Source of the DNA: a virus
DNA: 64,000 nucleotides
IMG/VR virus record: IMGVR_UViG_3300000553_000004
Coordinates: 1 to 64,000 of that record
Reading direction: 5' to 3' (one strand)
Below, piece by piece: positions 1-64,000 of the stretch. Position 1 is the first letter of the stretch. Every line of letters starts with the position of its first letter. Made by a program: the position numbers and the translations under genes. Under the pieces are notes generated by a model. The model had not been told where the DNA came from, did not search any database, and saw nothing but the letters and a program-made list of their open reading frames with translations.

Positions 1-260
1 CTGGAACACCAACGGCGCCTGCCCAACCACAGACTACGGCTGCGCCACAACAAACTCCTACTTCAACACCGGCGCCGGCCGCCGAACCTACTGATTTACC
101 GCCACCGCCTCTGAAATCTCCCGCCGAGAAAGAAGCCGATAAAACTGCCATAAAGACGATGTTAAAGGGAGATGACTATATGTTGGATGAAGTTACCCAA
201 TTTATACAATTCAACGCACCTCACTTAATGGAAGTCATTAAGAAGAAATTAAATTTATGA
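1..260 (+). CDS. C-terminal end of a Pro/Thr/Gln-rich protein (partial)
   Basis: An open frame enters from the left edge (first full codon at 3) and stops at TGA 258-260. The visible 85 residues are a low-complexity linker rich in Pro, Thr, Ala and Gln, followed by a charged, probably helical tail (KEADKTAIKTMLKGDDYML) ending VIKKKLNL. The linker resembles a flexible tether joining a lost N-terminal domain to a short C-terminal interaction helix. The next gene starts at the very next base, so the two are probably translationally coupled. No family recognised. Confidence 0.6.
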   Translation, partial: GTPTAPAQPQTTAAPQQTPTSTPAPAAEPTDLPPPPLKSPAEKEADKTAIKTMLKGDDYMLDEVTQFIQFNAPHLMEVIKKKLNL

Positions 261-653
261 ATGATACGAGGCAACTGCTTTGTACATTCGGTTTGGCGTC
301 CTTTTTTTAAAAATACAATAGAAGACCTTAAAAAATTCTATATTATAAATGACAATAGATTTTTTGTATTCACGAATGTAAATTCTCCGAAGGAAGTATT
401 CATCACCTATAATATTAAATGTGAAGGTCGTGAATTTCCAAAATTTCCGAATACTATTTCCATCCATAGAAAGAAACAGACCAATACTCTTTACACATTA
501 AACGCCATGAACCAAATCATCAAAGATGAAAATGGCGGTGTATTCGATAAAAAGTTTCCTGTCAATTGGGAACATTATACAGAATCGTTGATTATTACAG
601 GAACTCCATCAATTCGTATAATACCGATTGAACTTTTAGAAATAATAAATTAA
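261..653 (+). CDS. Hypothetical protein, 130 aa
   Basis: ATG directly abuts the preceding TGA, which suggests translational coupling. The protein is rich in aromatic and beta-prone residues (FFVFTNVNSPKEVFITYN) with no signal peptide, membrane segment or recognised catalytic motif. It lies upstream of the ssDNA-binding protein, where T4 relatives keep small replication or late-transcription accessory genes, but I see no specific match to gp33 or gp59. Function unknown. Confidence 0.6.
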   Translation: MIRGNCFVHSVWRPFFKNTIEDLKKFYIINDNRFFVFTNVNSPKEVFITYNIKCEGREFPKFPNTISIHRKKQTNTLYTLNAMNQIIKDENGGVFDKKFPVNWEHYTESLIITGTPSIRIIPIELLEIIN

Positions 654-691
654 GAAAATAAAAACTATTTTCACTTTTTATAGGTTGATTT

Positions 692-720
692 TTGAACGAT
701 TCTGGTGTAAGTTTCATACT
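692..720 (+). promoter_or_regulatory. Possible sigma70-like promoter for the gp32 gene
   Basis: TTGAAC, a spacer of about 17 nt, then CATACT precede the gp32-like gene by about 80 nt in a 143-nt gene-free stretch. The match to consensus is moderate. Unlike many promoters in this window it leaves a real leader, ending in a purine-rich AGAAAGAATAATT before ATG. Confidence 0.35.
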
Positions 721-796
721 TATTAGGAACGAGACTTAACAATAATAGTTAACGATTGATACTAATTAATAAATTAAAAACAGAAAGAATAATTAT

Positions 797-1738
797 ATGG
801 CATTGAACATGGACAGAGTTAGAACTAAACTAGCTTCCTTCGACAAAAAAAATAAGGGCGGTAAGAAAGCTCCTACCGAACAACAATCAAAAATCAAACA
901 ATACATTTGGAAACCTGAACCAGGAAAACAAGTAATTCGTATTGTTCCATCACAGTTTACTCCTGATTTTCCATTCACAGAATTGAAATTTCATTATGAC
1001 TTCAACGGCGATAAGATAACATATCTAAGCCCCGCAAGTAAAAACAAGCCAGACCCAATCGTGGACTTGGCAAACAGACTCGAAAAAGTCAAGGAAACTT
1101 GGTTGAAGGGTCGTAAGATGCAGCCAAAATTGAGAACCTACGTTCCGATTATCGTCCGTGGTAAAGAAGAAGAGGGTGTTAAATTTTGGGGATTCGGCGT
1201 TCAAGTATATGAACAACTCATCGCAGCTCTCGACGAGCCAGAATACGGTGATATCACGGATTTGGTAAATGGTCATGATATCCAAGTGGATTTCACAACG
1301 GCAGAAGATGCCAAGAAGGATTATCCTGAAACTAAGATTCTTATCAAACCGAAGAATCGTCCGGTAATCGACCCAGAACATCCGAAGGTTAGAGAGATTC
1401 TTGAACTCATCACCAAGAAACAACCTGACATTTTTGACATCTATACGATGGCAACTTATGATGAATTGGAAGCGGCTCTTGAGGTCAAGATGGAAAATGA
1501 ACGAAGAGGGATAACCTCAGGAAGCGCACCGAGAGGCGCAGAACGAACCGTGGCCCCAGCGCCTAAGGTTGAAGAGGATGATAACGTCGTTCTCCCGTCT
1601 GATGATGACATCGAAGCGGCAACTGTTAGAGTTACCGAAGTAGTTCAACAGAAGTCTCCAACACTTCAAAAATCAAAGGCAGCTAGTGTCGAAGATTTTG
1701 AAGCCGCATTCAAGAATATCTTCCCAGAGAAGAAATAA
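797..1738 (+). CDS. 32: Single-stranded DNA-binding protein, T4 gp32-like
   Basis: A 313-aa protein expected to coat ssDNA during replication and recombination and to work with UvsX, polymerase and helicase. The gp32 signature is visible: a basic N-terminus, then YIWKPEPGKQVIRIVPS (T4 has [20 protein letters not shown]), an OB-fold core with FWGFGVQVYEQL, and a long acidic tail (VEEDDNVVLPSDDDIEA) ending in an aromatic/acidic peptide used by gp32 proteins for partner binding. There is no cysteine anywhere, so the gp32 zinc site is absent. It is followed by a terminator and then uvsX under its own promoter. Identity is confident from core, tail and neighbours. Confidence 0.85.
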   Translation: MALNMDRVRTKLASFDKKNKGGKKAPTEQQSKIKQYIWKPEPGKQVIRIVPSQFTPDFPFTELKFHYDFNGDKITYLSPASKNKPDPIVDLANRLEKVKETWLKGRKMQPKLRTYVPIIVRGKEEEGVKFWGFGVQVYEQLIAALDEPEYGDITDLVNGHDIQVDFTTAEDAKKDYPETKILIKPKNRPVIDPEHPKVREILELITKKQPDIFDIYTMATYDELEAALEVKMENERRGITSGSAPRGAERTVAPAPKVEEDDNVVLPSDDDIEAATVRVTEVVQQKSPTLQKSKAASVEDFEAAFKNIFPEKK

Positions 1739-1761
1739 ATTGAATAAATAGAATTACAAAG

Positions 1762-1802
1762 TGGTGGTAAGGTAATAAAATATCTTACCACCATTCTTTT
1801 TT
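1762..1802 (+). terminator. Rho-independent terminator after gp32
   Basis: A 10-bp perfect stem (TGGTGGTAAG at 1762-1771 with CTTACCACCA at 1784-1793) is followed by TTCTTTTTT. It lies 23 nt after the gp32 stop and separates gp32 transcription from uvsX. Confidence 0.8.
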
Positions 1803-1813
1803 AGTATAAAAAA

Positions 1814-1841
1814 TTGACAACCACAATATGTCAGTTAAACT
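1814..1841 (+). promoter_or_regulatory. Sigma70-like promoter for uvsX
   Basis: TTGACA (1814-1819), a 16-nt spacer and TAAACT (1836-1841) lie just after the terminator. The uvsX start is 31 nt downstream, leaving a short leader with a purine-rich AGAGAAGAA. Confidence 0.55.
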
Positions 1842-1872
1842 TATTATGAAAATAAGAGAAGAATAAAAATTT

Positions 1873-3030
1873 ATGGCAAAAGGAAAATCTAATCACATTG
1901 ACGGCGAAGTAACTAAGGTTCAAAAAATGGAACGTAGTGAACTTGCAGAACTGGTACATAAGGCATTGAATAAAGCATCGGCCGATGGCAGTAAAGTTGC
2001 ATACTTCTTGGATGAAGAAGAAGACCCGTCAATGGTAACGGATTGGATTTCTACGGGTTCTACTCTTTTGGATTTGGCAATTTCAAATCGAAAGAAGGGC
2101 GGTTTGCCAGTTGGAAGAATTGTTGAACTAAGTTCACAAGAAGCTGCCGGTAAGAGTTTGATTTGCGCTCACATTTTAGCGGAAACGCAGAAATTGGGTG
2201 GATATGGAGTTTTGATTGATACTGAAAATGCAGCGGCACCCGAATTTTGGGCCTCGGTTGGATTGGATGTGAAGAATCTTGGTTACATTCCTCTCTACAC
2301 GGTTGAATCCATCTTCGCCAAGATTGAAGAAGTCATTGGCATCGTAAGAAAACATGATAAGAAACAATTGGTGACTATTGTTGTTGATTCTCTTTCTCAA
2401 GCGTCAAGTGAAGTTGAAATGGAATCGGAACACGGTAAAGATGGATATAACACATCTAAATCTATTATTATCAGTAAGGCCTGTCGTAAGATTACAGGAC
2501 TGATTGGTCAACAGAGAATTCTTGTTGTATTCGTAAATCAACTTCGTATGAATTTGGCTGCAGTCGGACATCAAGATAAATGGATTGTTCCGGGTGGTAA
2601 GGCTATGGCCTTCGCCGCCTCTGTTCGCCTCCGTTTATCAAACATGGGTAAATTGAAAGGCGCTGGTCAGAAAATTATTGGCAACAAGTGTAAAGTTGTT
2701 GTGACCAAGAATCGTATGGGCCCTCCACATAGAACTGGTTTATTTGAGATTCATTATGATAGTGGTATTCAAGATTTAACGAGCTGGTTGGATTTTTTGA
2801 AGGATAATGGATTCGCTAGAAAAGACGGCGACAAGTATGCAGTTAAACTTCCAAGTGGAACTGTGAAATTAGCCACAAGAGAGTTCCTCGAAAAGATTCA
2901 CGCCGACCCTATATTCAAGGATGAAATTTATGATGTCATAGCCACGGATTATATTATGAAATACAGACCCGCCAATAGTGATATCATCGAAAATTTGTCA
3001 GTTGATGAAAACGTCGAAGACGAGGGATGA
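1873..3030 (+). CDS. uvsX: RecA/UvsX-family recombinase
   Basis: A 385-aa strand-exchange protein that would form filaments on ssDNA and drive recombination-dependent replication. RecA-fold features appear in order: ISTGSTLLDLAIS, a variant Walker A ELSSQEAAGKSL (first glycine replaced by serine, as T4 UvsX is also degenerate), IDTENAAAPEFW, the Walker B strand VTIVVDSLSQAS, and the DNA-binding loop and sensor region VVFVNQLRMN, then WIVPGGKAMAFAASVRLRL. The C-terminus is acidic. It follows gp32, its usual partner. Length matches UvsX (about 390 aa). Confidence 0.9.
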   Translation: MAKGKSNHIDGEVTKVQKMERSELAELVHKALNKASADGSKVAYFLDEEEDPSMVTDWISTGSTLLDLAISNRKKGGLPVGRIVELSSQEAAGKSLICAHILAETQKLGGYGVLIDTENAAAPEFWASVGLDVKNLGYIPLYTVESIFAKIEEVIGIVRKHDKKQLVTIVVDSLSQASSEVEMESEHGKDGYNTSKSIIISKACRKITGLIGQQRILVVFVNQLRMNLAAVGHQDKWIVPGGKAMAFAASVRLRLSNMGKLKGAGQKIIGNKCKVVVTKNRMGPPHRTGLFEIHYDSGIQDLTSWLDFLKDNGFARKDGDKYAVKLPSGTVKLATREFLEKIHADPIFKDEIYDVIATDYIMKYRPANSDIIENLSVDENVEDEG

Positions 3031-3033
3031 TAT

Positions 3034-3312
3034 ATGTATAAATTGTATCATTATCCAACTGAACTTGAGTATTTTTTCTTAAAAAGACCAACCATTTCAA
3101 GTATGGTAAAAATATTAAACCAACTTGGCTACCGAATGAAAGGTAATAGGATAATGGCCGACAATAACAACATCAGATGTTATCATACTACCAAATCTGA
3201 ATTTAAAATTACAAAAATTAAATTTTCAGATTCGTGTGATTGTGAAAGCGATGAGAACCAATGTTGCGACATTTGCACGGGCTGGACAAAAAATAGTAAG
3301 GATAAAAAATGA
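3034..3312 (+). CDS. Hypothetical Cys-rich protein, 92 aa
   Basis: It starts 3 nt after the uvsX stop, with GAGGG as ribosome binding site. The C-terminal third holds a cysteine cluster (CDCESDENQCCDIC) that could bind zinc or another metal; the N-terminal part has no recognised motif. Its TGA overlaps the next ATG (ATGA). Probably expressed with uvsX; function unknown. Confidence 0.6.
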   Translation: MYKLYHYPTELEYFFLKRPTISSMVKILNQLGYRMKGNRIMADNNNIRCYHTTKSEFKITKIKFSDSCDCESDENQCCDICTGWTKNSKDKK

Positions 3313-3449
3313 GTAATTATGAACAACAAGTAATAGGGTTGTTGACAGAATTGATTAATATTTCTGATAACAGTGAACAATTAAGATTAATTGGTTCTTC
3401 ATTAGAAAATATTGAAGAACTTCTTCAAAAACTTATCGACGAGAAATAA
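3309..3449 (+). CDS. Hypothetical small acidic helical protein, 46 aa
   Basis: A short ORF that overlaps the preceding stop in an ATGA junction. The product (MSNYEQQVIGLLTELINIS... ending ELLQKLIDEK) has regularly spaced leucines and isoleucines and is probably an amphipathic helix pair. The overlap and good phase are the support; no homology recognised. Confidence 0.45.
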   Translation: MSNYEQQVIGLLTELINISDNSEQLRLIGSSLENIEELLQKLIDEK

Positions 3450-3499
3450 TTCCACATTTATTCGATGGTTTTTCGTAATACCTCTATACTTATTGGTAT

Positions 3500-4444
3500 A
3501 TGAAAAATTTAGAATCGATGGTAGATGTATGTTATCAAACATACATCAATGATGAAACAATTGTGGGGTTTGATGGTTTATTACGGTCTAAAGGATTAGG
3601 TAGTAAACGAATCATCAAACTCCGTAATCTTATCTATGAAAAATATGGTAAAGAAGAACTCATAAAGATTTATCGAAAACGGTTGACCAGACATTCTCAT
3701 AAAGTCAGACCAAAAGAAAGTTACCAACATACGGAAGAATGGAATGAGAATATTAAAAAAGGTAATATAGAATCTTGGAATAATTCAGGCGAAGAAAGAA
3801 AAGAATTATCAAGACAGAATATGTTAAAATATTGTGCGCCTAAAAGTCAATCTGATGATGCTATAAAAAAACGAGTTAAATCACGAAGTTGGTATAAACA
3901 CCATTCCAAGGAAACGATTGATAAAATCACAGAATCCAATAAAGGAAGAACTCTTACAAAAGAACATAAACAAAAATTAAGTAAGGCTAAAATTGGTAAA
4001 CCATCAAACAGAAAAGGCGAACATCATTCGGATGCTACAAAGAAAAAACTTTCTGAAATGACAAAGTTAATGTGGAAAAATGGAATCCATAAAAGAACTT
4101 TTAAATCTAAAGGACAGTTAGAAGTCATAGAAATACTAACTAAGTTGGGATATGATATTAAAGATGAATATCTAATTGACGGAAGACCATTTGACGTTTT
4201 TGTAAAAGATAAAAATTTGGTCATTGAATTTAATGGAACATTTTGGCATCGCGACCCAAGATTTTATAAAGCATTTCCTTTAAAAGAAAAATATACTGTT
4301 GATAAAGAGTGTGAAAGAGTTTGGAAGAATGATTTAGAAAAAGTTGACATTGCCAAGAAACATGGATATGATGTAAAAATTATTTGGCAATATGATTGGG
4401 AAAATTGTCCTGATAAAGTCAAATATTTAAAAGAAATTTTATGA
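3500..4444 (+). CDS. Homing endonuclease with NUMOD3 repeats and an EDxHD/Vsr-like nuclease domain
   Basis: A 314-aa free-standing homing endonuclease. The middle carries NUMOD3-type DNA-binding repeats (SKETIDKITESNKGRTLTKE, HKQKLSKAKIGKPSNRKG, HHSDATKKKLSE). The C-terminal 100 residues have the Vsr/PD-(D/E)XK-like pattern of the I-Bth0305I group: GRPFDVFVKDKNLVIEFNG followed by TFWHRD. It lies between a 46-codon ORF and the FEN gene and overlaps the FEN start by ATGA. A -10-like TATACT ends 9 nt before its ATG. Endonucleases of this kind cut a cognate allele and spread by repair; the adjacent FEN gene carries an odd 6-nt insertion near its 5' end. Confidence 0.8.
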   Translation: MKNLESMVDVCYQTYINDETIVGFDGLLRSKGLGSKRIIKLRNLIYEKYGKEELIKIYRKRLTRHSHKVRPKESYQHTEEWNENIKKGNIESWNNSGEERKELSRQNMLKYCAPKSQSDDAIKKRVKSRSWYKHHSKETIDKITESNKGRTLTKEHKQKLSKAKIGKPSNRKGEHHSDATKKKLSEMTKLMWKNGIHKRTFKSKGQLEVIEILTKLGYDIKDEYLIDGRPFDVFVKDKNLVIEFNGTFWHRDPRFYKAFPLKEKYTVDKECERVWKNDLEKVDIAKKHGYDVKIIWQYDWENCPDKVKYLKEIL

Positions 4445-4566
4445 ACGATAAACAACCTGATATTTTCTCAATATGGGAAAATCTCAAAAAAGAGAAAGCA
4501 TTGGCCGCCGCTAATGGAATTTCTTCCGTAAAACGGAAAGAAGTTTTATTAGTTGACGGCCTCTAA
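4441..4566 (+). pseudogene. 5' fragment of the FEN/RNase H gene, ends at in-frame TAA
   Basis: This 41-codon frame starts in ATGA overlap with the homing endonuclease and ends KRKEVLLVDGL then TAA (4564-4566). LLVDGL is the N-terminal beta strand of 5'-3' exonucleases, whose Asp binds catalytic metal. Reading on in the same frame gives CGC and then NTFLRCF, the normal continuation of the motif (VDGLNTFLR). So TAA and CGC are two extra codons inside a conserved motif. Either the peptide is made separately and pairs with the rest, or the gene is broken. See the entry at 4579. Confidence 0.7.
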
Positions 4567-4578
4567 CGCAACACTTTT

Positions 4579-5505
4579 TTGAGATGTTTCATGGCCATCC
4601 CGACAATGAATGAAGACGGTCTTCACACAGGAGGAATTAGTGGTTTTCTAAAGAGTGTTGGATACGCCATCAAATCATATCAACCTGATAGATGTGTAAT
4701 TGTATTCGATGGTCACGGCGGCTCTTTTAAAAGACGAAAAATCTATTCAGATTACAAGGCCCATAAGAGAACTAAAATTCGGTTGAATAGAATATATGAA
4801 GAGAATCTTACCGATGAAGATATTTCTATGCAGAAACAACTTCAAAGGTTGGTAGCATACCTTCAAAGTCTACCAGTCAATATGTTAGCTTTGGATAATG
4901 TAGAGGCTGATGATACTATGGCTCATCTGGCTCTAGATACATTTAAAGATTGGAATACGACAATTATGTCTGCCGACAAGGATTTTCTACAAATTGTCAG
5001 TGACCACGTAAAAGTCTGGAGTCCTACTAAAAAACGATTATATAGTCCTCAAGATGTATTAAATGAATATGGGGTAAGTTCCGCCAACTTCGTTTATTTC
5101 AGAACACTTGATGGGGACGTATCCGATAATATCCCAGGCTTGCGTGGTTGTGGTTTAAAGACCATTGTAAAGGCATTCCCTATGTTGTCTGGTACTAAGG
5201 TAGAACTCGTCCAATTGAAGGAATACGCAATTCAAAACGCGGGTAAATTGAAGGTTTATGACACAATCGTCGAAAATTGGAACGATGTAGAGCGAAATTA
5301 CGCATTAATGCAGTTAACTGACACAGCATTAACTACTATGGCTCAACTACATGTACAAGAAGTTATAGATAAACCAATTCAAAAACTTAATAGATTCGAG
5401 TTAATTAAACAGATGTCGTCTGATAATTTGACAAATACCATTAATAATTTACCAAATTGGATGAACGAATGTTTTAGTAAATTAGATTCATTTGTAAAGG
5501 AATAA
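4579..5505 (+). CDS. 5'-3' exonuclease (FEN / T4 RNase H-like), main part, lacking the first catalytic Asp
   Basis: Flap endonuclease that would remove RNA primers and flaps from lagging-strand fragments. Visible motifs: RCVIVFDGHGGSFKRRK and YSDYKAHKR (arch region), DNVEADDTMAHLA, IMSADKDFLQIV, and LDGDVSDNIPGLRGCGLKT (second metal cluster plus helix-two-turn-helix). The frame is continuous with the upstream fragment except for TAA CGC at 4564-4569. Possible restarts are TTG 4579 or ATG 4591; neither has a clear Shine-Dalgarno, and both would lack the VDG metal ligand. The family is certain; whether an active enzyme is made is open. Confidence 0.8.
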   Translation: MRCFMAIPTMNEDGLHTGGISGFLKSVGYAIKSYQPDRCVIVFDGHGGSFKRRKIYSDYKAHKRTKIRLNRIYEENLTDEDISMQKQLQRLVAYLQSLPVNMLALDNVEADDTMAHLALDTFKDWNTTIMSADKDFLQIVSDHVKVWSPTKKRLYSPQDVLNEYGVSSANFVYFRTLDGDVSDNIPGLRGCGLKTIVKAFPMLSGTKVELVQLKEYAIQNAGKLKVYDTIVENWNDVERNYALMQLTDTALTTMAQLHVQEVIDKPIQKLNRFELIKQMSSDNLTNTINNLPNWMNECFSKLDSFVKE

Positions 5506-5506
5506 T

Positions 5507-5935
5507 ATGACTGAAAGATTTAATTTTCGTGTTTGGAATCCCGCAGCTAATCATTTTTTAGATTTGACGCCAGGAGAATGGGGTTACTATTATCTTAGTC
5601 TCGGCGGAAAATTTATGGTTCATTATAATAAAACCGGTGTCGGTGAGCATCCATTAGGTAGAACGAAACAGGAACATCTATCATATATGGTTCCACAACA
5701 ATATTTAGGTATTAATGATAAAGCCAGAAAAGAAATGTGTGAAGGTGATATTTTAGAATGGGGGATGGGATTGATGTATGAAATAGTATGGGATAAAACA
5801 TATGCTAAATTTTATTTCCCCACAATAACAAACCAAGAAGGCGCATATAGTCTTCCAGCAGAAGAAATACGTAACGGTACAATTTGTGGTAATATTTTTG
5901 AAACTCCACATTTGAAAGATAGATTTTATGAATAG
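5507..5935 (+). CDS. YopX-family protein
   Basis: A 142-aa protein with the phage YopX pattern: FNFRVWNPAANHF at the start, QQYLGINDKARKEMCEGDIL in the middle and CGNIFETPHL at the end. YopX proteins are common small phage proteins without a settled biochemical role. The start follows AAGGAATAAT, and the 3' end overlaps the next gene by 8 nt. A second YopX-like gene lies at 48884-49396 on the other strand. Confidence 0.75.
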   Translation: MTERFNFRVWNPAANHFLDLTPGEWGYYYLSLGGKFMVHYNKTGVGEHPLGRTKQEHLSYMVPQQYLGINDKARKEMCEGDILEWGMGLMYEIVWDKTYAKFYFPTITNQEGAYSLPAEEIRNGTICGNIFETPHLKDRFYE

Positions 5936-6218
5936 AACATTTAAAATAACAAGAGAAGACGTTTATAAATCCATAGATAGTGAGAGAACATATCAGGATA
6001 TTAGATGGAATGGAGACACCACTATAACCGATGGAATCCATCCATTATCTGAATGGTTTATGTTTATTGAAGATTATGTCGATGAGGCCAAACATATACT
6101 TTCAAGAGAGGCGGAACAGACGGCATATCCAAAGGTTGCTCATATCATGAGGAAGGTAGCAGGTATGGCAGTATGCGCCATGGAACAGAACGGCGCCCCT
6201 AAACGAGAAATTAAATAA
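5928..6218 (+). CDS. Hypothetical conserved phage protein, 96 aa
   Basis: It overlaps the end of the YopX gene. The sequence contains SERTYQDIRWNG near the start and RKVAGMAVCAMEQNGAPKR at the end. I recognise this helical layout as a recurring small phage family, but know of no function. Last gene of the first + strand block, directly before a bidirectional terminator. Confidence 0.65.
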   Translation: MNRTFKITREDVYKSIDSERTYQDIRWNGDTTITDGIHPLSEWFMFIEDYVDEAKHILSREAEQTAYPKVAHIMRKVAGMAVCAMEQNGAPKREIK

Positions 6219-6258
6219 AAAAAGACGTTGAAAGATTTTATTCTCTCAACGTCTTTTT
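6217..6258. terminator. Bidirectional terminator between convergent genes
   Basis: Stem GACGTTGA (6224-6231) and TCAACGTC (6246-6253), flanked by a run of A on the left and TTTTT on the right, so it can end transcription from both sides. It sits between the + gene ending at 6218 and the - gene ending at 6270. Confidence 0.85.
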
Positions 6259-6269
6259 GTGCAATCGTA

Positions 6270-7193
6270 TTATCCTACCCAATTCTTAGGTGGTGTAGCA
6301 TAGTTGTTTGGAAAGCTCTGTGGTAAATTTACCGTCAGTGTATTTTCAATAGGAACTCCCATCGCAATCAACGATTCTCTACTTGCATAATAGATGTCAA
6401 TTGATTTTGCAAGACATCCACGTTCAAATGTAACGTTCTTAACCTTACTACGTTCTTTACGGCCCCACTCCGTTCCAACATCGAACGACTCACATGAATC
6501 TACGATTGTAGAAGAATAATCTGACGTCATTCCTCTTGTATTTTCTCTAGCTCCCAGAAACGCCGATTGACCCCCAGACCGTCTACTTGATGATATTTTA
6601 CCACCTTTATTCATAGAATCTGAATTTGAGCCATATAGATTCGATTCTCCGAGATTATTCGACTGGTAATTCACATTTGAAGTGTATGAAGTTCCTCCGG
6701 CTCCTGTAGAGTAGTTATAGATTTGTGATGGTGAAATTGCCCCACTATTTAAACAATACGACGCGCTAGTGGAGAATGCCGAATACCAGGGCCAGTTTGT
6801 ACTAGTCAGAACTATTGGTTCTTTTTCATAGAAAAATTTTATACCAATCACCCCACAGTTCTTTTCGGAACCGTCTTCTTTGGATTGGGCATAAGTATTT
6901 CCGTTGAATTTATAACCAAATTTAAACAATGCCCACTCATCGTCTGAGAATCTAAATCCTTTAATTTTTTCTGATGTATATGCTCCTATGATATACCCTG
7001 TATCTTTCTCATCGGCAGTTTTTCCTGTTAAAACATTTAATCCATCAACTGAACCTACGGCCAAGGTACGTTTTCCGTGGTTGTTTTTTACTTCGATTAC
7101 GTATTCAGACCCAGGATTCGCTTGGATGAATGTTTTTCCTTGAAAGCTGTATTGTTTGCAGCGACTACCATTTACAGTAATTTGTATTTCCAT
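6270..7193 (-). CDS. Hypothetical beta-rich protein with Ser/Gly/Asn-rich middle
   Basis: A 307-aa protein on its own on the - strand. The N-terminal 110 residues look beta-rich (YVIEVKNNHGKRTLAVGSVD, GLNVLTGK). Residues about 150-230 are Ser/Asn/Gly/Tyr-rich and probably disordered, and the C-terminus is again folded. No membrane segment or catalytic motif. The first part resembles a recurrent domain of unknown function in bacterial and phage proteins. The isolated orientation between two terminated + blocks suggests separate regulation, or later acquisition. Confidence 0.65.
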   Translation of the reverse strand: MEIQITVNGSRCKQYSFQGKTFIQANPGSEYVIEVKNNHGKRTLAVGSVDGLNVLTGKTADEKDTGYIIGAYTSEKIKGFRFSDDEWALFKFGYKFNGNTYAQSKEDGSEKNCGVIGIKFFYEKEPIVLTSTNWPWYSAFSTSASYCLNSGAISPSQIYNYSTGAGGTSYTSNVNYQSNNLGESNLYGSNSDSMNKGGKISSSRRSGGQSAFLGARENTRGMTSDYSSTIVDSCESFDVGTEWGRKERSKVKNVTFERGCLAKSIDIYYASRESLIAMGVPIENTLTVNLPQSFPNNYATPPKNWVG

Positions 7194-7370
7194 AATTCTT
7201 ATCTTTCTATTTTGAGTTTATAGTTAAGCCGACCTACATCGGATTTCACAACGAATATGCAGAAGTTGGATTATATTTTCATCATAAAAAAATAAATTAT
7301 AATTTATCAAACCAGTTATAAAAAGTTTACTATTTTGATATTTCATGTAGAGTACACACATATAAAACAT

Positions 7371-8765
7371 ATGGAAGACATTAACAATTTAAAACGATTT
7401 GGCAGTGAGTTTCAGGCAAAATGTATCGCCGGATTAGTATCCGACCAACTTTTTGTAGAACGTATTTTTGACATCTTAACCCCCGATTTCTTCGAAAGTG
7501 ATGCAAATAAATGGGTAGTTCAAACTACTATGGATTATTTTTTAAAATACAAGACGTGTCCGACGCTTCAAGTATTTGGTATTGAATCTGAAAAATTAAA
7601 GAGTGACGTTCTTAAAGTATCTATCGTCGAACAATTAAAATATGTCTATACAAGTCAAATAAAGTCCAACGACTTGCCTTTTATCAAGGAACAATTTTTG
7701 GAATTTTGTAAGAACCAAAAGATGAAGAATGCTATTATTTCTTCTACTAATTATTTGAAATTGGGGGAATTCGACCAGATTAGAAAAGTCGTAGATGAGG
7801 CTTTGAAAGCTGGTATGGAAAGAAATCTTGGTCATGAATATTTGACTGACATTGAAAAACGTATGTCTGAAATGTGTCGTGATTCTATCAAGACCAATTG
7901 GCCAGTCATCGACGTCCTATTGGATGGTGGTTTGGCAAAGGGTGAATTAGGATTTGTGGTAGCTCCTGCCGGCTCCGGTAAGTCTTGGATTTTGACTAGA
8001 CTTGGAGCGGAGGCTATGAGAGCTGGTAAAAACGTTCTTCATATTACGTTGGAGTTAAATGAAAATTACGTTGGACTTCGTTATGATAGTTGTTTTACAG
8101 GAATCAATTTTCAAGACATTCGTAAAAATATTCAAGTAGTCAAAGAAAAGATTGATTCAATTACAGGAAAATTATTTATCAAATATTTCCCAATCAAGAC
8201 GATTGCCCCACATACAATTAAGATGCATGTGGAACGCATTCAGATGTTAACGGGAACTAAGATTGATATGATAATCGTTGACTATGCTGACTTACTTAGA
8301 CCGGCAGTAGCCGAACGTAATTCAAATTCTTATAGTGAAGCCGGTTCTGTATATGAAGAATTACGAGCAGTCGCCGGTGAATTACAAATTCCAATCTGGT
8401 CGGCCTCACAGGCAAATAGAAGCGCACATGAAGAAGAAGTTATTCAAGCTCAAAATGTTGCCGACTCATATCGTAAGATTATGACGGGAGATTTTGTAAT
8501 TAGTTTGTCGAGACGTGAAGAAGATAAACAATGTGGAACTGCCCGTATTCACGTTATTAAAAATCGATTCGGAGCTGACGGTATGACTTGGCCGGCATAT
8601 TTTGACGCCGGTTGTGGCGCCATTAAGATTCTTGACCCAGGAACTCCCGAAGGTAGAGACTGTCAGGAAAGAATGAAAGCCGGAGAAGAAAAATTACAAG
8701 ATGTGGTTCGAGACAATTGGAATCAAATCAAAAAGAATAGAAAAATGGAACAAGATAACGAATAA
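7371..8765 (+). CDS. 41: Replicative DNA helicase, DnaB/T4 gp41-like
   Basis: A 464-aa hexameric helicase expected to unwind DNA ahead of the phage polymerase. The first about 150 residues are the helical N-terminal domain; then RecA-like motor motifs: Walker A FVVAPAGSGKSW, Walker B DMIIVDYADLL, the motif-3 region IWSASQANRSA and a probable arginine finger IHVIKNRFG. An upstream in-frame TTG (7335) is possible, but ATG 7371 (MEDINNLKRFGSEFQAK) matches the usual start of this family better. Confidence 0.9.
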   Translation: MEDINNLKRFGSEFQAKCIAGLVSDQLFVERIFDILTPDFFESDANKWVVQTTMDYFLKYKTCPTLQVFGIESEKLKSDVLKVSIVEQLKYVYTSQIKSNDLPFIKEQFLEFCKNQKMKNAIISSTNYLKLGEFDQIRKVVDEALKAGMERNLGHEYLTDIEKRMSEMCRDSIKTNWPVIDVLLDGGLAKGELGFVVAPAGSGKSWILTRLGAEAMRAGKNVLHITLELNENYVGLRYDSCFTGINFQDIRKNIQVVKEKIDSITGKLFIKYFPIKTIAPHTIKMHVERIQMLTGTKIDMIIVDYADLLRPAVAERNSNSYSEAGSVYEELRAVAGELQIPIWSASQANRSAHEEEVIQAQNVADSYRKIMTGDFVISLSRREEDKQCGTARIHVIKNRFGADGMTWPAYFDAGCGAIKILDPGTPEGRDCQERMKAGEEKLQDVVRDNWNQIKKNRKMEQDNE

Positions 8766-8900
8766 ATTTAATGTACCTTGAAAAAATTGAAAACTCGATT
8801 TTTTTATACAAAAATAAATAAATTCAACACATTGATACGTTTAGAAAAATAATATCCTAATTATTCTTCACGTAATACAAAAACAAAAATTTTAGGATAT

Positions 8901-11564
8901 ATGAATAGAGAAGATATGACAAAAAAGATGGATTTCAATACAATACTAACTCGATACGAAGATGTTAAAACCCAAACAACGGAAGAATATTTCAATGGAA
9001 ATCAATTTTCAATTGATGCATTTAATAAAAAATACACAGCCGAAGACGGTGAGACGTATGTCTTTGCATTAAAGCGGGTCTGTGATTATATTGCGTCGGT
9101 GGAAAAAACTGAAACATTACAAAAATATTGGAGTGAGAGGTGGTTTGATGAAATTTATAATGATTGGTGGCATCCTGCCGGTTCCATTATGCAAGGAGCA
9201 GGAACTCATAGAAAAATTTCATTGGCAAATTGTACAACTATTTCTATGGGAGCTCTTCGTGAAGGAGAAGAGTGGGATAATTTGGAATCAATCATAAAAA
9301 ACACGGCGTATACTGTGGCAAAGTGCGCCGCATATCGTCAGGGTTTAGGTGTAGATTTTAGTCGTCTTCGTCCTGCAGGAACAAAAGTTCTGAATAGCGC
9401 CAATCAATCTACCGGAACAGTTCATTGGATGAAACACATTGATGGCATTGGTTATTCTGTCGGTCAAAAAGGCCGTATTCCGGCAATGTTATTTTCTTTG
9501 AGTATTAATCATCCTGATGTCGAGGAATTTATCACCGTAAAGAGTGATTATACAAAGATTCAAAATGCTAATATCTCCGTCCAACTAACAGACAAATTTT
9601 ATAAAGCGGTAGACTCCGATTCTGACTGGGAATTATCATTCAAAGTTCCAGGAATTAAAAAAGGCGACAAGGTATTTATTGATGTTCATAGTATTGATGC
9701 TGATACTAAACGGGATAAAGATGGTAGATATTACAAGATTGCCACTCATGATAAGGTTGAAGAAATATTTTCAAAAACCGTAAGAGCTAGAAAATTGATG
9801 GAATTGATTGCAAAGAATATGCATCAAAACGCCGAGCCCGGAGTTCAAAATATTGATATCGCTAGAAAATATTCTAACTCGGATTATGTGTATGACCCTA
9901 AAGATGAATATGATTCTCGTATTTTATCTACCAACGCTTGTTCTGAACAATATCTAAGTCGTGAGTCTTTATGTGTATTGGGGTCATTGAATGTTGGTAA
10001 GTTTTCTACCTCACCTGAGATTTATATAAAACAATTGGAACGTGTCGGCGTATCCATGAATAGATTTTTGGATAACGTCAATGAATGTGAATTGGTATAT
10101 CAGACATATGCCACCCCACATCAAAAGTTAGCCATCTCCAAACTTCGTAGAACCGGAGCAGGAGTAACTAACATTGTTGGTTGGTTGTTTAAACAGAATC
10201 TTGCCTACGCAACTCCAGATGCTAATGATGCGTTCGAAGAATTTATCAGAATATTCAATTATTGGATGTATTATAACTCTGAACTAACTGGAAAGGAAAA
10301 GGGCAATTTCGGACTTTTCAATAAGGAAAAGTGGATGTCTTCTCCGTTTGTAAGTCGAGTGATTGAAGATTCTAAAGAATTGAATAAGAAATACGGCGTT
10401 CCTGTAATGACCGGTGACTATGCTAGAAATGTAACTAACAGTTCTATCGCACCGACAGGAACACTAACTTTGATGTTCCGTGATTTGGTTATGAGTTACG
10501 GTATCGAAGCTGCGTTCTTTATGTATTTTTGGAAGAGAACGAGAATGCACGGTAGTTATAAATATTATTTCAACGTTCCTAGAGTTGTCAGAGATGCGTT
10601 TGAGGCTGCTGGGTATCCGATTCCTATGAAATCTGACACTATTCGTGACGATTGGGATGGTAAACATGGTAATCCAATTGCAGAATTCATCGATAAACAC
10701 GTAGAAAAAGTCGGTATTAAATTTAAGGCATCAACCGAAATCGACCCGATTGAAAAGTTGGAATTCATGTCAAAGGTTATGAAATGGGTAGATTCGTCTA
10801 TTTCTACCACATATCTTCTCCCAATCGGTTCTGATTGGAAGTCGGTATATAAGTTCATCGTCGCCTCTCATGAAAAGGAAGTAAAATCAATCGCAGCATT
10901 TCCTGATAAGAAGATGTATGGAATTATTTCAAACATCGCCTTTAAGGAATTAGCATTTAAGTTGAAAGATGAAGGAATCGAATCCCACCATCAAAACTTC
11001 TCAGATGACGAATTGAAGGAATTGAATATATCACGACAGAAGATTGTCAAGTCCCCTACCAATGCCTCTCCTGAGAGATTGCCAGTGTTAGACGCTGACA
11101 TTCATGTAGTCAATGTAAAGGGTGAGAAGTTCTGTATTGCCGTTGGTATTCAGAACGGACAACCATATGAAATTTTTGGCGGACATCTAAATGGACTTGG
11201 TTTGAAATCCAATTTCAAGAAAGGTAAAATCTCCAAGATTAAAAATAAACAATATTCTTTGGAAATCGATGATATTACAATCGACGACTTTAGTAAACAA
11301 TTCACTCCGACAGAACAAATCATGTTCAGATTGGCGTCGACGAGTCTGAGACACGGAGTTCCTATTCAATTCATCGTTGAACAGTTACAGAAAGCTACGG
11401 AAGATATTACTTCAATGGGGTCTGCTGCTGCTAGAGTATTGAAGAAGTATATCCCTCAAGGCGAAACGGCAAAGGGCCAGGTATGTCCAAGTTGCGGTAA
11501 TGGATTGGTTTATCTCGAAGGTTGTGTATCATGTACTACGTGCGGTTGGTCTAAATGTTCATAA
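8901..11564 (+). CDS. nrdJ: Ribonucleotide reductase, class II (adenosylcobalamin-dependent)
   Basis: An 887-aa enzyme reducing ribonucleotides to deoxyribonucleotides for phage DNA synthesis. Visible: the first redox Cys in ISLANCTTIS, catalytic STNACSEQYLS, the partner Cys in SLCVLGSLNV, a phosphate-binding SIAPTGTLTL, and a C-terminal Cys-rich tail (CPSCG... CTTCGWSKCS) typical of class II enzymes. No small (NrdB) subunit or NrdG activase gene is near, which fits a B12-dependent single-chain enzyme. Start ATG follows AGGA closely. The 135-nt upstream gap shows no convincing riboswitch. Confidence 0.85.
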   Translation: MNREDMTKKMDFNTILTRYEDVKTQTTEEYFNGNQFSIDAFNKKYTAEDGETYVFALKRVCDYIASVEKTETLQKYWSERWFDEIYNDWWHPAGSIMQGAGTHRKISLANCTTISMGALREGEEWDNLESIIKNTAYTVAKCAAYRQGLGVDFSRLRPAGTKVLNSANQSTGTVHWMKHIDGIGYSVGQKGRIPAMLFSLSINHPDVEEFITVKSDYTKIQNANISVQLTDKFYKAVDSDSDWELSFKVPGIKKGDKVFIDVHSIDADTKRDKDGRYYKIATHDKVEEIFSKTVRARKLMELIAKNMHQNAEPGVQNIDIARKYSNSDYVYDPKDEYDSRILSTNACSEQYLSRESLCVLGSLNVGKFSTSPEIYIKQLERVGVSMNRFLDNVNECELVYQTYATPHQKLAISKLRRTGAGVTNIVGWLFKQNLAYATPDANDAFEEFIRIFNYWMYYNSELTGKEKGNFGLFNKEKWMSSPFVSRVIEDSKELNKKYGVPVMTGDYARNVTNSSIAPTGTLTLMFRDLVMSYGIEAAFFMYFWKRTRMHGSYKYYFNVPRVVRDAFEAAGYPIPMKSDTIRDDWDGKHGNPIAEFIDKHVEKVGIKFKASTEIDPIEKLEFMSKVMKWVDSSISTTYLLPIGSDWKSVYKFIVASHEKEVKSIAAFPDKKMYGIISNIAFKELAFKLKDEGIESHHQNFSDDELKELNISRQKIVKSPTNASPERLPVLDADIHVVNVKGEKFCIAVGIQNGQPYEIFGGHLNGLGLKSNFKKGKISKIKNKQYSLEIDDITIDDFSKQFTPTEQIMFRLASTSLRHGVPIQFIVEQLQKATEDITSMGSAAARVLKKYIPQGETAKGQVCPSCGNGLVYLEGCVSCTTCGWSKCS

Positions 11565-11621
11565 TTTATATTTAGAGTTATAGTTTTTATATATATTAAC
11601 GATAACTAAGTATAAAATATT

Positions 11622-12029
11622 ATGATAGACGGAGCCATATTAAGTGTTATTCCGCCATTAGTAGCGTCTGTATTAACCTACATCGTTTCTAATAAGAAAG
11701 CGCGCATACAACATGCGAAGGTATTAGCCGACGTTCAAAGTCAGGCTATTGAACAAGTTCAACTCGCCGAAGAGAAGATGCGAGCTGAAATTTGGATTGA
11801 ACTGGAAAAAGTTCGTGAAGAGAATGCCTCATTGCGAGCCGACATGAGATTGCAAGGTACGGAAATTTATAATCTCAAAAAACAACTGGATGCTGCCAGC
11901 CAACTAAGATTAACTTTGACTGACCAAGTTCATTCATTAGAAAATTTGGTGGGGACATACAAAGAACGTATAGTAGAATTGGAAAATAGTGTATGTGGTA
12001 ATAGTAGAAACTGTGTGCATAAATTATAA
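11622..12029 (+). CDS. Membrane-anchored coiled-coil protein, 135 aa
   Basis: One N-terminal hydrophobic segment (residues about 5-22, VIPPLVASVLTYIVS) is followed by a long heptad-rich coiled coil (about 25-125) and a basic end. The layout resembles an inner-membrane spanin or another phage membrane scaffold, but there is no nested outer-spanin gene, so function stays open. Confidence 0.55.
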   Translation: MIDGAILSVIPPLVASVLTYIVSNKKARIQHAKVLADVQSQAIEQVQLAEEKMRAEIWIELEKVREENASLRADMRLQGTEIYNLKKQLDAASQLRLTLTDQVHSLENLVGTYKERIVELENSVCGNSRNCVHKL

Positions 12030-12042
12030 TGTTTTCGATGTT

Positions 12043-12375
12043 ATGAGTATGATGGATAATATTAACAGATTGATGGGTAATAAACCCAAGGCATTTTTAG
12101 TTGATGATACGTCCTCCGATTGCCGTAAAGGTGATGTGGATATTGTAAAATCCATGAATGTAGACATCGACCAATTTTCCGATTTTAATAAACTATTATT
12201 CAAACTTCGTACCAGTAAACTTAAAAAATATAAAATTGGTGTAATTCGTGAGAATGATACAAAATATCCATCACAGGTATTATTGAAATTCATAAAGTTA
12301 ATAGACCCAAGTATAAAAATCATCACTTATAAGACTGAGATGGAACTTGAAAGAAAAGTAAGACATTGTAGTTGA
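12043..12375 (+). CDS. Hypothetical protein with a receiver-like fold, 110 aa
   Basis: Start chosen at ATG 12043 because upstream in-frame codons overlap the previous coding region. The alternation KAFLVDDTSSDC, helix, FNKLLFKLR, YKIGVIRE, LKFIKLIDPSIKIITYKT resembles the beta/alpha pattern of a response-regulator receiver (VDD acidic pair, final Lys strand), but I cannot place the phospho-acceptor with confidence. Its TGA lies inside the -35 box of the next gene's promoter. Confidence 0.45.
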   Translation: MSMMDNINRLMGNKPKAFLVDDTSSDCRKGDVDIVKSMNVDIDQFSDFNKLLFKLRTSKLKKYKIGVIRENDTKYPSQVLLKFIKLIDPSIKIITYKTEMELERKVRHCS

Positions 12376-12400
12376 CGTGATATAGGTTGTCGGATATACT
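12372..12400 (+). promoter_or_regulatory. Sigma70-like promoter of the Mom-like gene
   Basis: TTGACG (12372-12377), a 17-nt spacer and TATACT (12395-12400). The upstream stop codon TGA (12373-12375) is embedded in the -35 box, and the downstream ATG at 12409 is 8 nt after the -10, so the mRNA is predicted to start at or next to AUG. Confidence 0.7.
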
Positions 12401-12408
12401 AGATGTAT

Positions 12409-13185
12409 ATGTCAATTGAGAATTATTTTGATGTTACAAAGGTAATAATCAGAAAAATAAACAAAAAAATAGCCAAGAATATGATTGTAAAAAATCACTA
12501 TTCTCATAAATGGTCTTTATGCCAAGTGGCTTATGGTGTTTTCTATATTACCAACGAACAATCACCATTCTTCGATAATGTTGGTGAAAAATTGATAGGA
12601 TGTGTTATTTATGGTCAACCTGTGGGTAGGTCTGCGGCCGAATCCATATCAGAACTTATAAAAATCGATGAAGTCTTCGAATTGACTAGATTGTTCATTC
12701 ATGATGGTTATGGTAGAAATATTGAAAGTTATACAATCGGAGAATCTATGAAGATGGTAAAACGAGATTTTCCGAAAATTAGAGCTATAATTTCCTATGC
12801 TGATGGGGAACAAAATCACAAAGGGACGATTTACCAAGCGTCAAACTTCTATTATCAGGGAAATTCATCATTGGCTCTGATGCCTAATTTTTCAATCTCT
12901 TTAAAAGGACAACCATATGAATGGATGCATTCTAGGACGGTTTCTTCTACATATGGTTCTCACAATGTAGACCATATCAAAAAGTGTATAGGACATACGT
13001 TTTGGAGAAAGAAAGAGTCTACTAAACATAGATATGTCTATCTACTTGGGAGTAAAGTTGATAAGAAAAAGATTCTAAAGAATCTTAAACATGACTTTTT
13101 ACCATATCCTAAAGGAAATAATTATAAAGATGAGATTGAAGAAATTGTGGTAGATAACCCAATAGAAAATCCATTCTTTGGGTGA
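12409..13185 (+). CDS. mom: Mom-like DNA adenine modification protein (GNAT-type)
   Basis: A 258-aa protein resembling phage Mu Mom, which converts adenine in DNA to a bulky modified base and so blocks restriction. Family-like segments: MIVKNHYSHKW, AYGVFYITN, GCVIYGQPVG, FELTRLFIHDGYGRNIES, PKIRAIISYADGEQNHKGTI and YQASNFYYQGNS. The longer frame begins at ATG 12403, but the -10 box ends at 12400, so the second ATG (12409) is the likely start. The C-terminal 70 residues are basic and may bind DNA. Two DruA-like genes lie nearby (15482, 19004). Family call fairly confident; the chemistry of the modification is not readable. Confidence 0.72.
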   Translation: MSIENYFDVTKVIIRKINKKIAKNMIVKNHYSHKWSLCQVAYGVFYITNEQSPFFDNVGEKLIGCVIYGQPVGRSAAESISELIKIDEVFELTRLFIHDGYGRNIESYTIGESMKMVKRDFPKIRAIISYADGEQNHKGTIYQASNFYYQGNSSLALMPNFSISLKGQPYEWMHSRTVSSTYGSHNVDHIKKCIGHTFWRKKESTKHRYVYLLGSKVDKKKILKNLKHDFLPYPKGNNYKDEIEEIVVDNPIENPFFG

Positions 13186-13221
13186 AGTCTTCATATTTAT
13201 AGTGATATAGACAAGACCGCT

Positions 13222-14052
13222 ATGAATGACATAAACAAATTTAGAAATATCGTCAGAGAATGTATCTCTGAAATTAAGAAGGAATCTAACCCAAAGGAAT
13301 CCCTAAAGGAATCTCTCCGTGGTATTGTACGAAGTGTCTTGAAGGAAGCGTCGACATCGACCAAGCCAGACCATACCAAGGAAGAAAAGGAAACTATTTC
13401 TAAGGGATACGAGAAGGATGGTAATCAACGATTGGATAAGACCAATGACAAACAACAGAAGGAACTTGAGACAATAGTTCATGGAATTGACCCTACTTGG
13501 GAAGCTTATTGGGACGACCATAATCAATTGATTGTACGAGCCCAGAATCTTTTATACGTTCGTATCTGTCCTCAATTTGAAGATAAATATAACGTCGATG
13601 CTATGGTAAAGTTGGTTGATAGAGTTAGAGCTATTGCGTTGTCATGGGAGCAGGTCAAAGCATTTATTAAAGCTAATTTCAGTGATTTGAAGAAAACTAC
13701 TAAGGCTGATGTATTGAAACAGACTTCTTTAGACCACTATAAAGATAGAGATGTAAACAAAAAAGAAGCCGGGCCTCGACATGATATTATAAAAAACAGA
13801 GGTGAGAAGAATAATGGTGAAGATGCTAAGATTAAAAACACCAAAAAATCTGATATGGACTATAACGAACCTCAGACCAAGAGGGACGAAGATATGCCAG
13901 ACCAACCTATGAAAAATGTGACTGACCAAGGTAAAGACCCCGAATTCAAGAACAGGGATATTAAAAAAACGGATAAAGTCAAGCCTCAGAAACATAAAGA
14001 TGATAAAAAACTCAAAGCATCTGATAAAAAGACTCCGAAGTTTAAACGTTAA
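13222..14052 (+). CDS. Hypothetical highly charged Lys/Asp-rich protein, 276 aa
   Basis: The N-terminus carries amphipathic repeats (NPKESLKESL, GIVRSVLKEAS); residues about 85-155 form the only compact-looking segment (HGIDPTWEAYWDDHNQLIV); the rest is Lys/Asp/Asn-rich and probably disordered. A TATTTATA motif lies 20 nt upstream. Similar VLKE segments occur in the proteins at 32132, 44594 and 48158. Possibly virion-related; no function assigned. Confidence 0.55.
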   Translation: MNDINKFRNIVRECISEIKKESNPKESLKESLRGIVRSVLKEASTSTKPDHTKEEKETISKGYEKDGNQRLDKTNDKQQKELETIVHGIDPTWEAYWDDHNQLIVRAQNLLYVRICPQFEDKYNVDAMVKLVDRVRAIALSWEQVKAFIKANFSDLKKTTKADVLKQTSLDHYKDRDVNKKEAGPRHDIIKNRGEKNNGEDAKIKNTKKSDMDYNEPQTKRDEDMPDQPMKNVTDQGKDPEFKNRDIKKTDKVKPQKHKDDKKLKASDKKTPKFKR

Positions 14053-14074
14053 TCGTTTATCTTAAACACTCAAT

Positions 14075-14104
14075 AAAACCGTGGTTAATCCCACGGTTTT
14101 TATT
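14075..14104 (+). terminator. Rho-independent terminator
   Basis: Stem CCGTGG (14079-14084) and CCACGG (14091-14096), extended by AAAA/TTTT, loop TTAATC, ending in a T-rich tail. It follows the Lys-rich gene by 22 nt and precedes a new promoter. Confidence 0.85.
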
Positions 14105-14110
14105 TTGCGC

Positions 14111-14138
14111 TTGACTTCTTATATGGATTTGGTATACT
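14111..14138 (+). promoter_or_regulatory. Sigma70-like promoter, leaderless type
   Basis: TTGACT (14111-14116), a 16-nt spacer and TATACT (14133-14138), beginning 7 nt after a terminator. An ATG (14146) lies 7 nt after the -10 hexamer, the spacing seen at several other promoters here. Confidence 0.7.
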
Positions 14139-14145
14139 CTTGTAA

Positions 14146-14202
14146 ATGGCGCAAAATTCCCGAATGGACAAAATTACCAAGTGTGTAAAAATAGACAGTT
14201 GA
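14146..14202 (+). CDS. Possible 18-aa leaderless ORF
   Basis: MAQNSRMDKITKCVKIDS follows a good promoter at the distance predicted for a leaderless transcript. Its TGA (14200-14202) lies within the -35 box of a second promoter. The placement is the only evidence; it may be a leader peptide or a remnant. Confidence 0.3.
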   Translation: MAQNSRMDKITKCVKIDS

Positions 14203-14227
14203 CATTAAAAGAATTATTTGATATGAT
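14199..14227 (+). promoter_or_regulatory. Second tandem sigma70-like promoter
   Basis: TTGACA (14199-14204), a 17-nt spacer and TATGAT (14222-14227). It would give a leader of about 100 nt to the gene at 14333, which has an AAAGGA ribosome binding site. The leader has no ORF longer than about 20 codons and no clear hairpin. Confidence 0.65.
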
Positions 14228-14332
14228 GGGTGTGAAGGTTATCGATAAACAAATTTAAAATGACCTGTGGATTTACGGTAAAATGTTCGATTGTAAATTC
14301 CAAATTTATAGGAACATAAAGGAAAAATAATT

Positions 14333-14740
14333 ATGAACGAAAGAAAAACACAACGAAAAAACAAGACAAAGCAGGTAATTGCGTGGCCCTCACACGATAC
14401 GTATTTTAGTATCGATACTCTAATTGAATCCAATTCCCACATGCTTACTACATCCGGCTCTGATATTACACTTCGAGTTCGATTGAATAAAGCCATCACG
14501 GAAGAAAATCTTGTGGCGGCGATTGGACAAAAGAGTTCCGGTAAAGGTAGACCTCAATTGGTATTCGCTATGAGGCCTGTCAAACAATCTGCCATCGACA
14601 AAGCCACCGCAGATGGAATATCAGTCTCTATGACTAAAATTATGCCTGTCATGGAAATAACATCACAAACGCCTACTCCTATCGTTACACAAGTAACAAA
14701 TATCACTTCCGATAAAACTCAAACAGTTAGTGTTCAATAA
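14333..14740 (+). CDS. Hypothetical protein, 135 aa
   Basis: It has a very basic N-terminus (NERKTQRKNKTKQ), a central folded part (RLNKAITEENLVAAIGQKSS, GKGRPQLVFAMRP) and a Thr/Pro-rich tail. The basic start suggests nucleic-acid or membrane contact. The AAAGGA ribosome binding site and its own tandem promoters support expression. No family recognised. Confidence 0.55.
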   Translation: MNERKTQRKNKTKQVIAWPSHDTYFSIDTLIESNSHMLTTSGSDITLRVRLNKAITEENLVAAIGQKSSGKGRPQLVFAMRPVKQSAIDKATADGISVSMTKIMPVMEITSQTPTPIVTQVTNITSDKTQTVSVQ

Positions 14741-14760
14741 CGTTCGATAATACCATACAT

Positions 14761-14958
14761 ATGATTAAAAAGAAAAAGTCAAAGAAACAAAAATCTAGGC
14801 CAATCGATTTACATATGTATGGTATTTTTGACAATAAAAAGAACACAGTCATAAAAATAAGTTTAGAACAGACTGATATTCAGATGGAGATAGCGTTGAT
14901 GGGCGGATTGAAGTCACATCTAGAAGAATGTGAATTCGATATAAAATTAAGTTACTGA
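14761..14958 (+). CDS. Hypothetical small basic protein, 65 aa
   Basis: It starts with a Lys-rich segment (MIKKKKSKKQKSR), then a short beta-like region. A -10-like GATAAT ends 9 nt before the ATG. The 3' end overlaps the convergent gene by 12 nt. No family recognised. Confidence 0.45.
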   Translation: MIKKKKSKKQKSRPIDLHMYGIFDNKKNTVIKISLEQTDIQMEIALMGGLKSHLEECEFDIKLSY

Positions 14959-15468
14959 TGCATTACCCTCAAACATCATAAAAAATTTAAAGGAATTCTT
15001 TATAGTAAAATCTTCTTTGTAGTAGAAAATTGATACTTCTTTTGTTAGATGGTTCATCGTGGCTTGAATTTTTTGATTTGAACCATATACGATAGGCATA
15101 CTAAAATCCGTATCAAATAACACGGACAACACCGGCGTTAATTTAAAATAATGATAGAACTTCTCCGTTTTATTAACATAATGATATCTTAATGGTGGCT
15201 TTGAATGTTTTCCGTTTCCTTTAATGGCAATCGTCTTTTTAGGCCCCTTCTCAAAAAAGTTCTTAGAATTAATTTCATAATAAAATACCATAGAATTTTG
15301 TGGAAGTTTAACTGTTTTTATAATAGCTAAAGACCCTATTATTATAGGCATATCCATTTTCATGTCGAACAGCGCATACGAAGATGAAGTTAATTTAAAA
15401 CAGTGGAAATACGTCGGTGGTATAGTTTTTATAGTCGATTTGTCGTTGACTTTAGTTGTGATTGACAT
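14947..15468 (-). CDS. Hypothetical protein with two tandem about 45-aa repeats
   Basis: A 173-aa protein containing an internal duplication: YFHCFKLTSSSYALFDMKMD plus MPIIIGS in the first half and FYHYFKLTPVLSVLFDTDFS plus MPIVYGS in the second, each followed by a strand ending FYYE or FYYK. No catalytic motif. Its ATG (15466-15468) is only 13 nt from the divergent ATG at 15482. A TATACT on the - strand (15477-15482) ends 8 nt before its start. Confidence 0.55.
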   Translation of the reverse strand: MSITTKVNDKSTIKTIPPTYFHCFKLTSSSYALFDMKMDMPIIIGSLAIIKTVKLPQNSMVFYYEINSKNFFEKGPKKTIAIKGNGKHSKPPLRYHYVNKTEKFYHYFKLTPVLSVLFDTDFSMPIVYGSNQKIQATMNHLTKEVSIFYYKEDFTIKNSFKFFMMFEGNASVT

Positions 15469-15473
15469 ATAAT
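15446..15473 (+). promoter_or_regulatory. Sigma70-like promoter of the first DruA-like gene, inside the divergent gene
   Basis: TTGACT (15446-15451), a 16-nt spacer and TATAAT (15468-15473), with ATG 15482 after 8 nt. The -35 box and spacer are coding sequence of the divergent gene, whose start codon touches the -10 box. Confidence 0.75.
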
Positions 15474-15481
15474 ATAAGTAT

Positions 15482-16783
15482 ATGTCTGATTTTTTTAATC
15501 AACCACGAATTATAACAGAAAAAGATTTTATTTCTACGCTAAATTCCTATGCCAATAAGGCGTGTAGTCCGGCAGGAAAATATGCCCACAATGACGCATT
15601 CAAATCTGTCACAGGAGAGGATGTCTTTAAATTTGAAGAAAATAAAACTAAACTGATTAATGATTTGAATTTCCTGATTAGTTTAGATGTTGAGGAATTT
15701 ACTTTTCGTAAGAAGTGGGAAGAATTGAGAGACATAAATCCATACATTTCTAAAGTCGATGAACAAACCAAAGCCTTAATTTGGGAACCTACTGACATCA
15801 ACAATGAAGAATTGACTATTGAAGAAATCACGAATCTAAAGCCTGTAGTTGTTGTGGTAGATGATACTTTAGAACGTACTTGGACTACTTTGAGATATTA
15901 TTGTAGTAGCGCCGAATACAATCAGGCCCCTGGCCGATTCATTAAATTTCTAATAAGAGATGAAGTTACTACTAAAGTTTTAGGAGTATGTTCTATTGCC
16001 AGTGACGTTATTTCCATATCCGATAGAGATAAGTATATAGGTTGGACTCCTGAAAATAAACTCAAGGATAAGATGTTACGACATTCCGCTATTGGGACTA
16101 CCATCGTTCCGACTCAACCATTCGGTAGTAATTTTCTAGGTGGTAAACTCGTCGCCGCCATGGTCACGTCTGGCGTTGTCCGTAATGAGTGGGAATGTCC
16201 GTCTGGTGGAGATTCCAATCCAGGAAAGCTGGTTGGTATGACGACTACTAGTTTATACGGAAGACCATCGATGTATAATAGTTTAAAATGGTGGACAGAT
16301 GTGGGGGATTCAAAGGGAAAAATACCAATTAAGCCGTATGAAAAATCGTATGAAGCTTGGCATGGTTGGTTAAAACAACATAAAAAGAAAGAATATGAAG
16401 AGGCCATGACACAAAAAGAGGGTATATCAGGCCCAGTCACAGGCGCAAAGATGAGAGTCTTAAATATGATATTTAAGGCGTGTAACGTCAAACAATCTGA
16501 ATACTGTCATGGATATCAGAGAGGGGTATACTATTCTTGTTTTTATGAAAATACAAAAGAATTCCTATGTAATAAAATTACAATGGATAAATTGGTCATG
16601 AAGCCACTATTTAAAGATGACACCAAATCCATAGTGGACTGGTGGAAGCCAAGGGCTATAGAACGATATAAAAAATTAAAAGCGGCCGGACGGTTGAATC
16701 CTGAGAAGCTGTTTTATAATGATATGACTCATATGGAATATGAAGATGCTAAAAAACGTTTCTTTGATGCTGTAGGAAAATAA
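15482..16783 (+). CDS. DruA-like (DUF4338) protein, 433 aa
   Basis: The central part matches the DUF4338/DruA layout: IKFLIRDEVTTKVLGVCSIA, ISISDRDKYIGWT, and a region corresponding to the NNSRF block of the related protein at 19004. The N-terminal 120 residues and C-terminal 150 residues are additional. DruA is best known from the Druantia anti-phage system, but DUF4338 proteins also occur in phages with unknown roles. Expressed from a predicted leaderless promoter. It could act in DNA modification, superinfection exclusion or another process; only the family-level call is made. Confidence 0.5.
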   Translation: MSDFFNQPRIITEKDFISTLNSYANKACSPAGKYAHNDAFKSVTGEDVFKFEENKTKLINDLNFLISLDVEEFTFRKKWEELRDINPYISKVDEQTKALIWEPTDINNEELTIEEITNLKPVVVVVDDTLERTWTTLRYYCSSAEYNQAPGRFIKFLIRDEVTTKVLGVCSIASDVISISDRDKYIGWTPENKLKDKMLRHSAIGTTIVPTQPFGSNFLGGKLVAAMVTSGVVRNEWECPSGGDSNPGKLVGMTTTSLYGRPSMYNSLKWWTDVGDSKGKIPIKPYEKSYEAWHGWLKQHKKKEYEEAMTQKEGISGPVTGAKMRVLNMIFKACNVKQSEYCHGYQRGVYYSCFYENTKEFLCNKITMDKLVMKPLFKDDTKSIVDWWKPRAIERYKKLKAAGRLNPEKLFYNDMTHMEYEDAKKRFFDAVGK

Positions 16784-16789
16784 AAATGG

Positions 16790-17392
16790 TTAAATTAAAA
16801 TCCAACCATATGACGTTTTACTTTTACCTTGTATAAGATTGTTTATAGCTCCTCGACAATAACTAAATTTTTTACAAAAATCATATCGCCTTCCGTAAAA
16901 TATTTCTTCGGATTTAATGTTTTTGAATGTATAGTTAGTTTGGTCTAAATGTTTATTATCATCTATGTTAATTTTTTTGCCCTTCATTGGCGAACGACGT
17001 CCTTTAAGTTTTTTAGATATTTTAAGTTTTGTTTTTTTGGAATGTTTATATCCTAATGTTCCTCCGCCTGTAGCTGAGAAACTTAAATTATAACAAATAT
17101 TACGTCGATTATTTCTAATTTCATTTAAATATTTTTGTTCTTGTTCTACAAGTTTTTCAATTGGTAATTCTTCAATAATAAAAAATTCAAAATTCGACTC
17201 TCCATATTTATTCCAAGCATTTTGGAGATATTTATTTTCGTGATTATTATTTCTAAGACGATTAATGTGTTCTTTCCATCGTCCATACGTTCCTAAAATA
17301 TTATCCGACCTACCGATATAGTATTTTCCGTTAATTTTATTTATAATTTTATAAATTCCACTTATTTTTATATCTTGACAATAGTTATTCAT
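16790..17392 (-). CDS. GIY-YIG homing endonuclease
   Basis: A 200-aa protein starting with a complete GIY-YIG domain (SGIYKIINKINGKYYIGRSD, catalytic Arg in GRWKEHINRLR, FEFFIIEEL, final Glu in EQEQKYLNE), followed by NUMOD-like DNA-binding segments (GYKHSKKTKLKISKKLKG) and a C-terminal helix-turn region. Start chosen at ATG 17392, not the longer frame, because it directly precedes the domain and lies 5 nt after TATTTATA. It lies on the opposite strand between the DruA-like gene and a small gene. Confidence 0.85.
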   Translation of the reverse strand: MNNYCQDIKISGIYKIINKINGKYYIGRSDNILGTYGRWKEHINRLRNNNHENKYLQNAWNKYGESNFEFFIIEELPIEKLVEQEQKYLNEIRNNRRNICYNLSFSATGGGTLGYKHSKKTKLKISKKLKGRRSPMKGKKINIDDNKHLDQTNYTFKNIKSEEIFYGRRYDFCKKFSYCRGAINNLIQGKSKTSYGWILI

Positions 17393-17397
17393 AATGA

Positions 17398-17405
17398 TAT
17401 AAATA
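17398..17405 (-). promoter_or_regulatory. TATTTATA motif before the GIY-YIG gene
   Basis: On the - strand TATTTATA lies 5 nt before ATG 17392. The same motif precedes several probable late genes on both strands at 3-5 nt. Confidence 0.4.
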
Positions 17406-17447
17406 TCAAGTTGTAAGCAGAACATATAGAAAACATGAAATAATAAT

Positions 17448-17609
17448 ATGGGTCGCACATTTCGAAATAATGATAGGTGGAAGAAGGACAAACATGACCA
17501 GAACTTCCGTAACAGTAAGAAATTCAAAGAACTTAAAGATGGTTATATCCATCCAAAGGCAAACTTACCAAAAGTAGACGCAGAACCAATTGAATCCGAT
17601 GATAATTAA
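17448..17609 (+). CDS. Hypothetical small basic protein, 53 aa
   Basis: MGRTFRNNDRWKKDKHDQNF begins a strongly charged, probably disordered protein with an acidic end (EPIESDDN). The stop overlaps the next gene's start region by 11 nt. Good phase and tight packing support it; no function. Confidence 0.5.
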   Translation: MGRTFRNNDRWKKDKHDQNFRNSKKFKELKDGYIHPKANLPKVDAEPIESDDN

Positions 17610-17838
17610 TATAATTAGTATAGTCTTTTTTCTACTGTTCTCAGTGTGGACTATTTTGTCAGCGTTTTTGATTCGTGGTAACGCCGATAAAATAAAACAA
17701 TTAGACGCTGCCAATAAGAAACTTATAAACGATATAAATTCTTTACAGAGAAATCAGAATATGATAGTATCTTCGTTTAAGGAATTGAATCGTATTATAA
17801 GAAAACATGACAAAGGAACTAAAAAAATCGGTAGATAA
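17599..17838 (+). CDS. Small membrane protein with coiled coil, 79 aa
   Basis: An N-terminal membrane segment (residues about 2-25, IINIISIVFFLLFSVWTILS) is followed by a positive stop and a heptad-rich segment (LDAANKKLINDINSLQ). ATG 17599 was chosen over TTG 17590. It overlaps genes at both ends. Unknown role. Confidence 0.5.
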   Translation: MIINIISIVFFLLFSVWTILSAFLIRGNADKIKQLDAANKKLINDINSLQRNQNMIVSSFKELNRIIRKHDKGTKKIGR

Positions 17839-18340
17839 ACCTAAGACTCGTAAGAAAAAAGAAGAAGGGACTATAAAGGGGATAGGACTGTTTGACCACA
17901 TCAAACATATACGAACTATTCAAGACCCCGATTATTTTAAAGGTCTTACCGACTTAGATAAGAAGTCTTTTAATCATTTCATGATTTTAAAGTCTTTGAG
18001 TATGAATCCTGAAATTTTGGAAGAAGTTTCTACGTTATTCAAGTATTTTGATAAAATCCCCTCCCCACAATTTTACCAACTAATGATTGGTGGTATAATT
18101 CCACCAGACAATTCTAGAAAATTTTATCCTTGGGTAAAGTCTAAGAAAAAACCATATAACGAAAAGTTAATCGAATTGATTTGTACTTATTTTGAAATCT
18201 CAAGTAGTGAGGCAGTTGAATACGTTTCAATATTATCATTAACTGAGTCAGGTAAAAAAGAATTAGAAGAACTTTGTAGAAATTATGGATTGACTGACAA
18301 AGAAGTCGAATCCGCTTTGAAAGGAAACGATAATGAATAA
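17807..18340 (+). CDS. 62: Clamp loader small subunit, T4 gp62-like
   Basis: A 177-aa protein that, with gp44, would load the sliding clamp. The gp62 pattern known from T4-like phages is visible: GLFDHIKHIRTIQDPDYF, DLDKKSFNHFMILKSLSMNP, a helical middle with KIPSPQFYQLMI, then YPWVKSKKKPYNEKL and a helical end (ELCRNYGLTDKEVES). It overlaps the membrane protein before it and the dNMP kinase after it, but is 23 kb from gp44 and the clamp. Family call is by pattern. Confidence 0.6.
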   Translation: MTKELKKSVDKPKTRKKKEEGTIKGIGLFDHIKHIRTIQDPDYFKGLTDLDKKSFNHFMILKSLSMNPEILEEVSTLFKYFDKIPSPQFYQLMIGGIIPPDNSRKFYPWVKSKKKPYNEKLIELICTYFEISSSEAVEYVSILSLTESGKKELEELCRNYGLTDKEVESALKGNDNE

Positions 18341-19040
18341 ACCAATTGTAATCGGTGTCGGTGGATTTGCAAGAGCAGGTAAGGATACCTTTGTAAAAGT
18401 TGCACGTAAGATTTTGGAACGGAATGGATATACAACGAGACGATTGGCATTCGCCGATGTTTTAAAAGATGAACTGGCTCCATTCATACAAAATTATTAC
18501 GGTATAAACGTATGGACGGATAACACTGATGAAAAATCGTTGATACGTCCTTTGTTAGTCGCACACGGTTGCCAAAAGAGAATTCAAACGGAGGGTCAAT
18601 ATTGGATTGATAATATTGATAAGGAGATAAATAAGGAAATCGTTCATTATGAATCTTTCACTGAAAGAGATTTGATACAAAAACATGTGATATTCATTAG
18701 TGATTGTAGATTTCCAAATGAGGTGAGTTGGGCACATCAGAAGTGGGGTGGTTGGTTTGTACACTTAAAGAAATATACAAATATACCCCTTTATAGTAAA
18801 ACGGGCGATAGGGATGGTTTATTTAAAAAATATGATGGCGCCCCTAATGAAGAAGAGGCTAAAAATGACCCGATTTGTATGAAAGATGCAGATTCTCGGT
18901 TGGAGTTGGAAAATGTAATCGAACGAGAACTAAGATTAAGTGGTATTAAAATTACTACTGAGTCGTTGGTAGACAATACTTATCTCAATGAAGAGATTAA
19001 ACTATGTCTAACCAAGTGTCCTTTTTTGACTATCCAGTAA
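18333..19040 (+). CDS. 1: Deoxynucleoside monophosphate kinase, T4 gp1-like
   Basis: A 235-aa P-loop kinase that would phosphorylate dNMPs for DNA synthesis. The P-loop VGGFARAGKDTF is at the N-terminus; AFADVLKDELAPF (nucleotide-binding helix), FISDCRFPNEV and a LID-like DGLFKKYDGAPNEEE follow, in the order of phage dNMP kinases. The start overlaps gp62 by 8 nt behind AAAGGA; the end overlaps the DruA-like gene by 37 nt. Confidence 0.8.
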   Translation: MNKPIVIGVGGFARAGKDTFVKVARKILERNGYTTRRLAFADVLKDELAPFIQNYYGINVWTDNTDEKSLIRPLLVAHGCQKRIQTEGQYWIDNIDKEINKEIVHYESFTERDLIQKHVIFISDCRFPNEVSWAHQKWGGWFVHLKKYTNIPLYSKTGDRDGLFKKYDGAPNEEEAKNDPICMKDADSRLELENVIERELRLSGIKITTESLVDNTYLNEEIKLCLTKCPFLTIQ

Positions 19041-19777
19041 AACCCAATTCATTAATATATTTGGTGGAATGTTCTACACCTGAACAGAATCGATTGTTTA
19101 GGAATACTATTGACAAATATCATAGTTACGTCAAATACAAAGACTCGCCTACTAGAAATATTCGGTGGTTAGTATATGAAGTGGGTAGTGGTAATCATAT
19201 AGGCGCAATAGGATTGTCATCTGCAACTATAGGAGTTAATGTTAGAGATAGTTTTATTGGTTGGGATACTAATACAAAAATTAAAAATCTGTGTCATTTG
19301 GCTAATAATTCTAGATTCTGCTTGGCTACTCCAAATATAACAATTAAAAATTCCGCGTCTTCTACATTAAAACAACTCAGGATTGAAGGAGCCAAACGGT
19401 GGAAGTCTAAATACAATGACGATTTAATCTTATTAGAGACATTTGTTCAACCGGAACGTGCGGAAGACTACAAAGAACATAAATTGAGAAATGGCTCGTG
19501 TTATTTGGCTGATAATTGGACTATGGTAGGAGAAACTCAAGGACATCATATTAGAAAAACTCCTATGAGACTCTGGGAGAAGGAAACCGGCGAAAGGGGT
19601 AGATTGGCTAGGGAACATCCGGAAGAGTGTCTTAAAAAGTATGCCAGCTACTTAGGCGGACATACTGATTCGGGTTATAATGTGACTAAGACGGCCAAGA
19701 AGATTATGTTCTTAAAACCATTAGTTAAAGATTGGAAAGATAGACTTAATCACCTAGTAACAGACGAAAGTAATTGA
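19004..19777 (+). CDS. DruA-like (DUF4338) protein, 257 aa
   Basis: A compact version of the DruA domain: RNIRWLVYEVGSGNHIGAIG, VRDSFIGWD, LANNSRFCLATPNI, IKNSASSTLKQLR, KYNDDLILLETFVQPER, NGSCYLADNWTMVGETQG, then RGRLAREHPEECLKKYA. These blocks are the conserved core of DUF4338. It overlaps the dNMP kinase by 37 nt, so it is co-expressed with replication genes. Anti-phage DruA works with other Druantia genes, none of which are here, so a solo phage function is likely. Confidence 0.62.
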   Translation: MSNQVSFFDYPVKPNSLIYLVECSTPEQNRLFRNTIDKYHSYVKYKDSPTRNIRWLVYEVGSGNHIGAIGLSSATIGVNVRDSFIGWDTNTKIKNLCHLANNSRFCLATPNITIKNSASSTLKQLRIEGAKRWKSKYNDDLILLETFVQPERAEDYKEHKLRNGSCYLADNWTMVGETQGHHIRKTPMRLWEKETGERGRLAREHPEECLKKYASYLGGHTDSGYNVTKTAKKIMFLKPLVKDWKDRLNHLVTDESN

Positions 19778-20040
19778 TTATTAAGGAAGAAACAAAATTT
19801 ATTTTCATTTGGCGCTTTTGAGAATAATTGTGGCGAAAATGACTGAGCCCTCGACGCAAATGCTATATAATGTTGTTTACATTGATTAAATCGTTTCGTT
19901 TTTGCGTCGGATGAATCACACGGACACATTCTTGATAACATATCCATACAAGTAATTAGATTTTGAGTTTCCGGACATAATCCTACCAATCCATTTCCCA
20001 ATAACCAACCATTAACATCTGATGGCGCGTTGAAATTCAT
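19750..20040 (-). CDS. Hypothetical protein, 96 aa
   Basis: Start chosen at ATG 20040 because it overlaps the stop of the upstream gene in an ATGA-type junction. A Cys-containing middle (ITCMDMLSRMCPCDSSDAKT) hints at metal or disulfide use. The 3' end overlaps the convergent DruA-like gene by 28 nt. Last gene of the long - strand operon. Confidence 0.5.
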   Translation of the reverse strand: MNFNAPSDVNGWLLGNGLVGLCPETQNLITCMDMLSRMCPCDSSDAKTKRFNQCKQHYIAFASRAQSFSPQLFSKAPNENKFCFFLNNQLLSSVTR

Positions 20041-20411
20041 TATGATAATTTTAATAATGATGTAACTACTCCATATGATACGAGTGATAGAATACAAATG
20101 GTTGGTATAAAAGCTAACAGTATTAGATTTAACGTAAATGTGGTTAGAGTTGTACAAATAAATAAAGATAACCATACTGATAAACATAATGGACATGATG
20201 CCATATTAGTAAAGAAGTTGTTATATTTTATTTTCAAAAATGTAGGATAATTTATACTGACCGGCATTTGGTCGAGTCTCATTTTATAAAACTCGTCAAT
20301 CATTAAAAATTCTGACAATCCGATAAGAGTTCCCCATTCTATTATTGCATCTGATTTGAGCCAGATTAATAGAATTATAGCTATAAGATTTGCCAAAACT
20401 ATGATTATCAT
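20040..20411 (-). CDS. Membrane protein with CPLCLS motif, 123 aa
   Basis: Three to four hydrophobic segments (for example IIIVLANLIAIILLIWL at the start and LILLAFIPTICILSLVSYGV at the end) with SCPLCLSVWLSLF in the middle, a layout seen in DUF1360-like small membrane proteins. It overlaps the next gene of the operon. It may anchor or assist glycan assembly, but that is inference from position only. Confidence 0.5.
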   Translation of the reverse strand: MIIIVLANLIAIILLIWLKSDAIIEWGTLIGLSEFLMIDEFYKMRLDQMPVSINYPTFLKIKYNNFFTNMASCPLCLSVWLSLFICTTLTTFTLNLILLAFIPTICILSLVSYGVVTSLLKLS

Positions 20412-20418
20412 GTTGATT

Positions 20419-21678
20419 TTAAGTAGACGCTTTTACTTTTTCGTGAATTTCAAATAAAGCATCTGTACAATACATATCGGAGTCGGGTAGCTTCCTTAAT
20501 TGATTTGTATAATAATTATCATTATTATCTATAATTTTATTTTGAAAGGTCGTTAATCCTCTGATATCGAATGAGAATATATCATATTCAAATGTACCAA
20601 TTTCTCCACTATCTTTGATGATTTTTGCCAGGCTAGTTATGACTGGAAAGTTTTCCTGAGTCAATCGTTTTGAGTCGAATGTCAATAAAATTTCATTAGT
20701 CTTTTCATCTGTCAATTTCTTAACTCTCTTAGTTAAATCGAATGGCGTTCCTGGTTGTATTTTGGATATAAAATCAGTAACATCCAAATCAGTATATACG
20801 GCATTACACCACGGTTCTAACATACCCAATAAATTAGGTGTACAATTATTTACTACGAATCCGATATCATATTTATTTTGTATGATTGGATAACAATTTT
20901 CATCATTTTCAATCCAAGACCCCCATTTACGAAGGTAGTGGGACATATTTTTAGCGCAACATAATTTATAAAACATGTCATCTTTTTTAACTTCCTTAGT
21001 CCATCTATGTCCTCTACAAGTAAAATGATACACAAAAGCATCTCGACTTTGATTGATTTCAAATCCTTTTAAAATCATTCTCTGAAAGATATCACTATCT
21101 TCATAAGGGAATGGCGCAAATAATTTGTCATGCCCTCCGATATCTAAGAAGTCTTGTTTGTACATTGCCCACGGAGCGAAAATTCCTCTTGTAATAACTC
21201 CCTTATTTTCTGGTAATTGTTGTAACTCCTTACAATAATCATAAAACTCCTGTTCTTTGAAATCTTCAACGTATGTTCCAAAGTCTTTGACAATCTTCTC
21301 TTTGCCTGGAGGATGTAATGGCGGCTCAATTCTAGTTGCCGCAACTACCCCATGTGGTTTTAACCACTTCATGATATTTTCGACGTAATTTGGGCCACAG
21401 ACCATATCGGCATGGAAAATGGTAAATATTTCATTCTTTGCCATTTCTATACCTTTATCATAAAGAACCGTATGTCCCACTTGTTTAGTATTATTACGAG
21501 AGTAAACCGTGTTCAAATCACGTATCATTACTTCTGAAATATACCACTCGTCCGTTTCATCTTCCGAATTATCATCAAGAATGATGATTTCTTCGGTTGG
21601 ATAGAATTTACGAATGCTATTATACGCTAGTATTAGGTATGGTAGATTATTTCTTGTTGGTATTATGAATGATATCAT
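20419..21678 (-). CDS. Glycosyltransferase family 2, 419 aa
   Basis: GT-A fold: MISFIIPTRNNLPYLILAYN at the start, IIILDDNSEDET (UDP/GDP-sugar binding), then IFTIFHADMVCGPNY with the DxD-like acidic pair and a family-typical FAPFPYEDSDIFQRM. The C-terminal 170 residues are an additional domain of unknown type. Part of a coupled operon making a glycan. Confidence 0.75.
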   Translation of the reverse strand: MISFIIPTRNNLPYLILAYNSIRKFYPTEEIIILDDNSEDETDEWYISEVMIRDLNTVYSRNNTKQVGHTVLYDKGIEMAKNEIFTIFHADMVCGPNYVENIMKWLKPHGVVAATRIEPPLHPPGKEKIVKDFGTYVEDFKEQEFYDYCKELQQLPENKGVITRGIFAPWAMYKQDFLDIGGHDKLFAPFPYEDSDIFQRMILKGFEINQSRDAFVYHFTCRGHRWTKEVKKDDMFYKLCCAKNMSHYLRKWGSWIENDENCYPIIQNKYDIGFVVNNCTPNLLGMLEPWCNAVYTDLDVTDFISKIQPGTPFDLTKRVKKLTDEKTNEILLTFDSKRLTQENFPVITSLAKIIKDSGEIGTFEYDIFSFDIRGLTTFQNKIIDNNDNYYTNQLRKLPDSDMYCTDALFEIHEKVKAST

Positions 21679-21680
21679 AT

Positions 21681-22535
21681 CTATTGATTGTAAAATTTTT
21701 GTATTAACGTGTTTAATTCTAAATCCGAAATTTTTTGTTTTTCTCTAATTTTTATGGACAGTAATGGTTTAATATAATTTTGATATTTTAAAAATTTATT
21801 ACCTGATTCTGTCACCACAATATTTTTTAAAATGTATTGTGATGTGTTATATTTTTTTGCCGTGTGTATTAAATATGTATCGTCGGGACCATACGAACCC
21901 ATTTCTTCCGGAAATTTTATTTTTTTTAATAACGATGATTTTATAAGATTAAACCAACCCGCTCCCATTTTAATATGGTCATTTCTAAATACGGACACTT
22001 CGATATCATTGAATTCATAATCTAAAGAAAATAAATCGAAATTGTCTCTATGATTATGTGATTCTTTCAAAAATTTTTCATTTACTATACAATCCCACGA
22101 ATCGTCCCAATATTTTATAATTTGTGGGGTTAGAATAAAATAATCGTCCTTAATTTTTGATGCGGCGTCTATCATATATGGTAGAGTTAAATGTGAAAAA
22201 TACACATCAGAATCTAACCAAATTATAAAGTCCTGTTCTTTATCGCACGTATCTCTTTTTTTATCTATAGCCCCCTGTATCATTTCATTTGTATCGAAAT
22301 TTACTGAGAAATAGTAAGACAATTTCATTTTAAGATAATTGAATTTATCTATAAAGTAATTTTTTGATATTTTACTATAGTTCCAATCGATTAACTTATC
22401 TGACACGTTCATTGTAATATCGAATATGACAGAATTATTTTTGATGTAATATGAAGATTCTATGTGTTTATTAACTTGACGTTCCAATTCGTCTATTTCC
22501 CACGGTTGTATATATTGGACAATTCTAAATATCAT
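21681..22535 (-). CDS. Probable GT-A glycosyltransferase, 284 aa
   Basis: FIIWLDSDVYFSHLTLPYM provides the DxD metal site; GAGWFNLIKSSLLKKI and GPDDTYLIHTA resemble acceptor-side motifs of GT2-like enzymes. The N-terminus lacks the usual clear nucleotide-binding start, so the exact family is uncertain. Overlaps the fucosyltransferase gene by 4 nt. Confidence 0.6.
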   Translation of the reverse strand: MIFRIVQYIQPWEIDELERQVNKHIESSYYIKNNSVIFDITMNVSDKLIDWNYSKISKNYFIDKFNYLKMKLSYYFSVNFDTNEMIQGAIDKKRDTCDKEQDFIIWLDSDVYFSHLTLPYMIDAASKIKDDYFILTPQIIKYWDDSWDCIVNEKFLKESHNHRDNFDLFSLDYEFNDIEVSVFRNDHIKMGAGWFNLIKSSLLKKIKFPEEMGSYGPDDTYLIHTAKKYNTSQYILKNIVVTESGNKFLKYQNYIKPLLSIKIREKQKISDLELNTLIQKFYNQ

Positions 22536-23320
22536 ACTAATACAATTTCATGTTTCTGAACCAACCATTCAGGAATATACAAACCACTAACATCTTTATC
22601 TTTGTAATTTGGCCCAAACCAAGGGTCGGGTATTATAATTTTTCCTTTTTTATCATTGAGATAACCGCCCCACCAAGCGAATGTGGAGTTGGATAAAATT
22701 AAATTTTTCATTTGAGTCATCATGTATAATTGAACGAATGGATTGCCTTCAACATATACAATTTCATCAAATTCATTTTCTGTACATATATTATTTTTAC
22801 ACCAAGGAATATCATCACTGAATATGAAAATTTGATTAACATCTAAAATTTCACTAAAAGCATCGGCATAATATTTCATTGAAAGGACGCAGTGATTATG
22901 TTGAAGTGGAATGTAATCTCCCCGTCTTACACTTATACCAAGACTATTCTCCGTTATTTTATATTTTGACGTCTGGTCTACAATTTCATTCTTAAACTTG
23001 AAATATTTGTTGATTAATTTATCTCTAATATTGTCAAAATATTTATATGATTGATAGAAACCATGTAATTCCAAATCATCCTTCACATCGACGGGAATAT
23101 AATCAAATGTAGCTTGGTTGAATGTGTTTGGTAGGAGTATATCTTGAAATTTGAAATCATAATCAAACCCACTCATGTCGGAGTTTATATCTCCCCTATG
23201 ACCGGCATGTGATTTAGTTGGTAATACGAAATCTGAACCGACCCGTTCCGCTACTTCTATGGTAGTCGCAGTCTGAAACATGTTGTTTCCTAATCTGCCC
23301 ATGAATTTACAACTTATCAT
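22532..23320 (-). CDS. Alpha-1,2-fucosyltransferase, GT11 family
   Basis: GT11 motifs: CKFMGRLGNNMFQ at the N-terminus, ISVRRGDYIP in the centre and LSNSTFAWWGGYL near the end. The enzyme would transfer L-fucose from GDP-fucose to a sugar acceptor. A GDP-mannose 4,6-dehydratase gene at 56105 could supply the first step toward GDP-fucose; the second enzyme is not in this window. Coupled by overlap to genes on both sides. Confidence 0.85.
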   Translation of the reverse strand: MISCKFMGRLGNNMFQTATTIEVAERVGSDFVLPTKSHAGHRGDINSDMSGFDYDFKFQDILLPNTFNQATFDYIPVDVKDDLELHGFYQSYKYFDNIRDKLINKYFKFKNEIVDQTSKYKITENSLGISVRRGDYIPLQHNHCVLSMKYYADAFSEILDVNQIFIFSDDIPWCKNNICTENEFDEIVYVEGNPFVQLYMMTQMKNLILSNSTFAWWGGYLNDKKGKIIIPDPWFGPNYKDKDVSGLYIPEWLVQKHEIVLV

Positions 23321-23946
23321 ATAGAAGCTTCACGTTTTTTAATTACACATAGACTTTTGTAAAAATGAATATATTCCATATGATGTTCAAAGTATGATAG
23401 AGATTGTTCGCCTATTTCTTTAGTTCCAACAAAACTCTTACCATTCAACATTACATCATCGACCAACCCCTTTAGAAAATTCACTCCGGTTTGCGTTCCG
23501 CCCGCCCAATTGTTAGCATACGACGTGTGGAGGTCTTCTATGAAATAAAGCCCGCCTGGCTTTAATAGGGGGAATGCCGTACGGAATGTGATTATTTGAT
23601 GATTCCAAGCATGGCTACCATCATCTATAATAATTGATAATGGGGCGTTTTCCTTGGCAATTGTATATAACAAAACTTCATCTGTTTGTGACCCGATATA
23701 AACCCTCTTACGTCCACCGGCATATTTGGCGCAGTCTGGATTGATATCCAATCCAATGATATTAGAAAACGGACAATAAGCTTCCCATAATTTTAATGAC
23801 TCTCCCTCAAACACTCCTATTTCTAGGAAGTTCATTGTATCATTTTTTAATTTTAAAAGATAATCATCATAGATTTCGGTATATTCATGACTACCAATTC
23901 CTTTATCCGTATTAAAATTCTTAGCTAATTCCGATAGTTGTTTCAT
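23317..23946 (-). CDS. SAM-dependent methyltransferase, 209 aa
   Basis: Class I methyltransferase with MNFLEIGVFEGESLKLWEAY (motif I), GLDINPDCAKYA, LSIIIDDGSHAWNHQ and LKPGGLYFIEDLHTSY. The pattern is that of sugar O-methyltransferases in antibiotic and surface glycan clusters. A paralogue lies at 26999-27598. Likely modifies the glycan made by its neighbours. Confidence 0.75.
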   Translation of the reverse strand: MKQLSELAKNFNTDKGIGSHEYTEIYDDYLLKLKNDTMNFLEIGVFEGESLKLWEAYCPFSNIIGLDINPDCAKYAGGRKRVYIGSQTDEVLLYTIAKENAPLSIIIDDGSHAWNHQIITFRTAFPLLKPGGLYFIEDLHTSYANNWAGGTQTGVNFLKGLVDDVMLNGKSFVGTKEIGEQSLSYFEHHMEYIHFYKSLCVIKKREASI

Positions 23947-24839
23947 AGTTGTATTAAATGTTTTAGTTTATTTTTATCAATGTTTGGTGGGTATGTCACG
24001 AACTGATATTCATTATGAGCTGGCCAAAATCCCCACTTTTTGAAGAAATTCTGAGCTCCTCTTTGTTCATATATTTTTGAACGGTCTGACCGTACAATTT
24101 CATCTGTAGGAAAGTTACTTTTATCCGAACGACTTCCAAAATGAAACACGACGGAATTTGTGGTCGTTATGAATTTTAATCCCGCTAATTGCATACGAAT
24201 AAATAAATCGGCATCTTCCCAGTATGCTGGAGCATAAATTGGGTCATTTCCTCCGAAATAATCCCAATCAGATTTACGAACCAATCCAGATACACCCTCC
24301 CCTTTATTGACTTCAACATCAGGATTTAGTTTAGAAAATTCTTCTGCGTAGTAGATGAATGTCGGGTCATCAAAATCGTCATATTTGTATCCAAAGAATT
24401 CATATGGAAAGAAACAAGTTCCAGGTCTATCATCTTCCTTGAAACAATTGGGTTGGAATCTTTGAGAACTTACCCACAAACTTTCATTTGGATACTTTTC
24501 AAACACTTTAAGACAGTTCAAATCCCAATTTCTAGAAACAAACATATCAGCGTGTAAGAACATGATATACTCCGTTTTGACGTGTTTGGCGCACTCATTC
24601 ATACCACCACCAATACCCTTGGTTTTTTCTTCCGAATTATCTTCATTAAACCAACTTAAATTATATTTTTCTGTATTCTTAACTAACCACTCATACGTCC
24701 CATCTGTACAATTTTCTGCAAAGATAATAAGAGGAGCGTCCTTAAAATGTGAGTATGTTCGCACGGAATGAATTGCCAATTTGAGATAATTCAAATTGTT
24801 ACAACATCCTATACAAAATGAGATTGGGGATTTATTCAT
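23943..24839 (-). CDS. Glycosyltransferase family 2, 298 aa
   Basis: Visible: ISFCIGCCNNLNYLKLAIHS, ENCTDGTYEW, MFLHADMFVSRNWD (acidic metal site) and YAPAYWEDADLFIRM, the ED acceptor motif shared with the GT2 protein at 20419. Four-nt overlaps with both flanking genes point to translational coupling. Confidence 0.75.
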   Translation of the reverse strand: MNKSPISFCIGCCNNLNYLKLAIHSVRTYSHFKDAPLIIFAENCTDGTYEWLVKNTEKYNLSWFNEDNSEEKTKGIGGGMNECAKHVKTEYIMFLHADMFVSRNWDLNCLKVFEKYPNESLWVSSQRFQPNCFKEDDRPGTCFFPYEFFGYKYDDFDDPTFIYYAEEFSKLNPDVEVNKGEGVSGLVRKSDWDYFGGNDPIYAPAYWEDADLFIRMQLAGLKFITTTNSVVFHFGSRSDKSNFPTDEIVRSDRSKIYEQRGAQNFFKKWGFWPAHNEYQFVTYPPNIDKNKLKHLIQL

Positions 24840-25465
24840 AACACCATTCTATCTCGTTTTAACCAGAAAGAATCGGATTGAGTTCCACGTAGTAATACAA
24901 ACATTATTTCGACATATCCATGAGCATTTAACCATTCTTTTACTTCTTGATATAAAGATTGACCTTTCCAAAATTCTTTATGTTCTAATTCGATTTGAAG
25001 TGATTGTAATTTATCTAAATGATTCCCAAATGATTTCAATACATTTAATGCTGCGCCTTCCACGTCTATTTTGGCAATGTCTATAGTCTGTAGTCCTGTA
25101 GATTCTATGAATTCATCCATTCTTACACAATCCACCGATATGATATCATTTTTATTTCCTTCCGTTCTTTCTAATAAAGAGGATGCTCCTGTATTTTCTT
25201 TTTCAATACAAAAATTTGCAACGCCAGATATGTCACTGACTGCGTTGTTATATAGATTCATATTAGGATAATCTCTAAGTATATTCGTAGCTGAATCTGG
25301 ATTTGGTTCAAATATGTAACATGAACTATCGGACAATTGAAATGAATTAGCCAATGATTTAGCATCATGACCATCTCTACTACCAATCTCAATTATATTT
25401 TTTGGTATTATATTAGAGTGTTCTCTAATTCCGAGATTGATAAAATTTAAATCGTATCGCCACAT
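24836..25465 (-). CDS. FkbM-family methyltransferase, 209 aa
   Basis: FkbM signature: KNIIEIGSRDGHDAKSLA, CYIFEPNPDSA, NNAVSDISGVANF and DIAKIDVEGAALNVLKSF. FkbM enzymes O-methylate sugars or polyketides. The third methyltransferase type in the same operon. Confidence 0.8.
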   Translation of the reverse strand: MWRYDLNFINLGIREHSNIIPKNIIEIGSRDGHDAKSLANSFQLSDSSCYIFEPNPDSATNILRDYPNMNLYNNAVSDISGVANFCIEKENTGASSLLERTEGNKNDIISVDCVRMDEFIESTGLQTIDIAKIDVEGAALNVLKSFGNHLDKLQSLQIELEHKEFWKGQSLYQEVKEWLNAHGYVEIMFVLLRGTQSDSFWLKRDRMVL

Positions 25466-25468
25466 ATT

Positions 25469-26275
25469 TTAATATTTTACTGGTAGTCCTGATGAAGATT
25501 GCATTACTACGCCTAAGTAGTTATGTGACCAATGTTCTTCTGTATACCCCTGTTGTTTAAATTGTTGATATTCTGGAAGGTAATGAAACACCTTGAATAT
25601 CGGTTCTATCGGCCACAACTCAATTGGCTTCTTAACCAACAACCATTCACCATACCAAGTAAATTCACTTGATATTGTATTTATCAATCCATCAAAAGTC
25701 AAGTTATTTGGTTTAATATATTCTTCCTCCAAACTTCGCCAAACTTTTGAAGACCAAATGACAGGAACAGGCCCAAAATCATACAACCTACCTTTCCTAT
25801 CAAATAATTCTTGAATTGGAGTTCTACACTCGGCGAACGATGCTTGTGGGTCATATCCAAGATACTGGTCTTTATATTTTACAGTCCATTGGAATAAATC
25901 TTTTTGTTCATGCATCACCGTATATGGGATTGAATCGGTTACAAGAAAGTCCTTATAATAGAAGTCTTTTATAAAATAAGAATCTGAATCTAATACTACA
26001 TAATTTTCGGTTTGAATGGTTTTCCAAAATATCATCTTAACAATTTGTTGATTCTTCCACGATTGACATAAAGATTCATGTATAAGTTCTTCATCATGTA
26101 TAAGATAGTATCCATCGGAACCTAACTTAGATTTGAACAATTGAAAATCTTCTTTTGGAACTGAGATATATAATGGTATTTTATCTTTATTATGTTTGAC
26201 GCTAGATTCCAAGAGTAATTTACATCTCTCAACATCACGACTAAATGATTTACAATATAGAACTAATTTATTCAT
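25469..26275 (-). CDS. Probable glycosyltransferase, DUF6492-like, 268 aa
   Basis: NKLVLYCKSFSRDVERCKLL, IYNY-free GT-A-like core with ENYVVLDSDSYFIKDF (DSDS metal site) and DFGPVPVIWSSKVWRSL. This matches the DUF6492 group, often found in glycan clusters; the sugar is unknown. Overlaps the next gene by 8 nt. Confidence 0.55.
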   Translation of the reverse strand: MNKLVLYCKSFSRDVERCKLLLESSVKHNKDKIPLYISVPKEDFQLFKSKLGSDGYYLIHDEELIHESLCQSWKNQQIVKMIFWKTIQTENYVVLDSDSYFIKDFYYKDFLVTDSIPYTVMHEQKDLFQWTVKYKDQYLGYDPQASFAECRTPIQELFDRKGRLYDFGPVPVIWSSKVWRSLEEEYIKPNNLTFDGLINTISSEFTWYGEWLLVKKPIELWPIEPIFKVFHYLPEYQQFKQQGYTEEHWSHNYLGVVMQSSSGLPVKY

Positions 26276-27002
26276 ATTTATATCCCATCGATTTAGATTT
26301 TAACTGATTCACCCTATCAGTTAATCCCGCTTCCATAAAATGTTTATCCATTTCTTGTTGGGCAAGTATATTATAATTTGACATATTAGGATTGTCTTTT
26401 ATTGTACCGTTTCCAATGTGAACTATAGGTAACCAATCACAAACTCCAATTTTCCAATTATTATCTTCGCATATTATACCTGTCATTAAATCTTGAACCC
26501 ATCCGTATTTACTACCAAATCCACCCACTTTCTGTGCGAATTCTCGTTTCATAAGCGCACATTGATAATCCACGAATGGAACGGTTCGTAATTCTGTAGA
26601 ATTCCAACAATGCATCTGTTTCCAGAAACATTGATTTTTCTCAGGTTGAATAACGCACGGCGACACTATCATTAAATCATCACGTTTAAACAACTGTTCT
26701 TTTAAAGTTTTAATGAAATTATAACCGTGAATTATTAAATCTGAATTTAATAGAACGAATGAATCGTAGTCAGTATTTTCTAAAAATAATTGAATGGACA
26801 TGTCTAACCCACCGCCATAACATACATTTTCTTCTACTCTATATGTGGTATATTTACTAGATTTACCTACATCACTACCGTTGTCTATGACTATCAAATC
26901 ATAATCGTCATGTTCATATGGTTTTAACATCTCATACAAATTATCAGTATAATGTATTGTATTGTAATGTAATATGGCAACTAAAGTTTTATTCATAATC
27001 AT
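26268..27002 (-). CDS. Glycosyltransferase family 2, 244 aa
   Basis: LVAILHYNTIHYTDNLYEML, DLIVIDNGSDVG, CYGGGLDMSIQLF and DSFVLLNSDLIIHGYN are classic GT2 (rhamnosyl/galactofuranosyl-like) motifs. Two ATG codons (27002, 26996) are possible starts; the first overlaps the upstream stop, the usual junction in this operon. Confidence 0.75.
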   Translation of the reverse strand: MIMNKTLVAILHYNTIHYTDNLYEMLKPYEHDDYDLIVIDNGSDVGKSSKYTTYRVEENVCYGGGLDMSIQLFLENTDYDSFVLLNSDLIIHGYNFIKTLKEQLFKRDDLMIVSPCVIQPEKNQCFWKQMHCWNSTELRTVPFVDYQCALMKREFAQKVGGFGSKYGWVQDLMTGIICEDNNWKIGVCDWLPIVHIGNGTIKDNPNMSNYNILAQQEMDKHFMEAGLTDRVNQLKSKSMGYKYE

Positions 27003-27598
27003 TTTCTGTAAACAAACATAACATCATCGGACCTGTTTTTTAACTTACGAGTGTCAATGATTTCTACTTCTGGATTTAACGCCTTTAATAGAACTTCATC
27101 TTTATCCAAATCCTGAACATCTTCTATGATGTACAATCCTCCTTTTTTTAATTTAGGAAAATAAATTGGAAATCTTAAAACTTGATGCTCTACTTCATGA
27201 CTGGCGTCGTCTATGATTATATCAAATTCTAAATTTGAGAAATATTTATCTATGATGGACGCATCATTTGCGTCGTATATGATGGGGGTGACATCCTCCG
27301 AAAATTTAAGGGCATTTCTATTATCTATACCATAGATATTGGCTTTATCAAAATACGCTCTCCATAATGCTAAACTATATCCAAAGTCGATTCCTATTTC
27401 TAGTATATTTATTTGTTTATTTCGATATGGTTTTAATAATTTAGCATAACTATCTACATATGCGTGAGTAGTTCCTTTGTCAGTTTTATATCCAAGATTT
27501 AAAACTGCTTCGTAAATTTCTTGAAACGTTTTATTATTATCAACGATATCTTTGATTTTCGGTTTATATGCGGTTTGATTTATAATCCATTCACTCAT
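26999..27598 (-). CDS. SAM-dependent methyltransferase, 199 aa
   Basis: Paralogue of the enzyme at 23317: INILEIGIDFGYSLALWRAY, YGIDNRNALKF, FDIIIDDASHEVEHQ and LKKGGLYIIEDVQD align in the same order. The duplication suggests O-methylation at two positions or sugars of the same glycan. Confidence 0.75.
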   Translation of the reverse strand: MSEWIINQTAYKPKIKDIVDNNKTFQEIYEAVLNLGYKTDKGTTHAYVDSYAKLLKPYRNKQINILEIGIDFGYSLALWRAYFDKANIYGIDNRNALKFSEDVTPIIYDANDASIIDKYFSNLEFDIIIDDASHEVEHQVLRFPIYFPKLKKGGLYIIEDVQDLDKDEVLLKALNPEVEIIDTRKLKNRSDDVMFVYRK

Positions 27599-28272
27599 AA
27601 TATTTTATGTCCTTTATTGTCATCCTCACTGAATTGTTTATTATATCGTAGATTTGTTTGTATTTGTGTTTCTATAGTTTTATCGTGATATAACGCTAAT
27701 TCTTCTTGAGCTGGTAGAAATGAATACGCCGAGTGACCTGTAATGGTTTCGTGTAATTTTCTATTCCATTTTATTCTATTTACATCTCGTTTGTAAATTC
27801 TACTTTGATAGTCGGGCCAATTTACAATGGGTCTGTTTTCACATGTAGGAGATGTAGTTAATTTCCATCCCCACATTTTAGTGTGTTCGGTTGTAACTCC
27901 CCTGAAATCATTGATTCTGGGAACGTATATCATTTCCATCATCAAATTCGTTTCGATGATTTCTCTAATATTAAAGATTAGGGTATCAGATGGATTTTCG
28001 TCCGAATCAATCTGAAATACCCAATCTCCTGTACATTTTTCATTACCGAAATTTTTATGTGTTCCATAATCACCATCTAATTTATGAAGATACACAAAAA
28101 CGTCTGGATTTTTACATACATCTGTAAGTATTTTTATAGTAGTAGGATTGTCCGAATAATCATCTACGATTACTATTTCATCCCCATCTGCTCTATTGTT
28201 AACCAACTTTTCCAATAATCGTATCAACGTATCAGTCTCGTTATGGACGGTAATAAGATATGATAATTTCAT
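27595..28272 (-). CDS. Glycosyltransferase family 2, 225 aa
   Basis: Short GT2: LSYLITVHNETDTLIRLLEK, DEIVIVDDYSDNPTT and WVFQIDSDENPSDTL, with WNRKLHETITGH towards the end (a histidine motif of WaaE-like lipopolysaccharide core transferases). Possibly transfers a core or linker sugar. Confidence 0.75.
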   Translation of the reverse strand: MKLSYLITVHNETDTLIRLLEKLVNNRADGDEIVIVDDYSDNPTTIKILTDVCKNPDVFVYLHKLDGDYGTHKNFGNEKCTGDWVFQIDSDENPSDTLIFNIREIIETNLMMEMIYVPRINDFRGVTTEHTKMWGWKLTTSPTCENRPIVNWPDYQSRIYKRDVNRIKWNRKLHETITGHSAYSFLPAQEELALYHDKTIETQIQTNLRYNKQFSEDDNKGHKIL

Positions 28273-28274
28273 GA

Positions 28275-29618
28275 TTATGCCGATTTATTTTCACTAATTT
28301 CCATTGGTTTAATCACTTTCTTCAATTTAGGAAGAATCAGTTTTTGTTCGGTGGCAAACTTCGGAACATTATTGTCCAAGAATTCCCACAATTTTTTATC
28401 CATTGCCTGTAATGAGAAGTTAACTTCATTCTGTTTACGAAGTTCTTCTGATTTTTCAAGATGTGGTCTATAAAAATGAAAACAACTTTTCATTGATTCT
28501 GATGCCTTTTGGTAATTGACATTGAACCACGAACTATCTTTAATTAACCACTCATTTACACACTCAGCAGGCAACGTTGCCAAATCACCGTCAAGTAATT
28601 TACATAACTTACCGTCCAAGAAATCTAAATGACCACTCCAATTAGAAGCCAGAACGGGTTTGCCACTCAATGATGATAATAGTAATGGCATACCAAATCC
28701 TTCACCATGAGTGAATGAGATGTGGGCTTTAATCTTCGTATGATTATACAAAGCGTTCATTTCTGATTCCGTTAATTCTCCATATAAAAGATAAACGTTT
28801 GGAAGGTCGGTAGTTAATTTTTCTTTTTGAACTATTTCTCTGACAGTTTTCAATCGATTAATCATGTCATGTTTATCCATATTACAAATGGCCGCCCCGC
28901 TGGTCTTTATAATCAAGGCCGGTTTTGGTTTGGCTCCCATATTGGAGAATGTAGTTAGGAATGTTTTAATTAGATTCCCAATGTCTTTACGGTCATTGAA
29001 TAATCCACCGTTTGTCCACTGACCGACGAAGAGAAAATTGAAATCCTCTTTAACGACTGATAGTTCGGCTTCTACATTTGGCTCTGTAGGTTTGCCGACT
29101 CCATAGATGGATGTGTCTACTCCCCAGAACAAATCTTCCATAGGCTTTAATGATTTTAATTCCTGTCCTGGAATTATTTGATTTGTCTGCTGGTCGGTTT
29201 TATTATAGGATGCTTTCTCAAACACCATCTTAGCGTGTTTAGACGTAACCAAATTGCAATTCATACGATTCAACCCCTCAACCCAATCTGGCTTGGCTAC
29301 TGTAGTCTCAATACCAGCAGTAATACCGATGTTGAATTTGGCAGGAGCCTGGAATTCATTTGGTATTGAACATTGAATAAACAATTCCGGTTGTTTGTTT
29401 ATTGGTTGTCTTACGACTTTTTTATAGAGCTCTTGTTCAATTGGGTCGGTGATGTCGGACGCAAGATACTTTCTAGAACATCCACCCCAACGAGTAGGAA
29501 CTACCATTAAATCGTATTTATCATATCGGAATAGGCTCTTCGCCAACGCCAATCCTAAATCTCCATATCCGCTACGAGTCCACATTGGACTCTGAAATAT
29601 ACACAGTGGTTTACTCAT
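28275..29618 (-). CDS. Glycosyltransferase family 4 (GT-B), 447 aa
   Basis: GT-B fold with an N-terminal SPMWTRSGYGDLGLALAKSL, domain hinge NFLFVGQWTNGG and a C-terminal donor site SFTHGEGFGMPLLLSSLSGK with the E-x7-E-like pair. ATG 29618 chosen because the longer frame overlaps the dUTPase gene without a ribosome site. Separated from dUTPase by 2 nt. Confidence 0.75.
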   Translation of the reverse strand: MSKPLCIFQSPMWTRSGYGDLGLALAKSLFRYDKYDLMVVPTRWGGCSRKYLASDITDPIEQELYKKVVRQPINKQPELFIQCSIPNEFQAPAKFNIGITAGIETTVAKPDWVEGLNRMNCNLVTSKHAKMVFEKASYNKTDQQTNQIIPGQELKSLKPMEDLFWGVDTSIYGVGKPTEPNVEAELSVVKEDFNFLFVGQWTNGGLFNDRKDIGNLIKTFLTTFSNMGAKPKPALIIKTSGAAICNMDKHDMINRLKTVREIVQKEKLTTDLPNVYLLYGELTESEMNALYNHTKIKAHISFTHGEGFGMPLLLSSLSGKPVLASNWSGHLDFLDGKLCKLLDGDLATLPAECVNEWLIKDSSWFNVNYQKASESMKSCFHFYRPHLEKSEELRKQNEVNFSLQAMDKKLWEFLDNNVPKFATEQKLILPKLKKVIKPMEISENKSA

Positions 29619-29620
29619 AA

Positions 29621-30295
29621 TTATATTATTTGTTTTTCTCTTTCTCTGACGAGGTTTTCGTATTTTGGTTGAGTCGGCGTTGCCGCTCCGGCTTCTTTCC
29701 ATTTATCAAGGATATTTGACTTTCCTATATCATGATATGGACTTTTGTCATCAAACTTTCTAGCGGCCGCGTCGGTTGACTCGACTACCGGAACTTTACT
29801 TCTTAATTTGATTAATTCTGATTCCGTTTGTGAATGTGTAGCAGAAATTTTAATTTCATTAGTAGAACCGAATCCGCCTTGTCCACGTTCGGTTTCATTT
29901 AAATTATCTACAACACTAATTTGAACATTATTATAGAATTCAAAAATGATTTGAGCTATCGGAACTTCTTTTCCATCTTTCACTAAGGGAAGATTTAATT
30001 CTTCTTGTCCAAGATTGATTAGAACAACTCCGACTTCGCCTCTATAATCTTCATCGATTACTCCGGCCAATACGTCTAATCCATTTTTAAAAGCCAATCC
30101 ACTTCTGGGAGCTATACGACCATACATCCCATATGGGATGGCCATCGATAGTCCCGTTTTAAACAGCTTTCTTTCAAGTGGTTTTAGTGTATATCTTTCA
30201 ATTGAATAGAGGTCGTAACCTGCTGATTTAGGACTTCCTTTTGTTGGAATCGTAGCTAAATCATTTAGTTTTTTTATTTGTAATGTAACACTCAT
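29621..30295 (-). CDS. dut: dUTPase with a C-terminal extension
   Basis: All five dUTPase motifs are present: SAGYDLYS, IAPRSGLAFK, LAGVIDEDYRGEVGVVL, an APIAQ-like VPIAQIIFEF and the C-terminal P-loop-like ERGQGGFGST. It hydrolyses dUTP to dUMP and keeps uracil out of DNA. About 75 residues follow motif 5, beyond the usual length, with a Pro/Lys-rich end. It is embedded in the glycan operon rather than near other nucleotide genes. Confidence 0.92.
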   Translation of the reverse strand: MSVTLQIKKLNDLATIPTKGSPKSAGYDLYSIERYTLKPLERKLFKTGLSMAIPYGMYGRIAPRSGLAFKNGLDVLAGVIDEDYRGEVGVVLINLGQEELNLPLVKDGKEVPIAQIIFEFYNNVQISVVDNLNETERGQGGFGSTNEIKISATHSQTESELIKLRSKVPVVESTDAAARKFDDKSPYHDIGKSNILDKWKEAGAATPTQPKYENLVREREKQII

Positions 30296-30328
30296 ATAAA
30301 ACCTATTATATCTAATTTAACTAATTTT

Positions 30329-31810
30329 TCAAGTTATTATATCTAATTGTAGTTTTATTTTTTCTTGGTCTATCACGGGAATTTCAAATCCCATACCACC
30401 TGGCATTAAGTTGCCGACGTAATCCTTTTCCGTAAATACACCAAACGTTTTCACAGGTTTGAAATTCTTCAAGGTATAATCCATACAAGTGACGAACTGA
30501 TTACACATATTTTCGGAATTGATTCCACCTTCATTTAAGGCCCATTGGCGACCTTTCAAACCTAAGAGTTCACGTTTATCTGCTCCGGCCAGATACCAAT
30601 ACATCATACCTTCAGCGGCATCTTGCCAACGAGACATATCATCAAAGATATATGGCGTCGGTATTGACCCTTGAACACATTGAGAAGTAGGATACACCGG
30701 ATATGCCCATACACCATGTTTCTTATATTTACCAACATTGTTGGAACCGAAGTGTAATCCGAATTCAATAGGCGAACCGTCATCTTGAACTTGTCCGGTT
30801 TGGTCTTGAAGGCCGCCGGTGACAGATACTATGATAGGAGTTCCTGCCATAAGAGACTCTGCGGTCGACAATCCAAATCCTTCGTTAGATGATAAATTGA
30901 TTGTAATATCTGCGATGTTATATATCACATTCATGTCTTCCGGTGTATATTTTGCAACAGAAAATAGAACATCATATTCAGGACAGAATGCTTCTTTTAC
31001 TGCTAATAAGTCCGTACCGGCATCTTGACGAACCTCGGTATGAAGAACTAATACACATTTAGCGGCCTGTTCTTTTGTAAGGTTATCACAAAATGCTTTG
31101 TAAGCCAACATGATGTTACTAGTTCTCTTTCTCTGAACGTTTCTCGAATTGTAAAAAATTACAAATTCATAATCTTTATTTCCAAACAACTCTTTACGTT
31201 TCTTTTTCAAGATTGAGTCGTCGGTAGGAATTGGATAGAACATTTTACTATTAATTCCGTGTGGAACATAATGTAATACGGTTTTATCATTTGTATTCTC
31301 AGAATCAACTGTGGATACTTTATCAGGTCCCAAAACCCATTTGTTGATGTTATAGGTTTGTTTACTGATGGACATTAATAAGTCACATGATTCATAGTAT
31401 GGTTTATTATACATTGGATACGGGACGTCATCCCAGATGTTAAGATACGTCAGTGGAATCTTCGAACGAATTTGTCGTTCAATGGCATACAACCAGCCCC
31501 AAAATCTAGGGTCTGTAAAGTGCATTATTGCGTCTGGCTTTTCTCTGTCCATGATATTGAAGAGAAGTTCCTCGTTGCCATATCCATCGACGGGATACAA
31601 CGTTACCTTCGCGTCTGCAACTCCGGTCAACTGTGCGGTCGCAGAATCCATATTAATTACCTTGCCTTTGTCTGGATGTTGAATTGCCCCTGCGATTTGA
31701 ACCCAATCGTAATTTGCGACGGTTCCGAGGACAAGTTCCCTTGACATAGTGGCTACGCCAGAATGCATTCTTAAATCATCTGACAACAATAGAATTTTTG
31801 GTTTTGACAT
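30329..31810 (-). CDS. Glycosyltransferase family 4 (GT-B), 493 aa
   Basis: PKILLLSDDLRMHSGVATMS at the N-terminus (sugar acceptor side), FVIFYNSRNVQRKRTSNIML at the hinge, and INLSSNEGFGLSTAESLMAG at the donor site, the GT4 E-x7-E pattern. First enzyme gene after the RHH regulator, 14 nt from it, so it is likely the head of the glycan operon. Confidence 0.8.
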   Translation of the reverse strand: MSKPKILLLSDDLRMHSGVATMSRELVLGTVANYDWVQIAGAIQHPDKGKVINMDSATAQLTGVADAKVTLYPVDGYGNEELLFNIMDREKPDAIMHFTDPRFWGWLYAIERQIRSKIPLTYLNIWDDVPYPMYNKPYYESCDLLMSISKQTYNINKWVLGPDKVSTVDSENTNDKTVLHYVPHGINSKMFYPIPTDDSILKKKRKELFGNKDYEFVIFYNSRNVQRKRTSNIMLAYKAFCDNLTKEQAAKCVLVLHTEVRQDAGTDLLAVKEAFCPEYDVLFSVAKYTPEDMNVIYNIADITINLSSNEGFGLSTAESLMAGTPIIVSVTGGLQDQTGQVQDDGSPIEFGLHFGSNNVGKYKKHGVWAYPVYPTSQCVQGSIPTPYIFDDMSRWQDAAEGMMYWYLAGADKRELLGLKGRQWALNEGGINSENMCNQFVTCMDYTLKNFKPVKTFGVFTEKDYVGNLMPGGMGFEIPVIDQEKIKLQLDIIT

Positions 31811-31824
31811 AACTTAATAGAATT

Positions 31825-32028
31825 TTATGAACTGAATGAACCTGAAGAACTTAGGACTGGAATAACGAAGTTATTCGCCAATGTACGAAATGAAGAGTCA
31901 TCTACATAGAGATGAATGCATTTGTCCACGAACGTTTGAAGTGTGAGATTGTTTTGGATTCCGAGAATCTTAAAGGAATCATATAATCCCTTTTCAATCT
32001 TTACGGTAGTTGCGATTTTTATTTTCAT
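31825..32028 (-). CDS. Ribbon-helix-helix DNA-binding protein, 67 aa
   Basis: KIATTVKIEKGLYDSFKILG, then NNLTLQTFVDKCIHLYVDD, is the beta strand, helix, turn, helix order of the Arc/CopG/MetJ family, with a Ser/Phe tail. RHH dimers usually bind inverted repeats and often repress their own operon. A near-perfect 15-bp inverted repeat starts 6 nt upstream of its ATG, and the glycan genes follow in the same direction. Confidence 0.65.
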   Translation of the reverse strand: MKIKIATTVKIEKGLYDSFKILGIQNNLTLQTFVDKCIHLYVDDSSFRTLANNFVIPVLSSSGSFSS

Positions 32029-32033
32029 ATATC

Positions 32034-32071
32034 AACGTAACAACATTAAACCATACTAATGTAGTTACGTT
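32034..32071. promoter_or_regulatory. Inverted repeat, likely operator for the RHH protein
   Basis: Left arm AACGTAACAACATTA (32034-32048) and right arm TAATGTAGTTACGTT (32057-32071) are complementary at 14 of 15 positions around an 8-nt centre. It lies immediately upstream of the RHH gene on the - strand. A weak promoter (TTAACG, 17 nt, TTTAAT) on the - strand overlaps it, so a bound repressor would block transcription. No T-tract follows, which argues against a terminator. Confidence 0.65.
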
Positions 32072-32131
32072 AATAATATATATGTTTTATTACCATAAGC
32101 CTGAAAATCCGTTTTTTTATTTTTAAGAAGA

Positions 32132-32719
32132 TTAACCCATTCTCAACTGTCGTGGGTCTTCCGCAGAAAGAAACTCACGGATGCTATCGGCCCTAATATA
32201 AATGTCTTGATGACCTATTTCAATGGTTACTTGAGAATCCTCTGGAGCATCTGGGATTTGTTTGCCTACCCATCCCTGAACCGTTCGTAATGCCGATTTT
32301 GGTGATACACGATTAAAAATCTGAACGGTTATGTTAGGTTTGCCTGTATTTGTGGTTTTTACTATGGTCATCACTCTGGCTAATATAGCATTTTCTATAC
32401 ATTTCCAAATCTCTAAATAGTTATCGTCGTTGCCCGTATCATTCATGTCTGCAGGAATACCAAAAAGCGCTCTATTATCCAATGCTAACGCATATCCATA
32501 GTGGTCAACCCCGCCTCCAAGACCATTACTACCTTCCATTTCCATACTAGCATCGGCCAATTTACCATTTTTCATGATAAAGTATCCACGAGTACCGGCC
32601 ATACGACCTTGTTTAACCGTAGATATTTGTTTCCAATTATCCACCAATTTAGGGCCCTTTGGTTCATTTAGTTCTTTTAGAATGAACTTTATAAGTGGTT
32701 TTAGTTTGTTCTTGGTCAT
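32132..32719 (-). CDS. Hypothetical protein, 195 aa
   Basis: It begins with an amphipathic stretch KLKPLIKFILKELNEP, similar to segments in other proteins of this window, then a folded part with GTRGYFIMKNGKLADASMEM, SNGLGGGVDHYGYALA and a beta-rich end. No known motif. Separated from the RHH gene by about 100 nt containing the inverted repeat. Confidence 0.55.
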   Translation of the reverse strand: MTKNKLKPLIKFILKELNEPKGPKLVDNWKQISTVKQGRMAGTRGYFIMKNGKLADASMEMEGSNGLGGGVDHYGYALALDNRALFGIPADMNDTGNDDNYLEIWKCIENAILARVMTIVKTTNTGKPNITVQIFNRVSPKSALRTVQGWVGKQIPDAPEDSQVTIEIGHQDIYIRADSIREFLSAEDPRQLRMG

Positions 32720-32731
32720 AACAGATAAATA

Positions 32732-32932
32732 TTATGATTTTGTTCTATTATCTATTATATTAGCTAAAAGTATGTAATAACAAGGTTGGCAGATGTGGAT
32801 TTTTTCGACTTGACATATATCGTCATTATGGATTTTTGGTGGCGGAGAAAATAACAATGCTCCTGGAAATTTCAATGGAAGTCTACAACGAAAACAACTA
32901 AATTTTATTTTTTTATTGGATTCTTTTTTCAT
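32732..32932 (-). CDS. Small zinc-ribbon-like protein, 66 aa
   Basis: FSCFRCRLPLKF and ICQPCYYILL provide two C-x2-C pairs about 30 residues apart, with basic N-terminus (KKESNKKIK), a layout typical of single zinc ribbons. Function unknown. Stop lies 12 nt before the next gene. Confidence 0.5.
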   Translation of the reverse strand: MKKESNKKIKFSCFRCRLPLKFPGALLFSPPPKIHNDDICQVEKIHICQPCYYILLANIIDNRTKS

Positions 32933-32937
32933 ACTAG

Positions 32938-33864
32938 TTAATCTTGTTCTTCTTTTGGAATATCGCTCTTAGCATCACAGTTGGTTCCTTTATGTGGGCA
33001 ATATTTACAATTTTTCTTTGCCTTGCCTGGATTTTTAAGATATACGGACGTTTCTGTAACATAGCTACCCTCCGAAGTAAAACATTCGGTAACAAATTCG
33101 GCAAATCTATTCAACGCCTTAGCTACCATCGGCTGATTATTTTTTGGAATAAAAGTCTGAATGCGGCTCTGTGGAAATGTATATTTTTCCCACAATTTTC
33201 TTCTTAAAATAAAGAACTCAACATCAATCAAGTCTATGTTAACGTCGTATTTTCTACTAAAGAATGCTTTGTAAAGTAGAATCTGTGCGACCTTTGATTC
33301 ATCGTCTTTTTGATAATGATTCCACCCATTAGTTGAAGTTTTAATATCAATGATTCTATATCTACCGGTTGATTTTTCTTTTAATACTAAATCGATATAA
33401 CAGACGAATTCTACATTTTGTTTAATTGGCATGATGATTTCATCCTCAACACTAACAAATTCATATTTACTTGACGGAAAGTGTTTGATTCGATTCGCTA
33501 CATTAGTGAATGCGATAATAATATTTTTAGCATCTTCAACATATTCGGTGTGAATTTCCGCAGTAATTTCTACTGGCTTAGCTTTCTTTTCACCACCGGA
33601 AAGTTCTCGGTCGAACGCAGCTAAGAAAATAGCATTCAAGTCGTGTTTATCTGCATCCTTTGCGGATTTTTTATACAACGTTTCGATGTATAGTTGAATA
33701 CATTCATGCATAGCCGTTCCGAAACAGGTGCTAACACTGTCTTCAAATGTTCTAAGGCCCTTTACATGGTCAAGAAACCATCGATGTCTACAATGAAACC
33801 AGTTGGAAAATTGTGAGTATGAAACTCTACGTTTGTTGCCTTTTGGGGTGGAATTTTTTGCCAT
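32938..33864 (-). CDS. Cas4/AddB-like PD-(D/E)XK nuclease with four-Cys cluster
   Basis: A 308-aa RecB-family nuclease. SQFSNWFHCRHRWFLDH supplies the first Cys (residue 25); CFGTAMHECIQLYIETLY the motif-I His; VCYIDLVLKE and YRIIDIKTSTNGW the catalytic Asp and D-x-K; and CKYCPHKGTNC (Cys 286, 289, 296) the rest of a probable 4Fe-4S cluster as in Cas4 and AddB. Such enzymes trim DNA ends in recombination or degrade host DNA. ATG 33864 lies 7 nt after a -10 box; the longer frame starts at TTG 33900. Confidence 0.75.
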   Translation of the reverse strand: MAKNSTPKGNKRRVSYSQFSNWFHCRHRWFLDHVKGLRTFEDSVSTCFGTAMHECIQLYIETLYKKSAKDADKHDLNAIFLAAFDRELSGGEKKAKPVEITAEIHTEYVEDAKNIIIAFTNVANRIKHFPSSKYEFVSVEDEIIMPIKQNVEFVCYIDLVLKEKSTGRYRIIDIKTSTNGWNHYQKDDESKVAQILLYKAFFSRKYDVNIDLIDVEFFILRRKLWEKYTFPQSRIQTFIPKNNQPMVAKALNRFAEFVTECFTSEGSYVTETSVYLKNPGKAKKNCKYCPHKGTNCDAKSDIPKEEQD

Positions 33865-33871
33865 AGGTAAA

Positions 33872-33900
33872 ACTTTATCAGTATTAACAGGTATTGTCAA
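33872..33900 (-). promoter_or_regulatory. Sigma70-like leaderless promoter of the Cas4-like gene
   Basis: On the - strand TTGACA (33900-33895), a 17-nt spacer and TAAAGT (33877-33872) end 7 nt before ATG 33864. Confidence 0.6.
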
Positions 33901-33927
33901 ATATTTATAAAGAATGAAAATTCGTCC

Positions 33928-33955
33928 TTGTAAATGTGGGTGAATGATATATAAT
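33928..33955 (+). promoter_or_regulatory. Sigma70-like leaderless promoter
   Basis: TTGTAA (33928-33933), a 16-nt spacer and TATAAT (33950-33955), 8 nt before ATG 33964. Upstream, TATTTATA (33902-33909) is followed after 4 nt by a 9-codon ORF (MKIRPCKCG) that may be a remnant. Confidence 0.6.
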
Positions 33956-33963
33956 GTATGATT

Positions 33964-34656
33964 ATGAAAAATATAAGAATGTTGTTGTTAAACTTGTTGG
34001 TGATTGTTAATATGCCGGAATTGTCTCTAAGTCAAGACTATACGAATGGGGTGTATGTAGAGAACGGTAAAACCACTGAGATTGATAAATCCATACATGA
34101 AATCACACCTACCAATTCTCCTGAAATTTTATATTTCTCAAACGACTTGATTGTAAAGGTGAATACGAATAGTGATTTTGTAATAAACAGTTTTTTTCAA
34201 GACATCAAGAATACGAATTCTACTCCTGAAAAGATAAAATCAACAACTCATAATTTTTCTGCTACATTAAATAATGGTATAATCATAGTGACTTATTCTG
34301 GAGGCGATGAAAATTCTTCTTGTGTAATTTCAACTCCATACACCGACCACGAACTATCAAGGGGAACGTTTTATTTTCAGGTAACTGACGGTAGAGTCAT
34401 AGTGTTCACTTTGGACGGCTCGGTAAAATCCAATGGAAATTCGAGAAATGGAACTACCACGCCTACGGGATATGCAGTGATAGCGATTCAGAATAATATC
34501 GGCATTTTAGACTCTAAAGTTTCTTTTTATACTGATAAAGTGAAACAGGCAGTGATAGATAAATTAGTGATTGAGTCTAAGGATATTACGAATTTAAAAA
34601 ATTCTACTGTTTTTATAAGAATCAACGGCAAAATCATTGGCGTTGTTATAAATTGA
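33964..34656 (+). CDS. Hypothetical secreted or periplasmic protein, 230 aa
   Basis: KNIRMLLLNLLVIVNMPELSLS is a probable signal peptide. The rest is rich in Asn, Thr and Ser with beta-prone segments (GIIIVTYSGGDENSSCVIS). ATG 33964 was chosen over 33958 because the -10 box ends at 33955. An exported product could act at the host envelope. No domain recognised. The stop TGA lies within the next promoter's -35 box. Confidence 0.55.
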   Translation: MKNIRMLLLNLLVIVNMPELSLSQDYTNGVYVENGKTTEIDKSIHEITPTNSPEILYFSNDLIVKVNTNSDFVINSFFQDIKNTNSTPEKIKSTTHNFSATLNNGIIIVTYSGGDENSSCVISTPYTDHELSRGTFYFQVTDGRVIVFTLDGSVKSNGNSRNGTTTPTGYAVIAIQNNIGILDSKVSFYTDKVKQAVIDKLVIESKDITNLKNSTVFIRINGKIIGVVIN

Positions 34657-34680
34657 CTTAATCTTTTATATCGGTATAAT
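34653..34680 (+). promoter_or_regulatory. Sigma70-like leaderless promoter with embedded stop codon
   Basis: TTGACT (34653-34658) contains the upstream TGA (34654-34656). A 16-nt spacer, TATAAT (34675-34680), 7 nt and ATG 34688 follow. The whole 31-nt intergenic region is promoter. Confidence 0.8.
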
Positions 34681-34687
34681 TGGTAAA

Positions 34688-34990
34688 ATGAGACTTAGCC
34701 AATTACAATTATTAGATGATTCGGAGATTTCACTTCTTCTATACGTCGTAAATGTATTAGACCCAATACAATCTCCAAAAGTTGATATGGAAAATCCAAA
34801 AAATATTTTGTGGATTCGTCACGACGCATTACTTTGGAAATTATCCCAACATCATTCAAAATTAACCGAATCCGGTAAAGAGGTTTTTAAGAGTTTAATG
34901 ACCAAATTAAATAAATCTCCTGTACAAGAACATATAGATTATGAACATTCCACAAACACAACACTTACACAGTCAGAGTTTCAATTCTAA
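34688..34990 (+). CDS. Hypothetical protein, 100 aa
   Basis: A helical, soluble-looking protein (LSQLQLLDDSEISLLLYVVN at the start; ILWIRHDALLWKL in the middle). A strong promoter 7 nt upstream supports the start. It overlaps the next gene by 50 nt in another frame. Unknown function. Confidence 0.5.
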   Translation: MRLSQLQLLDDSEISLLLYVVNVLDPIQSPKVDMENPKNILWIRHDALLWKLSQHHSKLTESGKEVFKSLMTKLNKSPVQEHIDYEHSTNTTLTQSEFQF

Positions 34991-35252
34991 ATTCGTAGAA
35001 TTTGTTTGGAAGTTTCCAATTGATAAAGTCAATGCTAAAACAAAATTTCCATTTGATTCAAAATTAGTGACCATATTACTTGTTTGTAATATTGATAAAG
35101 ATGGTAATGTGATTGTCGAACCGTGGTTGCATGATGAATTTGATAATCGTGATATGTATGTCACAAATGACGTAGGTATAAACGATTTTATTTCAAATGA
35201 AGAATTGGAACAATTGAAGATGGATACAATAAAATATTTGAAAATTTCCTAA
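34941..35252 (+). CDS. Hypothetical protein, 103 aa
   Basis: Acidic protein with a beta-rich core (LVTILLVCNIDKDGNVIVEP). The true start is uncertain because the frame overlaps the previous gene by 50 nt; the overlap is coding in two frames if ATG 34941 is used. No family recognised. Confidence 0.45.
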   Translation: MNIPQTQHLHSQSFNSKFVEFVWKFPIDKVNAKTKFPFDSKLVTILLVCNIDKDGNVIVEPWLHDEFDNRDMYVTNDVGINDFISNEELEQLKMDTIKYLKIS

Positions 35253-35283
35253 CGTTTTATATCCTAACGATATACTTATTACT

Positions 35284-35439
35284 ATGGGTCGCAATAAATT
35301 AAACCGAACGGATGAAGAAATACGAGAACAAAATCGTATTCGTCAAAGGAGATTTTATGACAAGCATAGTAAACGAATCAGAAAAGAAAAACTTAGAAAA
35401 TATTACGAAAAAAAGGAAGTATCCAATAAAGGTAGTTGA
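35284..35439 (+). CDS. Small basic protein, MGRxKLNRT family copy A, 51 aa
   Basis: MGRNKLNRTDEEIREQNRIR continues into a basic helix with QRRFYDKHSKRIRKEKLRKY. It is homologous over about 45 residues to a second small ORF at 49469-49621. TATACT (35271-35276) ends 7 nt before ATG. From 35357 a homing endonuclease is read in the +1 frame over its second half. Highly basic repeats suggest DNA or RNA binding; function unknown. Confidence 0.6.
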   Translation: MGRNKLNRTDEEIREQNRIRQRRFYDKHSKRIRKEKLRKYYEKKEVSNKGS

Positions 35440-36124
35440 CGGAAAGAAAATTTGGTATAAGTTTTGTCCTAATTGTAATAGAGAACAACAATATTCTACT
35501 TTAAGAGCCGCATCACACGCCACGAAGAGAAATAAACAATGTTTGTTTTGTAAAAATAAAGAAGATGGGAATCCATTTTTCGGCAAACACCATACTATAG
35601 AACATAGAGAAAATTTATCTAAAAAACAATTGGTTAGTTGTTCTTATCGTTATAAAAGAGTTGGTAAAAATCCTGATAAAATTAATAAACGATGTAAATT
35701 TTGTGAAAATGAATTTAAAGTTATAAAGTCATTGCATTTACAAAAATATTGTAAATATGAGTGTGCGTTAAAAGATAATTTTGGATTTCAACCATTCAAA
35801 AAAACTAAACCTGAAAGAAAGTTTGAAGAGTGGCTTAAAATCAACAATATAGATTATAAATCATCATTTCAGTTAAAAGGAAAATTATACGATTTTTATA
35901 TACCATCTAAAAATATATTGGTTGAAATTGATGGAATTTATTGGCATGGAAAAAATTTAAAATATGATGAACTGAATGAAACACAAAAAAGAAATAGAAT
36001 TAATGATAATAGAAAAACTTGTATTGCCAAGGAAAATGGTTATACTCTGATAAGAATTTGGGAAGATGAAATAGAGGACAAAACGTGTATCAAAATATTT
36101 ACATTTCAAGAAAAGATAATATAG
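35357..36124 (+). CDS. EDxHD/Vsr-like homing endonuclease
   Basis: A 255-aa nuclease with two zinc-binding pairs (FCPNCNREQQ and CLFCKNK; CKFCENEFKV and YCKYEC) and a C-terminal domain with GKLYDFYIPSKNILVEIDG, IYWHGKN, and LIRIWEDEI, the same fold as the endonuclease at 3500. Start ATG 35357 has a full AAAGGAG ribosome site 5 nt upstream, inside the small gene at 35284. The last 40 nt overlap the start of DNA polymerase in another frame. It is wedged between two other genes with overlap on both sides. Confidence 0.75.
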   Translation: MTSIVNESEKKNLENITKKRKYPIKVVDGKKIWYKFCPNCNREQQYSTLRAASHATKRNKQCLFCKNKEDGNPFFGKHHTIEHRENLSKKQLVSCSYRYKRVGKNPDKINKRCKFCENEFKVIKSLHLQKYCKYECALKDNFGFQPFKKTKPERKFEEWLKINNIDYKSSFQLKGKLYDFYIPSKNILVEIDGIYWHGKNLKYDELNETQKRNRINDNRKTCIAKENGYTLIRIWEDEIEDKTCIKIFTFQEKII

Positions 36125-38826
36125 TTCATTTGTGGGATGATATGGCGGGATATCGGACGTTCCCATATGAAAAGTATGCTTATAAACGTCATCCAGGCGG
36201 CAACTTCAAATCTCTTTATGGAGATGAATTAGTCAGAGTTGTAAATTATAATGATAAAGACTCTAATCTATTTGAGTCTGATGTTCCCGCTGACATGCGT
36301 GTATTATTAGATTATTATCCCGATTCAGACGAACCATCTACAGGAAATAAAATAGGCGTGATTGATATCGAAATATCTACCGAAGGTGGATTCTCTACTC
36401 CTGACTTGGCAGAACAGCCTATTACAAGTATATCTCTTTACGACTTTGTTACTAGAACGTGTTTCGTTTTTGTTATTGATAAAGAGAGTAAGGTAGAAAA
36501 GAACGAACTAGAAGTAGACCCTTGGTTGCCTTTGGAATGGAAGGTACAGAGTGAAGAAGAAAATAAAAAAATCAAAATCGTCACATTGCCTTATGATAAT
36601 GAAGATGATATGTTGATGAGTTTCATGGATAAATGGCAAGAATGTGCATTTACGATTGTGACAGGATGGAATGTCGACTTCTTCGATATGCCGTATCTAT
36701 ACAACCGCTTGAAGAAGTGTTTGACGGCCAAGGCAGCTAAATGTCTATCTCCGATTGGAGTTTGTTATCTAAATACCCATAGTAAAAAATTGACTATCGC
36801 CGGTGTATCCGTTATGGATTACATCTTATTGTATAAGAAATTCTTGGCTGGTAAAATGGAACCTACTTGGGCATTAGGGCCGATTGGAAAAAAGGTCGTC
36901 GGATTTGGTAAGGTTCAATACCACGGAAATCTAAATGATTTATACAAAACGGATATTAAAAAATTCTTAGAATACAACATTACAGACGTAAAGATTGTAG
37001 TCGCTATTGATGTTAAATTGAAGTTGATTGACCTCTATAGAACCATCTGTCACGTAGGTCATGTTCCATACGAGAGTTTCCATATGCCTGCGAGATATCT
37101 CGACGGCGCATCATTAATGTATCTCCATAGAAACGGCGTCATAGCTCCGAACAAACCGGCTGGTGGACGCGAGGAATATGAGGATAGTATGGAGGATGGT
37201 GAAGAAGGGTTCTCAGGGGCATTTGTTAAAGAACCTGTTCCTGGTAGATATGATTGGGTATTCGATTTGGATTTGACTTCCATGTATCCAAATATCATCA
37301 TTTCTTTAAATATTTCGCCTGAGACTAAGGTCGGTAAAATTATTAAAGCTGAATATAATGATGATTGTAAAGTTGAGAAACGTCGTGGCATCTTAAAAGA
37401 AATCGATGAAATGAAGACGGAGATGAAAGACCGTCTTTGGTCAAGTGAAGATGGTAAGGAAGAATATATTCAACGTCGTTGTCGTGAATTTGATATGGAG
37501 TATCATGTTCGTGAGAAATTGGAAAACTATCATCTTGGAACGACTGAATATAAGAAGGATGAGTTTAGGAATTTAATTAAAGATGCCAATTACTCTCTTA
37601 GTTCTAACGGCGTTCTTTATCGTAGAGATAAGCCCGGAGTTGTACCGACGTTGTTGCAATTATGGTTCCAACAACGTAAGGATATGAGAAAGAAGGCGTC
37701 AGAGTTTAGAAAAGCTGGAAATGTCGAAAAGTATAATTTCTATAATCAACGTCAACAAGTTCAAAAGATTTTGTTGAATTCATTCTACGGTGTATTGGGA
37801 CTTCCGATATTTCGATTCTACGATGTAGATAACGCCGAGGCTGTAACCATGTCCGGCGTCGATATCATTCAGACCACATCCAAAGCCATCAACATTTATT
37901 ACAAGAATGCGTTGGAAGTTGAGACTGGTGACTGGGTAATCTACAGTGATACCGACTCTTGTTTCGTCGATGCCGTTCCGATTATCAAAAAGAGATTTCC
38001 TGATTTGGATTTCAATAATGACGATGAAATGACAAAGGCAATTATGAGTGTCACCACGGAAGTACAGACCTACGTTAATAAATTCTATGACATTATGGCA
38101 AAGAGATTCTTTAATCTTGATGCTCATACATTTGATGCCAAACAGGAAGTTATTAGTAAGTCGTCCTTTTGGTTGGCTAAGAAACGGTATGCTCAGTGGA
38201 TTATTCACAAAGAAGGACATCTATTAGAAAAACCGGAATTAGAAGTAAAGGGTATTGACGTTGTTAGAACTTCATTCCCAATGGCATTTCGTAAATTCAT
38301 GGATTTATTTCTAAGAAAGTTATTAACTTCCGCCCCAAAATCGGAAATAGATGCAATGATTTTAAAAGTAAAGGAAGAAGTTAAAACTTTGCCTGTTCTT
38401 GAAATAGCGAAAAATACATCGGTGAAATTTGTAAGTCAAGACGGAACTAAAAATTATAATCCGGAAAGTAGAAGACCATTACACTTTGAAAGTAAAACTC
38501 CCGCCCAAGCCAAAGCGGCATTGGCCTATAATGATTTAATTGTTAAGATGGGATTAGAAAAAACATGTGAACCAATCTATCATGGAAGTAAAATTAAATG
38601 GGTATATCTTCAAGACAATGGATATGGACTCGATGCTATCGCTATGAAAGGTGATGGTAATGACGCAGACGAATTATTAAAATTCATAGATACTCACGTC
38701 GATAGAAAGAAAATGTTTGAAAATGAACTCAAGAGTAAGTTATCTGACTTCTACGATGTTTTGAGATGGGCATTCCCCAACCCATCCGTCGCAACGGCTT
38801 CAAACTTTTTTGATTTTGGTGGATGA
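36085..38826 (+). CDS. 43: DNA polymerase, family B, T4 gp43-like
   Basis: A 913-aa replicative polymerase with proofreading. Exonuclease: IGVIDIEISTEG (DxE), TGWNVDFFDMPYLYNR and YNITDVKIV. Polymerase: motif A FDLDLTSMYPNIIISL, motif B QKILLNSFYGVLG, motif C IYSDTDSCFVD. The C-terminus ends in a hydrophobic peptide (NFFDFGG) like the clamp-binding tail of gp43. GTG 36085 is preferred, with AGAGG upstream and the family's first strand (IYISRKDNIVHLWDD) preserved; ATG 36142 would remove it. The start lies inside the endonuclease gene. Confidence 0.95.
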   Translation: MYQNIYISRKDNIVHLWDDMAGYRTFPYEKYAYKRHPGGNFKSLYGDELVRVVNYNDKDSNLFESDVPADMRVLLDYYPDSDEPSTGNKIGVIDIEISTEGGFSTPDLAEQPITSISLYDFVTRTCFVFVIDKESKVEKNELEVDPWLPLEWKVQSEEENKKIKIVTLPYDNEDDMLMSFMDKWQECAFTIVTGWNVDFFDMPYLYNRLKKCLTAKAAKCLSPIGVCYLNTHSKKLTIAGVSVMDYILLYKKFLAGKMEPTWALGPIGKKVVGFGKVQYHGNLNDLYKTDIKKFLEYNITDVKIVVAIDVKLKLIDLYRTICHVGHVPYESFHMPARYLDGASLMYLHRNGVIAPNKPAGGREEYEDSMEDGEEGFSGAFVKEPVPGRYDWVFDLDLTSMYPNIIISLNISPETKVGKIIKAEYNDDCKVEKRRGILKEIDEMKTEMKDRLWSSEDGKEEYIQRRCREFDMEYHVREKLENYHLGTTEYKKDEFRNLIKDANYSLSSNGVLYRRDKPGVVPTLLQLWFQQRKDMRKKASEFRKAGNVEKYNFYNQRQQVQKILLNSFYGVLGLPIFRFYDVDNAEAVTMSGVDIIQTTSKAINIYYKNALEVETGDWVIYSDTDSCFVDAVPIIKKRFPDLDFNNDDEMTKAIMSVTTEVQTYVNKFYDIMAKRFFNLDAHTFDAKQEVISKSSFWLAKKRYAQWIIHKEGHLLEKPELEVKGIDVVRTSFPMAFRKFMDLFLRKLLTSAPKSEIDAMILKVKEEVKTLPVLEIAKNTSVKFVSQDGTKNYNPESRRPLHFESKTPAQAKAALAYNDLIVKMGLEKTCEPIYHGSKIKWVYLQDNGYGLDAIAMKGDGNDADELLKFIDTHVDRKKMFENELKSKLSDFYDVLRWAFPNPSVATASNFFDFGG

Positions 38827-38861
38827 TAATATCTATATATCCGTTGTAGAAATGTATAAAG

Positions 38862-38889
38862 TTGCCCAATTGTAATAGTTCGATATAAT
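38862..38889 (+). promoter_or_regulatory. Sigma70-like leaderless promoter
   Basis: TTGCCC (38862-38867), a 16-nt spacer and TATAAT (38884-38889), with ATG 38898 8 nt after. The -35 is weak, but spacing matches the other promoters. Confidence 0.55.
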
Positions 38890-38897
38890 TCATACTT

Positions 38898-39140
38898 ATG
38901 AAATCCAAAGAGACGACATTCACCATAACTTGTACAATGAAAACTCGTTGGGTTCCACATTTCCTCAGTATGTTAAAATATATGCAACAATTGGGTAATC
39001 TTGGTGGTTCTAGAAAAGTAGCATTATATTCAGATGGTGATGGAGATTTCAGACCAAAATTTCAATGGGGCACAACTCTATCTGATGTTGCCGTTCCCAT
39101 AGAGGACAATCGAGGAAACCGATTGTATGACGCCGGATAA
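38898..39140 (+). CDS. Hypothetical conserved phage protein, 80 aa
   Basis: FTITCTMKTRWVPHFLSMLK, then LGGSRKVALYSDGDGDFRPK, then RGNRLYDAG. I recognise this as a recurrent small phage family without known function. Expressed from its own promoter after the polymerase. Confidence 0.6.
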   Translation: MKSKETTFTITCTMKTRWVPHFLSMLKYMQQLGNLGGSRKVALYSDGDGDFRPKFQWGTTLSDVAVPIEDNRGNRLYDAG

Positions 39141-39151
39141 AAAACCAAATT

Positions 39152-39691
39152 ATGACACAAAAAAAGAAGGGTAAAGTATTTAACTTCAAAGACCAGATGC
39201 GCATAGGCGACATCGGAGAATCTGATTTTATTAAAATATACGAAAAACTGAAACCAGTTAAGAGTATAAAGGATAGAAAGATTGATTTTACTCTAAATAA
39301 TGGCAAAACCGTAGAATTAAAGACGGATAGTTATTCTATGGAAAAGACTATAAATTTCTTTATGGAAAAGAATACTATATTGCCTGATGCTAGGGAACTA
39401 TTAGGTGGCCCATGGCGTTCTCATGACCATAAGATAGATTATTTTGTATATTATTACATGAATGACAAAGTGTTTTTTTGGTTTGAACCTAAATCCCTTT
39501 GTAAATTTTTAGACAAGTATATAAAATCTAATAAGATTAAACCTATTTCAATTCCAAACCGAGACGGTAAGGGAAACATCTTTCGTTCATATGGATATAA
39601 AATTCCACGTGCGGATATAGTTGATGTCCTTTTACGAGAACATAAGATTGAGATAGATTATAAAATTGAAGAGAAGAAAAAAGAATCTTGA
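39152..39691 (+). CDS. Putative PD-(D/E)XK endonuclease, 179 aa
   Basis: RIGDIGESDFIKIYEKLKP provides a helix with Glu; DRKIDFTLNNGKTVELKTDS gives the D ... E-x-K catalytic signature. The C-terminal half is Lys-rich. Members of this kind cut DNA or resolve branches, but the exact role is unknown. It lies between DNA polymerase and the macrodomain gene. Stop TGA is inside the next promoter's -35 box. Confidence 0.5.
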   Translation: MTQKKKGKVFNFKDQMRIGDIGESDFIKIYEKLKPVKSIKDRKIDFTLNNGKTVELKTDSYSMEKTINFFMEKNTILPDARELLGGPWRSHDHKIDYFVYYYMNDKVFFWFEPKSLCKFLDKYIKSNKIKPISIPNRDGKGNIFRSYGYKIPRADIVDVLLREHKIEIDYKIEEKKKES

Positions 39692-39716
39692 CTTTTTACA
39701 TGATGGGGTAGATAAT
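39688..39716 (+). promoter_or_regulatory. Sigma70-like leaderless promoter with embedded stop codon
   Basis: TTGACT (39688-39693) contains the upstream TGA (39689-39691). A 17-nt spacer, GATAAT (39711-39716), 8 nt and ATG 39725 follow. Confidence 0.7.
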
Positions 39717-39724
39717 ACCTTATT

Positions 39725-40285
39725 ATGGCAGATGAAATTCAACCAGTTCAAAGTAGATTTAAAATTTCATATAAATCTATTTTCGACATTCCCGCCGACG
39801 CATACGTAAATACAATAAATTGTATTGGTGTGATGGGAGCCGGAATAGCTTTAGAATTTAAGAATCGTTACCCGAAGATGTATGGACATTATAAAAATCA
39901 ATGTTCCACACATGCAATTCGTCCTGGCGATTGTTACGCATATCATGAGAATGGGTTATATCTTCTTGGCCTTGCGGTAAAGGACGACTGGCGTCACTGG
40001 AGTACACTAGAATGGTTGGAATCATCAATCAAGTCACTTAAACTAGTTTTATTGGAAAATGATATCAAATCTGTCAATCTTCCTTTGCCGGGTGGAAAAA
40101 ATGGAAGACGTGGGCCTTTCGGCAAAGTACCAGGATTTACTCCGCCACCTGAAAGGGAAGATATAAAAGTTCTCGTTGGAAAAGAATTAATACCATTCGC
40201 AGATAAATTCGGTATTGATATAACTCTCTGTTTACCGGATGAGGCTCCCAAAATAGCTCAGATGACATTGGAAAATTTCATGTGA
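39725..40285 (+). CDS. Macrodomain protein, possible ADP-ribosyl hydrolase
   Basis: A 186-aa single macrodomain: AYVNTINCIGVMGAGIALEF holds the ADP-ribose-binding Asn and glycine loop; SVNLPLPGGKNGRRGPFG the second phosphate loop. The closest pattern I know is the macrodomain of DarG, which removes ADP-ribose from DNA. In a phage it could reverse DarT-type DNA ADP-ribosylation by the host, or act on protein or NAD products. Strong own promoter, next to the sliding clamp. Hydrolase activity is inferred, not seen. Confidence 0.72.
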   Translation: MADEIQPVQSRFKISYKSIFDIPADAYVNTINCIGVMGAGIALEFKNRYPKMYGHYKNQCSTHAIRPGDCYAYHENGLYLLGLAVKDDWRHWSTLEWLESSIKSLKLVLLENDIKSVNLPLPGGKNGRRGPFGKVPGFTPPPEREDIKVLVGKELIPFADKFGIDITLCLPDEAPKIAQMTLENFM

Positions 40286-40302
40286 GTGACTTTTAAAATA
40301 AA

Positions 40303-40331
40303 TAGACAAGATATACGTGGTGTGATATAGT
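40303..40331 (+). promoter_or_regulatory. Sigma70-like promoter for the sliding clamp
   Basis: TAGACA (40303-40308), a 17-nt spacer and TATAGT (40326-40331). The clamp ATG is 27 nt further, so this promoter leaves a short A-rich leader. Confidence 0.5.
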
Positions 40332-40358
40332 TCATAAACAATTAACAAATACAAAAAT

Positions 40359-41111
40359 ATGGAAAAGAAAAAAATCGAAACATTTATAAAAAAGTACAAT
40401 TTAGGTGGAACTATTAACTCCGTCATTTGGACTAATGACAAAGAAGACTTAACGGTAACTGCTATTACGTCTGATAAAAAATTATTCGCCTCTGTCCAAT
40501 TAGAAAAGGGCGCCGTCGGATTTATTGATGGAGTAGAAGTCGGAGTTCTCACCACGGAACAACTTAAAAAGATGTTGACTCCATTGGAAGATAATATTTC
40601 TTTGACATTGGATGTAGATGAAAACGATAAAACGAGAGTTCGACAAATCCTACTCGGTGACACTAAGATTGATTCCAACTACGTGACATCAGAGCCGACC
40701 GCTATTGATGGAGTCCCTTCGATGAAATCAATTCCGCCGTTTGAAGTTGAGATTGTACTTGATGAAACATTTATCACGGCATTTAATAAATCATTCTCGG
40801 CATTGGGTGATGATGGAACCCTTTTTACACTCATCATGAGTAATAAGAAGAAGACATTGCAATTGGTTTTGGGATATAAACAAAATCTATCAAATCGTAT
40901 CGCCATCGATGTCACGACGGTCGCCGGTAAAGATTCTGTAAAGAATCCAATCAGCTTCACGGCTAAAAGTTTAAAGGAAATTCTCTCCGCAAATGGTGAA
41001 GTTGAAAATCCTGTATTAAAGGTGTCAGAAGCTGGATTGGCTAGCATTTCTTACAATAAAGATGGATTCAAGAGTCAATATTACTTGGTAAAAGTTGATG
41101 TTGAAGATTAA
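40359..41111 (+). CDS. 45: DNA polymerase sliding clamp, T4 gp45-like
   Basis: A 250-aa trimeric clamp that tethers polymerase and, in T4, activates late transcription. Length and fold pattern match gp45 (about 228 aa): alternating strands, KYNLGGTINSVIWTNDKEDL near the N-terminus, PPFEVEIVLDETFITAFNKS at the domain boundary, ISFTAKSLKEILSAN and SQYYLVKV at the C-terminus. Position right before gp44 supports the call. Confidence 0.8.
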   Translation: MEKKKIETFIKKYNLGGTINSVIWTNDKEDLTVTAITSDKKLFASVQLEKGAVGFIDGVEVGVLTTEQLKKMLTPLEDNISLTLDVDENDKTRVRQILLGDTKIDSNYVTSEPTAIDGVPSMKSIPPFEVEIVLDETFITAFNKSFSALGDDGTLFTLIMSNKKKTLQLVLGYKQNLSNRIAIDVTTVAGKDSVKNPISFTAKSLKEILSANGEVENPVLKVSEAGLASISYNKDGFKSQYYLVKVDVED

Positions 41112-41150
41112 TAATTTGTTCGACGGTAAACACACACAAAAAAGGAAAAC

Positions 41151-41315
41151 ATGAGTAATACAAATAAAGTATATGGTCTGTTCTATAAAGACCACGGAAA
41201 TTGGAGAACGGCTAATAATAACGTTTATACGTTACAAACCGCCCGTTCTACTAAGACAAAAGTCGCTAAGACTTTGAAGAGCCGTGTAATTATTCGCAGA
41301 GTTATATTCGCCTAA
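41151..41315 (+). CDS. Hypothetical small basic protein, 54 aa
   Basis: MSNTNKVYGLFYKDHGNWRT continues to a Lys/Arg-rich end (TLKSRVIIRRVIFA). AAAGGA lies 5 nt before the ATG, a clear ribosome site. Sits between the clamp and clamp loader in the replication operon; no family recognised. Confidence 0.6.
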   Translation: MSNTNKVYGLFYKDHGNWRTANNNVYTLQTARSTKTKVAKTLKSRVIIRRVIFA

Positions 41316-41329
41316 TAAAAAGAAACGAT

Positions 41330-42310
41330 ATGGACTTCATTGAAGAGAGCAGAAAACCAAAGAAAGACCATTCACTGTGGGTAGAAAGGTATAGACCTTC
41401 CACTATGGACAGGTATATTGGTAATGATAGTGTAAAGGAGACATTTTCGCAGTTCATAAAGAAAGGCGATATCCCCCACGTTCTTCTGTTCGGCCCCGCC
41501 GGTACAGGTAAAACTTCGTTGGCAAAACTTTTAACAAAGAACATTAACTGTGATGTGATGTATATAAACGCATCCGACCAGAATAGTGTTGACGATGTTA
41601 GAGTTAAGATGAAGAATTACGCCTGTTCGGCGGGCTTCAAACCATTAAAAGTAATCATTCTCGATGAGGCTGATAGATTGTCACCTGAGGCGCAAGGCGC
41701 TTTAAGAAATATGACAGAAACCTATTCCGCCCATACGAGATTCATTTTAACGTGTAATTACGTGGAAAAAATTATAGCTCCATTGTCTTCAAGGATGCAG
41801 ACGTTTGAAATAAAGCCGGTATCAAAGAAGGATGTGGCATTAAGGTTGGTAGAGATTTTACAGATTGAAAAGGTATCATTCACACAGGAAGATGTCATTT
41901 TCATTGTAAATACATACTATCCTGATATAAGAAAGGTAATCAACTTTGCCCAACAATCATCGATAGAAACTACTGATGATGAAGGCAATGTATCATTGAA
42001 AATTAAGATTTCCAAAGAAAATGCAGTAGAGACTGATATGTTGAATCGACTTACCGATTTGTTAAAAACTCCACAGAAAGCCGGAGTATTTGATGAGATT
42101 CGACAACTCACTACGGAATTCGATTCATCATCGTTGGAAACGGTCGTTCATCATCTTTTCGAGAAGGTAGACGATTATGCTAAAGGTAAGGAAGCATTAA
42201 TTATATATGAATTAGGTGAACTTAACTGGCAAATGCAGCTAGTTATACCAAAGGTCAGGGACATAACGTTTCTGGCGTGTATTTACAAAATACTCAAACA
42301 TTTAAAATAA
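41330..42310 (+). CDS. 44: Clamp loader large subunit, T4 gp44-like AAA+ ATPase
   Basis: A 326-aa AAA+ protein: LWVERYRPSTMDRYIGND at the start, Walker A LLFGPAGTGKTSLAK, Walker B VIILDEADRLS, sensor 1 FILTCNYVEKI, and SSRMQTFEIKP (arginine finger SRM). Same order as RFC-type loaders. With gp62 (17807) it loads the clamp encoded just upstream. Confidence 0.92.
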   Translation: MDFIEESRKPKKDHSLWVERYRPSTMDRYIGNDSVKETFSQFIKKGDIPHVLLFGPAGTGKTSLAKLLTKNINCDVMYINASDQNSVDDVRVKMKNYACSAGFKPLKVIILDEADRLSPEAQGALRNMTETYSAHTRFILTCNYVEKIIAPLSSRMQTFEIKPVSKKDVALRLVEILQIEKVSFTQEDVIFIVNTYYPDIRKVINFAQQSSIETTDDEGNVSLKIKISKENAVETDMLNRLTDLLKTPQKAGVFDEIRQLTTEFDSSSLETVVHHLFEKVDDYAKGKEALIIYELGELNWQMQLVIPKVRDITFLACIYKILKHLK

Positions 42311-42320
42311 GAAAACAATT

Positions 42321-42569
42321 ATGGAACTACCAAAAAGAATGCCGGAAAAGATGGAACATCGTAGAATTCTCGGAGAATTTTATGATATCAACAAAAACAA
42401 ACAATGGTTCAATAGAGCCGAACTCGTTGAATTACACCCAAGTCACATGAAGCCTACGATTGAAATTTATTGTGATTATAATCCAGTCTTGGAGATGAAA
42501 GAAATTCTTCAATTCGCCGGTAATTATAATATCGCCATCGAAGTCTTGGCTCGGTCACATCAGGGTTAA
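42321..42569 (+). CDS. Hypothetical protein, 82 aa
   Basis: Small protein with RRILGEFYDINKNKQWFNRA and a C-terminal IEVLARSHQG. In T4 this place near gp44 holds gp62 and RegA, but I see no match to either. Co-transcribed with the clamp loader (10-nt gap). Confidence 0.5.
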   Translation: MELPKRMPEKMEHRRILGEFYDINKNKQWFNRAELVELHPSHMKPTIEIYCDYNPVLEMKEILQFAGNYNIAIEVLARSHQG

Positions 42570-42577
42570 GTTAAAAT

Positions 42578-43117
42578 ATGACTAATTTGTTACATAAGAC
42601 TAGAGTCTATTTGGTTGGTCAGATGCAATATATGGACGGGTCTTCGTGGAGAGATACGGTATCAAAATCATTAAGTGATATTGGTGTTGTAGTATTTAAT
42701 CCATATAACCATCCATTTGTTAATTCTACCAAGGAAGATAATGATGCTAGAACGAAGCTTGGTCAATTAATTAAAGATAAAAATTACGATGAGGTTACTG
42801 ATGTTGTTAAGAAAATCAGAGCCGAAGATTTACGATGTGTAGATTTATGTGATTTTATCTTTTGTTATATAAATCCAAAATATAATACTTGCGGGACGTG
42901 GGAAGAGTTATTTTGGGCTAACAGAATGAAAAAGCCAATATTCCTATGTATTGAGGGCGGGAAAGATGCATGTCCGTTATGGATGTATGGTGTTTTACCT
43001 CATAAATACATTTACTCATCGATAGATGATGCCTTGACGGTCATACATGATATAAATCTAGGTAATAAAGTGTTAGATTCTGATAGATGGAGACTTTTGC
43101 GAGAAGAGTTTCGTTAA
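42578..43117 (+). CDS. Nucleoside 2-deoxyribosyltransferase-like protein, 179 aa
   Basis: RVYLVGQMQYMDGSSWRDTV, VFNPYNHPF, AEDLRCVDLCDFIFCYINPK and TCGTWEELFWANRMKKPIFL follow the Rossmann-like layout of the NDT/DUF4406 group: N-terminal glycan-like VYLVGQM loop, D-x-x-D on the helix, and Glu in GTWEEL. NDT enzymes swap bases on deoxynucleosides or hydrolyse them; here it may serve nucleotide salvage. Ends just before a terminator. Confidence 0.65.
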   Translation: MTNLLHKTRVYLVGQMQYMDGSSWRDTVSKSLSDIGVVVFNPYNHPFVNSTKEDNDARTKLGQLIKDKNYDEVTDVVKKIRAEDLRCVDLCDFIFCYINPKYNTCGTWEELFWANRMKKPIFLCIEGGKDACPLWMYGVLPHKYIYSSIDDALTVIHDINLGNKVLDSDRWRLLREEFR

Positions 43118-43123
43118 TTACAC

Positions 43124-43154
43124 AAAACCGACATTAAACGATGTCGGTTTTTTT
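43124..43154 (+). terminator. Rho-independent terminator ending the replication block
   Basis: Stem AACCGACAT and ATGTCGGTT with loop TAAACG, followed by a run of T (43141-43154). It ends the clamp/clamp loader transcript before the probable late genes. Confidence 0.88.
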
Positions 43155-43188
43155 CTGCATCTGTATAAGGTTTCTTTTGTTTATCCAC

Positions 43189-43196
43189 TATTTATA
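43189..43196 (+). promoter_or_regulatory. TATTTATA motif, candidate late promoter
   Basis: TATTTATA lies 4 nt before ATG 43201, right after a terminator, so some transcription start is expected here. No sigma70-type -35/-10 pair is visible. Confidence 0.5.
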
Positions 43197-43200
43197 CGGT

Positions 43201-43902
43201 ATGGCAAAAGAAACAATCATAGAAAATAGTTTTGAGGGTGGCCCTGGCGGTGGCGGCAGTATGAATTATGGTGGTTCCTATGGAACTCCTAATAGTAGTA
43301 CCCAAGACATGTCTAAGTTTTCTTCTTCCGATAAGACTACCAACCATATGGCGTCTAATACGGAATCAACGTCATCTGCTATGATGCAACCGCCTGACCG
43401 TCCTGATAGAATCGGTAGAAATTCAAATACTGTGAGTAATACACCGGACACAGGAACGACGGTAAAACTAACCAAACCCAACACCATCAGTCCTGATACG
43501 GCCTATGATGTCCAGAAGTCTCAGAAACCGTTAGACCCTGAGAAACAACTTGACCCACAAGTCGACCAGATTTTTAAAAAGAAACAAACTCCTTCTCCTG
43601 ATGAGATTATGTCTGCTCTTCAATATGAATTGGGTAATATGGTTAAAAAAGATAAATTTATAGCGAAACAAACGGTTCTCAATAATATGAAGACCGACCC
43701 ACATTATTATAGTAGGCTTGATATGTTAAACATTGATGATAAAAAAATGAAAATACCGGAAACAGTAAATGAAGACACATTCTCAAAAACTAAAGCAGTT
43801 CTTGATGAAATGATAGCCAATAAAAAGAAATCGGTGTGTATAGCCGAAACTCCTGAGATAAATAAAATATTTAAAGATTTATACAATAGACGACGTGGTT
43901 AA
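43201..43902 (+). CDS. Hypothetical Gly/Ser-rich protein, possibly virion-associated, 233 aa
   Basis: N-terminus AKETIIENSFEGGPGGGGSM is glycine-rich; residues to about 130 are Ser/Thr/Pro-rich and disordered. The C-terminal 100 residues look helical and folded (SPDEIMSALQYELGNMVKKD). ATG 43201 is used because the longer frame runs through the terminator. Low complexity and the late-type motif suggest a structural protein, not proven. Confidence 0.55.
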   Translation: MAKETIIENSFEGGPGGGGSMNYGGSYGTPNSSTQDMSKFSSSDKTTNHMASNTESTSSAMMQPPDRPDRIGRNSNTVSNTPDTGTTVKLTKPNTISPDTAYDVQKSQKPLDPEKQLDPQVDQIFKKKQTPSPDEIMSALQYELGNMVKKDKFIAKQTVLNNMKTDPHYYSRLDMLNIDDKKMKIPETVNEDTFSKTKAVLDEMIANKKKSVCIAETPEINKIFKDLYNRRRG

Positions 43903-43910
43903 TTTGATAT

Positions 43911-44549
43911 ATGAAGATTAAATCTTTAATACCAACCGCGATGTTGGAGAATTTAGTTCCTTATGATAAAAGTAAGGATACCACCGTAGTTGATACGAAG
44001 GGTGATTATAAAATCTATGCTAGAGGTATAGATGATTCCGGTTCTGTAAAGAAATATGATAATTTAGAAGATGTTGTTAGATTTCTTAAACCTAGAGATA
44101 GTGGTCCAGAATATAGGAGAAATGGCGGATTACAAGATGAATATACTCAATATGCATTTGAAGGATTCGATTGGTCTGATATATTAGATGGGCCGCCTGC
44201 CGACCATAATACAAAATATAAGATTCATTTGAGGGATTTGCCTTTAAAGTTGAACTGGGTCCATAAAAAAATGGATTATAGTGATAAATGGGACCCCAAG
44301 AGTACGCCCGATAGCGGGCCTTATACTGATATGTGGAGTGGATACGAGGGAGGGGATTCTGGATACGATTATACCGGTCAGATATATAGAATTAAATACG
44401 ATGGAGGATACCAAGTTCAAGGAGGCGGGCCAAATGGATTATATGCTAAATATAACACCGTCAAGACATTGGAAGATGCTAAAAAACAGGCCGTAGAACT
44501 AACTTTAGCTTACAGAAAACTTCTAAAAGACAAATACGGCGGCCGGTAA
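43911..44549 (+). CDS. Hypothetical protein, 212 aa
   Basis: Acidic, Gly/Asp/Tyr-rich (FDWSDILDGPPADHN; MWSGYEGGDSGYDYTG), with a short helical end. No catalytic motif. Eight nt after the preceding gene, so same transcript. Could be a virion or tail component by context only. Confidence 0.5.
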   Translation: MKIKSLIPTAMLENLVPYDKSKDTTVVDTKGDYKIYARGIDDSGSVKKYDNLEDVVRFLKPRDSGPEYRRNGGLQDEYTQYAFEGFDWSDILDGPPADHNTKYKIHLRDLPLKLNWVHKKMDYSDKWDPKSTPDSGPYTDMWSGYEGGDSGYDYTGQIYRIKYDGGYQVQGGGPNGLYAKYNTVKTLEDAKKQAVELTLAYRKLLKDKYGGR

Positions 44550-44581
44550 TAAGAAAAAGGGCGATTACCAGTTTAATCGAA

Positions 44582-44589
44582 TATTTATA
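44582..44589 (+). promoter_or_regulatory. TATTTATA motif, candidate late promoter
   Basis: TATTTATA is followed after 4 nt by ATG 44594, the same distance as at 43201. Confidence 0.5.
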
Positions 44590-44593
44590 TGTT

Positions 44594-46354
44594 ATGAACT
44601 ATTATCGAGATTTCTTCAAAAATAAAAAGGCTACTGCGAAAGATATTCAAAATCTTCTTCCAGAAGGCGTTACCAACGTAGAATTTAAAAGAGCTATTCT
44701 CATCGAGAATCGAATGACCAACGATATATTTATCGCCGCTAAGATTGCAAGTCGCAATTTAAACGAAGATGTAAACTATTATAAGAAACTATACGAAGAA
44801 TTCGGCGCCGAAGAGGAATCGATAGAAGGAGACATTGAAACTCCGGAATCCGAAGTAGACGTTGCAGATGAATATGATGACAATGATGGACTTCCAAAAA
44901 TGGGTGGCGCTTTAGCAGTTCCTCATCTCGGACAGCCAATCATGATGGGTAAGATTATTCAAGTTGGTGGTATCGGCGGAGGCCCAGCCTCAGGCGAACA
45001 ATCCGGTATGACGGCAGTTCAATCTCCTGGAGATAAAGAACCAGTAACCGCAGGTGGAAAGAAAGTCGATAGTTCTCTCGCATCTAAAACTGTTGGTGGT
45101 GAAGTTGTAGCCGGTGAAGGACAGAAACAAGGTGGATTAAATACTAAAGGAACGATATCTTCTACTAGTAAATTGGCAGAAGGTAAAAAGAGAATCGGTA
45201 AAATCGTAAAAGAAGTATTGAAAGAAATTAAATTTAATAAAGAAACTGGTAAATGGACAAAAATTAATGAAGACGTCAACATGAAAATGGGAGCTTCCTA
45301 CAAGAAAGTTCAGCCAAGAATGTATGATGTCCAGTCGGACGACAGAGCCAGAACAAATCAGTATGAACCAGAAATTACTGAAATGTATGACGAAGAAGAA
45401 GTAACAAAGATGAATGAACGTTATGTTGAATTGGCAAACGAACATCGTAATTTGAATGAATCTGAATTATCAGAAATGAAGACTCTTCGTGAAAAAATCG
45501 ATAGACTTTCTGAAAACAATTGGATTCAAAAAGCAGTGAAACATCCAGGCCGTTGCGCTCACATGGGTAGTCCTGAATGTCCGAAGGGAAGTCCTCAGTA
45601 TAATTTGGCAAAAAGATTTAAAAAGGGAGATATTCACAAAGCCAATGTAAGTGAAGATGGAGAACGAAGTGACCACGAAATAGCTTCCACCGAAACGAAT
45701 CCAAACGATTACGAAAAGTGTGATGGTTGTGGAAAACAAAATTATATGTGTGATTGTCCATCCAAACATGGAGAAGAAGAATATATGGGCCATGATGGGT
45801 TTGGTAAAGAACAGAACGAAAATGAAATGGAACATCCTGATGACGCACGTGAAAGACATCAATTTCAACGTGGTATTGATAGAACCAACCGTAGGAATCC
45901 TCAGAGATATGAATGTCCTACCTGTAAGACTCCGAATGCTTTGAGTCATGACCAGAAACAAAAGGGATATCAATGTAATCGATGCGCCGACTCAGAAGAA
46001 GGGGCATTCCAAGAAAACGTGGACATGAAGATGGGTCCATCTTACAAAACCGTTCAAGATAGAATGTATGACGTTCAATCCGATGACAGAGCCAGAACAA
46101 ATCAATACAATCCTAAATTAAGCGAAGTCGGTGGGGGTGCAACTCAAGATAGTTCTTATAGAACAATTAAAAATGGAAATTTACCACAAGACCCAAAAAC
46201 TCGTCATAAAGGCGACGTGGATGAAGGTAAGGTAAGTAAAGTTTCAAAAACTATATCTAAGGGTCAGAAGCCAAAATCTTCAATGCATGCCCAAAATCTT
46301 AAACATCAGAAGCCAAAAAAGACTTCTAGTGGTGTTCACAAAAGAAAATCTTAA
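44594..46354 (+). CDS. Hypothetical protein with internal duplication and Cys pairs, 586 aa
   Basis: The N-terminal 80 residues look folded (NYYRDFFKNKKATAKDIQNL). A Gly/Ala-rich linker follows, then two copies of a 30-odd-residue unit (about residues 227-262 and 476-511), each with MKMG.SYK, MYDVQSDDRARTNQY. Between them lie Cys-rich segments, CDGCGKQNYMCDCPSK and YECPTCKTPNALS ... CNRC, which look like zinc ribbons. KIVKEVLKEI precedes the first unit. Low-complexity, modular build suggests a virion or assembly protein. No family recognised. Confidence 0.55.
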   Translation: MNYYRDFFKNKKATAKDIQNLLPEGVTNVEFKRAILIENRMTNDIFIAAKIASRNLNEDVNYYKKLYEEFGAEEESIEGDIETPESEVDVADEYDDNDGLPKMGGALAVPHLGQPIMMGKIIQVGGIGGGPASGEQSGMTAVQSPGDKEPVTAGGKKVDSSLASKTVGGEVVAGEGQKQGGLNTKGTISSTSKLAEGKKRIGKIVKEVLKEIKFNKETGKWTKINEDVNMKMGASYKKVQPRMYDVQSDDRARTNQYEPEITEMYDEEEVTKMNERYVELANEHRNLNESELSEMKTLREKIDRLSENNWIQKAVKHPGRCAHMGSPECPKGSPQYNLAKRFKKGDIHKANVSEDGERSDHEIASTETNPNDYEKCDGCGKQNYMCDCPSKHGEEEYMGHDGFGKEQNENEMEHPDDARERHQFQRGIDRTNRRNPQRYECPTCKTPNALSHDQKQKGYQCNRCADSEEGAFQENVDMKMGPSYKTVQDRMYDVQSDDRARTNQYNPKLSEVGGGATQDSSYRTIKNGNLPQDPKTRHKGDVDEGKVSKVSKTISKGQKPKSSMHAQNLKHQKPKKTSSGVHKRKS

Positions 46355-46365
46355 GCATTTTCAAT

Positions 46366-48156
46366 GTGTCTAATGACAAATCACAAAAGAAACTGAGTCC
46401 TTATCTTCGTCAAATGGCGATACGAGAGGGACTCAGTTTTAGTGATTATATGGATGATTCGGTTCCCGCCGATGTAAAGCCCGTCTATTCCCTAACTCCG
46501 ATGGAAGAGGATACTTCGTCTGGTAATTTGTATGATGGTTGGTTAGATAAAGATGGGAATTTTATATCAACTAAGGGAGAGAGTCATTTAAGTTGCGCCA
46601 AAGATTATCTAAAATCTAAAAACATAAATTATAGTAAATTTGGTGAATACGGTGAAATGTATAAATTGGGATTTGTACGAGTTAAACCTAATTGGTTTGG
46701 TAAAAAATTATCATTTGAATATTATGGTAATACTCCAACAAATTCACAAATCAGATTCTTAAAAAATTATTGTATAGAGAAGGGTTGGAGATTGATGGAT
46801 GACAGTAAACATGAATACGTCGATTTGAATGAATCTATAAATGAAGACGATTTTCCTACCCAAGCCAAAGATTTATTTAAAGGAATTTGGGAAGACATTC
46901 TTCAAAAAAATGTACAATATTGGTTAGACCCACAGGGTAGATTTAATAAAGCAGGAAATGGCGGGCATCAAGAATGGGCTATGGCTTATCTTGATAAACA
47001 TAAAATACCATATGACTGGACCGACCCATATAGAAACGAACCAAATTCGGAAGGGTTGATGGGCCTTTATCATGCTTTATATGGTAAAAAATTCATGAGA
47101 ATAGCTATTGATAGTAGGGGTATCTATGCTACAAATGACTTAGATTCTCCTAATAATATGCAGATGAGAAATCTTAAAGATAGCGCAATTGAAAGTGATT
47201 TGCCATTGTGGGTTAACGGAAAGAGAGTCGATTTAATGGAAGGCAATCCTACGGATTTAAGTGAGGTCGTAGTAGATTCTGATAATAATACTATAAAACC
47301 ACGCAGTTGTTATTGGTTAGACCCATTCGGAAAATTTAATAAAACCGTACATCATCATACTTGGGCATACAAACATCTCGGAGATATAGATGATTCAGTT
47401 GATGTCTACGATGCTATGTATAAAGCGGGATTTGTTAGAGTAGTCACGTATTCGGATGTCATGTTTTTTGAATATAAGGAAGGACATAAACCGACCAATT
47501 TACAAATGAGAAGTCTCAGAGACGCCGCTATAGAATTTGGATTTACGTTGTACGATTCTACTTCTTTGATATATGTGGATTTAATGGAATCAAAATACGT
47601 AGATAAGGGTAAGAGACAACTATTTATTGAGAGTATGAATCCTGATAACATTGATGAATTTAAGTCTCATTTGGCAAAACTATTTGCATATTTGCAAAAA
47701 GAATTACAATTGAAGACTATTCCGAAGGTAAAACTCATATCGGATGATAAGAATGCTGATAAAATCTTAGGTAAGACGGCTTATTATAATCCCGACGCAA
47801 AGGAGATAGTTTTATACATTACCAGCCGTCATCAAAAAGATATTTTACGTTCGTTCGCACATGAAGTGATACATCATTGGCAACATGAAAATGAAAAATT
47901 ACAAGCAGGTGAATCCGGTACAAAACGAGGCGAAGGAGCCAGCGACCCACAATATGCCCAAAAGAATCCTTGGTTACGTCAAATGGAAAAACAAGCATAC
48001 TTACTCGGTAATATGCTTTTTCGTGACTGGGAAGACCAAAAGAAAGCCAGTGATAAAAAGAGTTGTAAGAGTGGAGATGACAACAAACGTAAATCTAATA
48101 AAGGAGTTGTAGAAAAAACGTCTTTAATTGGAGTTGATTATCCACCGAGGAGATGA
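46366..48156 (+). CDS. Three-repeat protein with C-terminal zinc metalloprotease-like domain, 596 aa
   Basis: The first about 410 residues hold three tandem about 100-aa modules: GWLDKDGNF, YWLDPQGRF and YWLDPFGKF each start a unit that ends in a strand like EYVDLNE or IYVDLMES. The last about 160 residues contain SFAHEVIHHWQHEN (HExxH at residues 499-503) and a downstream Glu in KQAYLLGNML, a gluzincin-like site. GTG 46366 is the only plausible start. A fourth, single module forms most of the next gene. May cut a virion or host protein; substrate unknown. Confidence 0.6.
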   Translation: MSNDKSQKKLSPYLRQMAIREGLSFSDYMDDSVPADVKPVYSLTPMEEDTSSGNLYDGWLDKDGNFISTKGESHLSCAKDYLKSKNINYSKFGEYGEMYKLGFVRVKPNWFGKKLSFEYYGNTPTNSQIRFLKNYCIEKGWRLMDDSKHEYVDLNESINEDDFPTQAKDLFKGIWEDILQKNVQYWLDPQGRFNKAGNGGHQEWAMAYLDKHKIPYDWTDPYRNEPNSEGLMGLYHALYGKKFMRIAIDSRGIYATNDLDSPNNMQMRNLKDSAIESDLPLWVNGKRVDLMEGNPTDLSEVVVDSDNNTIKPRSCYWLDPFGKFNKTVHHHTWAYKHLGDIDDSVDVYDAMYKAGFVRVVTYSDVMFFEYKEGHKPTNLQMRSLRDAAIEFGFTLYDSTSLIYVDLMESKYVDKGKRQLFIESMNPDNIDEFKSHLAKLFAYLQKELQLKTIPKVKLISDDKNADKILGKTAYYNPDAKEIVLYITSRHQKDILRSFAHEVIHHWQHENEKLQAGESGTKRGEGASDPQYAQKNPWLRQMEKQAYLLGNMLFRDWEDQKKASDKKSCKSGDDNKRKSNKGVVEKTSLIGVDYPPRR

Positions 48157-48157
48157 T

Positions 48158-48532
48158 ATGCTTCTTGGTGATATTTTAAAACAAATTCTTCGAGAGTGGC
48201 ATGTCCATCATCAATTAGAAAATTATTGGCTTAGTAAAGATGGAAAGGGAGTAAAGGTTAATAATCACGAATCGTATGCTATGCTTCTTTCTAAATTTAT
48301 TTACGAACATCGTGACAAAGCATATGAATGGATGTATCACCAAGGATGGGCTAGAATCATAATAGAAAATGGTGATATGTATATTCAGACCGACTATGAC
48401 AATGCTAAGAACGTAAAGTTAACCCCCGAACAAAAAGATTGGATATTAGGCAAAGTTTATATCTATCCTAAAGATGATAATGGAGAAGAATTAAGAGTTG
48501 TAAACGTATATGGAAAGAGCATCAAATTATGA
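48158..48532 (+). CDS. Hypothetical protein with one copy of the upstream repeat module, 124 aa
   Basis: Starts at ATG 48158 after a strong GAGGAG ribosome site, 1 nt after the previous stop. MLLGDILKQILREWHVHH opens with an amphipathic helix, and YWLSKDGKGVKVNNHESYAM begins a unit similar to the three modules of the preceding protein (EWMYHQGWARIIIENGDMYI, LTPEQKDWIL). Probably arose by duplication. Confidence 0.6.
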   Translation: MLLGDILKQILREWHVHHQLENYWLSKDGKGVKVNNHESYAMLLSKFIYEHRDKAYEWMYHQGWARIIIENGDMYIQTDYDNAKNVKLTPEQKDWILGKVYIYPKDDNGEELRVVNVYGKSIKL

Positions 48533-48915
48533 ATGATACAAATAATCAATTAAGTTTTGAATTTGACGAATACCCTGAAATGCCCAACGTTCTTGGACAA
48601 ATAATTTCTCAAAAAAGTTCCACAGTTATTAAAGACGGTGCTTTTGACCCACATCAATTGATGTTAAAAAAGAAACTAACCGATTCAGGTGAGAGTGTTG
48701 ATTTGACACCAAAACAAAGTTGGCCTGACCAAGATATCAAAGCTTTAGAAGATTTTTGTAAAAAGTATGGCCTTATAGGATTTAATTGTGGTAGAATGTC
48801 GCCTATAGCCGCACTATCTTTATTAAAACAAAAAATGGGTGTGATTGATACTCCTGTAGAAAATAGAGTCACATATTCAGATGTCATGAATAAGAAAATG
48901 CTTCTGAAAGGTTAA
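48529..48915 (+). CDS. Hypothetical protein, 128 aa
   Basis: It overlaps the preceding gene by 4 nt (ATGA). NNQLSFEFDEYPEMPNVLGQ at the start, LDTP-free helical end. No known motif; the 3' end overlaps the convergent YopX-like gene by 32 nt. Confidence 0.5.
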   Translation: MNDTNNQLSFEFDEYPEMPNVLGQIISQKSSTVIKDGAFDPHQLMLKKKLTDSGESVDLTPKQSWPDQDIKALEDFCKKYGLIGFNCGRMSPIAALSLLKQKMGVIDTPVENRVTYSDVMNKKMLLKG

Positions 48916-49396
48916 GTTTTGGAGTTTCAAAAATATTGCCAATGATTGTCCAATCTTGACTTATTGATTTCCAATAACTTCCATCGTATAATGATTGTGG
49001 ATTGTGTTCTTCAATTTTACCACATAAAGAGGAAATTAAATCTTTATTTTTAACTCCCCAAGCCAACATAGTTGGTGTATAGAAATCATCACAGTCGTTT
49101 ATTTTATCAAATACCACTTCTCCAATCCAAGTGATAGTTTTTGGTTCTCCTAAAATTGGATTGTTGTAATCACAATGATTGTATGTTTTTCCTACTACAA
49201 CCTTTTCGAATTTGATGATATCACCTTCATAGATTTCTATTTCGTTTTTATTTTTTAAACCTGTATATTGTTGGATAACAGAATCTTTTGGTATGGCTAT
49301 TGTTCTCTCCAATCCAATAATTTCAGTCAAATGCATGTAATAAAATCTATTTGTATTACTATCCCAACACCTAAAATTTAATTCTCTATTTTTCAT
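48884..49396 (-). CDS. YopX-family protein, 170 aa
   Basis: RELNFRCWDSNTNRF at the start, QQYTGLKNKNEIEIYEGDII in the middle and IIGNIFETPKL at the end match the YopX family more closely than the gene at 5507. It stands alone on the - strand among + genes, and overlaps the upstream + gene by 32 nt. Confidence 0.75.
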   Translation of the reverse strand: MKNRELNFRCWDSNTNRFYYMHLTEIIGLERTIAIPKDSVIQQYTGLKNKNEIEIYEGDIIKFEKVVVGKTYNHCDYNNPILGEPKTITWIGEVVFDKINDCDDFYTPTMLAWGVKNKDLISSLCGKIEEHNPQSLYDGSYWKSISQDWTIIGNIFETPKLNLSEAFSYS

Positions 49397-49418
49397 GACG
49401 TTTTATTCTATGACATTA

Positions 49419-49426
49419 TATTTATA
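49419..49426 (+). promoter_or_regulatory. TATTTATA motif before the GIY-YIG frame
   Basis: TATTTATA ends 4 nt before ATG 49431, the first start codon of the GIY-YIG frame. The sequence TATTTATATCAT is nearly the same as that before the other GIY-YIG gene (17392). Confidence 0.4.
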
Positions 49427-49430
49427 TCAT

Positions 49431-50210
49431 ATGAATGGAGAAATGTCAACAACAAAGGAAAATGTTATATGGGAAGAAAAAAACTTAATCGAACCAGAGA
49501 AGAACTTCTTGAACAACAACGTAGTCGGGCCAAAAGATATTACGAACGAAATAAAGAACGTCTCAACAAAGAAAGTATGGAACGATATTGGGAAAGTAAG
49601 CGGAATATACAAGATAATTAATAAGATTAACGGTAAATATTATGTTGGGTCATCTAACGATTTATTTTATAGAATTAAACATAGACACCTTAATTCGTTA
49701 CTTAAAAATACACACCCAAATAAATATCTTCAAAATGCGTGGAATAAATATGGGTTAGACAATTTTCAATTTATAATTGTTGAATATGTTGAACCACAAA
49801 AATTGTTGGTGATTGAACAGATGTATTTGGATAAAGCGAAAATAAATAAAGATTCTTATAATTTGAGTTTTGATTCCACAAAAGTAGAAATGACAATTGA
49901 AACGAGAAAAAAGATAGGCAATTCTCACAGAGGAAAGTTTGGTGAATTAGCATCACATTATGGAATGTTTCATACAGATGAAACTAAAAATTTAATTAAA
50001 CAAAAAACTATAGAAAATACGCCAAGGGGAAAATTACATCCTTTATACGACCATAGAATTTATAAATTTTATAATAGACAAACAAATGAAACGTTTATAG
50101 GAACTCAAAATGAATTCTATAAAAGATATAAATTGACACAATCTAAAGTAAATTTGGTAGTTAATGGAATAAGAAAATCCCACAAAAATTGGTTGTTGAT
50201 GAATAAATAA
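49431..50210 (+). CDS. GIY-YIG homing endonuclease overlapping a small conserved gene
   Basis: The GIY-YIG domain starts about residue 57: SGIYKIINKINGKYYVGSSN, RIKHRHLNSLLK, FQFIIVEYVEP and IEQMYLDKA (catalytic Glu), then NUMOD-like segments (IETRKKIGNSHRGKFG). The first about 55 residues come from the +1 frame of the small ORF at 49469 and look unlike a real domain, so initiation may be leaderless at 49431, at 49443, or the protein may arise by frameshift from the small ORF. The enzyme family is certain; its start is not. Confidence 0.75.
   Translation: MNGEMSTTKENVIWEEKNLIEPEKNFLNNNVVGPKDITNEIKNVSTKKVWNDIGKVSGIYKIINKINGKYYVGSSNDLFYRIKHRHLNSLLKNTHPNKYLQNAWNKYGLDNFQFIIVEYVEPQKLLVIEQMYLDKAKINKDSYNLSFDSTKVEMTIETRKKIGNSHRGKFGELASHYGMFHTDETKNLIKQKTIENTPRGKLHPLYDHRIYKFYNRQTNETFIGTQNEFYKRYKLTQSKVNLVVNGIRKSHKNWLLMNK
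49469..49621 (+). CDS. Small basic protein, MGRxKLNRT family copy B, 50 aa
   Basis: MGRKKLNRTREELLEQQRSR continues as AKRYYERNKERLNKESMERY and is homologous to copy A at 35284. AAAGGA lies about 10 nt before ATG. A homing endonuclease frame runs over it in the +1 frame, as at copy A, but the endonuclease family is different. Its role is unknown; the basic YYERNKE-type repeats suggest nucleic-acid binding. Confidence 0.55.
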   Translation: MGRKKLNRTREELLEQQRSRAKRYYERNKERLNKESMERYWESKRNIQDN

Positions 50211-50214
50211 TTAC

Positions 50215-50222
50215 TATTTATA
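50215..50222 (+). promoter_or_regulatory. TATTTATA motif, candidate late promoter
   Basis: TATTTATA lies 3 nt before ATG 50226 of the lipoprotein gene. Confidence 0.5.
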
Positions 50223-50225
50223 GAT

Positions 50226-51287
50226 ATGAAAAATAATAAGTTTTTTTACGGTTTTATTTCGGCTATCATCTTCATGTTAGCTGTAGGTTGTTCCAGTTTA
50301 TTAGACAATAATCAAGGAATATTTGGTAAGGCTCAAATGGCCAACGATAAGGTTGATGCTAAGATTCGTATTGTAGAGAATCAACAAGCCCAAGTCAATG
50401 AAGATAAATTAGCTCACATCGGAGCATGGGCCCAAGGCGGAGTAGAACACTCATTAGACAAGATTACCACTAATATTCCAGTAGAAGTAATCGTTGCAAA
50501 AGAAATGAATGCTAGAGTCGAAGCTTTAGCAGGAAAACCAGATTTCAAAGAAGTAGAATTAATCAAAACTATAGTTGATAGTTTACTATCCCAAGTCAAA
50601 GACACTAGAGTTTCAGGTGAAAAGGCTTTAGCTGAAAAAGACAAACAAATAGCCGCTATACAAACTCAAGATAAACAGTTAATTGTACAGAGAGAAAATG
50701 AGATTGCAAGTGCGTTGATACAATCTGATTCAAATGCAAAAGTTGCAGACCAATATAAAGCTACTCTAAATGATATGGATAAATGGGGTGGATTGGGCGC
50801 TGTGTGGTATGGTATTCATAAATTCGTAGTTCGCATGGCATGGGTTTTGGGTATTGGTGGAGTATTGTTCCTCATCCTAAGACTTCTAGCATCGGCAAAC
50901 CCAATTGCAGGCGCCATATTCAGTATATTTGACCAGATAGGCAGTTGGGCCATTAATACCATTGCCGTTATTTTTCCAAAAGCATTGTCGATTGCCGGTA
51001 ATGTATCAGTTGCAATATTTAATGATACTAAATCTGCCCTATCATCAATCGTCGATTCGGTTGAGACTGTAAAATTACAACAACAGGCAACTGGAACACC
51101 GGCAACAATTGAAGATTTATTAAATACCGCCGAGGTAAGTATGACGCCGGCAGACAAGGCGATTATAGAAAAAATCAAACTTCAATTGAATTGGATAAAA
51201 CCGTCCACCACGTCTACTGTGGTAATTCCTACTCCTACCACACCGACCACGGTAGTACCCTCTACCACAACAAATACAACGACTTAA
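50226..51287 (+). CDS. Putative membrane lipoprotein, 353 aa
   Basis: A lipoprotein signal (KNNKFFYGFISAIIFMLAVGC, Cys in a lipobox) opens the protein. A long coiled-coil region rich in Glu, Lys and Gln follows (about 40-190), then membrane segments about 199-265 (MAWVLGIGGVLFLILRLLAS and ITIAVIFPKALSIAG-like stretch), and a Thr/Pro-rich tail. It would sit in the host envelope, perhaps for lysis or superinfection control; no family is recognised. Confidence 0.55.
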   Translation: MKNNKFFYGFISAIIFMLAVGCSSLLDNNQGIFGKAQMANDKVDAKIRIVENQQAQVNEDKLAHIGAWAQGGVEHSLDKITTNIPVEVIVAKEMNARVEALAGKPDFKEVELIKTIVDSLLSQVKDTRVSGEKALAEKDKQIAAIQTQDKQLIVQRENEIASALIQSDSNAKVADQYKATLNDMDKWGGLGAVWYGIHKFVVRMAWVLGIGGVLFLILRLLASANPIAGAIFSIFDQIGSWAINTIAVIFPKALSIAGNVSVAIFNDTKSALSSIVDSVETVKLQQQATGTPATIEDLLNTAEVSMTPADKAIIEKIKLQLNWIKPSTTSTVVIPTPTTPTTVVPSTTTNTTT

Positions 51288-51378
51288 CCCGTTATAATAA
51301 GTCATTATAGATATAATAACTTGTAATTTACTCAATCCTGAGTCATAATACGATTGTTGACACTACATATAGTGTAAT

Positions 51379-51672
51379 ATGAACAAATTATATATACAAG
51401 ACGCTACGATAGGACAGTATGTTACCTTCAATACGGTACAAGAACTGGTTCTTTATTTAAATTCAATGATTCCGAGGGCATTTAATATGCCTAGGGACAA
51501 GTATGTCCAGAATCTTATAGATTTAGGATATGGATATGACGACCGTGACGGCGTGACTCTTACAAGAGCTATGGCGGAACAGTTTAACATTGGTGTCATT
51601 AAAAATAATACCTACGTCAGAACTGATGTTCATTCTATCTCCCGTTTCCAACAGGAAGAATACGGAGATTAA
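51379..51672 (+). CDS. Hypothetical protein, 97 aa
   Basis: Starts KLYIQDATIGQYVTFNTVQE; the C-terminus holds LTRAMAEQFNIGVI. Upstream TTGACA (51357-51362) is present but no -10 at a proper distance, so the promoter is unclear. The 91-nt gap before it shows an imperfect hairpin only. Function unknown. Confidence 0.5.
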   Translation: MNKLYIQDATIGQYVTFNTVQELVLYLNSMIPRAFNMPRDKYVQNLIDLGYGYDDRDGVTLTRAMAEQFNIGVIKNNTYVRTDVHSISRFQQEEYGD

Positions 51673-51698
51673 ATTAAACCCGGTCATTTTTTAAACGA

Positions 51699-53324
51699 AT
51701 GATAAAGTTAGACATTCAATGGAGTGACCCGTATCAATGGGAAAATAAAGACGGCGAACTCATGTGGCGCCGAATGTGGAAAATTCCAAACGACTACCGT
51801 ACTCCGTTTTTTACCTTTTGGAATACTGCAAAGTATAATTTGTGGAGTCAAGGATTTTCTATATCCAAGATAGACGCCGATTGGTATTTATATGAAACTA
51901 AAACGGGAGTTGAAAACTTCGTTGAAATAAATGGGGAGAAACCTCCTACGCCACCGGAGCCAGAACAATTCTGGCTACCTCCCTATAAAGTTAAAAATGA
52001 GAGCGGACTTCGACCTTGGCAAGTAGAAGCTGTAAGTAAACTTGTTACTGCTATAAATACTACTGGCTGTGCGATAGATGGGTCGGATGTAGGTGTTGGA
52101 AAGACTTATACTGCGTGTGGTGTTGCCCGTGAACTTGGAATGAAGATTCTTGTAATATGTCCAAAGGCGGTTATAACTCCTTGGAATGTTGTCATAAAAG
52201 ACCACTTCAAACTGAAAAATGATTTAGTTGGTGTAATCAATTATGACCAAATTCGTATAGGCAAGACCGACTCTCCGTTTGCATCTTATATAGAAAATAG
52301 AAAAACTCACAAGAAAAAATTCACTTGGAAAATCCCAAAGAATACTTTGATAGTATGGGATGAATCTCAGAAGTTAAAGAATTGGACAACCAAAAATTCC
52401 AAGACTTGTATGGAAGCTCTGAAACAGAATTATAAAATGTTATTTTGTTCAGCCACCAACGCTACTAATCCATTAGAGTTACGAACCGTAGGAACTTGTT
52501 TACAGTTATTCAAAAATTCTACAGCATACTATCAGTGGTGTTATGAGCATGGTGTATCCAAAGGTAGATATGGGTTGGAATTTACAAAGGATACAACTCT
52601 AAGACAGAAAGTATTAAAAAAACTTCATACTGATATATTCGTAAATCGTGGAGTAAGACTTTCCCGTGATACGATTCCGAATTTCCCCGCATCTGAAATT
52701 ATAGCCGACTGTTATAACATGGATGACGTTGATGTTAATAAGATTAATACTGCCCACGCCAGTATGAAGAAAGAATTGGCAAAACTGGCAAAATTATCAA
52801 AATCAGATAAAACTAGTGAGTTGACTGCCATTCTGAGAGCGAGACAACAGATAGAATTAGTAAAAGTCCCATTATTCATAGATATGATTGAAGAGGGATT
52901 GGAAAATGGAATGTCTATTGTGGTATTTGTTAATTTTACAGAAACCTTACAAGCCTTGGCTAAGAGATTAAATATTTTATGTATCTTCGATGGTAAGACT
53001 AAAGATTCTGTCAGACAACAAAGTGTTGAGGATTTTCAATCTGGCAAAGAAAAAGTTATTTTGGTGAATATTCAATCCGGCGGCGCCGGTTTATCTCTAC
53101 ATGATATACATGGGTTAAATCCTCGCATGGCTTTAATATCTCCTAGTTATTCTGCGGTATTAATGCGACAAGCTACCGGAAGAGTATGGAGAGAAAATGC
53201 AAAGAGTAAAAGTATTCAAAAAATTGTATTCGTTGCAAATACAGTTGAAGAGCAGGTATGTGATACCGTGAAGGAAAAGCTTAAAAATCTCGACCTTCTT
53301 AATGACGGAGATTTGAGTTTATGA
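51699..53324 (+). CDS. SNF2/UvsW-like superfamily 2 helicase, 541 aa
   Basis: SF2 motifs: Q-like RPWQVEAVSKLV, motif I GSDVGVGKTYTACG, motif II IVWDESQKLKNW (DESQ), motif III MLFCSATNATNP, motif V ILVNIQSGGAGLSLHDI, motif VI LMRQATGRVWRE. This is the SNF2/UvsW layout used for replication fork and branch remodelling in T4-like phages. The N-terminal 100 residues are a separate small domain. Followed by a 4-nt overlap. Confidence 0.82.
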   Translation: MIKLDIQWSDPYQWENKDGELMWRRMWKIPNDYRTPFFTFWNTAKYNLWSQGFSISKIDADWYLYETKTGVENFVEINGEKPPTPPEPEQFWLPPYKVKNESGLRPWQVEAVSKLVTAINTTGCAIDGSDVGVGKTYTACGVARELGMKILVICPKAVITPWNVVIKDHFKLKNDLVGVINYDQIRIGKTDSPFASYIENRKTHKKKFTWKIPKNTLIVWDESQKLKNWTTKNSKTCMEALKQNYKMLFCSATNATNPLELRTVGTCLQLFKNSTAYYQWCYEHGVSKGRYGLEFTKDTTLRQKVLKKLHTDIFVNRGVRLSRDTIPNFPASEIIADCYNMDDVDVNKINTAHASMKKELAKLAKLSKSDKTSELTAILRARQQIELVKVPLFIDMIEEGLENGMSIVVFVNFTETLQALAKRLNILCIFDGKTKDSVRQQSVEDFQSGKEKVILVNIQSGGAGLSLHDIHGLNPRMALISPSYSAVLMRQATGRVWRENAKSKSIQKIVFVANTVEEQVCDTVKEKLKNLDLLNDGDLSL

Positions 53325-53719
53325 AAAATTATATGAAAATGTCAAAAATTAAAAAGATTATTGTAAAGTGTCAAGATTTTTGGACGGATGAAATAGAAAT
53401 TGATTCCGATGTCTTTGATGACGTTTATATTGAGGCCGCTACTAGAGCGGTGGAGTCTAGAATTAATTTACCGGATTTTAAATTGACGGTAATGTTAGTT
53501 TGTTGGGAAAAGAAAAATTTTAGTAAACCTGAAAAACATTTTGGATACAATACATATCAAATTCTGATTAATGGGGCATTTCATAACAAAGCTGAAGTAT
53601 TCAGACAGAATTGTATAAAACTTAATGGGTTGGATATGAAAAAAGAAAATTTGAAAGGAAATAATGCATATGGAAACCCAACAAACGGGCAGCCAAATTC
53701 TGGGTCACTTGGAGAGTAA
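53321..53719 (+). CDS. Hypothetical protein, 132 aa
   Basis: ATGA overlap with the helicase. IIVKCQDFWTDEIEIDSDVF and YEAATRAVESRINLPDF-type helix; the 3' end overlaps the next gene by 56 nt. Probably co-expressed with the helicase; function unknown. Confidence 0.5.
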   Translation: MKNYMKMSKIKKIIVKCQDFWTDEIEIDSDVFDDVYIEAATRAVESRINLPDFKLTVMLVCWEKKNFSKPEKHFGYNTYQILINGAFHNKAEVFRQNCIKLNGLDMKKENLKGNNAYGNPTNGQPNSGSLGE

Positions 53720-54398
53720 AGTTCTTGAAATCGTAGTAAAAGAATTAAACGAAATCAAGAAAAAAGTATCCAATATAGAAAATAATAAGATATTGGAGGA
53801 ATTAAAACTTCCGGAAGAAGATTTGTTGGCAATGGGGGTTATAAAGCCAACTGAACCGAGGATTAAAAAAGGCCGAGGCGCTAGGCCATTACTTGAGTCG
53901 GAAATAAAAGAAGCTCAAGAACATGCGACTAATGCGATTGGTTGCGCCAAGTATTTAGGCATAGGATATAATTGTTATAAGAAGTGGGCAAAATTCCATA
54001 ATTTATTTAAAGTCAATCCGTGGGGTAAGGGTGATAAAAAAAATTATTGGGCGCCCGACAAAGGAAAATACCCACTAAATCAGATTCTCGAAGGCAAGTT
54101 TCCAGATTATCCAATTTATAGATTAAAGGACTTAGTTATACGAAGTGGTATAAAAAAGGCAATCTGTGAAAATTGTGGATTTGGCGAACGTCGTATAACC
54201 GACAATAAAATGCCATTATTGATTAGCTTCAAGGATGGTAACGAAAAAAATCACGTATTGGATAACATCGAACTGTTATGTTATAACTGTATGTTTCTGA
54301 TGGGCCGTGGGTATATACGTAGGGGTAAAGTTGAATTCAATTTCATAGACCCAGACCGAATTCAAGGTTCTACTCAAAATATTGCGGCTCGGTTCTAA
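53664..54398 (+). CDS. HTH protein with a degenerate HNH-like zinc domain, 244 aa
   Basis: Coiled-coil start (VLEIVVKELNEIKKKVSNI), then a basic loop GRGARPL and a helix-turn-helix IGCAKYLGIGYNCYKKWAKF. The C-terminal 90 residues resemble an HNH zinc fold: ICENCGFGERRI and LLCYNCMFLM bracket LLISFKDGNEKNHVLDN. The catalytic His normally before DG and the final His after the second CxxC are missing, so it probably binds but does not cut DNA. Possibly a regulator or terminase-linked factor. Confidence 0.5.
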   Translation: MHMETQQTGSQILGHLESKVLEIVVKELNEIKKKVSNIENNKILEELKLPEEDLLAMGVIKPTEPRIKKGRGARPLLESEIKEAQEHATNAIGCAKYLGIGYNCYKKWAKFHNLFKVNPWGKGDKKNYWAPDKGKYPLNQILEGKFPDYPIYRLKDLVIRSGIKKAICENCGFGERRITDNKMPLLISFKDGNEKNHVLDNIELLCYNCMFLMGRGYIRRGKVEFNFIDPDRIQGSTQNIAARF

Positions 54399-54405
54399 TC
54401 CTGTA

Positions 54406-54413
54406 TATTTATT
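54406..54413 (+). promoter_or_regulatory. TATTTATT motif, candidate late promoter
   Basis: TATTTATT lies 5 nt before ATG 54419. The same TATTTATTGAT precedes the - strand ClpP gene at 59606. Confidence 0.45.
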
Positions 54414-54418
54414 GATAG

Positions 54419-54889
54419 ATGCAATCCACTGACCATATTTTGGCAAAAGAAGGTATTTTAACTACTTTCTCAATCGCTAAAAAAGTTACTGCGAAGGATG
54501 TCAAAAAACTTCGTGATAAGATAAAGTCTACGAAGATGGATGCTAATAAATTACAAGAATTATTAAAAGAATCAATAATTAAAGAAACTGAAAAGAATTT
54601 ACTGACACAGGCGATTCCTGGATTAATAGTCGGTAGTGTAGAAGAAGCAGAAGAAAAAAAGAGGATAATGGAATTAACGTTTTTTGCATCGATGATATCT
54701 AAAAAGTTATCTGAAAAAAACATTGATAAATATCACTCATGTTATATCATAAATGCTATAGTAAATATGTTAGGATTAACTGAGGATAATTTCGATGAAT
54801 TCCATAAAAAATTTTCAAAATTTAAAGACGGAGATAAAGGCGGAACCAAAGACGGAGAACAACCCGAAGATGGATTGGGAGAACTCTGA
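54419..54889 (+). CDS. Hypothetical helical protein, 156 aa
   Basis: Almost entirely helical by pattern (KKLRDKIKSTKMDANKLQEL; LTFFASMISKKLSEKNIDKY) with an acidic, Gly-rich tail. Shares a KKVTAKDVKKLRDKI start with the AKDIQNL region of the protein at 44594. Virion or assembly role is possible by motif context only. Confidence 0.5.
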   Translation: MQSTDHILAKEGILTTFSIAKKVTAKDVKKLRDKIKSTKMDANKLQELLKESIIKETEKNLLTQAIPGLIVGSVEEAEEKKRIMELTFFASMISKKLSEKNIDKYHSCYIINAIVNMLGLTEDNFDEFHKKFSKFKDGDKGGTKDGEQPEDGLGEL

Positions 54890-55007
54890 TTGGTATAAAG
54901 AATGGCTTAGATTAGCTCATTTACACCAACCATCAAGAATTAAATACGGTTGTTGGTATTACGATAATTTCGATAGAAAGTATAAATACATTTACCATGA
55001 GACATAA
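54870..55007 (+). CDS. Hypothetical small aromatic protein, 45 aa
   Basis: MDWENSDWYKEWLRLAHLHQ then a Tyr-rich end (YGCWYYDNFDRKYKYIYHET). It overlaps the genes on both sides, as tight operons do here. Start is uncertain; expression is plausible but unproven. Confidence 0.4.
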   Translation: MDWENSDWYKEWLRLAHLHQPSRIKYGCWYYDNFDRKYKYIYHET

Positions 55008-56046
55008 AAAAGATACGGATATTAGATTAGCTTTGATTTTTAAGGATTTCGCCGCTTGGGTGAGGTCTAGTTGCGTGGGATTGAATGTGGCAGGATTCAC
55101 AACCGCAAAATATTTAAGACATCACGGAATTGAAACTGCGGTATTTCCCGTTCGTCATAATGTGGATGTGGTAAATTCTATCGACCGCTATAATGATACA
55201 AATAAAAAGAGACTGACTCATGTAGTAATATCAGCTCCTTGGTTAAGTGAACATGATATGAAGAATTTAATATGTCATTTTCCTGATATAGAGTTTGTTG
55301 TGTTATCACATTCTAATGTTGGATTTTTACAAGCAGACCCATGTGGAGTAGAATTATTTAGAAGATACGCAGAATTATCTAAGACATATAAAAATCTAAG
55401 GGTGGGTGGAAATTGTACTAGATTTATAAAATGGTTTGAAGTGGCTTATAAAGAATCTTGTGTATGTTTGCCGAATATTTATCCGGTTGAACGTATCAGT
55501 CATAAACGATGGGATGGAATTTCTCCAATTAAGATTGGGGCATTCGGAGCCATTAGACCGGAGAAGAATTTTATGACTGCCGCAGCAGGTGCATTGGCAA
55601 TACAATCGATGACAGGCATTCCGATTGAACTTCATATGTCAACGGGTGGAGATGGATGTAAATCATCTACATTACCTGCGATAGTACAAATGACTGAGAA
55701 CATTGAGGGTGTTACATTAGTCCGACATGATTGGAATAACTGGGACCAATTTATTAAACTCATCGCGGAGATGGATTTGTTGATACAAGTTTCATATACA
55801 GAATCATTTAACATGGTTACTGCTGATGGAGTTTCGGTTGGAGTTCCAACTGTAGTATCACCTGTAATTTTTTGGGCTCCTGAATCTTGGATGGCCAATC
55901 CAGACGATTCATTAGAAGTGGCCGAAGTTGGTGTTAGATTATTAATGGAAGACCAGAAACATATTGGGTCGGATGCATTGATAAATAATAACAATAAAGC
56001 ATTGAAATATTGGATTGATTTTCTTAAAACCGATAGAACTAATTAA
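54997..56046 (+). CDS. GT-B glycosyltransferase, 349 aa
   Basis: LNVAGFTTAKYLRHHGIETA is an acceptor-side loop, ISPIKIGAFGAIRPEKNFMT the GT4 hinge with the basic donor loop, and VSYTESFNMVTADGVSVGVP the donor site with the E-x7-type motif. Second locus of sugar genes, together with the dehydratase at 56105. Confidence 0.65.
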   Translation: MRHKKDTDIRLALIFKDFAAWVRSSCVGLNVAGFTTAKYLRHHGIETAVFPVRHNVDVVNSIDRYNDTNKKRLTHVVISAPWLSEHDMKNLICHFPDIEFVVLSHSNVGFLQADPCGVELFRRYAELSKTYKNLRVGGNCTRFIKWFEVAYKESCVCLPNIYPVERISHKRWDGISPIKIGAFGAIRPEKNFMTAAAGALAIQSMTGIPIELHMSTGGDGCKSSTLPAIVQMTENIEGVTLVRHDWNNWDQFIKLIAEMDLLIQVSYTESFNMVTADGVSVGVPTVVSPVIFWAPESWMANPDDSLEVAEVGVRLLMEDQKHIGSDALINNNNKALKYWIDFLKTDRTN

Positions 56047-56104
56047 AATTTCTGTTATTAGAATATAATTAAATCTAACGTTTCTCCATATCTACGTATT
56101 GGAT

Positions 56105-57268
56105 ATGAAGATTAAAAACATTCAAGATATTGTTCGTCCCGAGGGGACTGTAGTATTCGTAACTGGCGTCACCGGTCAAGATGGTAGTCACATGATAGAT
56201 TATCTCATCCGTGAGACAAATGTACATGTTATAGGCGGCGCAAGGCGATTGAGCGTTGAGAATCATATCAATCTACGTCATCTTGAGAATGAATCCAGAT
56301 TTCAATTGGTAAACTTCGATTTAACCGACTCCCATTCAATTTATAAAATCGTAGAACATGCGAAGCCTGATTATTTTATCAATTTCGCGGCTCAAAGTTT
56401 TGTAGCCTCTTCATGGGACTTTGCCCGACAGACTTGGGAATGTAATTCTACGGCTGTATTAGATTGTTTGGAAGCCATCAAAAGACTAGCTCCTAATTGT
56501 AGATTCTATAACGCCGGCTCTTCGGAAGAGTTTGGAAACGTTGCCTATTCACCACAAGATGAAAACCATCCGGCAAGACCCAGAAGCCCTTACGGCGCAT
56601 CTAAATCTGCGGCCAGAACGTTAGTCAAGGTTTATAGGGAATCATATGGTATATACGCTGTACAAGGTTGGTTGTTCAATCACGAAGGAACTCGTCGTGG
56701 CGAAGAATTCGTTACTCGTAAGATTACACAAGCCGTCGCCGGAATCTTCAATGCTATTGCAAATGATACTCCGATAGTTCCCTTAGAACTCGGTAATATC
56801 GATGCTTATCGTGATTGGTCAGATGCTGAAGATGTCATGGATGGGGTATGGAGAATGTTGAATCAGGAAAAATATCTTAATGAAACTATGCAGAAGAATT
56901 TTCATGAAAGAAATCCAGGTAGTAACTGTATAGTTGGTATTGATTTCTCAAGAGGATTCACACCAAAAGATTACGTCGTCGGAACTGGTGAAAAACACAC
57001 CATCAGAGAATTTGTTGAAAAGTCATTTTCTTTGGTAAATTTGAATGGTGAGTGGTCTGGTAAGGGAGTTGACGAAGTTTATACAGTAAATGGACAAATT
57101 TTAATGAAAATTAATCCAAAGTTTTATCGTCCTGCTGAAGTTGAATCATTAATTGCCAATCCTACAAAAATTAAAGAAGAATTGGGTTACGTGTCAAAAA
57201 CTACCTTTGAAGGTCTTGTTGATAAAATGTTGAGTAATGACTTGACACTAATTAAGCCTGTGGTATAA
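56105..57268 (+). CDS. gmd: GDP-mannose 4,6-dehydratase
   Basis: A 387-aa SDR enzyme making GDP-4-keto-6-deoxymannose, precursor of GDP-fucose, GDP-rhamnose or perosamine. FVTGVTGQDGSHMIDYLI is the NAD(P) site; FINFAAQSFVASSW, NAGSSEEFGNVA (active-site region) and SPYGASKSA (Tyr-x3-Lys) follow, then LFNHEGTRRGEEFVTRKI of GMD. ATG 56105 is preferred over TTG 56099. It complements the fucosyltransferase at 22532. Its stop TAA lies within the -10 box of the next promoter. Confidence 0.85.
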   Translation: MKIKNIQDIVRPEGTVVFVTGVTGQDGSHMIDYLIRETNVHVIGGARRLSVENHINLRHLENESRFQLVNFDLTDSHSIYKIVEHAKPDYFINFAAQSFVASSWDFARQTWECNSTAVLDCLEAIKRLAPNCRFYNAGSSEEFGNVAYSPQDENHPARPRSPYGASKSAARTLVKVYRESYGIYAVQGWLFNHEGTRRGEEFVTRKITQAVAGIFNAIANDTPIVPLELGNIDAYRDWSDAEDVMDGVWRMLNQEKYLNETMQKNFHERNPGSNCIVGIDFSRGFTPKDYVVGTGEKHTIREFVEKSFSLVNLNGEWSGKGVDEVYTVNGQILMKINPKFYRPAEVESLIANPTKIKEELGYVSKTTFEGLVDKMLSNDLTLIKPVV

Positions 57269-57269
57269 T
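57242..57269 (+). promoter_or_regulatory. Sigma70-like leaderless promoter with stop codon in the -10
   Basis: TTGACA (57242-57247), a 16-nt spacer, TATAAT (57264-57269) and, after 8 nt, ATG 57278. The dehydratase stop TAA (57266-57268) is part of the -10. A near-consensus promoter lying in coding sequence. Confidence 0.8.
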
Positions 57270-57277
57270 TCCATCCT

Positions 57278-57928
57278 ATGAAAAGTGGATTAACATATAT
57301 TATATTTGTCATTGACCGCTCTGGTTCAATGAGTTCAATTAGAGCTGACATGATTGGTGGATTTAATACATTCATCAAATCACAACGGGATGCAAACATT
57401 GGCGATTGCCGTGTCTTTGCATATAAATTCGATACCGATTATGAGACTTTGTTCGAAAATCTCGAACTAGCGTCCGTACCAATGTTGACTTATGCCAATT
57501 ATCAACCAAGAGGCGGAACGGCTCTCTATAATTCTCTAGGAAAGACTGTTGTAGATATGGGCATCAAATTGTCCTCATTGCCGGAATCTGAACGTCCTGA
57601 GAAGGTTTTGATTGTTACCATTACCGATGGTGAAGACAATGAGACTCTTGTTAATTACAAGGATGCTAGATTTTCTGCTGAAGACGTCAAGGAAATGACT
57701 AAACATCAAACTGAAAAGTATAAGTGGGATTTCGCTTATATCGGAGCCAATCAAGATGCTTGGTCAGTTGGTAGTTCTATGGGAGTGACTAATAATCTTA
57801 ATTATGTCGCATCGGCGGCTGGAACTGCCGGAGCATTTAAGTCTCTATCCAGTAGTACATTATCATATCGCTCGTCAAATCAAGCATTTGCGTTTGCCGA
57901 CTCAACTCCGCCAAGTAACGTAATTTAA
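57278..57928 (+). CDS. von Willebrand A domain protein, 216 aa
   Basis: Complete MIDAS: VIDRSGSMSS near the start, the Thr in RGGTALYNSL and Asp in VTITDGEDNETL. The domain resembles TerY-type vWA proteins of bacterial stress and phage-associated clusters. The last 40 residues are Ser/Ala-rich. Strong own promoter predicts high, independent expression. The partner and role are unknown; its stop overlaps a convergent small gene by 4 nt. Confidence 0.75.
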   Translation: MKSGLTYIIFVIDRSGSMSSIRADMIGGFNTFIKSQRDANIGDCRVFAYKFDTDYETLFENLELASVPMLTYANYQPRGGTALYNSLGKTVVDMGIKLSSLPESERPEKVLIVTITDGEDNETLVNYKDARFSAEDVKEMTKHQTEKYKWDFAYIGANQDAWSVGSSMGVTNNLNYVASAAGTAGAFKSLSSSTLSYRSSNQAFAFADSTPPSNVI

Positions 57929-58104
57929 TCACGATTAAAAAATCGAATAAGTCTATTAAAGAACTGAGACAGGCCCTTAGCGGTAACACGCTTTCGGCCT
58001 GTTTCCTTTTTGTAGAAATCCACAATCGATTTTTCTATTTCAATTTGAATTACCGTCATATCTCCATTACGTATTTCTATTATTCGATTGGTGTATTTTT
58101 TCAT
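57925..58104 (-). CDS. Hypothetical small basic protein, 59 aa
   Basis: KKYTNRIIEIRNGDMTVIQI followed by KETGRKRVTAKGLSQFFNRL. The stop codon (57927-57925) overlaps the stop of the vWA gene. Lys/Arg-rich with an apparent helix at the end. Not recognised; supported by open frame and lack of any other content. Confidence 0.4.
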   Translation of the reverse strand: MKKYTNRIIEIRNGDMTVIQIEIEKSIVDFYKKETGRKRVTAKGLSQFFNRLIRFFNRD

Positions 58105-58134
58105 AACTTATTTTAATTAATAATTAGTTCAATG

Positions 58135-58182
58135 CAAAAACAAACCCCTGTTATTTCTAACAGAGGTTTGTTTTTGTTATAT
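58135..58182. terminator. Bidirectional terminator
   Basis: Long stem: CAAACCCCTGTTA (58141-58153) with TAACAGAGGTTTG (58158-58170), one mismatch, flanked by A and T runs on both sides. It ends the - strand HNH transcript and could stop + transcripts. Confidence 0.88.
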
Positions 58183-58197
58183 TGAGAAGACTGCTCC

Positions 58198-58884
58198 CTA
58201 TGCCATAGAACTCTCAACGGTAGCTAAGTGTGGGAGATGTGCCTTCCACGTAGGGTGTTTAATATCACGAATCATTTCCATCGCCGTCATCGACTTAGGA
58301 GCCTTCGGTTGACGAATCAACTTCAACCCAATTTCATGATTGAATTTGTTGCCCTTCTTGGAATTGATTTCCTTAGAAGTAAGCGCCAAATTCTCCCACA
58401 CGTCCCTACCACCCCTAGACTTAGGTGTAATATGGTCGACCGTGGCTTCGTCCCTGTTCAAGTGTTTGCCGGTGTATTGGTCAACGCCGCCGTCTCGGAG
58501 GTAAATTGCATCGTTAGATGGTTTGCCTCTGAAACTCTTACGAGGCATCTTGTGATAGTTTTTTGCAATCAAAACAGTAGGAGCTCTCATAATCTTCTGA
58601 CCTTGATTTCCGTAATGGATTGCGTCTTGCATTTCCCATGAACGGACGGGCAATTGAATCCACTCTGTCCAGTTTACTGGTCTGGCGGTAAGTGGTTCAT
58701 TCAAAGGCGAACCATGTTCGTCTAAGATATAATTGCCATTTTCATCCTGTTCGTAAATAAAATCCAATGCTAGAGCAGATTCACCCGCGGCTAAATCTAC
58801 AATTGCCTTTGCAACTGTGGAGATGCCTACTGCCTGCCAGCCTGAATTTAACTTCAAGACGATTGTTCTGTTGATTACACTCAT
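58198..58884 (-). CDS. HNH endonuclease, 228 aa
   Basis: C-terminal HNH domain: AIYLRDGGVDQYTGKHL, then DEATVDHITPKSRGGRDVWEN (DH and N residues) and LALTSKEINSKKGNK (final His/Asn region). N-terminal about 110 residues belong to an uncharacterised extension common to phage HNH proteins (RPVNWTEWIQLPVRSWE). It could be mobile or a packaging nuclease. Preceded by a sigma70-like promoter with an 80-nt leader. Confidence 0.75.
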   Translation of the reverse strand: MSVINRTIVLKLNSGWQAVGISTVAKAIVDLAAGESALALDFIYEQDENGNYILDEHGSPLNEPLTARPVNWTEWIQLPVRSWEMQDAIHYGNQGQKIMRAPTVLIAKNYHKMPRKSFRGKPSNDAIYLRDGGVDQYTGKHLNRDEATVDHITPKSRGGRDVWENLALTSKEINSKKGNKFNHEIGLKLIRQPKAPKSMTAMEMIRDIKHPTWKAHLPHLATVESSMA

Positions 58885-58951
58885 ATTATTGTTTCGTTTA
58901 TTGTTCTATCTCATATGTTTATGTTTATTTTTATTTTAAACTTACCCCAAG

Positions 58952-58979
58952 ATTCTACCACGTTTACTATTATTGTCAA
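58952..58979 (-). promoter_or_regulatory. Sigma70-like promoter of the HNH gene
   Basis: On the - strand TTGACA (58979-58974), a 16-nt spacer and TAGAAT (58957-58952). The gene start is about 67 nt further, so this one has an ordinary, A-rich leader. Confidence 0.65.
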
Positions 58980-58985
58980 GCGTAA

Positions 58986-59606
58986 TTATAAAATCACGTC
59001 CACCAGACCATAATCCAGACACGTTTTTGCATCCATACACAAATCGTGACTCAGAATATCATCTAGTTCCGAAAATTCAAATTTGGTTTTCTTTAAATAA
59101 ACCCCCTTGATTAAATTCATTAATAATTCAAGATTTTTGATTTCATCTTTGAATTGCATATAATTTCCCCACAGTCCGGAACTGACTTGATGAACCAACA
59201 TACATGAACTTTTTGTTATGTATCGTCTTGCGCCTACCGATGATATCAAAGTGGCTGCCGACGCTACCATGCCTTCACAGTATGTATCAATCGGAATAGG
59301 ATTATCAACGATTTTATCAACAGCTGACATACCGGCGAATATATCTCCGCCATCACTACAAATATGAATTTCAATCCTCGGTGGTTCTGGTAAATTCAAA
59401 CTAAACTGAATCATTTTCATCTGCCTAGTCAAGTCGTCAATTTGTCTTATTAAATTGAGAACGCTATCTTTATTTACTTCACTATAGAAATAAATCCTAT
59501 TACCAATAGGCGAAGATTCGTAAGACTTTTCCAATGTGATAATCTTTGGAGACTCATCAGCATCAACCTCACCGCCGTTGTTTTGATATTTCCAGTTACT
59601 TCTCAT
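58986..59606 (-). CDS. ClpP-like serine protease, 206 aa
   Basis: ClpP fold: RIEIHICSDGGDIFAGMSAV (substrate loop), GMVASAATLISSVGARRYIT (nucleophile Ser), SSCMLVHQVSSGLWG (His), and SHDLCMDAKTCLDYGLVDVI (Asp end). In T4 relatives such proteases can mature the prohead or degrade host proteins; a TATTTATTGAT motif before its ATG would fit late expression. Confidence 0.85.
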   Translation of the reverse strand: MRSNWKYQNNGGEVDADESPKIITLEKSYESSPIGNRIYFYSEVNKDSVLNLIRQIDDLTRQMKMIQFSLNLPEPPRIEIHICSDGGDIFAGMSAVDKIVDNPIPIDTYCEGMVASAATLISSVGARRYITKSSCMLVHQVSSGLWGNYMQFKDEIKNLELLMNLIKGVYLKKTKFEFSELDDILSHDLCMDAKTCLDYGLVDVIL

Positions 59607-59609
59607 ATC

Positions 59610-59617
59610 AATAAATA
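59610..59617 (-). promoter_or_regulatory. TATTTATT motif before clpP
   Basis: On the - strand TATTTATT lies 3 nt before ATG 59606, next to a strong hairpin that ends the upstream gene, so a transcription start here is plausible. Confidence 0.5.
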
Positions 59618-59622
59618 GAAAG

Positions 59623-59649
59623 CCCGTAGTGAAATGTATCCACTACGGG
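59623..59649 (-). terminator. Terminator-like hairpin between phosphatase and ClpP genes
   Basis: A perfect 9-bp stem: CCCGTAGTG (59623-59631) and CACTACGGG (59641-59649). On the - strand it is followed by CTTTCTATTTATT, only moderately T-rich. Confidence 0.6.
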
Positions 59650-59674
59650 TTGTTACGCCAATTTTAATTTCAAA

Positions 59675-60529
59675 CTACTTTAAATCGCAAGATTTATGGA
59701 TAGTTAGTGCGCCATTCTCATAAATGGCGTAGTTTTGAGAGCCAGGATGAGTATCAAGACACAGATTATATGACGTAGTTTCCGTCAAAGTTGGGGTGAA
59801 AAGAAATTTATCACCTAATGTTGTATTAATGCTAACATCCCCCATAGGGAGGACTCCATATTGGTCTGCCCCATGCGCTACTACCACCCACTTCACCGAA
59901 CGTTGTGGTGTATGTCCAACAATTTGATGGATGCCTCTGATTGGGCCAAACTCTTGATTCCAGTCACACCACAATAATCCTCCATAATTGCATGAACGGT
60001 ACGACCGAGAGAATCCAGCGCAAGTGAACCAGTGTTCTTCATTTGCATACAGATTCTTTATCGCTTGAATTGAATCTCGCTCTAATTTTTCAACAACATC
60101 ACTTAATTTAGCTTTGGTAATTGTTGAAGAATTTAAACTATCAGGATTAATCCAAGACGGATGGACGCCCGCATGACTTAATAACCATTTATTGTCGAGG
60201 ACGTGAAAAAACTTTAATTTTTCCCAATCTTCTATGGTAACGATGTCATTTATGGCAATAGATTTAAAATCGGTATAACCAGAACACCGAGTTCGAAAAT
60301 TCTTATTGAACCAATAATGTGAGTCGTGATTTCCGCATAGATGGATTCGATTTTTCGTATTGATGGATTGAACGAACCATTTAGCTACGTCTGAAATTAT
60401 ATCGACGTCATCATGAAAATCATCAAAATAATCGCCCAAAAATATTGTCATATCTGGGGCGACTTTTGATATAATATTTTCAACCAAATTACATCGGTTG
60501 TGTACATCAGGTAGTATTAGATATTTCAT
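59675..60529 (-). CDS. Calcineurin-like metallophosphoesterase, 284 aa
   Basis: Metal-site blocks in order: ILPDVHNRCN, MTIFLGDYFDDFHD, HLCGNHDSHYW, LLSHAGVHPSW, and QIVGHTPQRSV. Such enzymes remove phosphates from protein or RNA ends, or cut nucleotides. The leaderless promoter and nearness to an RNA kinase/ligase set suggest a possible role in RNA end processing, but that is inference. Confidence 0.8.
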   Translation of the reverse strand: MKYLILPDVHNRCNLVENIISKVAPDMTIFLGDYFDDFHDDVDIISDVAKWFVQSINTKNRIHLCGNHDSHYWFNKNFRTRCSGYTDFKSIAINDIVTIEDWEKLKFFHVLDNKWLLSHAGVHPSWINPDSLNSSTITKAKLSDVVEKLERDSIQAIKNLYANEEHWFTCAGFSRSYRSCNYGGLLWCDWNQEFGPIRGIHQIVGHTPQRSVKWVVVAHGADQYGVLPMGDVSINTTLGDKFLFTPTLTETTSYNLCLDTHPGSQNYAIYENGALTIHKSCDLK

Positions 60530-60537
60530 AATCTATT

Positions 60538-60565
60538 ATTATAACACAACCATCGTAGAAGTCAA
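60538..60565 (-). promoter_or_regulatory. Sigma70-like leaderless promoter of the phosphoesterase
   Basis: On the - strand TTGACT (60565-60560), a 16-nt spacer and TATAAT (60543-60538), then 8 nt to ATG 60529. The upstream gene's stop lies 3 nt before the -35. Confidence 0.8.
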
Positions 60566-60568
60566 GCT

Positions 60569-60748
60569 TCAGAGTCCTGGTCCTTGGCCGCCGTCTCCGG
60601 GCCCCCACCAACTACCGTGGTCTTGAAACATTCCATCGCCAAATTGTTTTGGTTTCCTTGGTCGGCCTGGACTTTTCTTTCTCTTAATTGGATTGGCTAA
60701 CCAATATGTTAATCCGACTATAGTTATGACAGATAATATTATTTCCAT
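60569..60748 (-). CDS. Small membrane protein with Pro/Gly-rich tail, 59 aa
   Basis: MEIILSVITIVGLTYWLANP is a membrane anchor; a basic stretch (IKRKKSPGRPRKPKQ) and a tail WWGPGDGGQGPGL follow. It starts 4 nt after the preceding gene's stop. Function unknown; small one-pass proteins like this are common in phage operons. Confidence 0.5.
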   Translation of the reverse strand: MEIILSVITIVGLTYWLANPIKRKKSPGRPRKPKQFGDGMFQDHGSWWGPGDGGQGPGL

Positions 60749-60752
60749 AATT

Positions 60753-61253
60753 TTACAAGGTTATTATTAATTTCTTTTCTTTCTTTTCCCAACCGGCTTT
60801 GTTCATGTCTTCTTCGGTCATGATACTAATATCATCGTCAGACTGCATGAATAGAACACAAATTTGATTTTGTTTTAGTTTTTCCTGTCTCGGGTGAAGA
60901 ACTTGATTGGCAATGGCTCTTTGCATCATTTGAATACGTATCGGGTCTTGAACATTAAGTTTAATCAATACGACTGAATTTTTTGGAAGATTATCGAAGT
61001 CAATTGTATTACCCCACTTCACTATGCTCTCTATTCCTACTGGTGGAGTAGTGTCATCTGGTAGTTGCCATGTTTTTGTTACATCCCCACCTGGCATATG
61101 CGCAATATGCTTAGGTTGCCATACCACTCCCAATTCTTCACTATGAATCCACTGTCCTTTATCTGTTTGAGATTTTTCATTTAGTTCATCGATGAGTTTT
61201 ATAACTCGTTCCGACGCCGTTTGTTTTTCTGGCTTTGGTGTAATATTTTTCAT
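60753..61253 (-). CDS. Hypothetical protein, 166 aa
   Basis: Two-part: a helical N-terminus (SERVIKLIDELNEKSQTDKG) and a beta-rich C-terminal domain (NLPKNSVVLIKLNVQDPIRI). Contains EDMNKAGWEKKEKKL at the end. Three nt after the kinase gene, so part of the same transcript; no family recognised. Confidence 0.5.
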   Translation of the reverse strand: MKNITPKPEKQTASERVIKLIDELNEKSQTDKGQWIHSEELGVVWQPKHIAHMPGGDVTKTWQLPDDTTPPVGIESIVKWGNTIDFDNLPKNSVVLIKLNVQDPIRIQMMQRAIANQVLHPRQEKLKQNQICVLFMQSDDDISIMTEEDMNKAGWEKKEKKLIITL

Positions 61254-61256
61254 AAA

Positions 61257-61727
61257 TTACTTGACAATTACTTTATCAACTTCTTGACTGGTAGGTCGTT
61301 CATACTTGGCTACAAATCTATCGATAATTTCGTTTCCAACGTGTCTTTCACGTTGCGCATCTCTGCGGTAGAGTTCTTCCTTCGGAACTTCAAATGCCAC
61401 GGCGATAATGTAGGCTCCGGCGCCACGTCCCATGTTAATCCAATCTTTACGTGACTTCCTATTAACGTTGGTAGCATCAATCATGGCGCTTTTATCAGCC
61501 TTTAGAGTCTCCGACACCTTACGTCGTGCGATACCAAATGCAGCCGCTGAGACTGACTGGTCAGCTTCTCCTGAACCTATCTTAGCTCGGATTGCATCGG
61601 TAGAGACGTATTCAATGTTATTCTCTTCGGAAAATTTCTTTCCCCAAGTAGATTTACCACTTGCAGGTGGCCCCACGAGAAGGATTAGTGCCTTTTTCTT
61701 TTGTCCGCCTATTTCTAATTTATTCAT
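61257..61727 (-). CDS. Polynucleotide kinase-like P-loop kinase, 156 aa
   Basis: LILLVGPPASGKSTWGKKF is the P-loop, EYVSTDAIRAKIG the general-base Asp region, MIDATNVNRKSRKDW the acceptor site and RRDAQRERHVG the LID arginines, the same order as the kinase half of T4 Pnk and zeta-type kinases. The phosphatase half of T4 Pnk is absent. It overlaps the cyclic-phosphate receiver gene by 8 nt. Confidence 0.8.
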   Translation of the reverse strand: MNKLEIGGQKKKALILLVGPPASGKSTWGKKFSEENNIEYVSTDAIRAKIGSGEADQSVSAAAFGIARRKVSETLKADKSAMIDATNVNRKSRKDWINMGRGAGAYIIAVAFEVPKEELYRRDAQRERHVGNEIIDRFVAKYERPTSQEVDKVIVK

Positions 61728-62076
61728 TGAGTAATTGGGTTTTGTCTCTGTAATTTGTTAAGAGACTTTGTATATTTATTTTACCAACAGGATTCATCGA
61801 ATGGACTTGAAAGTCTGGCAATGGTTGTTCAGTCTTCATACAAAATTCGACTAACCATTTCGCACAGTCATATCCTGTCTTTTCTGTGTATTGACTTACA
61901 TTTGGATTGCCGTAATGTTCCCATGCCAAATCGTGGTCAAATGATATGAATTGAGGAAGTCCCTTTTTAAGTATCAGACGAACGAATTGGTTATAGTCCC
62001 TAGCCGTTTCCCACACACGAATATCTTGCAGGAATTTATTAGCATCACGAACATCATCTAAAAATAAATTATACAT
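61720..62076 (-). CDS. Cyclic-phosphate-processing receiver-domain protein (cREC), 118 aa
   Basis: NLFLDDVRDANKF holds the receiver-like DD pair, PQFISFDHDLAWEHYG a His/Asp pair, and TGYDCAKWLVEFCMK and VHSMNPVGKINIQSLLTNY complete the pattern of the cREC family, predicted by others to act on 2',3'-cyclic phosphates in RNA repair. Its own leaderless promoter heads the kinase operon. The predicted function comes from family reports and is not tested here. Confidence 0.75.
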   Translation of the reverse strand: MYNLFLDDVRDANKFLQDIRVWETARDYNQFVRLILKKGLPQFISFDHDLAWEHYGNPNVSQYTEKTGYDCAKWLVEFCMKTEQPLPDFQVHSMNPVGKINIQSLLTNYRDKTQLLNE

Positions 62077-62081
62077 ACTTT

Positions 62082-62110
62082 ACTATATCAGTTGAATACA
62101 ACCATGTCAA
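62082..62110 (-). promoter_or_regulatory. Sigma70-like leaderless promoter of the cREC/kinase operon
   Basis: On the - strand TTGACA (62110-62105), a 17-nt spacer and TATAGT (62087-62082), with ATG 62076 after only 5 nt. It fills the 39-nt gap after the RNA ligase gene. Confidence 0.7.
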
Positions 62111-62115
62111 CTTAA

Positions 62116-63168
62116 TTATTGTTTATAATTTTGGTTGATTAATTTCAAGCTCCACTCCTTCCCTATGGAGGGGGAATAGAAAGGAATTGTCGGGGCTACT
62201 ACCATCCCCTCAGCCGGTTTACCGTTTGTAGACCAGACTTGTGAATCTGCCAATTGTCTAAAATATTCTATGTTATGAATAGTTTTATCAAATTGACAAA
62301 CTTCTATAATATCCACCATCGGCAATTGTAACTGTTCACACATAGCCTTCAAATCATAGAATCCCAAGATTTCTCTCTTATCCAAATCCTTGATTCTAAA
62401 TACACGGATTTCCGGTTCTTTTAACTCCATAGTATTACCATTGAGTTTAGGTCCGATAGACTCTGCTTGAATGGCTAAATTTTTACCAAGGGCAATTAAC
62501 TTGTTCTTTATGTCGTATTTTGTAACAGAAAACCAGGGAAATCCACTACCCTCTTTCAATTCAAATCTACGAGAACAGGCTTTAAATTCTCCACCAGAAA
62601 AATTCGGATTGGTATTATAAATGAATGTGGTACTACTACCATCAGTCTTTTGGGTGATATAAATCTCTTTACCGTGTAATTCCTCTAAAGATTTGGAATT
62701 ACTTAACATATTATCCTCATCGGAGATGGAAATGAGACTGGTAGGAAATCCTCCAGCAGCATCACCTCGGGTAGATAAATCGAGCGGTCGTTCGTATTTT
62801 GTTATACCAAGTATTTCAGAAACATCGTCACCTTCTTCGGCAATTATTTCACGTTCATTACCATCACCATCAAACCCAACACGTTCAGGTAAAATTGAAA
62901 TCGGACAAACCAATCCACTCGAAGGCGCTCCCTTGAATCTAGCATTCCAAATTCTGAATTTTTGTCGTCTCATGAACTCAAAGTAAGGATTACTCTCGGG
63001 TACAATAGAATCGATGGCAATAAAAACCACTAACTCACCATCCTTATATTGACCTTTCGGTATTACCACAGGCCATTCCATAACTTTACCAACTTCAAGC
63101 TTTTCAACATCCTCATTAGGATGTCTCTGAATTGAGTGTAATCTCTGTATTGTCGCTAATTTGTTCAT
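62116..63168 (-). CDS. RNA ligase, Rnl5/DRB0094-type, 350 aa
   Basis: The nucleotidyltransferase motif KTDGSS (in YITQKTDGSSTTFIY, catalytic Lys) is in the middle, after an N-terminal OB-like domain (about 1-120, VGKVMEWPVVIPKGQYKDGE), the order known for DRB0094/Rnl5-type ligases; T4 Rnl1 and Rnl2 have the ligase domain first. Later motifs: GMVVAPT (EGMVV) and EWSLKLINQNY (final Lys). It would seal RNA 5'-phosphate and 3'-OH ends, completing kinase and cREC processing. Confidence 0.82.
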   Translation of the reverse strand: MNKLATIQRLHSIQRHPNEDVEKLEVGKVMEWPVVIPKGQYKDGELVVFIAIDSIVPESNPYFEFMRRQKFRIWNARFKGAPSSGLVCPISILPERVGFDGDGNEREIIAEEGDDVSEILGITKYERPLDLSTRGDAAGGFPTSLISISDEDNMLSNSKSLEELHGKEIYITQKTDGSSTTFIYNTNPNFSGGEFKACSRRFELKEGSGFPWFSVTKYDIKNKLIALGKNLAIQAESIGPKLNGNTMELKEPEIRVFRIKDLDKREILGFYDLKAMCEQLQLPMVDIIEVCQFDKTIHNIEYFRQLADSQVWSTNGKPAEGMVVAPTIPFYSPSIGKEWSLKLINQNYKQ

Positions 63169-63169
63169 A

Positions 63170-63823
63170 TCAATATTTACAATATCTTTTCTCGTATTTA
63201 ACTAAAGGTGTGATTAGATTATATCTATCATCCTTTTGTAATTCCATCACAAAGAATTGAGCGTTCCTCGGATTTCTCAAAAACTCAAATTCTTCAACGG
63301 TCATGTGGAACCACCTCATCAAGAATACTCTTAGGGTCATACCATGCGTCACTATTATACAATTTTTGGCGCAATTCGGTTTTTTAAAATCTCGGTGTAA
63401 TGTTTCAAGAAATGTACTAACTCTATCAAATACATCTGCGCAACTTTCTCCACCATGAAATCTATAATAAAAATGACCAAAGGCATTTCTCTCTTCTTCG
63501 GTGTCGTAGTCATATCCACTAGCTCTTATTTTACCACACCATTCTTGTTCACGTATTCTTGGGTCTTCTCTTTTGTCTTTCAAATTCAAAAGAAACGGTT
63601 CTATACATTCAAACGTCTGTCTCGTTCTGTAAAATGGAGAAACGTATGCGGTCGACGTTTCTTTACCAATTATTTTACAAATCTCACTTCCAGCTTCCGT
63701 CGCTTGTAATTTTCCCTTGTCGGTAAGATTAACAGCATAATCGGGTTTGGTTTTATAAATCTCTTTACTTACATTACCTTCCGATTCAGCATGACGTAAT
63801 AATATAATTCTTTTAGGCTTCAT
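63170..63823 (-). CDS. Histidine phosphatase (phosphoglycerate mutase-like), 217 aa
   Basis: IILLRHAESEGN (catalytic RH), YVSPFYRTRQTFE (second Arg), GGESCADVFDRV and IIVTHGMTLRVFL (second His) define the family. These are broad phosphatases of sugars, nucleotides or proteins; the substrate is not readable. Separated by 1 nt from the RNA ligase gene and by overlap from the upstream gene, so co-transcribed with the RNA-repair set. Confidence 0.82.
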   Translation of the reverse strand: MKPKRIILLRHAESEGNVSKEIYKTKPDYAVNLTDKGKLQATEAGSEICKIIGKETSTAYVSPFYRTRQTFECIEPFLLNLKDKREDPRIREQEWCGKIRASGYDYDTEEERNAFGHFYYRFHGGESCADVFDRVSTFLETLHRDFKKPNCAKNCIIVTHGMTLRVFLMRWFHMTVEEFEFLRNPRNAQFFVMELQKDDRYNLITPLVKYEKRYCKY

Positions 63824-64000
63824 CTTCTTTACTCTCTCCGATGTCTTGCATCAATCTTTTGTTTATTTTCGTCGATAAAAATTCCACTTCAAATGGATTT
63901 GGGTTATTCAATAAATCACTCGGCTTACCATATCCATCAAGGTTGGTCTTCAACAAATAATACACACACTGAACGTGTAGATGTTCGAATACATTACCAT
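63813..64000 (-). CDS. C-terminal end of a hypothetical protein (partial)
   Basis: An open - strand frame enters from the right edge and stops at 63813, overlapping the histidine phosphatase start. The visible 61 residues (GNVFEHLHVQCVYYLLKTNL onward, ending IGESKEDEA) look helical. Its start lies outside the window; no family recognised. Confidence 0.55.
   Translation of the reverse strand, partial: GNVFEHLHVQCVYYLLKTNLDGYGKPSDLLNNPNPFEVEFLSTKINKRLMQDIGESKEDEA

Follow-up and report, generated by a model that had tools for sequence, protein, structure and literature searches.

An uncultured phage carries, directly upstream of a large set of its genes, promoters whose -10 box is followed within a few nucleotides by the ATG, an arrangement that is strongly enriched, is conserved in uncultured relatives and is accompanied by a near-absence of Shine-Dalgarno (SD) sequences. 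The window analyzed here is a 64-kb stretch of the 214,733-bp IMG/VR record of this phage. In our judgment, the arrangement very probably (probability of about 0.87) represents a leaderless, SD-independent expression system run by the host RNA polymerase.

Results

Phage type

The record encodes a T4-type family B DNA polymerase (phrog_262, E 7e-172) as well as UvsX, a clamp loader, a DnaB-like helicase and RIIA, and as far as these replication genes are concerned, the original prediction of a T4-like phage was borne out. The T4-type late promoter TATAAATA was not enriched, with 33 sites in the record versus 22-32 in Markov controls, so the record is classed as T4-related via its replication module only.

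Spacing between promoters and start codons

The record was scanned for the pattern TTGAC-N16-19-TANNNT followed by an ATG 5-9 nt past the -10 box, with the reversed pattern and Markov genomes as controls; the gap is the number of nucleotides between the last base of the -10 box and the ATG. An ATG stood at this distance in 94 of 207 promoter matches in the whole record and in none with the reversed pattern, while a gap of exactly 6 nt occurred at 60 sites as compared with 0-3 (about 2) per Markov genome. TATAAT-like words are frequent at 35-38% GC, and the arrangement could in principle be a coincidence of AT-rich DNA, but these two controls rule this out, and no excess was seen in the AT-rich phages P-SSM2, T4 and HTVC008M. 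Record-wide, 84 of 93 such ATGs opened ORFs of at least 40 codons (versus 26% of all ATGs), 57 of these 84 with the exact 6-nt gap, and an ATG at 5-9 nt followed 65 of 141 intergenic promoters versus 2 of 96 promoters inside genes. The enrichment of the -10 box before other genes, on which the original prediction had made itself dependent, is therefore present throughout the record.

The 13 promoter/ATG sites that had been listed for the window all exist, with gaps of 5-9 nt, and are compiled in Table 1 together with a site absent from that list (ATG 30295). Among the 11 sites described as having paired boxes, nine have TTGAC as the core of the -35 box. Nine sites in the window matched the strict pattern, and at seven of these the ATG opened an ORF of 40 aa or more, whereas 40 randomized windows (Markov-1, dinucleotide model) contained on average 1.1 strict and 0.13 ORF-opening sites (maximum 4 and 2). 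It is doubtful whether ATG 14146, which opens only 18 codons, belongs to a gene. The window is a site-poor part of the record, and the arrangement is stronger outside it: the 140-200 kb region holds 55 of the 84 ORF-opening sites, 46 of them with a gap of exactly 6 nt, while the usual gap in the window is 7-8 nt, mostly 8.

Table 1. Promoter boxes and adjacent ATGs in the window (positions of the first letter of the ATG; gap in nt)
Span (strand)	-35 box	-10 box	ATG	Gap	Gene or remark	Arrangement in relatives
3485..3502 (+)	no clear box	TATACT 3485-3490	3500	9	homing endonuclease-like	
12372..12411 (+)	TTGACG 12372-12377	TATACT 12395-12400	12409	8	Mom-like DNA modification	conserved in 3, protein identity 74-80%
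14111..14148 (+)	TTGACT 14111-14116	TATACT 14133-14138	14146	7		
15446..15484 (+)	TTGACT 15446-15451	TATAAT 15468-15473	15482	8	DruA-domain protein	
30293..30332 (-)	TTGAAA 30332-30327	TATAAT 30310-30305	30295	9		adjoining promoter conserved in 7, identity 28-64%
33862..33900 (-)	TTGACA 33900-33895	TAAAGT 33877-33872	33864	7	PD-(D/E)XK-type exonuclease	conserved in 7, gap 6-8
33928..33966 (+)	TTGTAA 33928-33933 (weak)	TATAAT 33950-33955	33964	8		
34653..34690 (+)	TTGACT 34653-34658	TATAAT 34675-34680	34688	7		
35271..35286 (+)	no clear box	TATACT 35271-35276	35284	7		
38862..38900 (+)	TTGCCC 38862-38867 (weak)	TATAAT 38884-38889	38898	8		looked for in orthologs, not conserved
39688..39727 (+)	TTGACT 39688-39693	GATAAT 39711-39716	39725	8		
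57242..57280 (+)	TTGACA 57242-57247	TATAAT 57264-57269	57278	8		conserved in 3, gap 7-8
60527..60565 (-)	TTGACT 60565-60560	TATAAT 60543-60538	60529	8	RNA-ligase-like	conserved in 2
62074..62110 (-)	TTGACA 62110-62105	TATAGT 62087-62082	62076	5		conserved in 2, there with gap 8

Translation starts and SD sequences

The coding signal places the protein starts at these ATGs. Frame 0 scored best from codon 2 onward in 74 of the 84 ORFs, the next in-frame ATG lay a median of 28 codons downstream, and the same methionine begins the orthologs, so that translation probably starts at the -10-adjacent ATG. Crude gene calls had placed some starts in the window later (38937, 33711), as would be expected if the promoter were inside or bordering the gene and an ordinary leader led to a start codon farther on; given the three observations above and SD motifs near background, we regard such later starts as highly improbable.

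A 4-nt SD match preceded 6 of 92 leaderless-type genes, which is below background. Among the 242 genes without a leaderless promoter, matches of at least 4 nt were found in 14.5%, versus 8% at a control position and 11.6% before internal ATGs, and matches of at least 5 nt in 5.8%, versus a background of about 2%; for ORFs of at least 100 aa, the values were 5.7% and 6.9%, respectively. In the window, a 5-nt SD stood before 8 of 71 genes, indicating that a minority does use it. The proposed rule of a leaderless first gene followed by SD-led downstream genes thus survived only in part: the spacing enrichment and the ORF-opening ATGs speak for leaderless first genes, but not for all of them, since at about 28 promoters of the same class the start codon lies farther downstream, in many cases after A-rich, SD-less leaders of 20-60 nt, whereas SD-led translation of downstream genes could not be upheld as a rule.

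Predicted 5' ends

The same promoter class also precedes leadered mRNAs and non-coding RNAs. Of 53 same-class promoters without an adjacent gene start, 48 have a purine as the seventh nucleotide past the -10 box, and a tRNA-like sequence at 170619 starts exactly at this nucleotide. By extension from these sister promoters, the 5' end of the mRNA at sites with a 6-nt gap is predicted to coincide with the A of the start codon, and the gap of 8 nt in the window allows leaders of 1-3 nt. A fixed +1 purine was also looked for in the relatives, where it was not clearly visible, with G122 being suggestive. An Rfam search with the small GUGAG RNAs found no family. The motif GCTTGAC was considered as a MotA box and rejected by reasoning, because it is located at -35 and is not centred at -30.

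Alternatively, transcription might start 5-6 nt past the -10 box, leaving 1-4 nt ahead of the AUG, above all at the window sites with gaps of 7-9 nt, giving mRNAs that lack an SD and are not strictly 5'-terminal at the AUG. The gaps of mostly 7-8 nt in the window would fit this, as bacterial transcription starts shift by 1-2 nt; however, the 6-nt register is the commonest one (57 of 84) and matches the purine at nucleotide 7 of the other transcripts, and at several sites in the window the A is preceded mainly by pyrimidines (57278: TCCATCCT). We therefore consider such very short leaders unlikely.

Relatives and comparison phages

The arrangement was conserved in orthologs in 31 of 56 cases, versus 10 of 219 for other genes. 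Two large contigs (189 and 279 kb) of the same polymerase clade carried leaderless sites densely (76 and 62 sites versus about 6 in shuffles), and so did one unrelated contig of siphovirus type. T4, KVP40, Syn9, P-SSM2 and the Microcystis phage Mel-JY01 share with the present phage the T4-type DNA polymerase, UvsX, clamp loader, replicative helicase and RIIA, but in all five of these tested phages the leaderless arrangement was near background. The promoter-ATG test gave 7 of 36 for T4 against a control of 3, and a low level thus occurs in ordinary phages. Since loss of ribosomal protein S21 is said to favour leaderless mRNA, a phage copy of this protein was examined as a possible modifier of translation; this candidate was rejected, as S21 was absent from the record and from the five relatives searched and present in Mel-JY01.

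Discussion

Proposed mechanism and host

We infer that the phage relies on the transcription and translation machinery of its host. Host RNA polymerase with the main sigma factor would read a strong phage promoter with the consensus ACGCTTGAC-N16-TANNNT, frequently with a TG ahead of the -10 box, and would begin transcription at a pyrimidine-purine-T initiator 7 nt past this box. At about 84 genes, the start codon would lie at or next to the initiator, and in 57 exactly on it; the mRNA would carry a 5'-terminal or nearly 5'-terminal AUG, to which the ribosome (70S or 30S-IF2) may bind directly. The remaining transcripts of this class would comprise tRNAs, small RNAs and mRNAs whose leaders are rich in A and lack an SD. 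Both the promoter spacing and the ability to translate leaderless mRNA would be set by the host.

It is conceivable, if somewhat improbable, that the phage has no device of its own and simply follows the habit of its bacterial host, which would come from a lineage with routine leaderless genes, perhaps the Patescibacteria. In 59 genomes from the phylum surrounding a reduced-genome MAG (rpsB-tsf locus; 0.6 Mb), the pattern was about 2.5 times as frequent as its reversed control (hand-summed), with some genomes at 11-17 to 0; moreover, the phage EF-Ts retrieves CPR homologs first, and the low use of SD sequences is in line with such a host. The EF-Ts link to Patescibacteria, obtained by searching genome contigs, is nevertheless weak, as the identity is just 38% and the scan requires exact peptides, and the bacterial genomes carry about 9 sites per Mb, compared with about 400 per Mb for the phage. 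Alignment of the polymerase against genome contigs revealed no relative, and a tmRNA search against phages gave no match.

Implications and known systems

With somewhat less than even confidence, we propose that genome-wide leaderless, SD-independent expression is widespread and largely unrecognized in large uncultured phages, that it has at least two unrelated origins (the T4-related clade and the siphovirus type), and that in the present phage a single phage-specific TATG initiator serves as transcription and translation start of most promoter-proximal genes. Should the predicted 5' ends prove correct, one strong promoter class would yield dozens of natural 5'-AUG mRNAs beside SD-less, A-rich leaders, and this phage and its relatives would supply ample natural material for testing SD-independent initiation. 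The start codons of genes could then be corrected in the genomes of many uncultured phages, and the spacing between promoter and ATG might point computational searches to hosts capable of translating leaderless mRNA.

The textbook phage example of a leaderless mRNA beginning at the AUG is lambda cI (PRM transcript), which, unlike the present case, concerns one gene and not a genome-wide rule. In cellular chromosomes, leaderless genes are found as '-10-adjacent ORFs' in Deinococcus-Thermus (PMC12340547) and in Actinobacteria (PMC3160421); in these, too, TANNNT precedes the ORF by about 6-7 bp and initiation takes place at the AUG or beside it, but their -35 box is optional and an SD-like motif ranks second among the main motifs of those genomes (PMC12340547, PMC3160421). 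No paper on leaderless expression in T4-like phages was found in the literature searched, which included few subscription papers. The strategy is already known for one hot-spring phage, the Thermus phage phiYS40, whose middle and late transcripts are leaderless according to Sevostyanova et al. (2007), as summarized in a review (PMC3594737). It is likewise a large phage with a whole gene class reported as leaderless, but it has a Thermus host and belongs to a different lineage, whereas the regulon of the phage described here comprises about 84 genes, most of which lie in a region of small genes that has the look of an early region, with a full -35 box and a TG-extended -10 box. Sites with gaps of 5-9 nt are visible in the phiYS40 sequence as well, the same promoter-ATG test giving 12 of 70.

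Promoters adjoining start codons

The full IMG/VR record comprises 214,733 bp, of which the window is bases 1-64000. Its genes include those for a family B polymerase of T4 type (phrog_262, E 7e-172), UvsX, clamp loader, DnaB-like helicase, and RIIA. By polymerase, the record's closest cultured phage is Microcystis phage Mel-JY01 (41% identity), and megablast with 20 kb of the record gave no match in the phage collection. Gene calling on the whole record, which was crude and based on codon bias, yielded 334 genes.

The original prediction placed -10 boxes just before start codons in the window, and all of the sites it named are present in the sequence. The strict pattern (TTGAC, spacer of 16-18, TANNNT, then ATG 5-9 nt later) was found there at nine sites, seven of them opening ORFs of at least 40 codons; 40 Markov-1 randomised windows held a mean of 1.1 such sites, with 0.13 opening ORFs of this length. 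The whole record was scanned with an unbiased two-box promoter search, and strong matches were divided into intergenic ones and those within genes. An ORF-opening ATG lay 5-9 nt after the -10 box at 65 of 141 strong intergenic promoters and at 2/96 equally strong matches within genes. The expected enrichment of -10 boxes near start codons of other genes was likewise borne out: following TTGAC-N-TANNNT boxes across the record, 60 ATGs had a gap (nucleotides between the last base of the -10 box and ATG) of 6, versus 0-3 in Markov genomes, while gaps 5, 7, 8, and 9 accounted for 5-11 each. ORFs of at least 40 codons were opened by 84 of 93 distinct promoter-adjacent ATGs versus 26% of all ATGs, and the codon signal from codon 2 favoured frame 0 in 74 of these 84 ORFs. 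The spacer was 16 bp in 69 promoter-adjacent sites, the consensus of the group with gap 6 and this spacer being AcGCTTGACatt...TGaTAnanT....tATGAaa, and GCTTGAC occurs 142 times in the record versus about 15 in Markov-2 genomes. Site density is higher at 140-200 kb (55/84 sites, 46 with gap 6); the window holds 7 of the 84 ORF-opening sites, mostly with gap 7-8.

In ten related IMG/VR contigs, a promoter adjoining ATG was kept in 31/56 ortholog starts of leaderless-type genes and found in 10/219 of other genes. For the exonuclease gene, seven relatives (66-84% identity) retain both boxes with 17 bp between them, and in each the -10 box is followed by ATG at a distance of 6-8 nt.

Predicted transcription start

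Fifty-three GCTTGAC promoters lack an adjacent gene start: in 28 a start codon follows at a greater distance, and 25, including those of tRNAs and small RNAs, have no nearby ORF. The seventh base after the -10 box is a purine in 48 of the 53 (binomial p 4e-10), usually with a pyrimidine before it and T after it, and a tRNA-like sequence starts exactly at this base. This register is independent of translation, and the +1 it predicts falls on the A of ATG at gap-6 sites. A host sigma70-type holoenzyme would read the phage promoters, transcription would begin at the A of AUG, and ribosomes would bind the 5' AUG directly.

About eight small transcripts beyond the window (record 164-195 kb) are predicted to start at the same +1 with the sequence GUGAG. 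Three of them share a hairpin-like core, GGCGAAC-CAA-GCCGGAAGGC-A-GUUCCGC, and an Rfam search of these transcripts gave no match; they may represent small RNAs or else mini-ORFs with a leaderless GUG start. One of their promoters lies in a tandem duplication (106-bp unit, 99% identical).

Features of the record and of contig G127 (L-numbers, sequence pieces searched)
Feature	Location
PD-(D/E)XK-type exonuclease, gap 7	window 33864(-)
tRNA-like sequence	170619
GUGAG transcripts (examples)	L023:4990(-), L023:17770(-), L024:6485(+), L024:3871(-), L024:9913(+)
Tandem duplication	L024:3858-4069
Elongation factor Ts	71647-72231 (L018:11647-12231)
tmRNA	L025:712-1104
tRNA, anticodon CUA	L025:7801-7876
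NAD synthetase-like gene	L019:11284-13341
TATAAATA sites	window 49426(-), 44589(-); record 77739, 196805, 210186
G127 leaderless sites	L203-L205, ~52-92 kb

Shine-Dalgarno use

The idea that downstream genes are led by Shine-Dalgarno (SD) sites failed in the main, with SD before 14.5% of other genes versus a background of 8-12%. SD occurred in 5.7% of ORFs of at least 100 aa versus 6.9% at a control position, a 5-nt SD in a minority of window genes (8/71), and SD in 1 of 28 leadered genes of GCTTGAC promoters. Many leadered genes have A-rich leaders of 20-60 nt (50% A across all leader bases). Since operon-internal genes are mostly closely packed (117/242 at most 20 nt from the preceding gene), translational coupling is a likely route for them.

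Occurrence in other phages

ATG 5-9 nt after the -10 box among all promoter matches
Genome	Sites/matches	Reversed control
Record under study	94/207	0
Relative G001	21/63	
Relative G011	21/44	
Relative G010	13/44	
Relative G009	11/36	
T4	7/36	3
KVP40	2/73	
Syn9	2/52	
P-SSM2	5/63	
Mel-JY01	5/41	4
phiYS40	12/70	2

Leaderless regulons are already known from bacteria and from phage phiYS40, most middle and late transcripts of which are reported to be leaderless (PMC3594737), and which also shows the arrangement here. In passing, another paper terms phage transcripts "often leaderless" (PMC5312081). No paper on leaderless expression in T4-type phages was found in the open-access literature. The sequences show how the promoters are built, their register and conservation, a coding signal that begins at codon 2, and low SD use. 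We rate the arrangement as a known kind in a new form, with T4-related phages sharing, across a clade, SD-poor leaderless expression from promoters that have both boxes in full.

Further contigs were chosen by an IMG/VR pattern scan and hence show that dense cases exist and give no frequency (pattern:control, G122 74:2, G125 59:0, G123 32:0, G127 41:1, G126 14:0). The polymerases of G122 and G125 belong to the same clade as that of the record; in G128, with a distant T4-type polymerase, an excess of the pattern was absent. G127 (41 leaderless sites versus 2 in shuffles) has no such polymerase but a lambda-J-like tail protein, and hence appears to be a separate lineage whose leaderless arrangement looks independent in origin. 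This is evidence for a second lineage with such a system besides the T4-related clade. The sites of this siphovirus-type contig have gaps of 5-6, often with CC before ATG.

Host lead and accessory genes

The record encodes elongation factor Ts, which matches a Patescibacteria-like rpsB-tsf locus (38% identity); the gene is also in G001 and is absent from the T4, Syn9, P-SSM2, HTVC008M, and Mel-JY01 records. In the phylum of the matching genome, the pattern occurred about 476 times versus 189 for the reversed control (summed by hand), with 11-17 versus 0 in some genomes; a second phylum, that of a gammaproteobacterial bin, had fewer pattern sites per Mb. Patescibacteria as host are a lead rather than an assignment.

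TATAAATA, preceded by TTCATA or similar, borders neighbouring genes at sites too few for calling a late promoter. The tmRNA (131 bits) has an unusual 23-residue tag, ANLNRLANLDFSFSVNEVEVAVA, and a DNA search of the phage collection gave nothing that resembles it. The tRNA with anticodon CUA would read amber, and TAG ends only 14 of 333 record genes. Beyond the window, the NAD synthetase-like gene has a leaderless promoter and, with NAPRTase, ribose-phosphate pyrophosphokinase, Sir2, and ADP-ribosylglycohydrolase families, forms an NAD salvage and turnover set.

What the first reader, a model, noticed from the sequence alone, without database searches (positions are those of the whole stretch)
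12409..19777. Mom-like protein and two DruA-like proteins near replication genes
A Mom-like modification protein (12409) and two DUF4338/DruA-like proteins (15482, 19004) lie within 7.4 kb, mixed with gp62 and dNMP kinase. Two are expressed from predicted leaderless promoters and the third overlaps dNMP kinase. Mom hypermodifies adenine in phage Mu. DruA belongs to the Druantia defence system but is found here without its partners. The set may be a new DNA modification or inter-phage competition system.
Basis: partly seen in the sequence, partly recalled or inferred. Interest (0 to 1): 0.65.

Follow-up and report, generated by a model that had tools for sequence, protein, structure and literature searches.

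The report
Mom and DruA enzymes beside replisome genes
A large T4-type phage carries three related acyltransferase-fold enzymes among its DNA-replication genes, one like the DNA-modifying Mom enzyme of phage Mu and two like the bacterial protein DruA; sequence, structure and gene order indicate that Mom and DruA are one enzyme kindred that probably decorates phage DNA, though the chemistry is untested.

Summary
Observation confirmed: a Mom-family gene (12409-13185) and two DruA/PF14236 genes (15482-16783; 19004-19777) lie among T4-type replication genes; mom and dru2 have near-leaderless sigma70-type promoters and dru3 overlaps dNMP kinase. New beyond the finding: (1) DruA is kin of Mom. Profile comparison gives 94.8%, E=5e-8, against 0.4% for generic GNAT controls; Mu Mom is the top PDB match of both DruA-like models; Mom and short DruA share H, R, N-x-x-S (the Ser changed in inactive Mu Mom) and G-x-x-Y-x-A. 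(2) In related phages both families stand together, up to a five-gene DruA-DruA-Mom-Mom-Mom array, and interleave with gp41, gp43, gp45, gp44 and gp62. (3) dru2 is a syntenic core gene; in most cyanophages inspected it sits between gp44 and gp62; it has lost the Mom serine. All three genes are under purifying selection. No Druantia DruE-type helicase was found. Best reading: a replisome-linked set of Mom-type acyltransferases that hypermodifies phage DNA against restriction. Kinship is well supported; chemistry and substrate are inferred. Prior art: DUF4338 was already called a GNAT, and DruA-like proteins were reported in cyanophages.

The parts
12372..12400 (+). promoter-like site of mom: TTGACG-17-TATACT, ends 8 nt before ATG 12409
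   Evidence: similar boxes before relatives' genes; genome-wide enrichment
12409..13185 (+). mom-like gene, Mom-family GNAT, 258 aa; H32, Y33, R96, N106, S109, D134, Y144 (260-aa ORF numbering) match Mu Mom H48, Y49, R101, N111, S114, D139, Y149
15446..15473 (+). promoter-like site of dru2: TTGACT-16-TATAAT, ends 8 nt before ATG 15482
15482..16783 (+). dru2: long DruA-like protein, 433 aa; helical N-terminal part, GNAT-like core about 115-365, helical C-terminal part; invariant Gly (G220/G221) where Mom and short DruA have Ser
19004..19777 (+). dru3: short DruA-like protein, 257 aa; N116-x-x-S119 and G164-x-x-Y-x-A-x-N-W172 motifs kept; overlaps dNMP kinase by 37 nt
17807..18340 (+). gp62-like clamp loader subunit (context; syntenic next to dru2)
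   Evidence: PHROG 225; synteny
18333..19040 (+). deoxynucleoside monophosphate kinase (context)
   Evidence: PHROG 139; synteny
16790..17395 (-). GIY-YIG homing endonuclease between dru2 and gp62 (context; absent at this place in most relatives)
7335..8765 (+). gp41-like replicative helicase (context; the homologue abuts the five-gene DruA/Mom array in L151)
   Evidence: 47% identity to the L151 homologue
36085..38826 (+). gp43-like DNA polymerase (context)
   Evidence: 43% identity to the L474 polymerase
40359..42310 (+). gp45 sliding clamp (40359-41111) and gp44 clamp loader (41330-42310) (context)

Best explanation
The three genes encode members of one GNAT kindred, the Mom/DruA group. They work as a set of nucleobase modification enzymes expressed with the phage replisome. 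Each transfers a small acyl or aminoacyl-derived group to an exocyclic amine of a base in newly made phage DNA, as Mom of phage Mu does to adenine N6, so that host nucleases no longer recognise it. Paralogues probably differ in sequence context, base or group added. The Mom-like protein and dru3 keep the Mom-type active-site motif. dru2, the most widely conserved, has an altered motif (N-x-x-G-G-K-L) and so probably uses another donor or acts as an accessory factor near the clamp loader. Shown here by computation: family membership, Mom-DruA kinship, shared motif, gene arrays, replisome linkage, purifying selection. Inferred: DNA as substrate, the group added, protection from restriction, any contact with the clamp loader.
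For: Pfam/PHROG hits. HHalign short-DruA against Mom: 94.8%, E=5e-8; the same DruA profile against two generic GNAT profiles gives 0.4%. Mu Mom (8bv8) is the top PDB match of dru3 (Foldseek E=1.5e-3, prob 1.0; VIA Z=10.0) and of dru2 in VIA (Z=9.5). The chain of the entry titled 'inactive mutant S124A' has Ala where the Mu genome encodes Ser in R-N-S-E-S-R; that Ser is S109 in the Mom-like protein (27/27), Ser or Thr in the dru3 family (51/51) and Ser in bacterial DruA (68/68). An L151 protein hits Pfam DruA (1.6e-8) and PHROG Mom-like (2e-5); 22 ORFs hit both HMMs. Arrays DruA-DruA-Mom-Mom-Mom, DruA-Mom-Mom-Dru2 and Mom-DruA, and interleaving with gp45/gp44/gp62/gp43. dru2 is next to gp62 in every locus reaching that far; in most cyanophages inspected the homologue lies between gp44 and gp62. 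dN/dS about 0.03-0.10.
Against: No modified base was or could be measured. GNATs act on many substrates, and a shared fold shows no function. dru2 has no direct sequence link to Mom (0.3%), only through DruA (98.3%) and structure, and it lacks the Mom serine; its Z=9.5 to Mom is tied with other GNATs within 1 unit. The dru3 model is of low confidence (pLDDT 60.8). dru2 often occurs without mom or dru3 near it (28 of 42 loci with both flanks). HHalign E-values are for single comparisons.
Confidence: 0.55

Rival explanations
1. The DruA-like proteins, or all three, are acyltransferases of another substrate: a replisome or host protein, or a tRNA. dru2 next to gp44/gp62 would modify the clamp loader or polymerase, or host tRNA during takeover.
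For: GNATs are the commonest protein N-acetyltransferases (general knowledge), and other GNATs score near Mom for dru2; dru2 is tied to clamp loader genes and often occurs without mom.
Against: DruA profiles match Mom and not generic GNATs; DruA genes recur in one operon with Mom genes.
Confidence: 0.22
2. dru2 is a non-catalytic GNAT-fold accessory factor of the replisome (binding DNA, a nucleotide or the clamp loader), while only mom and dru3 are enzymes.
For: The Mom-type serine is replaced by invariant Gly in 45 of 45 sequences; extra helical N- and C-terminal parts; strict gp62 linkage.
Against: A new invariant motif (Q-P-F-G-x-N-x-x-G-G-K-L) suggests an altered rather than lost donor site.
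Confidence: 0.15
3. One reading: DruA-like proteins are defence or inter-phage competition factors, as in Druantia.
For: They match the PADLOC DruA models.
Against: No DruE MZB domain in the record; core synteny with replication genes rather than a variable island; several bacterial DruA relatives are IS-like multicopy repeats.
Confidence: 0.07
4. They are decayed relics of IS-borne DruA genes with no function.
For: Bacterial DruA genes occur on multicopy repeats with sharp ends.
Against: dN/dS about 0.03-0.10 in all three genes, invariant motifs, conserved synteny.
Confidence: 0.01

Closest known systems
Mom of phage Mu (PF25680; PDB 8bv8), adenine modification enzyme
   Same: Window mom: same Pfam family over the whole domain, same H-Y, R, N-x-x-S, D and Y positions. 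dru3 and bacterial DruA: same fold, Mom is the top PDB hit, same H, R, N-x-x-S and G-x-x-Y-x-A motifs.
   Different: Mu has one mom gene at its right end; here mom-type genes are several per genome and sit among T4-type replication genes. dru2 has N-x-x-G-G-K-L in place of N-x-x-S. The base and group modified here are unknown.
DruA of Druantia type I and IS-borne DUF4338 proteins (PF14236)
   Same: dru2 and dru3 match the family above its cut-off; the dru3 family matches bacterial DruA by HHalign at 100%, E=6e-40.
   Different: No DruE-type helicase; replication-cluster context; dru2 is longer and has a changed motif.
DruA-like proteins of Synechococcus phages (Phold paper, PMC12774648; S-PRM1) and DUF4338 protein of Pelagibacter phage Mosig
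   Same: Homologous to dru2 (25-32% identity); in the cyanophages mostly between gp44 and gp62.
   Different: Published as structural look-alikes of DruA; the link to Mom, the arrays and the clamp loader synteny were not stated in the passages read. One record, PQ898602, is annotated 'methylcarbamoylase mom' at this gene.
Mom-REase fusions of jumbo phages (Iyer et al. 2021, PMC7824862)
   Same: Mom-family GNATs in large phages, proposed for DNA self-protection.
   Different: No fused nuclease here; instead several unfused Mom/DruA paralogues.

Membership tests
Mom family (window mom, 12409-13185) | Pfam Mom domain above curated cut-off | tested here: met
   156.8 bits against a cut-off of 27.1
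Mom family (window mom, 12409-13185) | Active-site residues of Mu Mom, including the Ser changed in the inactive mutant | tested here: met
   H32, Y33, R96, N106, S109, D134, Y144 align with H48, Y49, R101, N111, S114, D139, Y149
Mom family (window mom, 12409-13185) | Converts adenine in phage DNA to its modified form | not testable with these tools
   needs nucleoside mass spectrometry
DruA family PF14236 (dru2, dru3) | Pfam DruA domain above curated cut-off | tested here: met
   83.5 and 77.5 bits against 27
DruA family PF14236 (dru2, dru3) | Conserved core of bacterial DruA: R-F-L..., N-L-A-S, E-T-F, G-T-C-Y-R-A-A-N-W | tested here: inconclusive
   largely met by dru3, only in altered form by dru2
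Druantia defence system | DruE helicase partner | tested here: not met
   no MZB domain (PF09369) in the 215-kb record, which may be incomplete
Mom/DruA kindred (proposed) within GNAT | Profile-level similarity to Mom beyond generic GNATs | tested here: met
   short DruA (bacterial plus dru3 family): 94.8%, E=5e-8, controls 0.4%
Mom/DruA kindred (proposed): dru2 | Direct profile match to Mom and the N-x-x-S serine | tested here: not met
   0.3%; invariant Gly. Linked through DruA (98.3%) and structure only

The most novel reading that the evidence does not exclude
DruA proteins as a whole (phage, IS-borne and Druantia) are Mom-type nucleobase modification enzymes, and a broad group of T4-type phages builds several of them into the replisome operon, so that the phage genome carries several different hypermodified bases or sites made at the fork.
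Probability: 0.35. Interest if true: 0.82.

Novelty: new variant of a known kind. Interest (0 to 1): 0.62.

Why it matters
DruA has no known activity in what I could read; placing it with Mom gives Druantia type I and the many DUF4338 genes a testable chemistry. It also points to a large group of environmental T4-type phages as a source of multi-enzyme DNA hypermodification, tied by gene order to the clamp and clamp loader, which would link modification to replication.

Tried and rejected
HHalign with shallow alignments did not link DruA to Mom (0.25-0.8%); only deeper alignments did, so the claim rests on these plus structure and motifs. Druantia membership was rejected (no DruE-type domain). 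A DUF6998-like gene beside dru3 in some relatives was looked for in our genome and not found. DNA methyltransferase motifs: a crude [DNS]PP[YFW] scan gave no convincing methyltransferase. dru3 has no tblastn match in annotated phages. Searches of the papers held for a stated Mom-DruA link found none, but subscription papers and most preprints are not held. A 2020 paper on Mu Mom, looked up by a DOI from memory, was not held. No library of cellular predicted structures was on hand.

Full report
Setting. The window is the first 64 kb of a 214,733-base virus record with a T4-type replication set: gp41 helicase, ribonucleotide reductase-like gene, gp62, dNMP kinase, then gp43 polymerase, gp45 clamp and gp44 clamp loader.

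The Mom-like gene matches Pfam Mom (7e-46) and PHROG 1384 (1e-49). The genes at 15482 (dru2) and 19004 (dru3) match PF14236 DruA (2e-23, 1e-21). The start at 12409 rather than 12403 is supported by homologues. Promoter-like sites end exactly 8 nt before the starts of mom and dru2, similar boxes precede many relatives' genes, and genome-wide 27 of 237 genes carry such a site 5-12 nt before the start against 0.36% of random positions. This phage has few Shine-Dalgarno-like motifs (13 of 237). dru3 overlaps dNMP kinase by 37 nt.

The genes are functional. dN/dS is about 0.03-0.10 for all three wherever dS is not saturated. dru2 was found in 80 kept viral loci at 50% identity or more, and every locus with 5 kb downstream has gp62 next, usually followed by dNMP kinase. 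Of 42 loci with both flanks, 8 have mom and dru3 too, 5 only mom, 1 only dru3, 28 neither. So dru2 is the core gene and the trio is a subset; the loci are related, so these counts are not independent.

What DruA is. A published analysis calls DUF4338 a GNAT domain (PMC10853773). I tested whether it is closer to Mom than to GNATs at large. AlphaFold2 models were made for dru2 (pLDDT 84.0) and dru3 (pLDDT 60.8, low). For dru3 the two best Foldseek hits among 350,542 PDB chains are the two chains of Mu Mom (E=1.5e-3, probability 1.0), and Mom leads the VIA list (Z 10.0, 3.1 A, 111 residues). For dru2 Mom leads the VIA list (Z 9.5, 4.2 A, 185 residues), tied within 1 unit with other GNATs. HHalign of a short-DruA profile (68 bacterial and 51 phage sequences) against 27 Mom proteins gives 94.8%, E=5e-8, aligning H-Y, R-x-x-I, N-x-x-S and G-T-x-Y-x-A-x-N-W. 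The same DruA profile against two generic GNAT profiles made from bacterial genomes gives 0.4%. Twenty-two phage ORFs hit both HMMs at E<1e-4, and one L151 protein hits Pfam DruA (1.6e-8) and PHROG Mom-like (2e-5).

Active site. The PDB entry title calls 8bv8 the inactive mutant S124A. In the compared stretch (chain residues 67-232) the chain differs from the Mu genome translation by Ala for Ser in R-N-S-E-S-R, S114 in 231-residue numbering. That Ser is invariant in Mom (27/27) and in bacterial DruA (68/68), and Ser or Thr in the dru3 family (51/51). In dru2 it is an invariant Gly (45/45), within Q-P-F-G-x-N-x-x-G-G-K-L. So mom and dru3 have the outfit of Mom, and dru2 an altered one.

Gene arrays. 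In L151 the gp41 helicase is followed by five tightly packed, mostly overlapping genes: DruA, DruA, Mom, Mom, Mom. In L474 the order is DruA-Mom-Mom-Dru2-gp43-gp45; in L349 gp43, a glutaredoxin-like gene, gp45, Mom, gp44, gp62, Mom, DruA (core gene names from homology and reading); in L129 Mom overlaps DruA downstream of dNMP kinase. Over 132 further loci there were 36 Mom-Mom, 13 Mom-Mom-Dru2 and 10 Mom-DruA neighbour sets; these loci came from searches seeded with array members and some contigs are near-identical, so the numbers are not frequencies. In most cyanophages inspected the dru2 homologue lies between gp44 and gp62; S-B68 and the two pelagiphages have it near gp46/gp47. Our genome has a second, divergent Mom at 196295-196732 on the minus strand.

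Mechanism. The simplest account is a set of Mom-type acyltransferases made with the replisome that modify bases of new phage DNA and so block restriction. Membership, kinship, motif, arrays and linkage are shown; DNA as substrate and the group added are inferred from Mom, known for adenine modification in Mu (record annotation). The main rival is another substrate (protein or tRNA), strongest for dru2. Defence as in Druantia has little support: no DruE-type domain and core, not island, context. Bacterial DruA genes include multicopy units of about 2.8 kb with sharp ends and 95-99.8% identity, so they are often IS-like cargo.

Novelty. Known: Mom in phages; DUF4338 as GNAT; DruA look-alikes in cyanophages (PMC12774648). 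New as far as the held literature shows: the specific Mom-DruA kinship with a shared active-site motif, their joint arrays, and the replisome embedding.

Noticed in passing
G000:C1:195899-196801 (-), outside the window (Mom match 196295-196732): A second, divergent Mom-family protein (300 aa, Pfam Mom 99 bits over profile positions 2-142) far from the replication genes.
   Followed up: partly
whole 215-kb record: About 11% of genes of 100 aa or more have a sigma70-like promoter whose -10 box ends 5-12 nt before the start codon, 30 times the random rate, while Shine-Dalgarno-like motifs are rare: a leaderless or near-leaderless gene class in a T4-type phage.
   Followed up: partly
L148:5525-6001, L139:5529-6002, also L142 and L144: A small DUF6998-like protein, with a D...E-x-R pattern that might be nuclease-like, is encoded immediately upstream of the dru3 homologue; no homologue in our genome.
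   Followed up: partly
L234, L235, L240, L241, L268 (one Arenicellales chromosome); L193, L194: Bacterial DruA (DUF4338) genes lie in multicopy repeats of about 2.8 kb with sharp ends and 95-99.8% identity, as expected of an insertion sequence.
   Followed up: partly
window 15464-15486: 7-bp inverted repeat GACATAT/ATATGTC spanning the -10 box and the start codon of dru2; not kept in the relatives looked at.
   Followed up: partly
window 14333-14740: 135-aa protein of unknown family that lies upstream of dru2 in nearly all related loci.
   Followed up: partly
window 16790-17395 (-): GIY-YIG homing endonuclease with NUMOD3 motif between dru2 and gp62, an intergenic insertion absent from most relatives.
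   Followed up: no
window 20419-25465 (-): Run of glycosyltransferase- and methyltransferase-like genes on the minus strand just downstream of the trio, guessed from sequence only.
   Followed up: no
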